NCBI GenBank assembly: GCA_023078555.1
Contig: CM041196.1
Location: 992,001 to 1,056,000, forward strand
Source: Ulva prolifera
Taxonomy: Eukaryota; Chlorophyta; Ulvophyceae; Ulvales; Ulvaceae
Direction: 5' to 3'
DNA: 64,000 nucleotides
Shown here one piece after another: positions 1 to 64,000 of the stretch (position 1 is the first letter of the stretch; each line of letters opens with the position of its first letter). The translations under genes were made by a program, and so were the position numbers. The notes beneath the pieces are model-generated. The model worked only from the letters and a program-made list of their open reading frames with translations, was not told the origin of the DNA and made no database searches.

Positions 1-1262
1 TTGGTCTGAACATATGCATCATGTACGCGCAAAGATGAACAAGGCACTTGGCGCGTGGCGGCCAGTGCTGCGTTGCCACTACCTCCCGGTGACCGCCCGG
101 CTCCGCCTTGTTTATGCGTTCATATATACTCCTGCTTTGTATGGGGCTGAGGTATGGATTGGCCCAAAAACTGAACTCGACAAACTTGATACCATCTGTA
201 AAAAGGCAATCCGCATGGTGTTTGGTCTGCACCAGTTCGATTGCAGGGAGGAGATTCTTTTTTCCGACACGGGCCTCCTGCCTGTGAGCTCAATGATCAA
301 GGCAGCTAAACTTTGCTGGTACGCAAAGCTGACACACATGGGGGCGGAGCGATTCCCGGTTGCGGTGGAATCCACCGCGATTCGGGGTCACTCTCAACGG
401 GGGCCGGGGGTGGGCGGGGACTTTCATTCCCGCATCACGGCCATTGCGGCAGAACTGAAACGATATGCACACATCAGACTTGCCTTACAGGCTCCACCCG
501 AGCCTGAGCATCGCCGCCGACGTGGGCCACCCAGGGTGTCCAAACGTCTCGGCATGCATGATCAGCCGTCCAAACAAAGCCCTCTCACAATCACGTACTC
601 AAATCTTACCCGTGAGAAGGTCGTGGCTGTCATGTGGTTGGCATACCTTGAACAACGATTTGAGAAGCGTGGTCGCGACAATAAGGTCACTGGAGAGTGG
701 TTGCGTGGTGTGATAACACACGAACTAGGGTCACTAGCCCCGTTTATGGACTCCGTTGAGCCCGGTCTTGTGCGTGTGCTAATGTCTGCTCGTTCGGGTC
801 TGTCTCCTTTCTTGTGTAGGCACCGTAGTGAAAAGCATTTGGAATATTCACGTGCTGCTGATGTCTTCACATCCTACATCGCACGTGCACCCATCGGGGC
901 AGTTCTGCCACCTGTCCCAGTGGCACATCGTGATCGGCATGTCTCCGCCGTTGCGGTTTTGGTGCGGCAGTTGCTCGCACGGCCAGGTCCTTATGACAGT
1001 GCCTCTGGTGTTTCGTGGTCTGATGTAGCGGTTGTGCTTATTGTCGGTGTTGATGGTGTTGGTGGTGATGCTGGGGTGTCGGGTGTTGCAAATCGCCCGT
1101 CCCCTCTCGGTGAATTGGCTCGTGTTGTTGCATTCTGTGGCGCAAGTCAGAGTTTGCGGCAGCATGTTGCTTGGATGCCTCTTTCGGTCCCGGATTTCGG
1201 AGTTGTCAATGTCCAAATGGATACGGCTATGTAATCATGCATACATACATACATACATGTGT
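1..1262 (+). mobile_element. LINE fragment, C-terminal part of the reverse transcriptase ORF and 3' end
   Basis: A frame open from the first bases of the window to a stop at 1234 encodes the part of a LINE ORF2 that follows the reverse transcriptase active site. The stretch RLVYAFIYTPALYGAEVW near residue 31 is typical of the thumb region of non-LTR reverse transcriptases. The catalytic palm lies upstream, outside the window. The end carries the phrase GGAGTTGTCAATGTCC and then GGATACGGCT, which recurs at the ends of other repeats in this window. A short run of CATA units at about 1237-1262 forms the tail. The element is cut by the window edge, so its 5' part cannot be judged. The reading frame seen here is uninterrupted, which suggests a fairly young copy. 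Family assignment within LINEs is not possible from this piece. Confidence 0.8.
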
Positions 1263-2345
1263 GTGCGGTCGGCTCCGCCGCATGATCTCGACCACGCGAT
1301 GAATTGCACACACAATGCGGGGACCTGGACTTCGCGCCACAATATCGTTGAAAAACAATGGCGCGAGATCGGGTCCCACGCGTGTGTGGCATCCACGCGC
1401 ATCCCGCGCACAGCGCCGTTCGTCCGCGCGCGGCTCGCGGCCGCTCCGAGGCAGATCCATGCTGGCCCATTGGGCCCGACCCCCCCTGCTCCGCCCCAGC
1501 CCGCCTCCCAGGTCGCGGGCCCTTCGCGTGGGGCGACCTTGCCCGCGGCGCCGATGCCTGCAGCCCCGCTGCCGCCGCCAACCGCGCGCGCGGACGAGGC
1601 GCCGGCACCTACGCCTGCTCCGGCCGCCGACGCCGATGCTGGACACAGCGCCCAGATGGGGCGCCACGCGCCAGACGCAGCGCGGGCTGCGGCCCTGGCG
1701 GCGGCGGCGGCGGCGCCGGGTGGTCAGGATCCGGCGGGGCCTGGGGAGCAGGCCGCTGCCGCGCAGGCAACGGCGCTGGATCAGGTGTTCAGGGCAGTGG
1801 CCCACGAGAAACTGGGGGACATCATGTTTATGCCGCCGGGTGACCCTTTGTGCATAGGAGATGTGTCGGTTGTGAACCCCTGTGCCGGTTCCTATTGCGG
1901 CCGTGCGGCCCGCGAGGACGGGGGTGCTGCGGAGACGCGGGACGTGCAGAAACGCACTGCTTATCGTTTGTACGACCCTGATGCGTATAGTTTTGTGCCG
2001 TTGTCGCATGAGACGCATGGTCGATTGGGACGGCCTGCCATGAATCACTTGAATCGGCTGGCGGAGGTTGCGTCTCGGTGTGGCAAGGTGAACCGTGCTT
2101 TGTTTGTGACGAATGCTCTGCGCCGGTTGAGTGTGGCGTTGTGCAAAGGGAATGCTCTTGTGCTCCGTGCGGGGCTTCAATCTTTGGCTGGCATCACCGG
2201 CCGAGCTGTGGTACGTGCTCGTGCCCGGCCTAGTGCCATGACTGCGTGAGTGGATTTGCGTGTGTATTCCTGGCAACGGCTCGCTTCCCGGCCTCTGTCC
2301 TTTGTAACTACATACATACATCTACATACATACATACATACATCT
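1263..2345 (+). mobile_element. Second LINE fragment with C-terminal ORF, TGTAA signal and CATA tail
   Basis: This piece directly follows the tail of the first LINE. An open frame running to a stop at 2249 ends with a region (about 1980-2249) that includes FVPLSHETHGRLG, a pattern typical of the extreme C-terminus of algal and plant LINE ORF2 proteins. The stretch 1420-1800 is Pro/Ala-rich. After the stop come the words CCTTTGTAACTACATACATA and further CATA units to about 2345. The same C-terminal coding block and 3' region recur at 12.5-12.8 kb (minus strand) and 42.7-43.0 kb. The reverse transcriptase itself is missing, so this is a 5'-truncated copy. The exact 5' junction is inferred from the CATA tail of the preceding element. 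Confidence 0.7.
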
Positions 2346-4927
2346 ACTGCCGCTGCCATCAGGGACCAGCTGATATGATGCATGATGCGGGGTTTCAGGA
2401 ATTTTCCAAACAGTACTGCATGGTTGGACAGTTTCCAGCTGCAGGCAATGGGTCCAGCTGTTGGGTTCGTGGTGTTGGTATCCCAGGCAACGCCACCTGC
2501 AGACGTGTGCAGACAGTATATACTGTCTTACCACTGTGCCACCGTGACCAAAAACCGTGACCGAAAAACCTATGTGCTCTGTGATCAGTCAGAGCACATC
2601 ACGTAGTGTGCATACATCAGCAGCTCTGAATGAACCTGGTGCCCAGCTGCCATGTACACACAGGCGCTGCCTCCGTCTGTCCATATCTGTCCAATCCGAA
2701 AGCTGCTGGGTACTGAAATGCATGCATGATTTGCGAACATGCTCTCTCTGGCGACGAATGCCCAGAACTGTGGTCCTTGAGCACCTGTGGCTGCAGGGCT
2801 GGCCCGGCCGGCTGCGGCCGGTGCGCATGTGCACTACTTGCCGCACCAGTTGTGCATGCCGACTCGGCTGTCGGACCTTGCACCAGAGTGCTAACGCTGC
2901 GTTGCAAGGAACAAGGAACACGCCAGAGAGGCAGGCAGCACCGCCGGCACTGCACAGTAAAACACTAAGAGTTGTGCGGTGTTCTGGTTCTTCTTGCTGC
3001 CGTACGTGCTGTCCCTGCGGCACCACTTGCCACCCCGTAGTTGTCTGCGTGTTGCAACGACAAAGGCGACGAAGCAGGCAGCTCCACGAAAACAGCAAGC
3101 AGTGCAAGAACGAGTTGTGAACACCTGCACAACGCCCCCCAAGCCACGGCAATATGGAGGGCTGATGCATCAGCCCTCACAGACCAAGCATCTGTGCAAT
3201 CCCTCCATCGAGCAAAGCTCCCCGCGCCCCGCAGCTTAATGTGTTCCACAGTGATGTATCGCCTGGTGAAAGATCGATATGGATATAGAGACATGGCTGC
3301 CCCAGACAGTGTGCGGGCAGCTTTGAGGCGGATATAACGGCCCCACGAGGCCTGGAATTACACCTATTGTCGCTGCAGCAGCACCAGTGCCAAGAGCTTC
3401 TTCAGCAAGAACATGCACTGGACCGCCCGCGCGGGTCATTGCCCGCCCAGATGCAGGGCTCTCACGCCACTAGTACTGGTGTTATGGGGGACCTCATTGT
3501 TGCGCAGCGGCCTTGTGAGGCTGTGCCTGAATGGCCGGGCAGACACAGGATGTAACACACTATTTGCACCAGTGCTGCTTATGCCCGTTAGTAGGCTGCG
3601 CTGTGCAAAGGATCCTGTGCGATGCCTGCGGTCTCCAATCTGATACTGAGACATCAGGTGGCCTGCGGTCGCTTGACTCGGACGCTGACCTGGACGCAGC
3701 TGGTTGCAGATCCCATGTCCGGCGGCGGCGTCGGAGTGACCGCGAGCCGCTGCACTGCGCCCCCGCACGAATCATCCACCGCGCCCTGCGCTCGCGCCCT
3801 GCCCATGCCCGCTGCCTGCCCTCTGCTACCATATGTTCATCAAGGCGTTGCCTGCCCCTCCGACTCTGTCGTTGTACCACCCACTCACACACGCACCCAC
3901 ACACGCATGCACCCACTCCAACCTGCGGCACACTCGCAGAGGCACCAGCCACACACGCAGCCTTGGCCAAAGTATACCATACAACACTGCCCGCCACTGC
4001 CAACTTGAAGCACGAGATGGGGAGGAGGACCCCAGCCCTCGACAGCCATACCCCCTCGGCCCTCAGCCGCCAGAAATCAGAGCTGCCCCTGCCTGGCATG
4101 CTGTCCACCAACGCCACCACCACGCAGCAGACACTCACCACGCCGCCCATAGGGTAGCGCCGCAGCCCCAGTGTCACAACTGGAGGCAGCGCGTGTATAT
4201 GCACCTGTCCAATCACAGCTGTGGTCTCCACTGCACGTGGTCATACTTCCGTGCGGCCTGTACGGGCGGAATGTGATTCATTCTGATTGGCTGTCCGCGG
4301 CGTGCCCCTGGCGGTGCTCCTGCAGCTCGCTCTGTTGCACTGCGCGTGCCGCTCAGCCTCTTGAGAGCGGCCTAGACTCTGCCTCTTGAGCAGCCTTCCT
4401 CAAATTAGTCCGGCTGATCCCAGCAGTGTGAAGACGCTAGCTGCAGAGTGAGCAGCATGGCCAGTCGACGCGGCGGCCAGCAGATCCACGTGGATCTGAC
4501 GCACGATCGTCTGCGAACATGACGGCCGCCGCGGCCGTCAAAGGCCACCTGTACACTCACCGCCACGTCGTGTCGTGTGACCATGCATGCGCTGGAGACA
4601 AAAGCCACGCACCGCGTCAGCACACGTCGAGCGATCCGCGACCAGATTTCGACAATTGTCGGACATGCTGCGCGCAATGTCTGCAGGGCTTTGATGAACA
4701 CCATAAATGGGGCCGCTACACTGACATGGCCACTTGTGGCGGCTTTTAATTCAACAAAATAACCACGGCAAATACGGCTGCGCCCAATTGCAAGCTAGCA
4801 CCTCAGCTGCGCTGCATTTATTGGGCGCCACGACGACACGCTTTTCTTGCTGACGTCCTTGAGGGCACAGCACCAACACAGCACCTGTGATTGAAATTGA
4901 TATGTACAAGACCCTCCACCTGGCTGG
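2346..4927. other. Spacer between the LINE fragments and copy 1
   Basis: No coding region could be supported. Many short frames exist on both strands but none matches a known domain or carries convincing splice sites. A CA-rich stretch (CACACACGC-type) lies at about 3885-3925. At about 3055-3110 the reverse strand carries a tail-like sequence (GCTGCCTGCTTCGTCG followed by TTTGTCGTTG) that resembles repeat ends near 28.35, 28.55, 29.1 and 44.3 kb. A 21-codon frame at 4457-4522 starts MASRRGGQQIHVDL and ends quickly; it could be a first exon or an upstream ORF but has no support. The last few hundred bases must hold the promoter and 5' UTR of the gene starting at 4928; no TATA box stands out. 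Confidence 0.4.
3055..3110 (-). repeat. Short 3' tail of a dispersed repeat
   Basis: The reverse complement reads like the phrase CTTGCTGTTTTCGTGGAGCT followed by a GCCTGCTTCGTC-like block. Similar phrases occur at 28330-28380, 28520-28570 and 29060-29110 on the plus strand and 44310-44370 on the minus strand, usually followed by TTGTAAC or TTGTACC. The pattern suggests short 3' ends of a non-LTR repeat family. Copies are too diverged and short to define the element. Confidence 0.35.
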
Positions 4928-7900
4928 ATGACAGAGGCAGGCTTGGCTCAGCCGGCACGGGCTCCCGTCGACCCCGTGCTGGCTTGGCGATCGGGAGCAG
5001 CGCCAGCATCATTCGACACCGTGCAGCAAGGTGGCGGGCTCTACCAGCTCGTGGCAATTCGTCAAGAGACACAAGACCATTCATTCGTACGCTTGCCCTG
5101 ACTTTTGGCCCCTGTCGGTCCCTGCGCATGGCTATCCTGTATCGATGTGTGTCAGCACGCAGCACGCTCGCAGCCAACACGACGCCGTCGATGCTGAATG
5201 GCGAAGCTTGCAGCGCTAGCGCTGGTTCCAGAAGTGTGAACAGTTTACGGCAACCTACTGATCACTCGAGTGGACCTTTGGGTCACGAGTGGAGGTTTGC
5301 GGTATTTAGGTCAATGTGAGTATGCGCGTGCGGCCGCGGGTTTCAGGTTCCTGTGCATGCTTCACTGGCGATCTGAGCCACTTCTTTCGATCAGGCGTGA
5401 GGATGCCGTGTTCATGCGGCAGCACCTCAAGCGTCGCCATTTCGATCTGTGACGGCGTCGGCATGCAATCGGGCCATGCGCGCATGACCGACTTGCTGCG
5501 CAGCCATGCTGAGCGCCATTTGCAATTGAAAGGCTGCCAACGCTATCATGTCAACGACGTCTGCGCATGCACTGCACCTGCATAGACAGGCAATGGCCTT
5601 GAGCACAATGTCTCCTTAATCACGCGCATGCATGCGCGCCTCGATGTGTGCAGTGCTAGTTGTACAGAGTTGTACGTCAGGCAGGTAGGACTGCTTGAAC
5701 CGCACAATAATACAGCACCACGAAGCCATATTGCAGCCGGTATTTGTTACGGAATAAATCAAAGCCACCGTAGGACATTGTACATGTATGTCGGTGGACA
5801 AGCTTTCGATGTGATCGATCAGCTCTAAAAAAAATGCTGACCCATAACCGAAGCCATCGCGATACGTATATGTCGCCAATGCCGTCGTCGATTTCATTTT
5901 TCATGTTCCATAACGCCTTGTTACGTCGAGGAAGAATCGCACGTCTTGACCGGTACGTCGACGCAAGCGCGGGCAAGACCTGGGCAGTCTACAGTCTGTG
6001 CGAAAACACGCCATGCTCAATAAGATGATAATGTATACGATAGCATGGGATATGCAGGTATCAAAGCCGGTCGCTATCGTTGAAGAGTTCGCACGTCTGT
6101 GCAATGCTGTCGCGACCAGCTCTTTCGACAAGAACACGCGTGCTGTGGATTTTGGACGGCTGGACGACACAAAGCTCAAGGCTACAGCTTTTTTTGGGTA
6201 TAATGACGACGTCTGGAGGGCGCTGCTGAACGCTGGTACGCTCTGCGCAGCTTCAAGACTTGCAAGCAGATCCCTGATCCGGATCTGTCACACCACGCGA
6301 TGCACGCGTCACTTCACGCACACATGTGTAAAAGAAAGGGTTCCATGCTAGTGTTCTGCAAGGGTAGGTGCACATTGTCCATGCAAATGCTGCCACCTCT
6401 TGCAGCCTCAGTGAAGCCACTGTCTTGTTAAGCACGGCACTTATGGAGCAACACTGCTTTCAATCCATACCAAAGATCTGCGCATGACAATATCTCATCA
6501 ACCTGGACAGTGCGCAATTGCGTTTCGGCCCCAAGCTGCTGGTTTTCCGTCAGTGACAGTGCTTGATACACCCCTCTCACGGATCCCAGACGTTTCCACC
6601 ATGTCTGCTTGACTGCATCCTCTTATAATTACGCGTGTCAACAGATTCAGTAAGTGGAAGCTCCTGTACCTGACCTCAGGGTGCAAGAGGGTCACAGCAG
6701 TGCTGTCACAGCATCGCTCTCGTGCTGTGGGTGATGCCGCAGTTTGCTCAGCTCAATTAATGCTGAGATGCCTGAATCCTGCAGACGGTGTCAGAAATCA
6801 ATGCTCGGTGCTGGTGTCCTGTACTGTTGTGACCGACTGCGAATGGATAGTAGAGATGATCTGATCGTGGTCAATGCTTCGGGAAACAACATGCCATTGG
6901 TTCCTGTCCAGTAGCACAGACAGGGGCGGAAAGATACTGCACCAAATGCTGGAGACAATGTTTGAGAGTCCGACTGACTGGTTAAGGTGACTGTGCATGC
7001 TCGACATGTATGTAGCCAGTGCTGCGCTGTGTGTCGACGTGTTTCCGGCACCGTACATTCGTAAATACCACAATGTCAGCATTAGAGATGCAAAGCTACA
7101 TTCCGATCTACTGTGCACATGCAAGACTGATAACTTTCTGGAGCAGGGGTCAACCTAGCCAACAATGGATGGTGGTGGTCAGTCTATGCATCATGCGCCT
7201 CAAAACGAAGGCACACAGGCGGCTACAGACCTCGTCTGCATGTAGCACGCACATGTGTGGAAGCATTGACGGACCCCGAACTCACAGAGCCTGTTGCCGA
7301 AGCTTGACGCTGGGTGACCGCTGTGTATGCTGGTGCTGCAACACTCGCAGTCCATGGCATGCAGGATTGAAGCCCGGCGCAGTGGCGCGGGAGGATCTGC
7401 AGGAGGGGCTGCTTGTGTTCTGCCCTTGGCTCGCCGAAGAGGGGCAGTCTGATGCTGATGCAGCGTCGACCGACTCGTGGGAGCTCGGTGGCATGGACAC
7501 TCTCGATGCTGGCAGTGGCGCCCTCTCGGAGGTGCGGGGCGCATCAAGGCATCGTGATGCCATCACTCTGGCTGCAGCCCTGCAGTATCACAGCCGGTGC
7601 TAACCCGGTGGCTGCCTTGTGCCCTCCCAAACTGCAGTCTCACTTCTGTCATTTACCAACTTGTCATCAGTTGTCAAAATGCCAATGGACAAGGTTTTCA
7701 GGCTCGACGAAATTCAGGTGCGGCAGGTGGTTTATCAGCCTACGTAGTAATATGGTGCACGGGCGCAGAAATTGGTTCCCCCCACTCGAATACACACAGA
7801 TCTCACTCCCCGTTGTACTAGCAGCCGGTTATTGTGATGAATCGTTCAGGCCATGGCACAGGGCAGAAACATCAATCTATCCAAAGCCAAGTGAGCTGGT

Positions 7901-10900
7901 CATTCTGGCAGTCATGTTCATAGCACCCACACCGGAAGACCCAGTTGGTTCATGCAGGACTGCCAGAGGGTGTATCTTGCGGCATGGGCTGGTGATGCTG
8001 CGCGCACGCCGACCATCTACCCGCCTTTCAACCTCACACTCCGCCTTCTCGTCGCCCTATGCCAGGAAATCATCATTCCCGTGTCGCTTGAGGCCGCGGC
8101 GGCCTTCGACGAGTCCCAGAAGCCGTTTGAGTCGGGGGAGGGCATCACGGAGGACTACTCGGTGCAGCAGCACACCTCCGCCAACACCGCCCTCCAGGTG
8201 CTCGCCCGACTTTTTCATTGCTTGAGAGCTGGGCTCTCACCGATGTCCATGCTCCCTCTTGTACATGTGCCCAGGTGGACGAGATGGCACCGCTGTAGCT
8301 AGCTGTCCATAGTGCCGTGTCTTGACTATGTGTGGTGCCTGTAGCTGACAGTGTGAGCACTGCATGGTCCTGGTTACACCACAGGAATGTGATTGATCAT
8401 AATGCGCTTCGTTCATGCCTTGGCATGTACCCACATTGTTCAGATCGCACAGGTGCAGTTGGGTATATACGAACAGTATGCTGCAGATTCAAACGTGCAA
8501 GAAGCTTGTTGTCAATGTTGACCCGAGGCTTTGGCAACGTGGGGCCCCTCGCGACGCGATCTTCGATATCATTCCTGCTCAGATCGGCATGCACTGGCAC
8601 AGCGCCTCAAAGGGCGCGGCGCTGGTGTCTACATACCATGCAACTCTGAGAGCCATGCGGACCGAAATGTGCGTGGTGCCAGGCACCAATGCTCTGGACC
8701 TGAAGAAGCACAAGGCGAGTCTACTTTCACTGTTGCACAGATATTGACACTGGCAGCAGGCAAAGCCTGCTTGTGATAAGTTGCACACACTGCTGTCCGG
8801 TGTCTGCCTGGGCCTTGGGCGCTTTGGGGTCACCACAAAATGCTACAGCACTGGTCCGGAAGCAGATGTACACATCTGACTCATGCGCCAGCGCAGGGCC
8901 TGACATTGAATTCATGTGCTGGATTGTAATGCACTGGCTGTTGACTTCTGTTGGAGTCTCAGCATGCTTCTCAAGCACTCAGCATGATTGTCCGACTCTG
9001 TGGTCTTGGCTACGTTCGGGGTGCCTTGCTTTCTCAAGTTTTGAATTGACCTTAGTATGCATGAGGTCTGACTTGGCCTATGTAGATCTGCCTGGACGAA
9101 CGCCTCCTTGGAAGGCTGCATCAACAAATGGGTGAGCTACGGAGGCGTCTGCACAGCTGCATGCCTCCGCCCGGCATGAGCGCTCATGACCGTGGCAGGG
9201 CGGAGGTGGTGGCATTCTTCAGCGCAGTGCTGAGAACCCCCGCCGTGCTGCTGCTACAGCACTGGCAGCCTGAGGTCTTCTCGACTCACCGTCAAGAACT
9301 TGCCGCCCTACAACAGGATGTCACCAAGATTGTTTCTGAGCTGCAGCAACGAGGTCATCAGAGCAAACGGCCGTCCGCTGAGTCAGAGCAGCTGTTGCAG
9401 GGTGTGTCGTCGCTACAACTGCGCCTGACGGCGATGTGCACATTTGGTTGTACGCTGTGGCAAGCGCATGCGCCACTGGTTCAGTAATTGTAGCATGTGA
9501 CCCGAGCACGTATTTGGCAATCTCACTTTCTTGCTCATTCATGCGATCGACCAGAATGGATAGGTGTGCATGTCCGGTGTGCACTTTGACTCACACGCCT
9601 GGGCATGTGCATACATTGGAAATGCGAGTACCGCTCATGGCAGGCGCATGCTGCCGGCCGCGCGGCCAGATCATGCGCCTGCACAATGATGCTCCCACGG
9701 GTACAATGACTGTCGGAATCTTGTTGAACACCTAGCGTTCTGGCTACGGTGGGCATTACAACCGTGTGATACATTATGCAGAGTACATCACAGAAGCCAC
9801 AAAAGGGATGATGCAGCGCTGGTTTCCAAGCAACAGCATGCAACCTGATACTGGAAATCCCGTCGCAGCGGAATCTTCCAGGGACTCGCATATAAGTCAG
9901 ACTGCGCGTGATGCGCCCATGTTTGACTACCGTGCTGCTGTCAAAGGAGGTGAGTCTGCCGTCCCCAATGCGAAGGTCATGCGTCCTTCTCTTCAAGAAC
10001 AGATGGGAGCTGCCAGCATATCCGATGCCTTTCCAAAGATGCACGTGCTGGAGGCTAAAGAGAGGCAAATGCAATCAGAGCTAGGTGGACTGCTCGACAG
10101 GTGATGCTTTCATGCATGTGGTGATCCGTTACAGGATATCAAGCTGGTTTCATGTACATGTGTGGTTGTCCAACTCAGTCCCGGGCTCCACCAAGGGTTG
10201 AGGCACTGCCTGCGTAGTAGTGATCCCAAGATATATATAGCCAGTCGTACGTCCCCACACGGCGATCCTGTTGCAGCTGGGCAGCTAAAGGCGGCCCCAC
10301 GCCGGGATGCTGCCTGCATTGGATTTCATGTGATACGGTCCGTCTTTTGTAGGATGTGATGTGCGTTCGTGTTCGTCTTCTGCTCTTGGTGCCCGGACAT
10401 TGCGCTGTGCTGCGGCCTGTGCATTTATCACATGGGTGAAGCGTCAATTCCGTTCGCGTGGGCTTTTCTTAGAAGTCCTTTGCGAGCCTGTGGCCAATCT
10501 GACCTGATCAGGTCAGGCCTGACTGACACGACTTGGCTTCCAGACAGCATTGCTGATTCAGATACATCACGACCGCACCGTGGACCAGCCATAGCCAGTT
10601 AGTTTCAGAAGACTGCAGTCAAGAAACTTGTAGTGCTGTCTGTACGAAACAAATGTGACAGCCGTCGTCCGTAGGCATGCCAGACGCAGTGCCTCGCGGG
10701 TAACGCCAGCAACGGTGATGTGGCAAGCAATAGCTGTTGATTACCGCCCCCCATGTGCTACAGGCGATTTATCATGCAGCAGCTAGCACACCCCTTTGCT
10801 TGGGAAGCCCTGGTAAGAGGTGCCCTCCCACCACGTACACAAGTTTCGCAGACGGGCCTGCAGGAGGAGCTTGTGCGGATTGCATGCAACGGCATCCAGA

Positions 10901-13900
10901 AGTACATGCGCAATAGAAAACTGAGCTCACAGCTAGCGCAGCTTGGAATCAGCAGGCCGATGACGCTCTACATCACTAGCGGAGAGGTAGTGGATGAAAC
11001 TCGTAAAAACCTGGTTTCCGAAGATGGAAAGCCAACCAAGGCCATGAAGGCTCTGTTGAGGAAGCATCCACACTCGTTTGAAATCATCTCACTGGTAGCA
11101 GCCAAAAGCCTTGCATCAGTGGTGAGAGACCGATCGGATGCTGGACGCCGCCGTCACGATGTCACATGTACGCTCCTCTTACCTCCCCCACGAAGTTTGC
11201 ATGAATTTCACCGTGAGCTTCTGCTTGCGACTGCCGTATATACATATATGGCCTGCTCATGCTGTTGTTGTCTGATCAGCTGTGCGGAATTCGTTGCTGC
11301 ACTATGTGGTAGGTACGGCGGCCGCAGGCAACAGCACAGGGGTGTGACGGCTGCACATAAGCCAAAATCATGCATGTTGGCTTCGGCATGTGTGACGCCA
11401 ACATGCCAAAGTGTGTTCAGCATCTTCAACACACTTGTTCTGTGTGTGCTGAAGGCGCTGGCTGTTGTTTATGTTCGGATGTATGCTTTGGTACATAATG
11501 AGTCCAATCTTTCTCTGGCGACTTTCACAAATGCCGGATAACGTTGATGTAAATGTATTCTCAGCCTCAGAACAATGGATCGTTCAAGCTGCTCCTGCGT
11601 GCAGCCTTGCTGAATCTGGCAGTCGAGGGAATTGCTGCTTGGGTGGAATTTGACATGGTGACATCAGTTAGGGATGAGATGATCATGTTTTGCGAAGGGT
11701 CCGTCTCCGCGCTTTCCTTGTTCATCCCTGATGCACAGCATTGTGTTGGGACCAGGACCGGGACCAAGGCCACAACAGTTCAGAGAGAAGCAATGCGCGC
11801 TGGCTTCAGCAGGTATGCATGCTGATTGCCTTCGCTGCAGCTGCTGCTGCATATCAAATTGTGATGTGTGGAGTGTTACCAAGAGAGATCACATGGAACA
11901 CCGAGTTGTGACAACATCCTCACGTTGGGCACAGCAGCTCTCATGATCATCCACAAAAAACAACTGCATCCTGTACAGTGCATTACAGTTTCTATGTTTG
12001 GGCGACCGCGCGAATGTCTGTCTCCATGCTGCTGCTCGTACGTTGCACATGATGGGCATGTACGCTGCCTATGTACAGCTTGTACGTGTGCGCAGTTCAG
12101 CGCAGCCTGCTGATGTAGTTCAATGTGGACATGAACACAGCACCGGCTACAGGGTAGGGTAAACACTACTTTGTTCGCTGCGTGGCAGCAGAAGCTGAAG
12201 TGAACTCATCAGATATGGCTTCACTAGCAATGTCCTAGGTGTTTCATGCTAGTCTGTGTGCTCTGCTGAGCCATGATTAATCGTGAAGGAAAACGAAACT
12301 CTGATGATGGCTCTGTCTATTGTCTACTTGCTTGTGTAACTGTGAAGGGCTGATGCCGTGAGTTTGCGGCGGTATGCTCATGTTGATGTTCATGGCTGCA
12401 CGGCTCTCTTGCTGTGGCACCTTGTCATTGTATGTCCCTTGCGTGCGTTGTTCTGTCTTCCAGCTGCCTGCACATTGGCAGAATGTTCAAGGCTGTATGC
12501 ACATGCCCTGAATGTATGTAAAGCAAAGTAAATCTGAATTTACAGAGCCGTATCCTATATGCATGCCCCGAATGCATATAGTTACAAAGCCTGGCATAGA
12601 GCTGGTTCTCGGAATCCGCTCGCAAACCTACTCACTCATTCATGGCACTAGGCCGGGCATGGGCGCGTGCCACAGCCGTGCCGGTAATTCCAGCCAAATA
12701 TTGAAGCCCCGCACAGAGCTCATAAGCATTCCTATTGCACAACGCCACATTCAACCGGCGCAAAGCATTCTGAATGCATGTATGTATGTACGATCGCGGT
12801 ACAGTGCACATTGGTGACTTTGAAGTTAGGGTGTGGGCGTGTATGCGGTGCCGCATTCGTGCTCAGTGTTCCCTGTAGTGCCCCCTTCTTCTCTGCCTCG
12901 GACAATGTAGCCAAGTTGCTGAATAGACGAGAGGGCGCACACGGTCAGAAGGCATGATATCGATCGATGTCCCCTGATTGTGCATGGGGGACTCTGCACT
13001 GCACAGCTGGCCGCTCAAGGCTCGTTCGTAGTGCAGGGATAAGATTCTGCAGGAGACACTGGTGGCTGCGGTGGTGCCACAGCACGTGCCGCCGCCATAC
13101 AGTGACTTCTTTGATCCAGAGGACATGCTTCTTCATGGAGTGCAGCATGCCTTGAAGCGTGCACAGGAGAAATACACCACTCACAACTCTGAGGCTGTGA
13201 ACAGCCGACGCGGCTTTCTCAGTTGGATCCCGAATCTCCGGCGAAGCGAAGGTGATATGGCTGCTCCGCTTGATGCAGCGGGAGTGCTGGCAAGAAGTCA
13301 GGAGCACGCGCGAATGCTTCTTCGCTGCCAAGTGGATACTGTCGAGCGCATGCTCGGGCTGCCGCTGCTGCAGCAAATAATTCATGTGTCCTTCACCAGG
13401 CTGTTGGCAGCTTTGATAGCGGCGCCCCCCAAAGCATTTTCAGGCACGCGTGCAGGTGTGATTGCTAAACCTTGGGCTTTCCTGTTGCCATCTCGTCTGG
13501 CGTGTGCTGTGGTACAACTGAAGGTGCCACCTTCCGCATCAGAACCTTGCAAACGGTTCCAGAAAATTCAGTTGCTGAGAGCTCTCGAGGCAAATGCATG
13601 TACTGCCGTGATCAGACTCGAAGTGTCATCTCTACAGATTGAGACCGAGCAACACTGAGGTGTCCCTACCACTGGTGCCTTCAATATTTGTTCCCTGCAC
13701 TGTCAGTGATGTTGGGTGTCTGGGGGTATGGGTTGGCTGCATCGTCTGTTACACTTTGATAGCACAACCTGAATACTGGTAGCCCAGATGATGGATCTTG
13801 CCACGGATGCTGGACTGGAACATCCATGCCCCATGTCCATGCACAGCCAGTCATCCGATGTGATTGAACACAGAGGAGCGTGTATACGCGGCGGCAGCAC

Positions 13901-16900
13901 AACATGACTCCTCTCCTGCAGAACTGGATGCCCAGCGAGCCCTGGAACTGAGGCGTGATCTCCTGGGGCGATTCACTCAGAGTGAATGCGATTTAGATTC
14001 GTGGCTGCAAGGCACAACAGAGGCCCTCCGCCGTGCAGCGCAGGCATCTACAGCTGCCTATGGTGGCACCTACACCATCAAAGACATCCAGCCAGTGGCC
14101 AGCTACGCTGGGCTCTCGAAACTCCAGCTTGAGTTCGAGCACGAGTGCACATCCTCCGCATTTGGCTCTTGGACGGCCAATGTATTGAGCAAGTCGGCCC
14201 AGGGAGAAGATGGTACGCACCGACCAGTGCTGTGCAAGTCTTACAGCCTGCACACACTGCAGATGCATGACCCTGCTTGTGCACTACATGTGAACTGATA
14301 GAAAACTCACATGTCTATCGTGCGACCCGTTGTATTTATCGGCCGGTCTGTTGATGCGATGTTGCAACAGAATGATTGCGCAGTCTCAGCTGGTGCGGAC
14401 GCAGGTGAAGTCGGCCACCTGCGCCAGCTGTCTTCCACATTCTGTCCATCTTGGTGATCCATTTATGATAACCTACGGCGCAGTTACACCTTGTACTTTT
14501 TGCAGCTACACCAGTCTGCCAACTTTTTCCAGAGGGCTTGCTGCATGACTCCACTTTCGTTGGCTGATGTTCAGTTGTCATCACGTGCAAGCAGATTTTG
14601 ATGTTTCTCTGTCTCTAGATCTGGTCATATATGCAGCAGGCACACACACAACTAGACTTCTTCCGTCTCAGGTTTTCTTGCGCTGGTAGATCTCTGATTG
14701 GAACAGCATGTATCCAGTGTCAAATATTAGCTCCACAGGCATTTGCACCCTCGAGCAGAATCTTAAGTTTCTCAAATGTCATGAGTTTGAACGCTGCAGC
14801 GGACGTTGCCCTGGACTGTCAGGTGGTGGACCACCAGGAGAACGTCAGCTTCGTCGAGATGCTCGGTGTTGCCGCCGGGCCCGCATCGTCCTCCATCATC
14901 TCCGTCCGCCTGAAACCAGGCACTGCGTATAATACCACACAGGTAGGCTGCCTCGATCCTGAACTGCCCGTTTGTTGACAAGGCGGTCACGGTGAGGCGG
15001 CAGCCCTGCCCGCAGAATGACATTGCGTCGTTCCGCACACCCCATCGACCCTATGCAACAGTCTGCTCTAGCCACAGCCATGTGCTTCAGTGAAATGTGT
15101 TTTCGCATCAGCGGACTGCGTCGCCTCATGCCACCATGCCCTGTCATTTGCTTGAGCATGAACCAGTGTCAAGCTCGCAGCGCTGTGAGCATGCCTGGCT
15201 GGTTGTTGGGGGAACTGTGCATACATGCAGAGCTCCTGATCTCCGCACCTGCTGATTGAGCAGTCTACTGCTTCTTTGAATATACATGACGTGGCGAGCA
15301 AGAGCCTGGGAAACAATGCAAGAGCACTGCCCAGTGCATGGCGCAGCGTGCATGTGATTGTCCAGGGTGACCCTAATGACAATCCCATGGCCACTTCAGG
15401 CAGTGCCAAAGCATCTCAAGCGCACCAGCAGGTGCACGGTGGATCACGTGCAGGTGTTTGTGCACCCCAGGAGCTCGAAGCCTTCGCACCAGCACTCGAA
15501 GCTGCAGGAGCGCCGGCCAGTGCTCGCCGCTCGCTATGAGCCGACCTCCCGCATCCTCGCCTTACTTCTGCCGGCGGCTCAGACGACCGGAGAACACAAG
15601 CATGTCATTGCATTCTGTGCCTTCACGGCAGACTATAAGAATCTGCAGACGACTCGGGAGCTGCCCGTATCTCTGCCGGGGCAGTGCTCCTCAGGCCCAG
15701 AGGGAGTGCCTGTGTACACCGGAGAGCTGCCCTTCGTGCTCCTGCCCGCTGTTGCTGACAGCGAAGGCGGGGGCACTGCCGACAAGGTGCGGTGCTCCAT
15801 GCACGCCAACCATGGTTTCTCACAGCATCTGCTGACATTTCCCTGATTCCAACCGCCACACGTCGCGGCAGTGGCATATCTCTATACTATAATTGTGCTC
15901 ATCTGATCTGTCAAATGATGTACTCAATGACACTTGTTTGTATGGTAGCATGCTGATTATAGATGCAGTTTGAGTAAATGATGACACCGGTGTATGCACA
16001 GATGGCGCTCATCCTGGAGGAGGAGCGTGTTGCCCTGTACAACATCCTGAGCAAGTCATGGGAGCCCGAGTCGCTGACAGTGGCGACGGCGGGCAAGCAG
16101 TGGCTGTGCACGCCCTGCCGCACCGCCCTGCTCGCCGTGCGCCACGACGACACCCTCGGCAGATGGCTGCTCGATGCCTACTCCCTCGAGGACGGCGGCA
16201 CCGCACAGCCACTCTTCTGGCACATCCTGAAGGACGCGGACCTCCCACCCGAAGTGGCATCACTGCCGTGCTCTGTGCGGTCCATGCCCCTCCCTGTTGT
16301 GTCCACGTGTACGTATCAGCGCCTGTGTTCTGTGACAGCAGGAGACTTGGCTGGTGTGAAGTGAGCATGTGCATTACACAGGGTGCTCTCCGCACCGATG
16401 CCTTGGTGCACCTGCGCATACTGTGCATGCATGCGAGCACGGTGCGTGATCTCATTGCAGAAGACAAAATTACATACAGACTTCCTGGAAATGGTGAGCT
16501 GCCAGCCCCTATATCATGCAAGGCATCAGTGGTGGTGATGTGATTTCTGTGCATGAGAGTGCGGCGTGCAGGGCCCTCGGTTCACGGCAGCTGCGGTGGA
16601 AGGCGGCACGTACCTCCTGGCGGCCAACGGCCACGAGCTCTTTGCAACTTCACTCAAGCTTCAAAGCATTCACGTCGAGAACGCCCTGGCCGAGCACGGA
16701 GCGGCAGCGGACACCTCTGCGGCGACTTCTGACACCAACCGGCTGCTCAACTACATCCACAGTTGTTGCCTGCGGTTCCCGCTCGACGACTGCATCGGGC
16801 TCGCTGAGGCGACGCAGCGTGCGCAGAAGGGGGGCACCACAGTGTGTCGGACCGTGCGACTTCACATGGCGACAGGTGTGTTGTGCATGTTCATCGTGTG

Positions 16901-19900
16901 CTTGTGGTATCTGCTGCGAGACAGTGTGAAGCTGCCGGTTACCGGATCAGCGTTCCTCTTCACTAAATGGTCATGCACACCATCAGTGTGCGCACACCAT
17001 CAGTGTCGTACATGCCGGCCCCCGAGATGCCTCTGATCCCATGTACTGTGTCTTCTGAGGATGTGATGTGCTGAGATCATGTAGACATCTTGGTCGATGT
17101 TCTGTTAAACACGGCCGACCATTTTTTCAGTTTCGGTCGAACGAATGCAGTCAAAGTGGCACATTTGAGGAATCCTGGCGTAGTCTTGCATTTCTGGAGT
17201 GAGTACAGATTGACTGCTGACAGGATCTTCAGCGACTTTTCCATGTGAACGGCAACCAGAGTTGCATTAATACGCGTATCTTTCGATTTCGGTACGTTTA
17301 ATACGCGTATTTTATTCCAACGTACTGTATCAGCGTATAGTACGCGCGTACGTTTCGGACTAATGCGTTTTGAGATACCTAGAGCTCTGCACTGTGGTGC
17401 ACCTCTAGCCACAAGGCCAAAGGAGGTTTTTAACATCCCTTGCATTGCATGATGAGCCTGAGTAACCTGATAAACTAACTGACTGTTAGTATATTGTACT
17501 GTTCTCTGCAACAGTGTGCCTGAGCATAGATGACAGTGACCGTGGCTCTACCAAGTCTGGCCATCACCGAAGGCGCCAAGCCAGTGATGTAGCCTATACA
17601 GCGTACTTTTCAACCCCCCTAGATTTGAGCCAACGTACCATGCGCGTATTTTTGCTTAACGTACTTTATCACGAAACGTACTAATGCAACTCTGACGGCA
17701 ACATAGTTCTGCTGATGCAGCGGACGAAGGAGCTGGGCAGCGCATGGTGGAGTATGCGGAGGACCTCATCCACCACGCCTTGCACATCGCCTCGCAGAAG
17801 CCCGCGGGGCGGCTCCTGGCGCTGCAGCCCTGTGTGGCCCCGTCCGTCGCAGGCGCTCTTGAGCGATCTGCAGCAGGCAGCGAGGACTTCGGCAAGTGGA
17901 TTCTGACAGCCATGTGCCTACTTCCGCTGCAGCTGTCGAGGTGTGCTTCCAATCTCGTTCAAGACATGCCATATGTCGCATCAGCCTAATGTAGCACAAT
18001 GGAGACGAATCCTTTAATATTCCTGGGTGGTCATGGAGTGCAATTGGCTGGCAGCGAATCTCCCTCAGATGGCGGTAAAGTGTGTGGTCGGTTCAGTAGA
18101 TGCAGGCGCGCGAACTCGCATGGCAATTCGTATGATTTCAAGTTGCGATATGCTGGTCTGCTGGTGCCCTAGGTAAGTGATGAGATGTACATCCTCCCGT
18201 TGAGGCCCTAGAACCACGTGCAGGTGCATGGGCAACACGCTGGAGCCGATGCATGACGGCGAGCCCCGCCGCGGCGTCGACACGGGCGCTGACGGCGACA
18301 TCGACGGCATGGCGCGCGCGCTGCGCCTCGGCCTGTACGAGAGCGTCCTCGCCTCCCACACCGGGCCCGTGAAGTTCGTGTGCGCCCTGGGCCAGCAGAG
18401 CACGGGCAAGTCGTACCAGCTGAACCACCTCGGCGGCACGCTGTTTGACGTCGCGGGTGGCCGCTGCACGGACGGCGTGTGGATGTCGGTGCGCTTCATG
18501 CGTGATGGAGGCGGCGCGGAGACGGCGGTGGTTTTCCTGGACTGCGAGGGCATCGGGTCGCCGCAGCGGCACGAGGTGGAGGACATGCTGCACTGCCTCC
18601 TCGTCGGCGCCGTGTCCAGCCTCACCATGTTCAAGACCCACTTCGCCTTCACCACGTGCGCTGCCACTACCTGACCTCCAGTACCTGATGAACGGACTCT
18701 ATTATTTTTGTGCCATCGGGATAGCTGCCGTGCGATTGCAGATTCAGCGAATAGTGTGTCTCACAATCAGGGCATGCATCTTGCATGCATTTTGTGTGCA
18801 TGAAGGTCGGTCTGCGTGTGATGTACACATGTCATGTGCCCTGCCACACTAAGCACTGACGCTGCAAGCGTCTCTTGAGGTCAACACGTCCATTAGGGTT
18901 CACATCGCAGCATGCTTCCTCCCACATCAGCTCTTGATATGCACATATGGCGCCACGCTCATGTCAACTTGGCAATTCCCACCGCATAATACACTACCGG
19001 CTCATGCAGTGAGCTGAAGGAAACACTGAAGCGCATCAACAAAGGCGCGGAGCGTGTCGCTGACATCTGCGGCTCCTCACGCACCACCACTGCTCCTAAT
19101 GCCAGTGGCACCGCCTCCAGCAGCGTGCCCGTGATGCCACCAGAGAAGCGGCGCGTGTTCCGCGGGAGCATCATGTTCTGCTTGAAGGACGTGCCCCCCG
19201 ACTCCATGCGCAGCATCATCCGCGACTTCAAGCGCCCTCTGGACAGCATGGTCCGCAGTGGCGACAACTTCGTCTCGGCCATCTACAACAACAGCCTTGC
19301 TGTGTCTGCATTCCCCAGCCTCAGCCGATCGTTCTACTCATCGCTGCAGCGGGTGCGGTGATCCTCTGGATGCTGCCCAGCTCCACTACACGCCTTTCTA
19401 CACCTGTATGTATGCACATGAAGGCTGTGCATATGAGCATGCACAGTGTGACTGCGGTATCAGTGTTCGCCCCCGGATCTGGGCATCACGATGCAGAGCG
19501 GACCACATTTGTGAGGCCATCGCGGCAGTCTGCGTGACAAGTGTGGCATGCATCTGGGAGCAGACACCGGTGTGGTGTGCATGTTTGCGCTGTGCGCTAC
19601 ACCTTTTATGGTGCTTGCTGCTGCTCACTTTGTTGGCCGCTCCATGTTGTCTGTAAGGCGGTGACCGCAATTGACTGCCATCGGTACACGTACTGACCCG
19701 CCATATGAGTCCCTGCGCTGCACAGCTCCTCCGAGCTCCTCTGAGTACCACATTTGTTGAGTACCGCTGCAGAGCTACTCTGATCACCCTTCGAGTAGCA
19801 TGTGTGCCGTGCAACCTGTACCAGGCGCCCAGTGAGGGCCCATGCCATGCTGCTCTTGACCTGCGGAGCCGCTTGCAGGATTGCGTGGGGCGGCTGCAGC

Positions 19901-22900
19901 GTGAGGGCTGCCCGAGCTACGCCAATGGCCCCGACGCAGGCTACACCCTCAAGATGATGATGATGAAGGTGGCACACAAGGACTGGACGGCCATCGACCG
20001 GCAGCTGATCGTGTCCAAGGCCAAGGCCGTGCGGGCGGTGATGCTGGGAGTCGTGCACCATGGCTGCGAGGCCGCCCTCAAGCCTGATGGCTCCCCGCTG
20101 GGGTCACTGCCCCTGCAGTTCAGCGGTGTGGCAATGACTCCTTGATTCAGCCTGCATGGCATACCACTGAAGTGTGTGCATCCCGGTGCCACATCTGCAT
20201 GCCACTAAATCCTCTGAATTTGATCATGGCACATAAACCGCATGCCGGTGTCTTCTTCTCAAGTGCATGGTCTGATATCGCGCTATTCAGGGAACCACGT
20301 GCTGACATGGAACCACGTGCTGACATGGCGCGCTTTTGCAAACACGTGCTGCACCCTGTGGCACTTCCCCGTGCCGCTGTCAACGCTTGTGAGCTGATGT
20401 TGGTGCCGCGGTGCAGACGCTAACGAGGAACGGCCCAGCAGGAGCGACCTTCAGCAGGTGACATTCACCGTGTCCCTGCCGGCCTACGTCTTCACTTCGG
20501 ACGTGGTCCAGGACATCCTCCAGCACGCCCAGAGCAACGTCGACTCAAAGCTCGACATGAAGCCATCAGATGCAAAGGACAACAGAGCTCTCCCCACAGG
20601 CACGCTCTTCGGGGGCGACCGTGGTGATGCACTCTCCTTGGATCCCTGGCCCGGAGCTGTCAGGCTCGGCAGATCAGCAGGCACATCACAGGCGTCGTCG
20701 CCGTTGGCTCACACAGGACACGGCACATCAAGGCCTGTCAGCTATGCCGGGGCTGTGCGCGCCTTCAGGGGGCCCCCGGTAGCTGGGCCGGTGGCAGAGG
20801 CCGCCACTGACGACGACGATGACGACGCGTCCAGCATGGGAGCATCTGGTTTCGGTGACAACGCCACGCAGGCAAGTGAACTGGATGCGGCGCCGTTCAT
20901 GGGCGCAGGCATCGCGGTGAAGGCTGCTGCTGAGCCGACACGTGCTCCCATTCGCACCTGTGAGGCAGTCGGTGGCAATCGCTTTGCGCTGCTAGACGCC
21001 CAGGAGAGTGATGTTGACATGATGGACGTGGACAATAGCGCCGCTGATGAAGGCGCTGATGGTGAAGATGCATCCATGGCCAGCCGTGGCGTCAGCCGCA
21101 AAGGCTCTGGAGGTGATGACAGCAGCTCTGATGACGACTGGGCCATTGACATGCGGCAGAGCCTGCTTGGCCTGGGTGGCACTGGGACAGCTGAAGCCGA
21201 TGGCGACCCCGACTTGGCAGCACACATGGCTGGGATTCCCTTCGGCGGATCACAAGGACTGACACCCACCGCCGCAGATGGAGGCAAGGTGAAGGGCGGG
21301 GAGCAGGCCGTGGTGCAGATGCAGTGGACGCTGCCGCTGCCGGACCACGAGCTGCGGCTGGGCAGCGCCGTGCAGGAGGCCGGCGCCGCGGAGGGCATGC
21401 TGGGCGTGCCCGAGGCGCTGCTGCAGCAGGACCTGCGCGCGCTGCGTGTGCACCTCATGGATGCGCTCGGCCTGCAGCGCCCCGACAAGGATGCAAACGA
21501 GTTCAGGTGTAGCGATCCCTGCCGACAACTCTGAAAACCAACGAGTTTTTTTTTGCATCTGCAGCCCTGGCCACACAACGGCATGTGGTCCCGTTAATTT
21601 GGAGTTGTCAATGTCCTCTTCAGGATACGGCTCAGTACATCTACACTTCTTTACTTTACACTCGTAAGAGGCTATCATGTCACGTTGTCGCATCTCACCT
21701 ATGCTGTAGTCAGTCTGCTCTGACACTTGAGTTGTGATCTGAACACCTGCTCTTGGTATTTGCCTGTTCCTGCTGGCCCTCACGCTCTAAATCATCAGTG
21801 CACTGAAGTACAGCTGACAGTGTACATGTGGTCTGGCGCTGACTGCTGCATCTACCTGAGTCAGATGGTGGGACATGCTTCCCATGCAAGAATCCCATAC
21901 TTTGCCAATTGAGCAGCTTGCAACCTGGATCTCATGTGGGCCAAGCGTGTCTACAGGGACCATGTCTTTAAGCTTGAAAGCATGCGTATGCATGCATATG
22001 CACCTGACAGAGCTTACATGGCCAGGAGCGCATACTGAGCAGTGCCTCAGCGCATGCTCAGCTGGTGTGCCACATCGCTGCAAATGCATAGGACTGCGCT
22101 GAGACCATGTGTGTACATCTGCAGGCTGCTCCAGGCGGCGCTGCAGGGGCTGGTGCAGGGCCTGCTGCGCCGCCGCCGCGCGGTCGCGACGGCGTGGCTC
22201 GCGCATGCCACGGTGGCCATCGCGGACACCCCCGAGGCGTCCGAGCTGCAGTCCGCCCTCGCCGACCATCTCCGCCGCCTCGACGCCGCCTGGCAGGTCT
22301 GCAGCGCCACCTGCGCTGACTGCCTGCTGCCGTGCTGCGAGCTCGGCAGCCATGCGCAGCACAGCTGCAGCACAGACCACCGCTGCAAGGCTGACTGCGC
22401 CTTCTGCGAGCAAGAGATGCGGCTGCCGGGAGGCGGGATTGTCCACTCCTGCAGCGGCAAGGCCGGTCACCACGGCCGCCACATGTGCAAAGACAAGCCG
22501 CATGCATGCGGCAGGCCGTGTGCGCTGAAGGGGCGCGCCGAGAACTGCAACGGTGTTTGCGCACGTGAGCCGCAGCATGATGGGGAGTGCGACTGCGAAT
22601 GCGGAAACCACCTCTGCGGCGCCGCTTGCTCCCTCCCGGGCTGCAGTCACACCTGCAAGGAGCCGTGGGGGGCACCGCATGATCGCCACAGCTGTGGCGC
22701 CACCGCCTGCCCGATGGTGCGACTCTCTGTGTACATGCTCGGGTCGATCTGCCGCCTGGAACAATATCTTGGTGGGGTTGGTGTCGTGGTGTCCAGATGG
22801 TGTCTGCGCGATATTAATAACAGGCATCTTACATGAAGCAGGCCTGGTTGCGATGAACATCATCAGAAACCGAACAGCAGTTGTATAGTGCTCGTGACAG

Positions 22901-25900
22901 CTGGCTGGGGGAGGAACAGTGCATTTGCTCCACATTTCTTTGCTTCTGTGCCTCATGGCTACAATGTGCACATCTTCTGTCGTGCTTTTTTCATGAAGCA
23001 CTTCTGCCGTGCTTTGTCATGCACCACAAAACTTCTGTAGCCATAGATACTGTGGGTGGGTGTGCATTTTGCTCATGGCGGCTTTCATTCGCCTGTAAGA
23101 CCCAGAGCTGAGTCAATTCTACTGTAGTACAACAGCTCGATTCTGACTGTGACGACAGTAAATTGATGTTTGTGTGTGCAGAAGTGCCCGCTTTGCGGAG
23201 GAGGCTGCCCCGGCGGCCACTTCCACGCCCTGGAGGAGCCCGACGCCCACCACCAGTGCGGCGCGGAGCACCGCTGCATGCAGCCCGGAACGCTGCAGCA
23301 GAGCCTCTGCAGCCACACCGGCGGCTGCAGCATCGAGGGCCAGATTGAGAAGGTGCCACGAAGGTTCAAGGGGAAGCGCGGCGAGTTCGAATACGACGCG
23401 GTCACCCGCCAGAACATGCAGCGCAAGGTGTGCACCGTGATGGTACCCCCGGGCGAGTTGCGCCACGACGGCCCGTGCAGCTGCGGGCGCGCGGCAGAGG
23501 AGCACTACTGTGGGGCACCCTGCCCCCAGTGCCTCTACAGGTGCGCCTACGGGCTTTGCATCATTGTCAGCGCGCACAAGTCCGTGAGGGAGTCTGCTTT
23601 CTTGCCGGTCCTCTGAGCTCTCTTTGGTGTTGTATCAGCACCTCACTTGCGTGGGACTCCATGTCAAGACATTACTTTTGACCATAACATGGCAGTACAG
23701 TCCACATCGAGTGTGTATGTTCGCAGACCAAGGCGAGAGACGTCTGCCATATGAAACTGTCATATTTCCTTGCCGACATATCTGGTTGCGCTGTCGGCGT
23801 CATCCGCGTGATGCATACATCCATATATTGCTGTGAAGTATCAGCATGTCCTCTACAGCCCAGCTTGACATGAGATATGCTGATTGTTGTTGCGGCAGTC
23901 GCTGCCACCGTTAAACCATGCACAGATCATCTACATCGCGGGGCATCTTTCGCCGTGTTGTCTCAAAGCAGCCCAAAATGTAGACTGAGTCCCGCACTGG
24001 TGTGAGTGCAGGTGCACAAAGGCCGCAGGGCATGAGGGGCGGCACCGGGCGCCGCATGGCAACCTCGAAAACAGCCATTTCCTCTCCTCCGCCGCCGAGT
24101 TTGACCTGAAGGACCGAAAGTAAGCCCCCCCCCCCCCCCCCCCCCCCCCTCAATTGTACTTCCTACAGTAACTCACAATGCTGCAGTTCCTTTTGTACAA
24201 TTTACCTGTTTGACAGATGATGCAAAGAATGAATGTGCGCACCCGTACGAACACATCGCACTTGGGTTGCGGTGACCAGAGGTGGCGCAAGCGGTCTATG
24301 TTGCGCAGGTACGCCGTCGGGGACTCGGCCATTGCTGAGACGTGCGACAGTTTCTGCACCAACTGCGGCCGCGGCCACCTACATTTTGTCAATTGCGACA
24401 AGACCATCTGTGGAAGCGCGCTGCATGACTGTGCTCGCCACAGCAGCCGCGATTTTGCTGCTCCCGACTCAGCAGGCGGGCCAGGCAAGGCCTTGCAAAT
24501 GGACGAGTACACACACGACTTCCACTGGGAGAAGATGGGCTTCGAGGATCCTGTGAAGACTGCCGATGATCTCCGCACCTTTCGAATGTGTGGCAACTTC
24601 TGCACATGCGAAGAGCACCTGCAGGTGAGCATGCTGCCCAGAACACAAGAATAGATTGTGTGCAGCTGCAGCTGTGTGTAGGCACACCTTTCCTTGCTCA
24701 CGGCAGCACCTGCCAGTCTGTGTACAGACATATTTCATGGTGTACATTTTGACTCGATCATGCCCGGAAGCTTAGGTGTCGGGACTGCTGCAGTGTCTGC
24801 AGGAACTCCATCTCTGTAGGTGGCTGTAGCAGTCAGAGTTGCTCCACTTTTTGTACCTTTCGGTGAACCAGGCCTGACACTTGCTTTTGAGTCAAAAGCG
24901 ATTCCGCTGCCGAGAACACACTCATCCGCACATCATGTAACAAGCTCCAGAACCTGATGGATACATGCGTCAGTGCTGCACACCACGCCATGGCTGAGCG
25001 GAAAGCATGTCATCTGTGAGCGTTGCTGCAGGCGGATGGCAGCATGGACAAGAAGTACTGCCTGCTGCCGCTTTGGCACGCCCCGCTGGACCCGAGGAGC
25101 GACCCCAACCAGGCCAGGCCCGCCGACTGCACCGTCGCCGATGTCTTCATCTCCGAGGACGGCTGCCTGCTGCCCTGCAAGTGCGTCTCCTTTCCATCCC
25201 TGATGCCCCGTCTGCACGCGGATGTACGCCACATACAAGACTGTGCTCCGTGTTGATGGCTGTTTCGTAACTTGTGGAACCTTGCAGTGTACAGCACCGC
25301 ACACCAGTGCTGGCGGCATCATGCTTGCTTGTGTAGCAGTTTCTCGTTCGTGCCCAATGTGATGAGTTCTTACATCAGCATGCATTGCAATGGCCCCTAC
25401 TGGTATGGCTGCATAGCACATGGCAACAGCTAGATGGAGATCAGGATATGTCTGCATGTTCGCGCCAGCCAACCATCTGCTCATGCATGTCTTGTCTCAG
25501 GCTCACCACACTGAACAGTATATGCTGCTATCCTTGTGCACCTGAGCGTGCTGAGCTCTCTGCACAACTATTGACTGTGCGGCAATGGCGTGTGCAGGCA
25601 CGTGACGGTGTCGGACGTGCACACGTTCTTCGTCATCGACCGCTCCGGTAGCATGGGCTCCCCGACCATCTGCCCCGACAGCCGCGACATCCGGGAGCAT
25701 GCGCGCTTCCTCCCAAACGGCGACCTCGACAATGTGCTCGGGGTCGTGTACGAGGCTGCAAACAAGTACATCCTCGAGCGCATTGCGCGGGCGCCGCGGG
25801 ACGTTGCGACCTTCATCCCCTTCAACGACCACGCCAAGGTCGACTTTGCCGGCTGGCCGGTCCAGGACGGGGCTCGCCTGCTGGACAGGATGATGCAAAC

Positions 25901-26735
25901 GGAGCCGATGCGTGGCACCAAGTTTGACCAGGCGCTGCTGGTGATGCAGGGAGCCGTTGCCAGGGTGTGATCCTGCCCTGCCCAAGCGCGTGTTGACCAT
26001 GACCTGCGCACATCTCATCAGCAGTGGATAGCTGACACTGTGCATATCCTTCTGATGGTTATTGGATGCAGGAGCGCAGCTGGGAGCATGCATCCACATC
26101 CGGACCCATGCACCCAGTTGCGCCGGCTGCCCGGTTTTTTCAGCATGCATGGTAGGCTGGTCACCGTTCAAAAGTGTGCCAGCTGCAAAGCGTTTCATCT
26201 GGGCAAATCTGCATGGCCATAAGTGCGTGGCTTGCTTGGAGGCAGCCCGCGTAGCCAGCACCACCGCTACCAACTTGTGATATGAAATCATGCGAGGAAT
26301 ACAGCCCACGCGAGAAGTGACTTTGATGAGCTCTCACACGTGCACATGCAGATGTGCCTGCACAGGCAAACCCTACATGGACGTTCTGATTGCTTTGAGT
26401 GTGTGCAGTGGCGCGCCGGAGGCACTGACAACTTGAAGCCGGTCGTGATTCTGCTGACAGACAGCGAGGACTGGGTCAAGGCAAGCAGCGTGGACGTACT
26501 GCAGCACATCATGGAAGGCGAGAAGCAGCTGCCGGAGGCAGAGCGCCTGACAGTGCATGTTATTGGCTTCGGCCCGGGTGTCGACGAGTCCTTCATCCAG
26601 CAGCTCGCCACCATTGGCTGTGGGAGCCACTTCACCTGCCAGGCCGCTCGCGACATGGATCGCACCAACCTGGTGAAGGCCTTCAGCCGCATTGCTGCCC
26701 GGCCTGGCGACCAGGTCGCCCTAGTGCCCAATTAG
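4928..26735 (+). CDS. Giant GBP/VLIG-like GTPase with Cys/His-rich region and C-terminal VWA domain, copy 1
   Basis: Exons by splice signals, phase and comparison with copy 2: 4928-5086, 6058-6235, 7365-7531, 7958-8197, 8487-8714, 9086-9401, 9782-10100, 10764-11121, 11565-11812, 13037-13455, 13874-14212, 14800-14942, 15454-15786, 16002-16274, 16461-16493 (tentative), 16572-16875, 17721-17940, 18224-18655, 19010-19352, 19879-20125, 20417-21506, 22125-22716, 23182-23540, 24012-24119, 24309-24624, 25032-25180, 25598-25964, 26409-26735. The sum is 8,607 nt, a whole number of codons, for about 2,868 residues without an internal stop. Order: unknown N-terminal region (1-1038), beta-rich region (1039-1426), GTPase (1426-1767), acidic linker (1767-2130), Cys/His-rich region (2130-2638), VWA (2638-2868). 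The start is the ATG at 4928; the first exon ends TTC before GTACGC as in copy 2. The protein lacks an obvious signal peptide or membrane segment and is probably cytosolic. A VLIG-like large GTPase is the closest analogy; the precise role is unknown. Intron 5 uses a GC donor. Confidence 0.85.
8487..9085 (+). other. Copy 1 exon 5 and its GC-AG intron
   Basis: Exon 5 (8487-8714) ends CACAAG and the intron starts GCGAGT at 8715, a non-canonical but recognised GC donor that otherwise fits the donor consensus. No GT alternative keeps the frame at the conserved position. The intron ends TGTAG at 9085 and the next exon (ATCTGCCTGG) aligns with copy 2 exon 6. In copy 2 the equivalent intron has a normal GTGAGC donor. 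Confidence 0.65.
12517..12790 (-). mobile_element. 5'-truncated LINE 3' end inside copy 1 intron 9
   Basis: Read on the minus strand, this piece contains the last codons of the LINE ORF2 seen at 2100-2249, including the region before the closing PSAMNE stop, then about 100 bases of 3' UTR and a tail containing GGATACGGCTCTG and TAAATTCAGATTTACTTTG. It is inserted opposite to the host gene. Only the C-terminal block remains, as expected for a target-primed insertion that stopped early. The edges carry similar TGAATG(CATG)TATGTA words, which may be target-site duplications but are imperfect. Confidence 0.75.
15454..17940 (+). other. Copy 1 exons 13-17: beta-rich region before the GTPase
   Basis: Residues about 1039-1426. 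The exons are full of short alternating hydrophobic segments such as TSRILALLLPA, HVIAFCAFT, KQWLCTPCR, TALLAV and GGTYLLAANG, which look like beta-strands and may form a propeller or sandwich. This is an inference from the pattern and not a domain match. Exon 15 (16461-16493, 11 codons, bounded by TTGCAG and GTGAGC) has no counterpart found in copy 2, and the frame is kept with or without it, so it may be optional or not real. Confidence 0.65.
17257..17694. mobile_element. hAT-like MITE in copy 1 intron
   Basis: A 438-bp element with terminal inverted repeats that start CAGAGTTGCATTA on both ends and continue with matching ACG-rich words (left TACG, right inverted TACGTTTCG). It is flanked by a perfect 8-bp direct repeat, ACGGCAAC, at 17249-17256 and 17695-17702. 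An 8-bp duplication and a CAG-type terminus are the hallmarks of hAT superfamily elements. The interior holds many CGTA/TACG words and no transposase frame, so it is non-autonomous. It sits in the intron between the exons ending 16875 and starting 17721, only 26 bp before the acceptor. Confidence 0.8.
18224..20125 (+). other. Copy 1 exons 18-20: GBP/VLIG-like GTPase domain
   Basis: Residues about 1426-1767. The P-loop GQQSTGKS lies near residue 1,482 and is followed by YQLNHLGGTLFDVAGGRCTD, where the RCTxGVWM pattern is characteristic of GBP, atlastin and VLIG G domains (the switch I threonine is in CTDG). The DxxG motif is VVFLDCEGIGS. Exon 19 has RRVFRGSIMFCLKDVP, with KD in the position where GBPs have the RD guanine-recognition motif. 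Exon 20 (DWTAIDRQLIVSKAKAVRA) continues a helical part. These proteins bind and hydrolyse GTP and dimerise through the G domain; whether this one oligomerises is unknown. The residues needed for nucleotide binding appear intact. Confidence 0.85.
20417..21506 (+). other. Copy 1 exon 21: long exon coding an acidic low-complexity linker
   Basis: At 1,090 nt this is by far the longest exon. It codes for a segment rich in Asp, Ser, Ala and Gly with runs such as TDDDDDDASSMG and GGDDSSSDDDWAID, flanked by more regular ends. The last 90 residues (MQWTLPLPDHELRLGSAVQ onward) match copy 2 well and include LxVPEALLQxDL. The copy 2 exon is 267 nt shorter, all of the difference lying in the acidic part, so this region behaves as a disordered spacer between the GTPase and the Cys/His region. 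Confidence 0.75.
21575..21667 (+). repeat. Isolated SINE/LINE 3' tail in copy 1 intron 21
   Basis: The phrase CATGTGGTCCCGTTAATTTG, then GGAGTTGTCAATGTCC, GGATACGGCTCAGTA and TTCTTTACTTTACAC follow one another in the same order as in the SINE-like element at 28737-29000 (there on the minus strand). Only the 3' part is present, about 90 bp. Confidence 0.6.
22125..25180 (+). other. Copy 1 exons 22-26: Cys/His-rich zinc-binding-like region
   Basis: Residues about 2130-2638. After a basic helix (QGLLRRRRAV) come repeated clusters of Cys and His with spacings such as HxCxxxHxCxxDCxFC, HGRHMCxxxPHACGxPC, CxCxCxNHLCGxxC, CPLCGGGCPGGHFH and HYCGAPCPQC. At least eight such clusters can be counted by eye. 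They resemble NFX1-type or RING-like zinc binding motifs, but the order is not one I can assign to a named family. The last exons add HEGRHRAPHGNL and CDSFCTNCGRGHLHFVNCDK. Nearly every Cys and His is kept in copy 2, which argues for metal binding and purifying selection. Confidence 0.75.
24125..24149 (+). repeat. Homopolymer run of about 25 C in copy 1 intron 24
   Basis: The donor GTAAG at 24120 is followed at once by about 25 C residues. No comparable run is present in the copy 2 intron at 60319. The exact length should be treated with caution because such runs are prone to sequencing error. Confidence 0.8.
25598..26735 (+). other. Copy 1 exons 27-28: C-terminal VWA domain with MIDAS
   Basis: Residues about 2638-2868. 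The metal-ion-dependent adhesion site is complete: DRSGSM (DxSxS) near residue 2,652, the threonine in RGTKFDQAL, and the aspartate in VVILLTDSED. The end (FGPGVDESFIQQLATIG and KAFSRIAARP) fits the last strands and helix of a VWA fold. The intron lies between the threonine and aspartate parts, at the same place and phase in copy 2. VWA domains with a MIDAS bind protein ligands through Mg2+; intracellular ones usually sit in assembly or remodelling complexes. The stop TAG is at 26733-26735. Confidence 0.9.
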
Positions 26736-27528
26736 CTTCAATCACAGCAGCACTAGGCTACTGGCTGGGCCTTGTATTGCACATCAAAGAGTTTGAATCT
26801 GTATCCATACTGAGCTGAAGGGGTGGGGGGTATCCTGCAAGAGGACCAGAGGCTGAGGCCGAAACTTGTACACTGTTGCCCCCTTTTATTGCTTCCTTTT
26901 TGGTTGTGTATGTGACCACTGATGCAACAGATACTCGCGCCATGTTTTACTGCCCCGCTGTACTCTACCACACCTTCAATGTACAAGCCGGCTAGAGTGA
27001 TGCATGCATGGATGTTTGAAATTCCCCCGTTCCCCGCCTCTGCATGGACGTACATATGCATGCATCTGTATCACGAAGATGCGCCGCTGAGCCAAGTTCA
27101 AGCAGCAAATATGCAGAACCACTGTGCATGCGTTTATTTGATCCTCGGACATGCGCCAATCAGCATTATGTCTTGTGCAAGCAGCAACTGCCAGTGGGAG
27201 TTGCGCACACGATCACGCGGCCGAGCTCATATCTGCCCTTTCTACTGTGTAAAATTCTCTTCTTGACACGCTAGCCCTCTGGTGCGTGGTAACGTTAGTT
27301 CGGTGTGGCTCCGTTGCCGGAAGCGACGCCAGCAAACTGTCGTATGCACAGCGCTCTATTGGAGCAACCACTCTAGAGCACGTCTTTTGGCTGGCAGATC
27401 TGCAGCGATATATTATATTGCGGGCGATAGTCCTACATACGTAGCAAAGGTATCGGTATTTCGAATTAGCAGACCCACATGTACACCGGTACCGCCGTCT
27501 GTCACGCCGCGCGTCGAGTGGATCAGGC
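26736..27528. other. Intergenic gap between the two gene copies
   Basis: No gene was seen. It must contain the 3' UTR and poly(A) site of copy 1 and the promoter of copy 2. A TGTAA word at 27248-27252, about 513 nt after the copy 1 stop, is a candidate poly(A) signal of the chlorophyte kind. An AT-rich word, GATATATTATATTG, at about 27406-27420 lies some 110 bp before the copy 2 ATG and could be a TATA-like element. Both are weak calls. Confidence 0.4.
27248..27252 (+). terminator. Candidate TGTAA poly(A) signal for copy 1
   Basis: TGTAA is the dominant poly(A) signal of chlorophyte nuclear genes. This one lies about 513 nt after the stop, and copy 2 has one at a similar distance (63436-63440). 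A five-base word occurs often by chance. Confidence 0.3.
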
Positions 27529-30500
27529 ATGATGCAGCCGCGGCCACCGTCGGATCCAGCTGAGTCTGGTCGCGAAGACCGACCCAGACTTGAATCACCC
27601 GGCCCAGCCGCAGCATGGCCGTCCGGAGTGGCACATGTGCAGCAACTGACTACCGGCCTATACCAGCTTGTGCGAGTGCGCCGTGAAGCTCAAGACCACA
27701 CCTTCGTACGTCGCCCTACCTGACCAGTCATGAACACGTCATCATGACGCGGGTGCATGAGGTGCATGTCGTATTTGTCTCCCATTTGGATCGGGAGACA
27801 ATGCCCACATGCATGCACATGATGCTGCGGCGACACCCGCCCAAACTGCGCCCGTGTGCATGGAACGCAACTGGATAGGTGTTTGTCACATGGTACGGTA
27901 CCGTGGGCACGCTTGACGGCGCCTCAGACACGACGCGGTGTATGTGCGTGCGTTGTGTGACGAGGTTTCAGGCAGAGTCCGGTATGAGCAAGTATATATG
28001 TGACGGAGCCCGTGTACGTACGACGCTTCGGAAGCCTCCGGAACGCAATTGGAGCTAGCTAGCTCATGCATGTGCTGAATCTTGATTCTGGGAGCCGTGG
28101 GCGCAGGGTCAATCTCCTCTGTGATCATGAATCATTTATGATGTCGAAGCACGCCATGGTGCATCCTATGACGTTACTTGTCTCAGCCATGTGCATGCAT
28201 GCACTTTTATCATTCCAGCATGTCATGCATCACGTACATGCATTGTGTGCACGGTAAAGTAAAAGTCAAGTAAATCTGAATTTACTGAGCCGTATCGGTT
28301 GTGGGTATGGAGGCTTGTGGTGTGCGGTTCCCCTAGTTGTTGCTCGCGGTGCTGCCTTGCTTGCTTTGTCCTTGTAACACATACACACACGATCACACTA
28401 CAACCGCGCCAGACCAATTTGGCATGGTACCCACGCAACAGCACACGTCAGCGCCCGCCCGGGCCGCAGCCATAAACACACAGGCCCCCTTATAATTAAT
28501 TAAGGTCCCCTTAACCTTGATATGCTTGCTTCTTTCGCGGTGCTGCCCACCTCGCCACTTTGTAACACACACAGCTGCAGCGGCCCCCATACCCCACAAC
28601 CACAACCACATTCGCACGCCCATCCCGTCCCACAGCCCGGCTCCAGAGTCCTGAAAGCACACGCAGCCCAGGCTGCAAATCTGAACACATGGGCTTCTGT
28701 GTTTGTGTGTCAGGCTGCGGCCGGGGTTGGTGCTGACGTAAAGTAAAGTAAAGTAAATCTGAATTTACTGAGCCGTATCCTATTGGACATTGACAACTCC
28801 GAATTAACGGGACCACATATGCGGAAGGGGTAAACCACCTGGAAACCCCCCTCAGACGACCGTACGCAACTCACTGGGCCTCCTCCTGTGCTAAGCGAGG
28901 TGGTCACGTACGGCTGTTGCGATTCCCCAAAGCGCACGCAGAATCGATCCCACGACCTCCTGAAACGGAGGGGGTAGCTTTTAATCAGTCCTCAACCCAT
29001 TGGACGTGTGCGGTGGTGTGGGTGTGCCAGTCTCTGTTGCGTGCTTGAGGTTGCGAGGGTGTGTGTTGCCCCTGTTTGTGTTCTGCGATGCTACCTGCCT
29101 CTCTGGCTTCGTCCTTGTACCACAGATGCATTGATTGATCAGTGGTCACGCAGACGCACTGACCACACGGGATCACGCTGCCACCCCGCATGCTGCTTCG
29201 GGCCTAATTCTTATGGACGTGCCCATCAGCCGGCCCTAGCTTGCCTTGACAGTGGGGGCCTTGGCTGCTGTGGCGATACCCTTGTGCGCATGCTTGGGCA
29301 CATACGCTGGGTGCTGCAGGTGTCAAAGCCGGTGGCAGTGGTCCAAGAATTTGTAAGGGTCTGCAATGACATTGCAGAAGGCTCGTTTGACGAAAGTGCA
29401 AGGTCGGTGGACTTCAGCCGCCTGGACGCAACGCAAATCAAAGCAACAGGCTTGTTTGGGGACAGGCAATCTGTGTGGAGTGCTCTGGTGGATGTTGGTG
29501 TGCTTCTCTCCACTCCACCCGGGTGAACCGACGTTGCTGCTACATATGTTTAGAGCTTGATGCTATGCACACACCTATGAAAGCCCTAATGGTCACTCAC
29601 GCTTCCACTGCCACCAGTACACGGCTGTAGGCGCCAATTGCCATCATCATGTAAAAACAGTAGCAGGCGTGCACACGTATTGGTGTGCCACCGCGTGCTG
29701 TGTCGCCCGCATATGTAAAAAATAAAAAATGTGTGCCGGGTGGGAAGGCGTTGATGTGCGTGTCCTTTGCGCCTCTTTGTGTCTGTGATCATAGGCGGCA
29801 GTTTGCGTGCATGTCCGCAACAAATGCATGCGAGCAATCCCCACAGGGTGCCTATAGTGGCGGAATGTTGGTGGTTGTGGGCTTGGCTGCTATCATGCTT
29901 GTGCGGCTGCTGTCCGCTACGCTAGCCGCCCGCTTACACCCCACGATTTGCTGTGGATGCAGAGGTTTGAGCTATTGACGTACCTTATATGTAGATGTTG
30001 CGCTCACGGATGTATTTTTGGCTGGGGCTAGGCTACATGTACGCATATCCCTGTGGCCATGAGCAGCGCGGATCCAGCACAAAGCATCACGACCGGATGT
30101 TGCTGCTTCAACCAGTCATATCTTGAGCCAAAGTGCATCATAAACCTGGGTGCAGGCCTCTGTCCGGACGAAGTATCACCAGATGATCTACATGAAGGCT
30201 TGCTGTTGTGGTGCCCATGGCTTTCCGCTGCTGCGGCTAACATGGAAACATCCACACAGAGCGATGAAGAAGACACCGACGGAGCAGACCTCCATGGATC
30301 TGGGGAGACGGTGTGCCCTCTCGGAAGCAGTCACTACATGCACCACTAATATGCAGCTGTGCATGCCAACATACTGTTTCTGTATGTTACGGGCCACTAG
30401 GAGAATGGTGACATTCCGGGGCGGATCCGAAGGCGTTCCGCTGACAGAGGAACGTTCCTACGAGGCTCTTGACCTTCCGCCCGCGTGCGTATGCTTCACA

Positions 30501-33500
30501 AGGAACGATGGTGGCGGAATGTCCTATGGCTTCCTTGGTGGCCGCGGAATGTCCGATGGCTTCCTTGGTGGCCGCGGAATGTCCAATGGCTTCCTCGGCA
30601 ACAGCGCTGACATGATTGTGTGCTCTTCCATAGCGCGAGACAGGCCAATCAGTCTCCGCAGATGAAAAGCACTGGAAATCCATTGCGTACTGAGGCGAAC
30701 GCAGCTGCGCACAAATAAAAACATTACAAACGAGCACATGGAAGAAGAAAAACATCAAAGAAGCTGCGCCCATGTACGTCCAGCAGTCCGACTGCTCAGA
30801 GTTTGAGCTGGAACAAGTTTACAAAAGAGTTAACGGAGAAGACATACATGCATGTACACCAAAGGATATTGAAAAGGATTGAGCACTCATGCCTGCAGAT
30901 CCGATGCCCACGTAAGACGAGGACGTGCCTGACAAGTTGGTGCTACTCTCCTTTAGGTGGTCAAGCATGGACCGCGTTCAGAGGAGACAAATGGCGTGCT
31001 CCTGTCGCTGAGTGGTCAGTGTGGCACCGTCCATTCCGGTCTGAATCGATGCACGTGTGCCCAGTCAGCAACATCGTGGAATGGTCGGTGCCTCACCGAC
31101 CATTACGGCCCAGTCAGCAACGTCGTGGAATGGTCGGTGCCTCACCGACCATTACGGGGTCGAGTAATGCATGCGCTAGTCACCACTGCAGTGTCGATGG
31201 ATAGCCCACGAGCATTGCATCTCGCCATCAACGATCTCTGGAGCGAGTCTAGTACCAACGGAGCATCTTCCCACAGCAATGTAAGCCAATTCATATGAGC
31301 TATTATAAGCGTCCGGAGTCTCTCGTCGGCGTCGATATCGTCTCATGATAATGCATTTCTAGTTTATTTGTATCGACTCTCTTTGTATTTCTCTGGTACT
31401 GTCCTGACGTGCAGGGAGGCTAGCTGAAGGTTAACAGCATGTGGCACGAATAATGCTTGCGATTCATTTGTATAGCGTGGCATAACATGTCTGGCGTGGG
31501 TGGTGAGGGCGCTGTGGCCTGTCTTTAAGGCGATGGTCAGCCTGACCCTGGCGTGGCAGCACCCAGACATGAAGGGGGCAGAGGGCATAATAACACAGAA
31601 ACACCAAGTGCCACTGTGATTCGGCAACGATGGGCAGCATCACTGTCACCCCCGCTGCACTGCGTGGGGGGGCAGAGGGGGTAACAGCACAGAAACATCA
31701 AGTGCCGGTGAGCTGCGGCAGCGATGGGCAGCATCACTGTCACTCCCACTTCACCGCGTGCGGGGGGCAGAGGGGGTAGCAGCACAGAACCATCAAGTGC
31801 CGGTGAGCTGCGGCAGCGATGGGCAGCATCACTGTCACCCCCACTTCACCGCGTGCGGGGGCAGAGGGGGTAGCAGCACAGAACCATCAAGTGCCGCTGA
31901 GCTGCGGCAGCGATGGGCAGCATCACTGTCACCCCCACTTCACCGCGTGCGGGGGCAGAGCCCTCGAGGGGGTAACAGAACAGAAAAACCAGGTGCCACT
32001 GTGCTTCGGCAACGATGGGCAGCAACACTGTCAACCCCGCTGCACTGCGTGGGGGGGCAGAGGGGGTAACAGCACAGAAAAACCAGGTGCCACTGTGCTT
32101 CGGCAACGATGGGCAGCAACACTGTCAACCCCGCTGCACTGCGTGGGGGGGCAGAGGGGGTAACAGCACAGAAAACCCAGGTGCCACTGTGCTTCGGCAA
32201 CTATGGGCAGCAACACTGTCAACCCCGCTGCTCTGCGTGGGGGGGCAGAGGGGGTAACAGCACAGAACCATCAAGTGCCGCTGAGCTGCGGCAGCGATGG
32301 GCAGCATCACTCTCACCCCCTCTGCTCTGCGTGATGAGGCAGAGGACGCACTTTTGCCGACATCCCAATACATTGCCGAGCCATTGCTGCTGTAGCATGC
32401 TGCGTCACAGCCATACTATGCGCCTCTGCCATCTGAGAGGGGGGAGGCCACGCGACACATGGTGCCCACCCGCACAAACACGCATGCACACCCACATCGG
32501 TACAACGTTCAACGGTACTGCAGCAGCGGTGCATATACTACATTTTTGCCCGACTTGTCTTGCATCGGAACCACTAAAACGATTTTATTACTTTACCACG
32601 TACATATGTATGGCTCATACTGCCGTTGTGTCTCTGCTTTCGGTGTCGCCAATCATCCGGGGTTCATGCTAGCGCCAGGAGGCACCATGAGATCTGTGTA
32701 AAGGTGGCCTGGGGCTGTTTGGGTTGCGTGCATGGCTGGGTCCACTAACGCCACACTCACCGCGATGCTGTTTTTGCATGCATGCGTGCATGCGATGTGT
32801 GGCGGTAACGCTCGCCATTCCAGGCGCGATCTCCATATGTGAGCTGTTAAAACCTAAACATTGCATCAGTGAGCATAAATGTATTATCAATTCGTTGTGC
32901 TGTCTCAATGCGCTGGAGTGCAAGCCATGACATCCGTACTGCGTGTGCGGGCGCACCGACATGATCATTGCGGCGTATCTGGTTGAACAGAGCGCCTGAA
33001 GTCTTCTACAATCTCTGTCTGTGAGTATTATTGTATAATGTGGTGTGAATCGTAGGCGGGTCTTTCACTCCCGGGCTGGCGTCTACTTGTTAGCAAGCAG
33101 CAGCCGCAGGCGTCATCGCCGCTGCTCAACTTCCGACATGCTCAATTGAAGTATGCTGCAAGGTGTGACGTTTGTATATGTCTGACGGCGCTGTCGTGGA
33201 CATCACTTCCTTGCGAAGGCGTCGAAGACGCAGCTGATGTGCCGATATCGATGGTCGAGGCGCACACATTGTTCTGTTCGAGATGGCGCCTGCCACCAGT
33301 TTAGAACTACTTCGTATATCATATATGTTGTAGCTGTATGCTGTAGCTTTGGATATGTTGTAGCTTCGGATGTGCGATGGCGCCCGATCGCATGAACCAC
33401 GTTCACCTTGCTTGCAGAGCAGCTGCTTGAGGTGATTGCCGTCCGACTCCGTGTCTCAAACAAACTGACATTCTTAGAGTACGCGTAAGCAGTAATGTTA

Positions 33501-36500
33501 CTTGGAGCCTATCTACGCTTGCTTCTCTGCTGCTCGATCGAGATCATTGTGGTGCGCGCGCACCACAATGCCAGGCGCCTGGCATTTGCGTGCACCATCG
33601 GTTGTTGACCAGGTGTGTTTTCGCAGGTCACGGGTATCAGCATCTTCCGGTATACCTACGTAGCCTACCTGAGGAACACACACTCACGTGGAAGTTATTT
33701 CGAGCCGGCCATGGGATCGTGACATCAAGCAAAACCGCATGGCATGGAGGTGGTGCGATCCTATACCAAGTGCTTCCATTGTGGAGAGCAAACATATGGA
33801 GTCGCGATCCTGCCGGACTGAGTTGTGATTGCGGTTGTGGTGTTCGTGTGTGTGTGAGTGTATGTTGCAGTTGATTCGGGTGAGATTCGGTTTCAGTGTT
33901 TGTTTTCTCCCGTTCACTCTTTTGTAACGTATGGAGTATGTTCTAGATTGACTATGGTTGGACAGTACCGAACACTCTCGCGCGGCGCGACTTGCATAAA
34001 TCTCGGCGAACAAAGTTTACATGCACTGCTGCCATCGACAGTGACTTCGTGGCAACAAGCAGGCGCCCAAACATCGCATTTGTGTGTGCACACGTGCGTC
34101 CAAGTTTGACCTCGCCAGTACCCGCAGGGCGTCTATAAGCATGCATGGGATCAAAATTGTAAGACAAGGCAGCCAAAGGATTGAGAGGACCGGAATATGT
34201 CGACAGCAGTGAGGGCTTAGAGAATTATCCGGCGCGTTCCTTGTTTGAGTGCTTTGTGTTGGGGTTGCAATCCTTCGAGTGTATACATGTATCATTTAGC
34301 TGCGTACGTGGTGCCTCCACGTGGTGTCCTGTCTCGCCTTGATAGCTGATGCACATTGCATTTCCCAAGAGGCACGCGGAATACATCTGCACCATCGTAA
34401 GTTCGTTTAGTGTTCTTCTGCATGCCTGCTACAGCGGGCAGTCCCGCACCGTTCGTTTTCAAGAGTCCGCGAGAGCGGATGGTGGTGCACCGTCCATTCG
34501 TAGTTACAAAAGGGTGAACGAGATAAAAACAACACTGAAATTCTTAGTCGCCACGCCGCGCATGGTTCGTCACATGCATGATTGCCCGAATGGTTGGTGG
34601 CCCACCAACCATTCCGGGGAGCCTGGATCATGACATATGCCATGCATATGCATGACTGCCCGAATGGTTGGTGGCCCACCAACCATTCTTGTGCGCCGCG
34701 CCGTGCATGGATGCTTACATGCATGACTTCCCGAATGGTTGGTGGCCCACCAACCATTCCGGGGAGCCTGGATCATGACATATGCCATGCATATGCATGA
34801 CTGCCCGAATGGTTGGTGGCCCACCAACCATTCTTGTGCGCCGCGCCGTGCATGGATGCTTACATGCATGACTTCCCGAATGGTTGGTGGCCCACCAACC
34901 ATTCCGGGGAGCCTGCATCGTGACATGCATGACTGCCCGAATGGTTGGTGGCCCACCAACCATTCCGGGGAGCCTGGATCATGACATGCATGACTGCCCG
35001 AATGGTTGGTGCCCACCAACCATTCTTGTGCGCCGCGCCTTGCATGGATGCTTACATACATGACTGCCCGAATGGTTGGTGGCCCACCAACCATTCCGGG
35101 GAGCCTGGATCATGACATATGTCATGCATATGCATGACTGCCCGAATGGTTGGTGGCCCACCAACCATTCTTGTGCGCCGCGCCGTGCATGGATGCTTAC
35201 ATACATGACTGCCCGAATGGTTGGTGGCCCACCAACCATTCCGGGGTGCCTGGATCATGACATGCATGACTGCCCGAATGGTTGGTGGCCCACCAACCAT
35301 TCTTGTGCGCCACGCCGTGCATGGATGCTTACATACATGACTGCCCGAATGGTTGGTGGCCCACCAACCATTCTCGTGCGCCGCGCCTTGCATGGATGCT
35401 TACATACATGACTGCCCGAATGGTTGGTGGGCCACCAACCATTCTTGTGCGCCGCGCCGTGCATGGATGCTTACATACATGACTGCCCGAATGGTTGGTG
35501 GCCCACCAACCATTCCGGGGTGCCTGGATCATGACATGCATGACTGCCCGAATGGTTGGTGGCCCACCAACCATTCTTGTGCGCCACGCCGTGCATGGAT
35601 GCTTACATACATGACTGCCCGAATGGTTGGTGGCCCACCAACCATTCTCGTGCGCCGCGCCCCACATTCCCTGACATACCCATCTGATGTAGACGTTGTG
35701 CTACTGCAAAACAAACACATTGGGCAACAACATACCAGTGCGCGTGAATGAGCGCAAGCCACTGACACATCACCTATCCATGCAGTTGTCCAGAATCGGA
35801 GCGAGGACTTCTTACGGCGAGGGCACGATGAAGCCGGCCGCGCAGTGGGCACAAGAAGACGGACTATACGTGGCTGACTACGAGTACTTCAAGAAATTCA
35901 TCCTTGGCGCACTAAAAATGGAGGGGACAGCGGAATCTCCGTTGCATCCCATCCATAAGAGGAGCCAGAAGGTTGGCCTCGTGTTGAAGATTACCCGGAA
36001 GAAGTATGTCGATTAGTTGTATACCAACGTGGGCTCGGAAAGAAACTGTACACATGCGGTGATCATGATTAAATGTATGAGTGGAGTATATGACATGTTA
36101 GAGGTGGCACTACATGTGATCGTAGTATCATCGTTCCATATGAACATGATGAGGCCACCCAAGGTGACGAGATATCAATGTAATCAATGTCTATGATATG
36201 CCTATGCAAGCCATGACCACCCCTGCCTACGAACTCGTGTGAACACATCAATAAATCTGTCTTGTTCCGGAATCACGGTGTACATTTGATGACATGCTGC
36301 TTGTATATGCACTCGAAACTGCCTTTCCCGCAGGACCGTATGTCCTGTGCACTAATCGCGATTCTCTGTCGAAAACGTGGTACACATGTTACAATAGAGT
36401 GAATGGGAGAGAACAAACATTGAGACCGAGTTGCATCCGAATCAACGGCAACCTACACGTGGCACGCATGTAAAGATGGCCTTGATGACCTCACCACTTA

Positions 36501-39500
36501 CGTAATCTGTCTCCAGCACATCCGGGCAGAGAGTAACCTCTCACGAACCATCCTGTACTTCCAGGCTTCCGGGAGGCTTCCGCAAGGCTCTGCCGGAACG
36601 TTATCGGATCCGTAATCATTCCGAAATTTTAAGCATTTTTCCTCAAACAGTCCTCTGGAAGCATTGCGGATCCTTCGCACGTTCCGGCATCACTCCGGAA
36701 ACGTTCCGGCGGAACCCCCACGTGGAGTGCCCGTTGAAACACCCCGTCCGGAACGCTCGCGGAACTTCCGTCCACAATCCGGGCTGCCTTCCGGGCGCTC
36801 CGCCAACGGTCCTTTCGCCGTTCCCGGGATTCCGCCAGGCCTCCGCCACTCTTCCTCAAACTTTCCTCGCACCTTCCTCACCACCACGTCACCATTCTCC
36901 TAGTGGGGCTAACGCGTTTTGGGAAACACAAGTAACGTTGTGCATTACAATTTCGTTGCAAATGTGATGCATGCGCCGCTACAACAGTACATGTTCCGTG
37001 TTTGTGACAAATCAACCCCTGGACCCTTCCAAGAAGGGCAATGACCACACGCACCTGCCAGCCATAGTATTCTCAACGATCATAGCTCAGTTGGATCTGA
37101 TTTAATTGTTTTGAGTGGATGTCGCTGCATCAAGTGGAGGAGACGCCCCTCCGTAGGTCGTTGAAGCGAAATTAGGCTGATGCGATAGTGTACGTATGTC
37201 TGTGCACCGAGTGCTTGCGGATTGTATAACTAGGGTGACTGTGGAAGCCGATTCATGACACCACTTCGAAGACACCACTTCGAATTCGTTGTTCACATCA
37301 CATGCCATGCCAGTATTATTTGGAGCCCCTTCGCCGGTCCGTAATGCAAACATACCCTCAGCAATTGCATAACTTGGCCGCGCTTGTGTGGGTCCACTGT
37401 CCATTCCAGCAGTGCTGCAGCGAAGGCTTCCAAACCCTTCGGGGCGTGGAAATGTAGATGCTTCTTGTATTACAAGAGACATTGCTTCTCAGCCAAACTT
37501 GCCCTACACGCATCATCACATCAATACTTCCAATTCAGGAGGGACTGCGTACGCTACAACGTCACCGTTCTTGTTTCTTAAGCTCTATCATATCCGGCAC
37601 TGCTGCAACCGCAACATGTGTCAAAATACTACATTACCGCAACATGTATCAAGGTACTTGTCCACGGATATCAGGCTCAACGTCTTGGTTGCTGTCCGTT
37701 ATTGGCGCCGCATCAACTTGATTAGGGTGCAATGCTGGCACAAAGCCTGTTCAATCCCACAGTCTACTTACCCGCATAATATAGCCGAATTTCACCCAAA
37801 TTGTGGCAATGCATGCAGGACAGCAATGAACATGCACGACAAGTATTCGTAGCAGCGTGGGCAGGCGACGAGGTACCACAAATAGCCTTACACCCGCCAT
37901 TCAACCTCACACTCCGCCTGCTTATTTCACTGTGCCCGGACATCATCTTCCCTGTGTCACCCGCGGCTGCTGCGGCTTTTGATGAGACGCATAAGCCTTT
38001 CGAGTCAGGGGAGGGCATTACCGAGGACTACTCCGTACAACAACACACCTCCGCCCACACCGCCCTGCAGGTGCCTCCCTTGCATGACTTGCGCAGCATG
38101 GTTCAGCCAAGTGGACTCTACAACAATGCAGCGCGCATGCGGGTGAGCATGCCCATGGCTGATTCCTCCTTACTGCAGGGCGTTACAATGTGGGCAATAT
38201 GTTGCAACGTAGACGTAGATTAGCCCAGCAAATGCACACAACTTCTTGTCACGTTGAATGAGTTCTCCACGCATTGCATGGCCCATTTCATGCACTTGCC
38301 GTACATGAGTGATGCTATACCAACTTGCATCACTGATGGCATCTATAATTCACATATGCAGCATGGCCTCATTTGAATGGGAAGGTTGAGTAAGCCATAT
38401 GAGCGTGCATGCATTCCATTGTGCAACCCATTGTGCGGCTGCCGGCGTCAAGTCCACTTTGCCCCATGATTGCAACATGCGGTGCTACATGCTTGTGACA
38501 CAAAATTGTTGCATGTTGACCTTGTGTGTTTGTCCCCATAGATCCTTGCCCGTGTCAATTGATGGCTATTTTGTGTTCAAATCTGTTGTTTTCTCTGAAA
38601 GGTTGGGTGCTGATCTGAAGGTTTAAGAGTGTGTGCGTGTGCGTGTGCATGTGCGTGTGCGTATGCGTGTGCGTGTGCGTGTGCGTATGCATGTGCGTGT
38701 GCGTGTGCGTGTGCGTGTGCGTGTGTGGCGCACGTTAGTTATATTGTATCTCAAACAGTATGTATCGCGTAGCTCGACAAGCTTCTAGAAACCCTTGGCC
38801 AAATGAGCATAAACAAGTCTGTTGCGTCATATAGCAGGGGTGTCTGCACTCGGGCCATGCGCACGTCCACCGGGAACGCGAGCCACTCAGACATCACCCA
38901 GGGCCCTAGGCGGTGTCTATAGACTCACAATAACATACTGAATGCACACAGGCGGTCCCTGGGCGTAACGTAGAAAGGTGCTTAGGGAAAGGCATGTTTT
39001 CGCCCGAAATGCTGATTTCGCCCATGGACGCGGATTTGGCGCCCATCGCACGCCCAGTGAGCACAGTGGGTTGAGAACACCCCAAAAACACTGTAATATG
39101 TCTAATGGATGTTCAATGACGTATCAACCGGTTTCGTGCGGGTATGTCCGACGTGTCTGATGCAGTCATGGAGAGCGGACACCACGCCGGCCTAGACCGG
39201 CTTAGCTACCACAGACTCAGCGATTGAGTGAAGTTACTGGCATTGCTGTGGGTTTCTGCCGGAACTTGCGTGCAGTTTCTGCACCTCGTCAGTTTGCAAA
39301 GACGCAAAACAGCTGTGTCAGCAAAGACGCAACATAGCATTCCGATCGACCACAGCATGCACGTACACATACCAAAAATCACCATCCCCAGATGGCTCAG
39401 GATCTTTAATCTCGGTGGGGAAGGCAGCATTGTTCGTCCGTCACAGTGATTGAAAGTACGCTGCCGTACACCGGCTCATCAAAGCCACGGCAAGAATGAT

Positions 39501-42500
39501 ACCTGCGCGATCTACAAATTGCAGTCGTAATTTTCACTTGTCTATATCAGTTACATCTTCGTTTTGGAGGGCACGGAGGCGCTGCGAATCTGGCTGTGAC
39601 GGTCGCGACATCATGTTCATTCTCACGTTGTATTCAACACTACGCAATAACGTATTGCCATTCAACCAGCACCGATCCACGTGAGTGACTTGTGGTCAAC
39701 CATGATGTCATCAGTGGGCGTAATGTGGCAGGTCACAGATGCAAGCACAAAAAGAGGCTGTGTGCAAGGCATTCTTGCTTTCCTATACCTCTGATGCAGT
39801 TCAGAATCCCATGACAGTGATGCAGAGCGCATGCTGAGTTCTTCTCGCGTAAATATTCTTTTGCATTCTTTTTCACAGCAGTATACACTCAACTGCATCG
39901 GGTTTCTGCCTCTTGCAAAATGCTGCCATGCAATCAGCATATGACCTGACTGGCATCCTTCAGATGTGACATCGCTTGCAATACAATCTAGATGCAACTA
40001 CATGATACTGTCATTTATGACTAACATGCCAGATGCCAGATGTATCAACCAGGCCAGCTGCATCCATGTGGTGTCAATACACTGACCATCATGTGCACAG
40101 CCGCTTGATCAGCCTCGATCACAGTTGTCGGTATCGTTGAAGGTATCCCGACTGTACCATGATTTAAGCATACGCGCCTATTGAAGCCCGTTGTTTATAC
40201 TCATGCCATGTATTGGACACGCCAGAATGAAATGGGGTCAGAGCCGCTGAAGCAATCAACCGCAGAGCGACAAAACAACCATCCCCAAGAGTGAACAACA
40301 CTTGCATTGATTCTTCATAGCGCTCCAATCGCGCAGAGCAGCTGCCTACATGTGACAGTACATGACCCCACAAGTCACAACCGCTAGGACGCCTTCCACA
40401 GCAATCGATAACATCAAGGATAACGTCCCACTAGTGAATATAAACATAATAAGGGTGTCATAGGCTCACTGGGCGTGCTCTGGGCACGCGCTGGACGCTG
40501 TAGGCGCTCCCCGGGCGAAATGGGTCATTCTGCCCAGCAATACATACGCTTTGCGAAGAAAAGGCTGCTTTCGCCCAGCGACGTGAGACGACCGCCTGTG
40601 TGCATTCAGCATGTTATTGTGAGTCCATAGACACCGCCTAGGGCCCGGGGCGATGTCTAAGTGGCTCGCGTTCCCGGTGGACGTTTGCATGGCCCGAGTG
40701 CAGACCCCCCTCATATAGCCCAGAATTGTTGTTGACAAGCCCAATGGATTTTCAAAGTCACCCAAATTACCAGTAATTCGAGAACCAAGAAGATCCAACG
40801 CTGGTAACTAAATAAATAAAAGGGCACTAAACCATACCACGTGCAAAGGATTGACGTCCCTTGGACGTGCAACAGACTAGCGGCCATATCAATGGTGTTC
40901 AACATAAGTTGGTTCATGTGATCGGCAGCAGCCTGGCGTGGCAGTTCTGCTTCGCTCATGTGCATGGCAATTACAAGGTTGGTGTCGCATGTAGGCCATT
41001 GCATTGCTGAGTATTGTATGCAACTATGTGCGTGTGCTGCTGGTGCGGATGACATCGACATATGTGCCGTATGCATGCCATATCTTTTGGAGAAGCATCC
41101 ACATGGTTTCGGCAACTCCGTCTGCCATGTTACAGTGACATCAATCGTGAATATTTGTAAACAAGTAACAGCTCAGGGCTATGCTTACTGTAGGTGACCT
41201 TTGGCTAGGCCCCCTCCAAACGCCGGGTTGTCAATTGTAGTCACATACCAATGACTTTGTGGCGTACTATACTATACTGTACTTGTGATGTATGCTGCAA
41301 TCAGATATCTGTCAAATGGTGCGACGGAGATGCCTAGACCGGCGGGGAAAGCGCATCCGAATATGCAGGTGCACGGATGCAAGCATATGCAGATCAACAT
41401 GGAAGCACACAGGCGGCACAAAAGGTTGAATTCTAGCGGTCAAATTGGCTTGAGCGTGCTGAAGAACGCAGAAGCGTCCCCCATTGCCTTGAATTGGCAC
41501 TGTGTGCCAGGCGGCGCAGCTCTGGTGTGTACATGCCATGTGACAAACATGTCCGTGCACTCAGAGTGCATACGAATATATCCAATGCGGCAGGATCAAT
41601 GGGACTTGAAAAAGTGCGGGGCAGGGTACTTGAGCAACAAACAGGTGAGCACAAGTTTCTGATACCTTGTTATGCAGCCATCACACATGCAAACACCACA
41701 TCGTGCCACCTCATCATCTTGCAGAATTTTTAGAAATGGTGTTGGCCATCTCAATGGGATTTCGTACGAGACTTCGCAACGTTGGAATGTACATGCCATT
41801 ACATGACACTTGAAATTTCAAACCGTTGTCTGTGACGTCGCGACTCGCAATGCCCTGGCCACCGAGTTGGGGGCCGCACTGACCAAAATACGAGTGCTTG
41901 CTACATTAATGCAATTGCTCGGCAAAATCTCCAGATGTGGAAAACTTTCTTGCATTCCCTTTTAATCGTTTAGTTTCGAGCTGCAGCCCTGCACTACGCT
42001 GCGTCTCGAGATCGCCAATTAATTGGAGACAAACTATATAGTTTGTCTCCAATGGGGTGTCAATATTACAAGTGCAATCGCATCTGCATTGGCCCGTACC
42101 ATCACAACCGTATGAGTAAATGTACATATGCAATGCCATTTGTGCAGATAATTCTTAGCAAGGCCTTTGTCACAAAACTATTGCAGCAAGCTGCAGACCT
42201 TGTTGCAACAGCTGAGAAGTGCGTGCCTGGCTCAAGGAGAACTGATCCGGAGGGCAACATGGACGTTCACGCATTCTGTGATCAAGTGCACAGGCATCCC
42301 GCGCTGGCCATTTTACAGCAAATGGATCCCGCCGGGTACGGGAAGGTACATCAAAGCCTGAAAGCCATTGAGGCTGATTTTCTACACATCATTCAAAGAG
42401 CAAAGGCGCAAGCCGTGAACAATGCAGCATCCCTTGACGACATTCTGCAGGACTTCAAAGGTATGATAAATCTGCATTGTCTCCCCGGCTACAATGTTGA

Positions 42501-45500
42501 TGTTACATGGGCCGTATATACATGGCTCATGGGCCGTTCATATGCGGTTTATAATGTGAGCAATGGGACAATTAGAAACATATGTCAAAGTATATTCTAG
42601 AGGATCAGAGACCCGGCATAATTCTGTCTCCGAAGCCTTGCATTCGTAGACCAGGTCTGTATCACAGCCTAAGGAATTGTCGTATTCCAAATTGGCATGG
42701 CTATGAAAAATGTACACATGCACATCTAAATCAACTAGGTGAGGCTGTGTCTCTGTGTGGTGCGGTGGACCATGGTGTGTTTGTTACTGATGCTTTGCGC
42801 CAGTTTGTGCCGGCTGAGTGTGGCGTCGTGCCACGTGAATGCTTAGGCGCATGTACGGGGCTCGAGTCTCTGGAAGGTTTTGCCAATAGGGTTGTGGTGC
42901 GAGGTTGTGCCCGGAATGGTGCCATGAATGAGTGAATGGGTTTGAGACTGCATTCCGAGCACCAATTGCTTGCCCGGCCTCTATCCTTTGTAAGTACATA
43001 TAGTATAATGAATCCCTATATTATCAAGCTTCAGTGCAGGATTTGCTGAGTCTTGCTCAAGGAAGATGGTGCAGACTTGGTGTGGTTGCGGTCCAGACCA
43101 AGAATCACGGAGCTTCTACTCGCAGGAACAAACAACTTCATCATCAACTTACCTTTTGACTGGTGTTGCACCAACTGGCTGGGGGAGCACATGGTCTGCA
43201 GGTTAGCCACGACTCCTAGTGCCTACAATGCGTGCACACCATGCATGTGCAGCAAGTAATGACACACAATCATGGGATTGTTATGCCAACGGTGGCCGGG
43301 CGATGGTGCGTGATGTGGTCTAGCCGCCCTGGCCGGACGTTCGTGGGTTGTTTGAAAGGATGGTGACGCAGTGTGAGGTGGGTGCTTGCGCGTGTGGGTG
43401 GACTGTTATGTGCGGCTGTTGATGTGGGAGTGCATTGGCGCTGGCGTGTGCGGATGGTGTTTGCCAACATCGGTGTCCGAGTGAGGTCGGTAAAAGTGGC
43501 GGTTGTGACTTGAGTGAATGGCGTTCTTATCCGGATTGTTCGCGTGGAACCCGCGATGCTACCTGCCTCTCCGATGTTGGCTTTTCACGCAATTGGGCAA
43601 TGGCGGAGTGTGACAATGGCATCATGCAGGCGATTCAGCGAGCCCACCACAGGCAGCACCGCTTACTGCCCTAGAGGCACTATTCTCTTTTGAAAATCTA
43701 TTGCATGATCAAGACTACTTGAGAGAGAGACTCCCGCCGATCTTGACAAGGTGCGCTCCGGAGCCTGGAAGTCATGAACATACACAGCGTTGGCAACAAC
43801 ACATGCGCATGTGAACCTTTGTACATATCAATGTTCGACCCTCTACCGCATAAAGTACAACTCATGCACTCGTCATGGTCTAGTACTTTCTGGGTATGAT
43901 CGACACCGTAGATATAGGGTATGCTATTTACCCGACACATGCACTCTAAACATGGTGGATGCATTGCATATGGCGGTAGTAGCATATGCTACCGGAAAAT
44001 TGCACAAGCAGCGTTCATAGGTATATGCTATAATGTGATGGAGGAACAAGGGATGGGCTGTCCCGAAGGAGGAACAAGGGTTGGGCTTTCCAAGGCAGCA
44101 TGCGCAACCGGTGCAATGGTGGCCTTGTGATGGCATCGTGTATGGTGACATCATGTATCTACACGCATAAACAATCTAAACTCCCGTATCATGTGTATAC
44201 CATGTGTGCACATACACAACACCCTCGAAGGCCGTGAAGGGGCACATGTACATGCATATATGTATTCTACAATTAAGTATGTGTAAGTATAATTATGGTT
44301 TGTACAAAAACAGAGGCGGCGAGGTGGGCGGCACCGCGAAAACAGCGAGCACATTGAGCGTTGCAAGAACACACGTGCATGCGATCAAGCGGACAAGTGT
44401 GTAAGCACGCAATTGCGGACATGGGACCCTCCGCGCGGACGGGCCCACTTGCACCATTGCCTTACATACGCATGTAGCACCCCACTTGTGATGCTTCAAT
44501 GTTCAATGAGCGCCCGTGTGGATGTACCGACAATACACAAGCGATGGGCTTGCATCCCAAGGACATGTAGATTTTCTGCGTGGTCGGGTGCCTCACCATG
44601 ACCGTCATGACGATTACAACTGGCGTGAATGAACACAATTCTCTTTCAATGTGGTCTTTAGATTGTCGAAGTTTGTTGTAGCGAATCGACATGCATGTAT
44701 GCCTACACCAGCCCGTGCTGAGCACCTCGAGATGCATTTCAAGAATACATGTTTCCGACATGGTCTAGAGATTGCGTTTGTTTGTGTGGCTTGAGTGGTA
44801 TAACTTGAATCTCACATCGCTGCCCATGGTTGCAATATCCAGTAGTATGTTTTCCAACAGTTACAGCTCTACCATGCAATAGTCCGAGCGCCTTTTAGTT
44901 TGTTCATAGTGTATGCGGAACACTCTGAGCGACCTATTCTCACACGACGAGATTTCTCATGTGATCATCTGGATGTTCTCTAAGTTCATCCATGTTTGGG
45001 CTTTTCCAATTTGTGTTGTTTGATTTGCGTTGTTGGATCGATGTTGTTTTGCGCGGTGATTCCGATGCAAGCGTGTGTACATGTGTGCGCAGAAATTGGG
45101 TGATGGAGCAATTAGCCGTCCTCTGGGCGATGCACTTGGAAGTGCGCATTCAATCCCAGAGCAGCTTTGGGAGGCTTGAGCCCTTGCGTGCAAGCTTTCC
45201 ACAAGGTACCACTGCCCTCCCACAGGAAGTTGTGGCAGAAGCAGCCTACAAAGGGGTTGGGGCATACATGCACGGCGTGGGCAGGGCCACTTTACAAAGC
45301 ATTTTTCATCTTCAAATTGTGAATCGAGCAGATTTGTTGACTCGCATCTCTAGGCATGTGGAGATTCGAATGCGAGGCCATGCAACCGACGTGGACTTTG
45401 AGCCCGGGGAAGCGATGAATGAATGGCTGGTTGGCCATCCCCATATCACTGAGATGATTGCAATGCTAGCAGCAAAAGCGTTGCAAACTCGGTCATCGAT

Positions 45501-48500
45501 CGATGGCTGTCTCAACGGCGTGGACGCCAAAGGTGCGGCTGGACATCATGCATGTGTATTTGTTCACAACTATGCAAGGCACCACCACATGGTAGGCCGC
45601 GACGTTGTGGCAATGTTAACACACGAGGTCACATCGCTGAAAGATGCGACCGCGTGTGTACATCAGTCACCCATCCAGCTTTCACAGTCTAAACTAGCTA
45701 GTCACAGCCGCGCAACGATCGGTGCTAATACCGGGACCACTGCACTAACACGAAGTGTGGAATTCATGAAGCACAGATGGTCAAATGCACAATTTCAATG
45801 CTTGCATTGAAGCAATAAATTGATTTCATGTGCGGGGTGGCGGCATGGTGGATGTCATGTATGGTATGTTTGCTGACCTTAGACATATGAGCTGTCTCGG
45901 TAGAATATATGATCGTAATCCATGTGTTGTGCTGCATAGACGCTGCAAAGGCTTTTCAACTGGTTCTAACTTCGGAACACACTTTTGCTAAGAGCATGGA
46001 TGAGTGGCAGGTGCACCGCATGGTCCAACTAAAACACAACACGAATGTACAGGTCGGGGAACCCCAATCACTGAATGAGATTCACTGATGTTCAATACGA
46101 TGGGTCATCATGATAAAGTTACAACTAGAATATGACTGAAAACGGCCGGTGAATGTAGCACTTTTGAGGCTTGCTGTCAAGCAAATTTCTATGTGGATCA
46201 AGATGGATCAGTGCCTGGAGCTCCCGCATCAGTTTGACGCCATGGTCCCAGAGTTTTGCGACTACTCGAGAGAGGTGTTGCGGGAGTGGTTTCCACGACT
46301 GTATCGAAGACATGCAGCAAGGGAGCAAGGAGATATTATAAATGAGGTCTTCGCTGTGGAAGCAGCATCTGCAGGGCTGAGCAGGTAAAACCCCATGCAA
46401 AACCTCTTGCACGACAATAGCACATTGCTTGCGCAACCTCACTGATCCATAGTCGCATGTGATGCATGCACAGCCGACGTTGTAGCGGTGGTCAGAATTC
46501 GCCCATTCTATATTCATGATAATCTTCACCCGGAATTCTTATTCTTTCGAAAGGAGCCAAATGTAGTTGCCTTGTGAAAGAAATTATGGAATATAATGGT
46601 CAAGCTTGAATGAATATGCTACAACGACATCCACTCACGAGACCAAGTGCATGCTGGGTATTCCGGCATTGTGTATCACATGTGATATCACCTATGGCAA
46701 CAATGCAAGCTCAGGAGCACAATCGACACCAATTCTTGTGCATGTGCAGGGCACATGTCATGATCGAGGTGGTGATGGCGGCTGTTGCGTGGGTGTACCT
46801 GCCCGTTACGCAAAAGCGTTTCTACAACTTGCAGCTGGCATGCACACACGGCGTCCGGGTCGCGGCAGCACGAGCCGCTCAGGATGTTTCTCAATCCCAA
46901 GTTGCGAACAAAATTTTCCAGAAGTGCGCACGCACGCTTTCCCGATGCAAGGGCATACTAAGCCATTGGGGCAGCTCACAAGAGTCCACCACTAACACGG
47001 TGGAAAGCCTGAACGCGGATGAAATCACTGAAGCCTCTAGAAACCACGCTCAGCTGGCTCTGTGTTGTCGTGCACACATTGTTGAGAATTTTATGGGCAC
47101 CCGGGAGGGCTTCAGCATGGCCAATGCCATTGCTCATCGGCTGTGCAAACGAGCCGTGGATGTTGATTCTCCTGCGGAAGCCTTTCCGAATACAATGCAA
47201 GGTAAGCCCATATACAAGTGATTGTGAAATTTTGACATGCATGTTGGGGTTGTCTGTTGGCATCCTCTAGGCGTTAACATTGAGCCGCTTAGACATTCAA
47301 TAGAGGCTAATGCATGCATTGTACATGGCAAGTAGAGCAGCCACAGAAGGCGCTTACACATGCCTTGGTTGTCCACACCACCATATGCATGGGCATATCA
47401 TTGATACAGCAGAGAAGGTATATCTGCAGAATGTAATTAAGCTTTGCCTTTGGGGCCATTTCATGGTAGAACACAAAGATTGCATACCAAAATCCTCGAT
47501 GCAGACGCCCATTTACAAGCACACAAGCCTTGGGCTTGGACTGACAACACGTGAGTATAAGAGGGTGCAGAGACGCGATCGCACCCGACTTTGAGCATGC
47601 ATTTGAAACATAGAAACTGCGAGTGTGTAAACAACCGCCGTTTGGTTCGAAGCACAGTTTAGGTGCTAAAGGCATTCTAGCCACTGTGAGCCAATATGCC
47701 TTATAAAACAATGTATACCATACTAAATGAAGTCCATCGACATTCATGCCGGCGGTACATGGGGTCTAGGTCTAGAACTAGCATCATTGTTGGGTCCGTC
47801 ACCCCGAAAACCATGATACTTTAGACATTATATCAAATGAATACCTAGAAAACCCATCGACACGCGTTCCATGTTGATGCATTTAATTTGGTATGGTATA
47901 TATATATATACCATACCAAATTATATATATCATATCATATCATTATATATATTTTTATTGTCTAGGCACATTGCATGCAACTTCATACAACTAATGTGTA
48001 AAGCAAGCGTGGGCACGGAGCAACGTTGCAATAGCATGTTCCACATTGTTGTTTACATGGCCATGCGATGCAAAGTGTAGTGCCACTCATTGGCTAGAAT
48101 TACCAGTGGCTAGGGGTAAACTACGGTTCCAGTATGCGTGAAGCAATTCTTACATCATGAGGCCGAGCCATATATATACGTGTGTTCACTTGAAAGCAAC
48201 GCTACATCGCAACGCAACATCAACATTCGTGTCCTAAAAGCGGGGGCCCTTATCACAACGCATGTATTGGAATGCAACAACCGTACTAAATTGAAAGCAT
48301 AGACATCTAGGGCGGCGTTACCTAGTGTCTAGGTCTGAAATTTTTAATCTGCTTTTTCCATGCCACCCCGAAAAATCACAATTAAGCATACCTAGATGAG
48401 TACCTAGATAACCCAGCGTTACGTGTTACATGCCCCTTCTTATAATTTATTACGGTCTAACAAGGCATAAATTTGGATGCTTGAATGTCTTACTTACTCT

Positions 48501-51500
48501 GATGTTGACGTGTAGACCTCAAAACAAGTCGTTCCATATCACAACGCCGCGGTCTACACAAGAAAATTGAGAAGAAGCAAAAGAAGCTTGGCAAGCACTT
48601 GGAGGGCGTCATCCACAGCATGCCGGTACAATATGCCGCATCGAGAGCCTCGTGTCATAGCGATGTGGGCGCATGGGTGATCACTGATTGCAAAGCGGTG
48701 TCATCGCATGAGGACGCGGGAGGGCGCTCCTTGAATGTATTCTACGAGAGAAGAAGCACAAGCTTGTCAAGGACCTTGTGGACCGCTCATGTGTTGGGAA
48801 AATCTGCACAAGGCGAAGATGGTGCGCAATAGTCTCAATATCATATCCCATGATCTGTATATAATTACGCTATGCATATTTTCTATTTACGCTGTCTGGC
48901 GAAGCAAGCGTGAACATCAATTTGATTGAAATGCACCATGTGGTGACATCAACACCTGAATGTCACCGTGCGCCGGCAAACACATTTTCTCAGAGTGAAC
49001 CAAGACGCAGAGCGTCAGCTTGTGACTACCCCAACCTTGATCCCCAACACACACATGTACAACCTCATACCATTGCAAGATTACAACTGCATCTGAGCCC
49101 TGCATACACGGGCTACTTTACAATCAAATGTAGGCCACCACCATGGCGGTCTATGTATGGCCCGGCCTCAAGGTCACATTTTCGCGCCAGTGCGCATAGC
49201 TCATACCGCGGACAGCATGCATATATACTGTAATGAGTGTCAAGAGTCGCAACAGCACCACACATGAGGACGCCGAGATAATTGTTTTCGGATTTTTGGT
49301 CGTTGCTAGAGCAGCTACACGTACAAACATTCAGATCATTTGTCTGCGGTGCGTCGGTCGCGCGCTTGACTAGTCCGGACACTCGAGATCATCGTTTTGA
49401 ACCTCGCCACGACAATGTCACATGACGTATTCATTTGGTGCTCGGTAATATTTGGCAGTGTGTACAATTAGTTGGAATGAGCGAGTCATGTGATTACATT
49501 GACATGACATCAGATGGCATGCCAGCTAAGAAGGAGCCAAAGTGTCATGACTAGACAGTAGAGTAGAAGAAAGTGCACTTTCTACTACTCCAAATTTAAT
49601 GTTAACAATCTGAAGCATGTCCATGCAAAGGCATGTAGAGAGCGCAATGAAGCCAAATGTAAGCAAATTCGACATTTGGATGTGGTAATGCTATAGCTTG
49701 CAACATCTATAGGACTGCCAACTATCTCTGCAGGTTTGCCCGCTCGGGACATGACATAGTACCGGCGGTCATTTATTGCACCGCCATCGTACTAGCGCTG
49801 CTACGGACATGACACATGCATTGTTTTGCAGTCTGTCGCGGCAGCGACAACAAGCCTGGGGCGCGCGGATCAACAATGGCTCTATCGCCGCTCCAAGTAG
49901 CCAGATCAGGTCATTGCATCATTGTTGTCGCTGGAAACGGCTTTGGGACAGACATCCGTGACTTTTGACATTCGTTACGATATGGTCATGTCATTCAAAG
50001 TAGTAACGGTCACCAGCCACGGTGCTTGCTTTTGCGGTATGGTTACACAAACACAAAACTGCGGAAGCAACCGCAATATCACGTGCATCCATGCATGGAA
50101 CTTTTGGGGCTGGGCTCATGTATGGAATGTGTTTCAATGCAACTCTGAGTACTTGTGACGTTGATAAGTACATACGCGTGGTGATGCAGCTGAGCAAATG
50201 CTGGAGACGCGAGTCATGGACCATGAAGAGGGGGTGGACACCATTGAGATGCTAGGCGTCGCCGCTGGCGCGAAGCACCCTTCCATCATCTCAGTACTCA
50301 TGAACCCCGCATCTACACGCTTTCCAACAAAGGTCTGTCCTCAATACACAGCATCCTCCGCCATTCATGAGCGGGCGGTTGGCATACTTTCCTGATGAAC
50401 ATGTAAAATTTTTAGTTTACATATGTATGCCAAGATCGCATTTGGAAAGAGTTCTTTGAATTCGTGCATTGATACATCTTTTAAGTCTAGCTCAGCCACA
50501 GGCTGTAATGCATAGACCACCAGCCCGGTTGGGATGCAATGTCAGTTGAGATATCTGTACAGTGAGAGATCCTCGGTCGCCATTGATTGATCAGTCAATG
50601 CTAGAAAAAGAATGTTGAATCAATGCATTGCAGGTATATGTGTTCCCGTCAAACATAAGAAGTAGCTTGAGGACGTCCATCTCGTTTCGTATGCACCAAG
50701 ACAACCGGCGCGTGCTTACAGCACGATTTGAGCCATCCTCACGTATTCTTGCGCTTCTCCTATGCTCATCCGAGGCAGCCACAAAGGAGAGCCTGGCGGC
50801 GGTCGTTGCTTTCGGTGCTTTCAGCCCCGACTTCAAGAGCCTGCAAATGATTCAAGAGGTCGCCGTCAGTCTTCAAGGTGAGTTCGTCACGGAGATTGAA
50901 GGAACGATGCGCTACAAAGGCGAAGCACCTTTTGTCCTGCTGCCTGCAGTGGCCGACAAAACAGGCTGTGGAAGGGCCAACAAGGCATGACCCCTATTCT
51001 CATTGGGGAGAGCCATGCACATGAGCCATCAACGAACTCAATTGTGCTCAAATATCAGCTCACGGACGCAAGCTCTAACACTATCACTCAAATGTTAGTA
51101 GAAGCATTGCTGCACGATGTCGGCACTGGAGCAAATGTCACCACTCCGTTTTACATACACGCGCACAACTTCCCAGAGAATCAATACCCACTAGGAAACA
51201 ACATCTCAAGACTTGCATCTACACGAGTGATGGCCAAGTCTAGAGGCTGGAATGGACGAGAGGCCGGCCTTGGCTGCAATCACAAGTGTTGTTTTGCATG
51301 CAGATGGCCGTGATACTGCAGCCGGGATGTATCAAAATATTCAACATTCTAAGCAACTCTTGGGAGCCAGAGTCTCTGGTGGTGGCCACCGCAGGAAAGC
51401 AGTGGCTATGCACACCCTGCCGTTCTGCCTTGCTCGCCGTGCACCACGCCAGCGCCCCCGGAAGATGGCTGCTCGATGCCTACTCCCTTGAGGACGGGGG

Positions 51501-54500
51501 CGATGCACAACCACTCTTTTGGCGGGCCCTGCAAGACCAGCCGATGCCAGATGAAGTTGCTCACCTCCCCTCAGATGTACGGCCACCCTTCCAATCGCAT
51601 TTGACACTGCAGTACAATTACAAAGCGGGTATCGTTGTTGTGCGCCAACATTGTTCCTATTGTATTCCGCACCAAATGTAGAACCAAATGCAGCTGCACT
51701 ATTCCCGACTTGTTGCATCTTTTGAGATACACGTTCGCAATGTAATTTGGTCGTGTACCTGCGCGAACAAGCATTCCAATGCCGAGGAGATCGTGGCGCC
51801 TTCACGATATCTTCATTTCTTGCATGTGATCATGATCACATGCATCCACTACAGCCGCAATGATGAGATATCATATTGCGGCTTGTGGTTTCTGCACATT
51901 GTACGTGATATGCATGTATGGTTTTGGTTGCTGTTCATGTGCGTTCTTTATCGGGCTTGCTTGTGCAACCTTGGACTTGCTATTACATGTGGCTAGCATG
52001 GGCAAATCAACCAAAGCTGTGGTTGATGAAGTTGCGTTTCACTAGGGGGGTGGGCACTCGGTCTGCATGCACGTCCACCGGGCGCGCGGGCACCTCAGAC
52101 CGCTCTGGAACACGCTTCAACGAGCTATTGACTGAGCAGAACAACCTGAATTGGTCTAAAGCATACTGGGCGAAACAGGTATGAACGCCCAGCGAAATGA
52201 GGGGTTCTTGACCCAAAGTGTTGTTTTGCCCAGCGCTTGCCCATTGTGCTCGGTGGGCCGAGAACACCTCGAAAACACCATAATATGTGTCACTGGTGAT
52301 GATTGTTAAATCAGCTGGTTGTTGAGTGTCCGTCTGACTTGACCGCACGGGTTGCGACGACTCGCCAGCGTGGCCACGGCAAGCGACCAGCTCGCCCGGG
52401 ATGATCAACACGATTAGGCATGTATTGCTGACTATAATGCCTGTTATCTAATCTACAAAGCATTTGTGTCAATCGGCCGGAAGAGGTTGATGAGGACACC
52501 ATCATGGCTTCGAGCTGAAAGCTCGATATCCAGACTCAACCAGCGCTAATTTTACGTGTCACTGTCCGATCAGTACCTAGCCACTAGGCAAGAAGCAGTC
52601 CGAATCTGGCCGTGGACCACTGGTTCTGAATTCACAAGATGGAAAGGCTGTGCTTAGGCCAAGCCTTCAGCGTTGATTTGGCGTGCAGTGCACAATGCCA
52701 TGAGAGTGACGCAGAACGCATGCTGCTTTGGTTTTCCCATGCCATGAAGTACCAGCTCTGTCTCACTGCGATACATCACCTGATGCATCAGACCTATGTC
52801 TCGTTCACAAAAAACAAACATGTCAGCACGCCTACATGTGCTCACGCCTGGAGTGGCCTGCAACAAAACATAGATGACTCCACACCGGACGTGAGAATTG
52901 ATAAGCCTCCAATTGAAAGACGCAGCAGCATCACATGGATTCATGGCATCTACACACGTATCTTGTGTCATGCAGAAGGCAGTCTGATTGTCACCCAACT
53001 GGATGTTTTCAGTGTCACACAACTGGAGCAAGACTCAGCTCCTAAACCACTAAGCCTTTGATACTGATGTGAGCAGCCAGCCATATACTGCTGACTCAGT
53101 CTGTGATCAGTGTTTTGATCAATGCACAATGCTTCCTAGGCTGAGCCATCGAGGCAGCGCAATTACATGAACGTCAGCATGAGAGCTCAAGACTTGACAT
53201 CACACTTCTACAAGGCTTATTTTGTTCAGTGTGGCTTCCAAGAAGGCTGCCGGTGGTGTGCAGCGAGCCATACATGTCACAACCGCGGCTGAACCGCCCA
53301 CATCACTGCCAAATACAAAAACAACATCATTATGGGCGAGGTACAACTAAAATGGATGTTCTGAGCCCATTGGGCGCGCGCTGGGCAGCGTTGGGCAAAA
53401 CGTGTCGTTATGTCCAGCCATGCATATGATTTTGACAGAAAAGTGCGACTTTGCCCAGCGACTAGAAACCAAGGTACAATGGCACCCAGGAGGGTCTAAT
53501 TAGTCTGTAGACGTTCCTAGTGCTTTCCAGAGCGTTGTGAGGTGCCCGCGCTCCCGGTGGACGTGCATGAGGGCTGAGTGCCCACCCCCATGTTTCACTG
53601 TGGTCAGTCCTCCTATACGAGGATAGAATATATTGCGTGACCCGCAACTAGCAATGGGGATGATGTTGCAGGGCACGCGCTTCACGGTCACGAGTGTGAA
53701 CAAGCGCACATATCTCCTTGCGGCATGTGGCACACAAGTGCTTGCTGTGGGTCTGACAATACAGAGTATCAACGTGGAGAACGCGCTCACGACACATGCC
53801 AGCATCAGCATCACGGCCGACGCGGCACCCGCAACCAACAAGATGCTGAACTACGTCCACACTTGCTGCGTCCGTTTCCCCCTCGACAACTGCATTGGGG
53901 TGGCGGAGGCATCACAACACGCCAAGAGCGAGTATGGCGCTTCAAGGTGCCGCAATGTACGCCTGCATGTGGCCACATGTGCGTCACCGCCTCGCTGCAT
54001 GAACTGATATTGAAGACTTGCTAGCCATGCTTGGCGAAAACATCTTAGTGCATCTAGAATGCTTATCTAACCGTTGCCGGTTGGACATCCTAGGTTAACG
54101 CCTTCAGTAATCTTCACAACATTGCTGATTTTTGTGTTGATTGGAGTTTTCTAATGAGGTCGATCTGAATGTGAGCGCCAAATCTCAATTGCTGTGGTCG
54201 CTCGGGGCCAACACCGTACACTCTAGCGCTAGCAAATCGGATATGTTCAGTATGCACACCAAGTAGAAGCTTACACGAACACATCTGGTGCCAAAAAAAA
54301 ATGTAATGTTAACTAGGGCAATGCTACGTGTAGTGGATCAAGATGCTGGACAGCGTATGAGCACATACATAGGAGAACTCGTCGACCATGCTCTGCAAGT
54401 TGCGTCTCAGAAGCCAGTAGGGAAGTTGCTGGCTGTGGAGGCATGTACATCAGCGAGTGCTGTGGAGGTCGTCGCTGCATATGCAGAGAGCGACAATGAG

Positions 54501-57500
54501 AAGCTTGGGGGATGGTTTCGAACAGCCATGTGCCTGCTGCCCTTGCAGATGTCACGGTACGGCCGCATAAGATCACCCAACCGTCGTGGCAGAGGCCTGC
54601 TGAATAGTGCTATTGCCAAGTATTTGTGTGCATGCGTGTTTGCGTGCGTGCGCGTGCGCGTGTGCGTGCGCGCCGGTGTCTGTGTTGTTCTTGTGCCCAT
54701 GTGTCCATGTATCCCTGTGACCCGGTGTGCCTGTGCTCCAGGGTACGGTGCATGCGCACACACAGCGTAGCACTGCTACTCAGTGGCACTGAGTAGTGCA
54801 TAAGTACCGGATGCGCAAACGCTGGCAGGGGCACTCGGTTGCATCTCGACAATGATACATGTATGTGCACAGGTGCACGGGGAATATGTTGGATCCTATG
54901 CATGACGGCGAGCCTCGTCGTGATGTCAACTCTGTCGCGGATGACGGCGACATCGACGGCATGGCGCGGGCGCTGCGTCTCGGCCTCTACGAGAGCGTCC
55001 TCGCCTCCCACACCGGGCCTGTCAAGTTCGTGTGCGCCCTCGGCCAGCAGAGCGTTGGCAAGTCGTACCAATTGAATCACCTCGGCGGCACTCTCTTCGA
55101 CGTCGCGGGCGGTCGCTGCACAGACGGTGTGTGGATATCGGTGCGATTCATGAGTGACGCCGGTGGAGCGGAGACAGCCGTGGTGTTTCTGGACTGCGAG
55201 GGCATTGGGTCGCCGCAGCGCCACGAGGTGGAGGACATGCTGCACTGCCTCCTTGTCGGTGCCGTGTCCAGCCTCACCATGTTCAAGACTCACTTTGCCT
55301 TCACCACGTGCGCCGCCCCCATGGCCGCTCCCATGGCCAACATGTAAAACGATGCCTTTAATATCATGCCGATAATGTGCTGTCGTTTGCTTTCAGCAAT
55401 AGCATGTATCACCTCGTTCTGTTTGTGTAGATTCTGCCGTTGTGTATTTATGTACCGACCCCTCGCGAACATCCGATTTGCAATGTAAAGCTGATAGAGG
55501 GGGGACTGAAACAAGCCGCTATGCTAATGATTGGGGCTGCCAACTTCCTATGCGACATGTAAAAAACACGAATATTTCTGTGTCACCCCGTGCACCAATT
55601 TAGACTTCGTGTAGCGCGTAAGGCATATCATACGTGCAGAGAGCTCTATGAAACTCTTAAACGGCTCAACAAGGGCGCAGAAAAGGTGGGTGACATCTGC
55701 GGTTCCTCCAACGGCCGACAAGCAGGTATGGGTGCAAGCACCTCCTTGGCGCAGTTGATGCCCGTGGCGCCACCGGAAAAGCGGCGCGTGTTCCGCGGGA
55801 GCATCATGTTCTGCCTGAAGGATGTGCCCGCCGATTCGATGCGGAGCACCATCCGGGATTTTAAGGCCCCTTTAGACTCCATGGTCCGAAGTGGGGACAA
55901 CTTTGTATCTGCAATATATAACAACAAGCTATCAGTGTCGGCGTTCCCGGGTCTCTCTCCAGCATTTTATTCAACTTTGCAGAAGGTATGCGGATATTCA
56001 CACAATAGCTTACGGTGGGGTTGTCATGTACACCAGCCGCGCATGCACGATCTGCTCCCAATTCTGTTATGCTCGATTGCATGTGAATTTAACTTGCGCA
56101 TTTATGGCCACATGCATGATAGCACCGAGAGTACGTCCGACACTATCTGCCTTCAACATCTTTTGCAGTCCAAGATCAGTCACGTGTGTAAATCAGAGCA
56201 TGCATGACAACTTTGCCGGGGGCAGGTATACTATAGTCACATGTATGAAGAGTCTGATGTTGCAAGAGGCGAGTGTGAAGCAATGATACGCTAAATATTG
56301 AGTTAACTTAAGGTTGCATGGGTGTAGGAGTGTGTTCCACGGTTGCAAAGTGCGAGTTGCCCGGCATATGCCAGCGGTGCAGACGCCATCTACACCTTAA
56401 AGCTGATGCTCATGAAGATGGCATACAAGGACTGGACAGCCATCGACCGACAGCTCATCGTGTCCAAGGCAAAGCGTCTGCGGGCGCTGATGCCGGCAGT
56501 GGTACATCACGGCTGCGAGGGCAGCCTGTCACCGGACGGATCTGCCCTCGATACTTCGCGCTTGCAGCTCGGTGCGTTGTCTAGAAGCCATGTGGGCTGC
56601 TAGCTCAATGATATTTGAGTGTTGTGCATGTGCGCGTGGGAGCTATCTGCTCACGGACGGTGGTTCAGAAGTGGCTTGCCTTGATTTGCATCGGTGTGTG
56701 AGAACGATGGTGTTCAGCATGCCTGCACTGCACACATACCGGCGCTGCATGGGCACCAAAGTGGCATCTTGAATAACTCACATTGTTTGATTGCCCAAGG
56801 GCAGACAGTGGCCGTGGGATCCAGCAGTGTCGCATGCTTGCGGTACGGTGTCATCTAAGTGTGCCGCTATGTCCATTTCTAGTCCACGCCGGTGCCTGCA
56901 TACACGGTGGGCAGCTGCCTCTTAACGGAAATCTCACTTAACAGTTTCATGAACTCAGCCGGGCACACACAGTGGTCATAGAACACATGCCACAGCCTTG
57001 TGCACGTGACTCATCACCACCGGGCTTAAACCTGGTGATCTATATCGCATGCTATAGTAGGCAGCACCGTGAATTCGTTAACCCTTGTGCCATATTAATG
57101 TTTCAAGACTGTAGTCCTGAGTTGCAGTTTCCAAATGCCAAGACGGTCAAGCGCCTGCAACAATCGACCTAGAGCTCGGGCCTCTGAGTGTGGCTGAATA
57201 GGCGGTGATGCCGCCGTGTCACAGGCACAAAAACTGATATTGTGATGCAGGGAGCAGCCGGGAAGGGATGTGTGTCCGTCAGGATGAGGTGGTGTTCGAC
57301 ATCCACCTACAACACGACGTCGTCGCGGCAGCCCAAGGCATGCTTGATCGCTTTCATGATGCTGGCTACTTGGAGATCCACCACCACATACAGGCATCGA
57401 GCCTGCCTGAATTCTCGCGCAACGGTGCCGACTTGCTGCCGTTCAGCAACTCAAAGGCGGGTGCGCAGGCTCCGCCTGCTTTGTGCTCTGAAGAACACAC

Positions 57501-60500
57501 ACCTATGGACAGCGATGATGCCGGAGCCTTCGGCGCAGAGAAGGCTCTTGCAGAGTCAGACGCCGATGGTACAGGTTTAAGGAAGTCAGAGGAACATGAT
57601 ACAAGCTCTGAGGATGAATGCAGCGAGGTAGCATCTCAAGCGGCATGCCTTGCCGCAGCCGCATCTGAGAGCATGCATGGGGGTGACCGCTGCAGCCTGG
57701 GGGCGCCAGAAGAAGCTGTAGACGCTGCCGTGGCTGCTTCAGGTGCACCGCTGAAGCGCAAGCGCACATCTGCAGCCCAGCGCTTCAGCAAGGTGCACCG
57801 GTCCTCCGCGGGAGAAAGCTTTGTAGTAGCGCACACAGCAGCGGCGCGGCCTTCGAGTGTACAGAGGCCATCCAGCGGCGTGATGCTGCGGTGGACTTTG
57901 AAGGTGTCGGACCACCAACTGCGACTCGGCAGCCTTGTGCAGGATCCTGCCGCCGCGGAGGGTGTGCTGCATGTGCCTGAGGCACTGCTGCAAGAGGACT
58001 TGCTGCGTCTACGGGTGATGATGCTTCATATGTGGGAGGAGGACAACATCGACAAAGACGCAAATCAGTTTAGGTGTGCAGCTGCTTGATGCGGCAACAT
58101 GTCTACATCATTACACGCTTTTTTGTATGAGTGACGTTCGCATGCACACTAGACCATGGTCTGCGCAATCACATAGCTTAAAGAGCATCGAAGCGGTGTG
58201 GATGTTGTATGCCGAAGGACAAGCCCTGGTAGCACACTGCGCATGCGTTGGCAGCTGAAGGGCAACAAGGTGTTGCTTGCTTGCTCTGAACCTGGGTCCA
58301 GTCTGATCCGCCGTCATTATACATGCATGTGTGAATGCAACCACAGTGACTCATAGCGAAGAAGCTGCAACTTGGGGGCCCCCACAGCAACTGCATTCAT
58401 TAAGCTCTCGCTGTAAGGGTGTACATGTGCAGGCTATTCCAGGCGGCGCTGAAAGGGCTTGTGCAGGGCCTGCTGCGCCGCCGCCGCGCGGTCGCGGCCG
58501 CATGGCTCGCGCAGGCCACGCAGGCGATCGCGGACACCCCCGAGGCCTCCGAGCTGCATTCCACCCTCGCCGACCACCTCCGCCGCCTCGATGCCACCTG
58601 GCAGGTCTGCGGCGCTACCTGCGCCGACTGCCTGCTGCCGTGCTGCGTGCTGGGCAGCCACGCACAGCACAGCTGCGGCACGGACCATCGGTGCAAGGCC
58701 GACTGCGCCTTCTGCAGTCTAGATCAGTCAGGCAGTGCAGAGCGGCATCAGTACAGCTGCAGCGGCAAGGCCGGCCACAACGGCCGCCACATGTGCAGCG
58801 ATAAGCCGCATGCATGCGGCAAGCCGTGCGCTCTGATGGGGCGTGCGCTAAACTGCAATGGCACATGCGCGAAGGAGCCACAACATGAAGGGGAGTGCGA
58901 CTGCGAGTGCAGCAACCACCTCTGCGGCGCCGCCTGCTCCCTCCCGGGCTGCGGCGCCCGTTGCAAGGAGCCCTGGGGAGCGCCCCACGAACTTCACAGC
59001 TGCGGAGCCTCTGCCTGCCCCACAGTGTGATACCCCCTTGCAGGAATGGCATGTAAGCACAACAGGCATTCCGCGTGACAGCGCTGCCTTGTTTGGGCCT
59101 TGGAAAGTCAAGCCTGCAATTGAACACTGTGAGTGTATGCGGCATCCACGTACATCTGCATATGCATGTGGGCCATGTCCACAGCGTGACATGATTGTGA
59201 GATCGGCTGCATTTGGCTGAGGCTCCGAGCAGCATGTGCCATGCATCGTTGCATACTACGGCTGGCAACATCATGTTCACCCGGAGCACTTGATACCGCT
59301 ATCGTAAATTATTATGATTCGTAATTCTCCAAATTTGCAGTATCAGCAGCGCAGGCATCGATTGCCTTATCCTCGCATGAACTGCCTGAAACTTGGCAAG
59401 ATGCTGGGCTCTGTCAAGCAGACATTGGCAAGTACAATACTTGTGTTCATCCTCACGGCCGGCTGTGCAGAAGTGCCCGCTTTGCGGAGGGGGCTGCCCT
59501 GGTGGACACTTACATGCATTGGAGGAGCCAGGGACAAACCACCTTTGCGGCGCGGAGCACCAGTGCATGCAGCCCGGCACGCTACAGCAGAGCCTCTGCA
59601 GCTGCGAGGGTGCCTGCAGCATCGAGGGTGAGATCGAGCGCGTGTCACGGCGATTCGAGGGCCGCCGCGACAAGTTTGAGTACGATGCGGTGACAGTACA
59701 GAACATGCACCGCAAAGTCTGCACGGTGAAGATCCCCCCCGGCCAGATGCGGCACGACGGCCCGTGCGGCTGCGGGCGGCTGGCGGAGGAGCACTACTGC
59801 GGGGCACCCTGCCCCCAGTGCCTCTACAGGTGCGAGGCCTGAAATCACTATAGGACGATGTTCACATTCTACAGCCATAAGCATTCTCCATATGAATGTG
59901 GTTTCGCTCGATCGCGCCTCTGCGGCGCAAACATCTCGTGATTTCCGTGTGTGCGTCTAGCACTGTAGATTGCTGAACACTGCATAGACTTTTGAAAGAA
60001 GGAGATTTTCATGGCTCCAGTGGAGTTCTCTGATTGCGCGTCACTCCGGCTCGTTTGCATGCCTCGCAGGCATTCTGAACTTGTGTGGTATCGAGTGACA
60101 GCGTCAGAATGATTTTTTGAGCGTGATCTCTGCAAGTCTCTGGAAAATGAGGCTGTTGATCATTTGAGGCCAGTGTGATGTGAGTCTCACGAACTTCTCT
60201 GCGTGTGCAGGTGTACCAAGGCCGCCGGCCACTCGGGCCGCCACCGGGCGCCTCACGGCAACCTCACAAACAGCCGGTTCGTGGCGACCCAGGGCGAATT
60301 CGATCTGAAAGGCCGCAAGTGCGCTTTGATCGCTCCTTTGCATGCAGAGTCAGCATAATGCAATTTACGCAGGCAGCATATCCACCTGGCATCCGCATGT
60401 GCTCCCAGGTCCACACAGATGCTGACAGGATGGCTTGGGCAGGGTGACCGTGTACACAGCAGGAATGCAAGCAACATCCCCATCCTGATTCTATTTGAAA

Positions 60501-62892
60501 TTATGGAAGCAGGGTCGTCTCTGCAGCGTGTCCAAGCTGATGCAAACATCACTGCAAGGGCCCGTGGCATTGCATCACTCTTAGATAACCAGCCTGTACA
60601 GCACCGCCAAAGACAACAAACATCATGGCTTCCTGCAGAGGTTCAAAATTGGGCGGCTGGCCGCACCCGAGACGAGTGCAACGCTGCAGGTACGCCATCG
60701 GAGACTCTGCAGAGGCGGAGACGTGCGACAGCTTCTGCAGCAGCTGCGGCCGCGGCCACGTGCACACCGTGCGCTGCGACAAGAAGCTCTGCAGCAGCGC
60801 CCTCCACGACAACGTCCGCCACTGCAACCGGGCCATGGCCAGTGCTGAGCCAGGCGCTGCCGCTGCCATCGACGCTGACGGCTGCGGCGATGCTGACCGT
60901 GACCGCGCAGAGGCGGTCGAGTTTGATGAGTTCACTCACGACTTCTTCTGGGAGCACATGCAGTTTGAGGACCCTGTCCAGTCGGAGGAGGAGCGGCGGC
61001 TGTTCCGCATCTGCGGCTGCTGCTGTGGCAGTGAGGAGCATGAGAAGGTGGGGTGGCTGACCACAGTTCATCTTTCCTGTACCACTTGACTGTCAGCTAT
61101 GCACGCATGCCCCTCACATCTTCTGGATGCCTGGAGATGCAATGGCATGCAGCCTGTACCTGCCTAACTTGGCCTAGCATGTGCATGCCTGTGGTCTCAC
61201 CAGTGCATGGAGCGGTGTTGCAATGAATGCAGGCTGATGGCACGTGGGAGGAGAAACACTGCCTGTTGCCAATCTGGCACGCCCCGGTGGGCCCGAACGA
61301 CGCGAGTGCTCACAAGCCCTCTGATGTGGCACACGTCCATGTCAGCGACACTGGCTGCCTGTTCCCGTGCAAGTGCGTCTCCTGCAACTGCCACCCTCTG
61401 TCTTCTGTGAACCTGTAAGAAAGTCTGAATGAACCTGTGAACACTTTTCACTCCTGCACATTAATTCGCGTTTGCGAATTCGCGAGCAGCTGCGCATAAT
61501 AATCGTGCACCAGTATGGGAGTGTACATGTGTATTGACCCAAATGCAAGCGGAAAAGGGGCGAAACATATTGTCATGTCAGCTAAGCCTCAGGACAGGTC
61601 CCTAACGAGAACTATTTCTTGTCTGCGTATACCCAATGACCTGACAGCCTGACTGGTGCCTGCTATGTAGCGTGTACAATACCAGCTACCCTTCAGTGCT
61701 TGCAGTGCCTGCCCTGCTTGTAGTGCATGGTGCTTATGTCAGTGTGAAGTTCTAGAATTCTATTCTACTGGAAAAATCTAGAATTGATGAGGCATTCAAC
61801 GCAGCTGAAGGGCGTGATAGCCCTTGTAACTGCGCACAGTGCTAGCGGCTGCTACGCGGAACTTTGCAGTGAGTATTGCTTAGACTTTAGCTGGTGCTGC
61901 ATCTGTTCGATCAATCCCAACAGGTCAGCCGCGGGTGATCGGGAAAGAAACAAGCTGATGAGATCGTTGCCATGCAGGCATTTCAATGGATCGACGACGC
62001 ACACGTTCCTGGTCATCGACCGCTCTGGCAGCATGAGATCGAGGGTCATCACCCCCGACAGCAGCGACATCCGGGAGCATGAGGCCTTCAGACACGGCCG
62101 CCTCGACAACGTGCTCGGCGTCGTGTACGAGGCCGCTCACAAGTACGTCCTCGAGCGGGCCTCCAAGTCACAGGAGGAGCTGTTCACTTTCATCCCCTTC
62201 TCATCAGACGCTGAGATCAAGTTCTTCGCCAAAGGTGCCGCAGACGGCAATGTGGCCGGCCTGCTCGATGAGTTCATGGAGTGCCCTCCAGAGAGAGGCA
62301 CCAATTTCTACAAAGCTCTGCAGAAGACGAAACTCGCCGTGAACGAGGTGCGGCAGCCCCACACTTCAGCAGGTTTGCGTACGGCTTGTCCAGCTTGATG
62401 CCACGCCTACTTTGTCCAAGCTATGTCCATCTACCGGGCCTGATTCAAATCGCGTTATCGCAATAGTTGACACACAAGTAGCCTCCGGCTGCACATGCAT
62501 GCCCGCAGTCGCAGCTGCAACTGAGAATGGGGCAGTCACTAAGGGTACATACCATGCAGTGGCGCATCCAAGGCAGGGGGAGCCACAAGCCGGTGGTGAT
62601 CCTGCTCACAGACAGCGAGGACTTCTCCAGGAAGGAGAGCACAGCACTGATGCGGAAGATCATGGCCGGTGAGCAGAGCCTGCCGGAGGCAGAGCAGCTG
62701 GCATTCCACTTCATCGGGTTTGGGCCTGGTGTCGATGAAGAGTACATCCGCAAGCTGGCGAGCATTGGCAACGGCAGCCACATGACGTGCCTTGCAGCCA
62801 ACGACATGGACCGCGTGACCCTCGTGAAAGCCTTCAGCCGCATCGCAGCGCGGCCGGCGCTGCAGGTCGCGCTGACGCCCCACAAGCCATGA
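27529..62892 (+). CDS. Giant GBP/VLIG-like GTPase with Cys/His-rich region and C-terminal VWA domain, copy 2
   Basis: Exons: 27529-27705, 29320-29497, 30156-30310, 37819-38070, 41369-41644, 42148-42460, about 43040-43193 (5' part only, 3' end unresolved), 45093-45532, 46159-46384, 46750-47201, 48516-48821, 50190-50332, 50634-50984, 51304-51576, 53672-53978, 54334-54556, 54873-55307, 55640-55985, 56328-56571, 57251-58073, 58433-59024, 59471-59829, 60211-60318, 60690-61047, 61233-61372, 61978-62347, 62560-62892. Each has the phase of its copy 1 counterpart, and several have the same length (178, 143, 273, 592, 359 and 108 nt). Without exon 7 they total 8,180 nt, about 2,730 residues. Exon 7 must restore the frame (length one more than a multiple of three); its start, with MVQTW against MMQRW in copy 1, fits, but the end does not resolve. 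P-loop, DxxG and MIDAS are intact. The gene lies head-to-tail 793 bp after copy 1. Much larger introns, full of repeats, stretch it to 35 kb. Intron 13 uses a GC donor. Start: one of two adjacent ATGs at 27529 and 27532. Confidence 0.8.
28255..28300 (-). repeat. Short SINE/LINE tail, minus strand
   Basis: Contains CAAGTAAATCTGAATTTACT and GAGCCGTATC, the reverse of the tail shared by the LINE and SINE copies of this window. Only the terminal 45 or so bases are clear. Confidence 0.5.
28737..29000 (-). mobile_element. SINE-like element with LINE-type tail in copy 2 intron 1
   Basis: Read on the minus strand, a head region (about 28,910-29,000) includes GGGATCGATTCTG, which fits the RNA polymerase III B-box consensus GWTCRANNC, preceded by a small hairpin CCTCC/GGAGG. 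A body of about 130 bp follows, then GGAGTTGTCAATGTCC, GGATACGGCTCAG, TAAATTCAGATTTACTTTAC and further TTTAC units. The tail is shared with the LINE copy at 12.5 kb. A polymerase III head with a LINE-type tail is the usual SINE plan. The A box is not convincing, so the tRNA origin is only suggested. Confidence 0.5.
30517..30605 (+). repeat. 30-bp tandem repeat, three copies
   Basis: Units of the form GGAATGTCC(T/G/A)ATGGCTTCC followed by TTGGTGGCCGC repeat three times with single-base differences. Confidence 0.85.
31070..31160 (+). repeat. Tandem 46-bp repeat with inverted-repeat core
   Basis: Two units centred on AATGGTCGGTG and CACCGACCATT arms separated by CCT. A degraded version lies just upstream at about 31012-31045. 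The arms resemble those of the large array at 34.6-35.7 kb (AATGGTTGGTGG). Confidence 0.8.
31167..31280 (+). other. Exon-like block in intron 3 (possible nested gene, first exon)
   Basis: A 38-codon frame starting with ATG (MHALVTTAVSMDSPRALHLA) runs into a good donor, AAT before GTAAGC. It has no counterpart in copy 1. It could begin a nested gene on the same strand or be a relic of a captured fragment. No homology is recognised. Confidence 0.3.
31577..32345 (+). repeat. 94-bp minisatellite, about eight copies
   Basis: Units contain GATGGGCAGCA, CACTGTCA, CCCCGCTGCACTGCGTG, GGGGGCAGAGGGGGTA and ACAGCACAGAA. GATGGGCAGCA-type words mark copies near 31629, 31719, 31818, 31912, 32013, 32107, 32203 and 32297. 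Two subtypes alternate in blocks (GAGCTGCGGCAGC versus GTGCTTCGGCAAC), indicating homogenisation of neighbouring units. Long frames in all directions here are products of the repeat length and are not genes. Confidence 0.9.
33418..33484 (+). other. Exon-like block in intron 3 (possible nested gene, internal exon)
   Basis: Bounded by CTTGCAG and by a GTAAGC donor. In one frame it reads QLLEVIAVRLRVSNKLTFLE, a regular protein-like sequence. The phases of this block and the one at 31167 do not join directly, so at least one piece is missing or the set is not a gene. Confidence 0.3.
33545..33585. repeat. Two overlapping perfect palindromes
   Basis: A 26-bp palindrome (33545-33570, arms CATTGTGGTGCGC) is followed, sharing three bases, by an 18-bp palindrome (33568-33585, ATGCCAGGCGCCTGGCAT). 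Both have no spacer. They could extrude as adjacent hairpins or mark ends of inserted repeats. Confidence 0.85.
34346..34396 (+). other. Exon-like block in intron 3 (possible nested gene, internal exon)
   Basis: After GATAG the frame LMHIAFPKRHAEYICTI runs for 17 codons to ATC before GTAAGT, the ideal donor. It can be joined in phase 0 to the frame at 35786. Support is limited to splice words and frame. Confidence 0.3.
34557..35665. repeat. 16-copy array built on a 25-bp palindrome
   Basis: Each unit has the arms AATGGTTGGTGG and CCACCAACCATT with a single C between them. Sixteen copies run from about 34587 to 35650 at spacings of roughly 60-73 bp. One copy (near 35005) lacks the central pair and one (near 35430) has GGCC altered to GGGCC; all others keep the palindrome exactly. 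Two linker types alternate: one with CCGGGGAGCCTGGATCATGA, the other with GTGCGCCGCGCCGTGCATGG and ATGCTTACATACATGACT. The result is a higher-order repeat. The palindrome is conserved far better than the linkers. Confidence 0.95.
35786..36016 (+). other. Exon-like block in intron 3 (possible nested gene, last exon)
   Basis: An acceptor CATGCAG at 35785 opens a 76-codon frame to TAG at 36014-36016. The product includes MKPAAQWAQEDGLYVADYEY and KFILGALKMEGTAESPLHPI and ends in a basic segment. It reads like a real protein and has no counterpart in copy 1. I do not recognise the family. It is the best piece of the possible nested gene. Confidence 0.4.
36510..36880. repeat. Region rich in TTCCGG/CCGGAA and GAACGTTCC words
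   Basis: Words such as CTTCCGGG, CCGGAACG, GGAAACGTTCCGG and GCGGATCC recur every few tens of bases on both strands. A related cluster lies at about 30420-30485. No clean repeat unit could be defined. Confidence 0.4.
38629..38728 (+). repeat. GTGCGT/ATGCGT microsatellite
   Basis: About 100 bp of hexamers (GTGCGT with GTGCAT and GTATGC variants) in copy 2 intron 4, about 105 bp before a hAT-like element. Confidence 0.9.
38835..40710. mobile_element. hAT-like element 1 with ~260-bp terminal inverted repeats (copy 2 intron 4)
   Basis: The left end starts CAGGGGTGTCTGCAC, the right end closes with GTGCAGACCCCCC. The inverted repeats extend about 260 bp, including ACGTCCACCGGGAACGCGAG on both sides. 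A perfect 8-bp target duplication, TCATATAG, flanks the element at 38827-38834 and 40711-40718. The CAGGGGTG terminus and 8-bp duplication point to hAT. The 1.3-kb interior has no recognisable transposase, so the element is non-autonomous. The repeats contain many CGCCCA/TGGGCG words. Confidence 0.85.
42022..42053. repeat. 32-bp perfect palindrome upstream of copy 2 exon 6
   Basis: Arms ATTGGAGACAAACTAT meet their exact inverted complement without a spacer. It lies about 95 bp before the acceptor of exon 6. Confidence 0.9.
42675..43010 (+). mobile_element. LINE 3' fragment in copy 2 intron 6
   Basis: Contains the C-terminal coding block seen at 2040-2249 (GVFVTDALRQFVPAECGVV and a closing NGAMNE stop at 42935) followed by a 3' UTR with CCTTTGTAAG and a short tail. 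It lies immediately upstream of the presumed exon 7 acceptor at 43039. It is 5'-truncated and in the same orientation as the host gene. Confidence 0.75.
44310..44370 (-). repeat. Short dispersed-repeat tail, minus strand
   Basis: The reverse complement reads GCTGTTTTCGCGGTGCCGCC and then CACCTCGCC, close to the stretch at 28530-28560 on the plus strand. It seems to be the 3' end of a non-LTR repeat family seen at least five times in the window. Confidence 0.35.
47760..48440 (+). repeat. Diverged direct repeat in copy 2 intron 10
   Basis: Two blocks, about 47760-47875 and 48328-48440, share in order GTCTAGGTCT, CACCCCGAAAA, a TACCTAGA-type word and AACCCA followed by an ACGCGTT/TACGTGTT word. 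They are moderately diverged and may be ends of one element or two copies of a repeat. Confidence 0.45.
47885..47922. repeat. AT-rich palindrome of about 38 bp
   Basis: Arms AATTTGGTATGGTATATAT mirror each other around an AT-alternating centre. Sequences of this kind extrude cruciforms easily. It lies in copy 2 intron 10. Confidence 0.85.
50634..51303 (+). other. Copy 2 exon 13 and its GC-AG intron
   Basis: The exon (50634-50984) ends AACAAG and the intron starts GCATGA; the copy 1 equivalent has GACAAG before GTGCGG. No GT lies nearby that would keep the frame, and read-through would meet a stop at once. The intron ends CATGCAG at 51303. Confidence 0.65.
52043..53590. mobile_element. hAT-like element 2 with long terminal inverted repeats (copy 2 intron 14)
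   Basis: The left end TAGGGGGGTGGGCACTC and the right end GAGTGCCCACCCCCA are inverted copies, and the repeats extend more than 200 bp, including ACGTCCACCGGG. The flanks carry GTTTCAC on both sides (CGTTTCAC at 52035-52042, TGTTTCAC at 53591-53598), a near-perfect 8-bp duplication. Terminal and internal words (GACGCAGAACGCATGCTG here, GATGCAGAGCGCATGCTG in element 1) show it belongs to the same family. No transposase was recognised. Confidence 0.8.
54627..54680 (+). repeat. GTGCGT-rich simple repeat
   Basis: Short run of GTGCGT/GCGTGC words in copy 2 intron 17, less regular than the one at 38.6 kb. Confidence 0.7.
54873..56571 (+). other. Copy 2 exons 18-20: GBP/VLIG-like GTPase domain
   Basis: Almost the same as copy 1. 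The P-loop is GQQSVGKS, switch region GRCTDGVWIS, DxxG motif FLDCEGIGS, and the KD motif sits in GSIMFCLKDVPADSMRS. Exons are 435, 346 and 244 nt against 432, 343 and 247 in copy 1. All residues expected to contact nucleotide and Mg2+ are kept, so this copy is predicted to be active. Confidence 0.85.
57251..58073 (+). other. Copy 2 exon 21: acidic linker, shorter than in copy 1
   Basis: Starts with a hydrophobic piece (VVFDIHLQHDVVAAAQGML) that parallels copy 1 and ends with the shared HQLRLGSLVQDPAAAEGV segment. The middle is Ser, Asp, Glu and Ala-rich with a basic patch (APLKRKRTSAAQRFSKVHRS) that could act as a nuclear localisation signal; copy 1 has no such patch. Confidence 0.7.
58433..61372 (+). 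other. Copy 2 exons 22-26: Cys/His-rich zinc-binding-like region
   Basis: The clusters match copy 1 one for one (HSCGTDHRCKADCAFC, HNGRHMCSDKPHACGKPC, CDCECSNHLCGAACSLPGC, CPLCGGGCPGGHLHA, HYCGAPCPQCLYRC, CDSFCSSCGRGHVHTVRCDK). Exons 22, 23 and 24 have the same lengths as in copy 1. Exon 25 is 42 nt longer, with added acidic and alanine residues. Confidence 0.75.
61978..62892 (+). other. Copy 2 exons 27-28: C-terminal VWA domain with MIDAS
   Basis: DRSGSM, the threonine in RGTNFYKAL and the aspartate in VVILLTDSED form a complete MIDAS. The end, FGPGVDEEYIRKLASIGNGS and KAFSRIAARPALQVALTPHK, is close to copy 1. The stop TGA is at 62890-62892. The intron position and phase match copy 1. Confidence 0.9.
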
Positions 62893-64000
62893 CGACACGA
62901 GAACTCACTGATGCGCATGCATCGTGGGCAGCTGCTGCCACTGTCTACTCCATGGCGCGATCGACTGTACAGTATGCTTGTTTGCTCCACAGGAGCACTC
63001 CTGTGCATGTGGCGAGGCAGCGGCCGAGATGTGGCACAGATATCAGCATGGGCATGTACAGTAGAAGGCAGGAAAAGGCATTCCAATCCGCACACATTCA
63101 GGGGGTGCAAAGCGAGGGGGACAAGCTTGCACCTCGGATGAGAAGCTTGAAGCTTGTACAGTAGTGCATGGAGTCGCCGTGCATGTTTTTTATCGCTAGG
63201 GTATCATATCAGTGTGTGGCTCAAGTGCATGCATATCAGCGAAGGTCACAACAGATCAGGATGGTTAAACGTACCTGGGGAGCTGTGGTCTTCTGTGGTA
63301 CTTGCTCGCATATCTCTGTGTCAGAGTCAAGTCACCCGTGCATGAGAAATGCGCCCGCCTATATTCGCAACAGGCAGCTCTATCCACAGACCAGACCTTG
63401 GTCATGCTTGTTGAACACAGATTTGTATATACGCATGTAACACAGCGATTCACCAGCATTGCACGTTGCGCCTGCATTCAACAGGCAGAGGGATTGGTCT
63501 CCTCTCGTGCAGCTACCGAAAACTCTGTACAGTATGGGGGATGAGGAGGGGGGCCAACACATACGCATTCCGCGACAGCTGGCAGAACAAACACTGCAGG
63601 TACTGCGACATATAGACACATGAAGAAAGCAGACTGATTCGTGATAGTGTGACCGTTTACTTACATCAGTCCAAATTCTCCTGTTAGTCCGAATTTGGGT
63701 GTCAATCGACGTGGAATGCGAAAGCATGGTAAGCGGGAAACCATGATGTGCCATCGCAAGCCACTGCATATGGTGGCCACGACATGAACATACATGTATG
63801 TACTATAGCATGAGCAGAAGAACAATTGCAGCACTGCGTAACAATGAGTGGAGTGGCCAGGTGGAGCAGGTGAATGGAAATGGGGGCCGAGGTCCAAAGG
63901 ACAACGGCAAAGCAAAAATTGTACCGTGAGCAACACCAACTTGTGGTGCCTCACAACGGCAGCAAGCACAGCAATGCGTCGCTGCCGCCACCGCTCGAGA
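62893..64000. other. Spacer downstream of copy 2
   Basis: No gene could be supported. A TGTAA word at 63436-63440, about 545 nt after the stop, is a candidate poly(A) signal. A minus-strand frame at 63661-63969 starts MLAAVVRHHKLVLLTVQFLL, but it has no homology and no splice support. Confidence 0.4.

What the first reader, a model, noticed from the sequence alone, without database searches (positions are those of the whole stretch)
4928..62892. Tandem pair of giant GTPase-Cys/His-VWA genes
Two head-to-tail genes of about 2,800 residues each combine a GBP/VLIG-like GTPase, a long Cys/His-rich region and a C-terminal MIDAS VWA domain. Seen in the sequence: shared exon order, matching phases and conserved motifs. 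Known: GBP and VLIG GTPases assemble on membranes or pathogens in animals, and intracellular VWA domains often serve remodelling complexes. Inference: this could be an algal large-GTPase system, perhaps in defence or trafficking. I know no named family with this order.
Basis: partly seen in the sequence, partly recalled or inferred. Interest (0 to 1): 0.8.

Follow-up and report, generated by a model that had tools for sequence, protein, structure and literature searches.

The report
Green-algal giant GTPase–zinc–VWA gene trio
A green alga appears to carry three side-by-side copies of a giant gene that joins an animal-immunity-like GTPase, a cysteine/histidine-rich region of no known family and a VWA domain; what it does is untested.

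Summary
Genes A (4928-26735) and B (27529-62892) can be modelled as head-to-tail multi-exon genes of about 2,750-2,900 residues. A third copy, C, follows at genome C1:1057745-1075111. Four protein queries covering the architecture matched only this cluster in the 88.9 Mb assembly at E <= 0.001. Of 28 modelled introns in A, 18 match B or C in position and phase, 11 both. The G domain scores best against Pfam URGCP_GTPase, below its cut-off in all three copies; it passes the GBP cut-off only in C. The C-terminal domain passes VWA_2 only in C; MIDAS residues are intact in all three. The region between has 48 invariant Cys and 26 invariant His and no Pfam match. dN/dS is below 1. Nuclear rbcS supports a green alga. 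Best guess: a GBP/GVIN-like GTPase that assembles on a target, with the VWA docking a partner; a defence role is inference. Structure prediction was off and no eukaryotic protein database was available, so novelty is provisional.

The parts
4928..26735 (+). Gene A, conceptual model of 26-32 exons, 2,749-2,903 aa by setting
27529..62892 (+). Gene B, conceptual model of 30-34 exons, 2,766-2,859 aa by setting; exons between 30.9 and 37.5 kb uncertain
4928..8197 (+). Gene A N-terminal block (LYQLV..R.E.QD.SF, VSKPVAIV.EF.R.CN, PPFNLTLRLL), no Pfam match
27529..38070 (+). Gene B N-terminal block; end set by eye at a GT matching A and C (the model ends this exon at 38142)
8487..14212 (+). Gene A poorly conserved stretch (26-29% identity between copies at aa 495-812 of the model), no Pfam match for the part scanned
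41369..48821 (+). Gene B poorly conserved stretch
14800..16875 (+). Gene A middle domain (WEPESL.VATAGKQWLCTPC), no family found
50190..53978 (+). Gene B middle domain
17721..20125 (+). Gene A large GTPase domain with flanking segments: P-loop GQQSTGKS, DCEG, LKD
54334..56571 (+). Gene B large GTPase domain: P-loop GQQSVGKS
20417..21506 (+). Gene A variable linker (33-44% identity between copies), ending in a conserved segment HELRLGS...DKDANEFR
57251..58073 (+). Gene B variable linker
22125..25180 (+). Gene A Cys/His-rich region with three HxG...C / HxCGxxC units
58433..61414 (+). Gene B Cys/His-rich region
25598..26735 (+). Gene A C-terminal VWA domain with MIDAS (DRSGS, T, TDSED), two exons
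61978..62892 (+). Gene B C-terminal VWA domain with MIDAS, two exons

Best explanation
Three tandem green-algal genes encode giant, probably cytosolic GTPases of the GB1/RHD3 (GBP-GVIN) branch of the dynamin superfamily. Most likely the G domain binds GTP, dimerises and drives assembly of many molecules into a coat or scaffold on a membrane or intruder. The N-terminal, middle and Cys/His (zinc-array) regions choose the target. The C-terminal VWA, through its MIDAS metal, holds a peptide of a partner. Shown here: gene order, domain anatomy, conserved motifs, three copies, dN/dS below 1. Inferred: GTP-driven assembly, zinc binding, target choice, VWA partner, and any role in cell-autonomous defence.
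For: Profile matches to URGCP_GTPase (E 9.6e-10 in A, 2.5e-7 in B, 5.5e-9 in C), to GBP (C 24.8 bits, above cut-off 21.1) and to solved GBP1/2/5 chains (best E 1.2e-4). P-loop, DCEG and LKD kept in 3 of 3 copies. VWA_2 above cut-off in C (33.0 vs 27), MIDAS residues in 3 of 3. 48 Cys and 26 His invariant between columns 59 and 539 of the three-copy alignment. dN/dS 0.16-0.36 in the GTPase block, 0.24-0.33 in the Cys/His block. Hardly any membrane-span-strength stretch. GVIN1 and GBP1 form coats on bacteria (PMC11974893, abstract and passages). vWA MIDAS sites bind peptides (PMC7159879, passages).
Against: No structure, expression or biochemical data. The profile matches cover only about 73-105 residues of the G domain. 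URGCP cut-off (55) is missed by all three (38.2, 30.2, 35.7), the GBP cut-off by A (19.9) and B (17.0), the VWA_2 cut-off by A and B (24.5 each). Whole-genome searches with the Pfam VWA and GBP families listed no hit in A or B. No C-terminal CaaX box. Only one P-loop, while GVIN1 is predicted to have two large-GTPase domains (PMC11974893, passages). Of ten flank frames scanned, the only matches were a reverse transcriptase and a pyruvate kinase; nothing points to defence.
Confidence: 0.4

Rival explanations
1. A housekeeping membrane-remodelling GTPase, working like atlastin/RHD3 on the ER or another organelle.
For: Weak RHD3_GTPase matches (E 5.1e-5 in A, 3.6e-4 in B, 1.2e-4 in C); SEY1 (E 0.0011) among PDB matches.
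Against: No hydrophobic hairpin: 19-residue hydropathy maxima are 1.79-1.94, and the windows over 1.8 lie in the N-terminal part of A and C. The genome has other GBP/atlastin-type matches at C3:10808k and C1:1973k.
Confidence: 0.2
2. A VWA-centred assembly or remodelling factor, working like midasin or the MoxR-vWA pairs, with the GTPase as the energy source.
For: Intact MIDAS in 3 of 3 copies; intracellular vWA domains serve as co-chaperones of MoxR-type NTPases (PMC7159879, passages).
Against: The NTPase is a GB1/RHD3-type GTPase, not AAA+; the VWA block is less conserved (46-57%) than the GTPase (66-80%) and Cys/His (66-72%) blocks.
Confidence: 0.2
3. A nucleic-acid or ubiquitin-linked factor in which the Cys/His region is the active part and the GTPase regulates it.
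For: The Cys/His region is among the most conserved parts (66-72% overall, 80% in one exon between A and B) with 48 invariant Cys.
Against: No RING, NFX1 or other zinc-finger family matched in Pfam at E up to 1 in A, B or C.
Confidence: 0.12
4. Each repeat unit is two or more genes rather than one giant gene (for instance an N-terminal gene and a GTPase-VWA gene), duplicated as a block.
For: By the count no A intron between aa 133 and 659 of the model matches B or C; identity in part of this stretch is 26-29%.
Against: The N-terminal, middle, GTPase and Cys/His-VWA queries each match only in the three copies, in the same order. 16 of 19 A introns from aa 659 on match B or C. By eye, exon 4 ends at a GT at the same residue and phase in A, B and C, though the automatic count missed it.
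Confidence: 0.15

Closest known systems
VLIG/GVIN/URGCP giant GTPases of animals (Pfam PF25683)
   Same: Best-scoring G-domain family in all three copies; giant size
   Different: Below the family's cut-off; one P-loop; Cys/His region and VWA added; many introns; green alga
Guanylate-binding proteins (Pfam PF02263), including plant GBPL and Dictyostelium Gnbp
   Same: G1 to G3 region; copy C passes the Pfam cut-off
   Different: A and B miss the cut-off; about four times longer (GBP length recalled and seen in PDB rows); no CaaX; extra domains on both sides; this genome also has separate GBP-type matches
Bacterial NTPase-vWA conflict systems (PMC7159879, passages)
   Same: A nucleotide switch combined with a MIDAS vWA and, in GTPase-centred types, zinc ribbons
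   Different: Different GTPases, separate genes in operons, no sequence relation shown; an analogy only
Midasin/MoxR-type intracellular VWA proteins
   Same: Intracellular MIDAS VWA working with an NTPase
   Different: GTPase instead of AAA+

Membership tests
GBP (PF02263) | Profile score above curated cut-off (21.1 bits) | tested here: inconclusive
   C 24.8 met; A 19.9 and B 17.0 not met
GBP (PF02263) | P-loop and G3 motif D.EG (recalled) | tested here: met
   GQQSTGKS/GQQSVGKS/GPQSLGKS and DCEG in 3 of 3 copies
GBP (PF02263) | G4 motif with RD (recalled) | tested here: inconclusive
   Invariant CLKDV at about the right place; the alignments with GBP do not reach it
GBP (PF02263) | Helical C-terminal domain directly after the G domain | not testable with these tools
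   Structure prediction switched off
VLIG/GVIN/URGCP (PF25683) | Profile score above curated cut-off (55 bits) | tested here: not met
   A 38.2, B 30.2, C 35.7; 29.7-37.3 by exon in the genome search
VLIG/GVIN/URGCP (PF25683) | Two large-GTPase domains, as predicted for GVIN1 (PMC11974893) | tested here: inconclusive
   One P-loop per protein and no second GTPase match in the parts scanned; a degenerate domain without P-loop is not excluded
Atlastin/RHD3 | C-terminal transmembrane hairpin (recalled) | tested here: not met
   No 19-residue hydropathy window above 1.8 outside the N-terminal part; a simple scale only
VWA superfamily | Profile score above curated cut-off (VWA_2, 27 bits) | tested here: inconclusive
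   C 33.0 met; A and B 24.5, just below
VWA superfamily | MIDAS DxSxS...T...D | tested here: met
   DRSGS/DRSGS/DRSSS, T, TD in 3 of 3

The most novel reading that the evidence does not exclude
A plant-lineage counterpart of the animal GVIN/GBP coat system: a self-contained, tandemly diversified, cell-autonomous defence GTPase whose zinc array and variable N-terminal half recognise intruders such as giant viruses or intracellular bacteria, and whose built-in VWA recruits the effector that in animals is a separate cofactor.
Probability: 0.18. Interest if true: 0.85.

Novelty: new variant of a known kind. Interest (0 to 1): 0.52.

Why it matters
If the architecture and a defence role hold, GVIN/GBP-like giant GTPases would reach into the green lineage with target recognition, switch and partner docking in one polypeptide, and a tractable alga could test how such coats work without interferon-induced cofactors. 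Even without defence, it defines a conserved Cys/His region with no described family.

Tried and rejected
Relatives elsewhere: none confirmed in viral contigs with GTPase, Cys/His-VWA or middle-domain alignments, nor in prokaryotic genomes with the first two. These collections are viral and prokaryotic, and only two short peptide patterns per query are scanned, so this says little about novelty. PADLOC gave no match for the GTPase in 3 members. NCBIfam gave two families, each in 1 of 3 members, hCaCC (E 5e-4) and Cob-chelat-sub (E 0.003). PDB gave nothing for the middle domain at E up to 5, nothing better than E 0.22 for the N-terminal block, and complement factor B at E 0.07-0.1 for the Cys/His-VWA part. 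Pfam for the middle domain gave one match at E 0.29 in 1 of 3 members, taken as chance. My guess that the middle domain is a beta-propeller could not be tested. Decayed copies: rejected, since dN/dS is below 1 in the 17 of 21 block comparisons where it could be computed (dS saturated in the other 4); stop-free models alone are weak evidence because the builder forbids stops. TGTAA, the green-algal poly(A) signal (recalled), occurs once within 1,500 bases after each stop, which is about chance. My recollection that unnamed GTPase-VWA proteins may exist in fungal or oomycete databases is unverified and lowers the novelty score.

Full report
The observation. tblastn of the open frames of the left part against the right part gave collinear same-strand matches across the span, from which I picked 25 anchor pairs. 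A Viterbi model with codon preference, anchor bonus and splice scores gave gene A at 4928-26735 (32 exons, 2,903 aa) and gene B at 27529-62892 (34 exons, 2,859 aa). Stricter settings gave 26 and 30 exons, 2,749 and 2,766 aa, and with one more shared exon 29 and 31 exons, 2,833 and 2,847 aa. The builder forbids in-frame stops and favours TGCAG acceptors. Micro-exons are doubtful, and so are the B exons between 30.9 and 37.5 kb, where tandem repeats lie.

A third copy. The assembly has 88.9 Mb in 44 contigs. A search with the GTPase gave 6 exon matches, all in one stretch of contig C1, two of them beyond the window. The Cys/His-VWA query gave 19 matches, the middle domain 11 and the N-terminal block 9, every listed one in this stretch. 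I fetched the flanks and modelled copy C; one model starts at window coordinate 64005 (2,547 aa), others at 65745 (2,428 aa by the printed count), ending at 83111. Alternative starts of C score almost alike. The locus is thus a trio. The tool scores only the best candidates, so distant copies could be missed; family searches with Pfam VWA (10 matches) listed none of the three copies, and with Pfam GBP (6 matches) only copy C.

One gene per copy. Of 28 introns in the A model, 18 coincide with B or C within 2 alignment columns and in phase, 11 with both, 10 with neither. Anchors came from A-B matches, but splice sites were chosen for each copy alone. From aa 659 of A on, 16 of 19 match; before that, 2 of 9. 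By eye, exon 4 ends at a GT at the same residue and phase in all three copies, though the count scored it as unmatched. A separate N-terminal transcript is not excluded.

Domains. The G domain matches URGCP_GTPase (A 38.2, B 30.2, C 35.7 bits; cut-off 55), GBP (A 19.9, B 17.0, C 24.8; cut-off 21.1) and RHD3 (23.2, 20.4, 22.0; cut-off 42.4). The profile of the three copies finds 17 PDB sequences at E up to 1: GBP2 (best, E 1.2e-4), GBP5, GBP1, SEY1 and, at E 0.07-0.17, Era. P-loop, DCEG and CLKDV are kept in all three. The VWA matches VWA_2 (A and B 24.5, C 33.0 bits; cut-off 27), with MIDAS residues in 3 of 3. The region between has 48 invariant Cys and 26 invariant His between alignment columns 59 and 539, three HxG...C / HxCGxxC units per copy, and no Pfam match at E up to 1 in A, B or C. 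The N-terminal block, middle domain and poorly conserved stretch have no convincing family.

Selection. By Nei-Gojobori counts on the models dN/dS is 0.16-0.36 in the GTPase block, 0.24-0.33 in Cys/His, 0.36-0.46 in VWA, 0.23-0.40 in the middle and 0.48-0.51 in the linker. dS is 0.71-1.60 in the GTPase, Cys/His, VWA and linker blocks, so the copies are old and constrained; 4 of 21 comparisons, all toward the N-terminus, are saturated. Identity is 66-80% in the GTPase, 66-72% in Cys/His, 46-57% in VWA, 43-53% in the N-terminal block, 40-53% in the middle, 33-44% in the linker and 26-29% at A aa 495-812.

Organism. RuBisCO small-subunit exons (4 matches) lie on two large contigs, C1 and C9. Nuclear rbcS marks the green lineage (recalled), and the splice sites look chlorophyte (recalled). 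The species is not known to me. The genome has other GBP-type matches at C3:10808k and C1:1973k.

Mechanism. The anatomy suggests a nucleotide-driven assembling GTPase with a targeting front, a metal-bound array and a peptide-docking VWA. In human cells GVIN1 and GBP1 form coats on Burkholderia and need further cofactors (PMC11974893, abstract and passages). In Aureococcus a number of GBP-annotated genes fall after giant-virus infection and the authors suggest a defence network (PMC5917014, passages). Dictyostelium has a single GBP homologue of unknown role (PMC8565484, PMC5758549, passages). Bacterial conflict systems combine NTPases with MIDAS vWA domains, which bind peptides (PMC7159879, passages). 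These are analogies. Nothing here shows induction, assembly or defence.

Novelty. Ten paper searches gave no description of this architecture in the listings; five returned no paper, and four of the other five showed only the top 10-15 of 16 to 1,097. A term search in a review of plant GBPs found no mention of algae, VLIG or von Willebrand (PMC12489281; one passage seen). Without a eukaryotic protein database the claim stays provisional. I file it as a new variant of the large GB1/RHD3-type GTPases, not as a member of VLIG/GVIN, whose cut-off is not met, and only provisionally near GBP.

Noticed in passing
genome C1:1057745-1075111 (L037-L039), just right of the window: Third copy of the gene with all domains and MIDAS; its VWA exon model runs into a short WHEVVLL tandem repeat that is probably intronic.
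   Followed up: yes
window 31574-32345 and 34540-35661: Long tandem arrays (94-base and 71-base units) inside stretches that B's model mostly treats as introns; they add to B's greater length.
   Followed up: no
window 2046-2336, 12587-12715 (-) and 42723-43022: A dispersed repeat with translated similarity in three places, in introns of both genes and upstream.
   Followed up: no
window 2-1234: Open frame of 410 aa running off the left edge that reads like a retrotransposon product by eye; no Pfam match at E up to 0.01. About 15 kb upstream of the window, L042:1120-4926 (-) holds a reverse-transcriptase frame.
   Followed up: partly
genome C9:3966026-3971369: Three VWA matches within about 5 kb, another possible VWA cluster; no GTPase match of this kind there.
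   Followed up: no
L039:4967-5941 (-): Pyruvate-kinase-like frame about 5 kb past copy C (30.5 bits, cut-off 30).
   Followed up: no
genome C3:10808001-10809094 and C1:1972161-1973700: Separate GBP/atlastin-type GTPase matches in the same alga.
   Followed up: no
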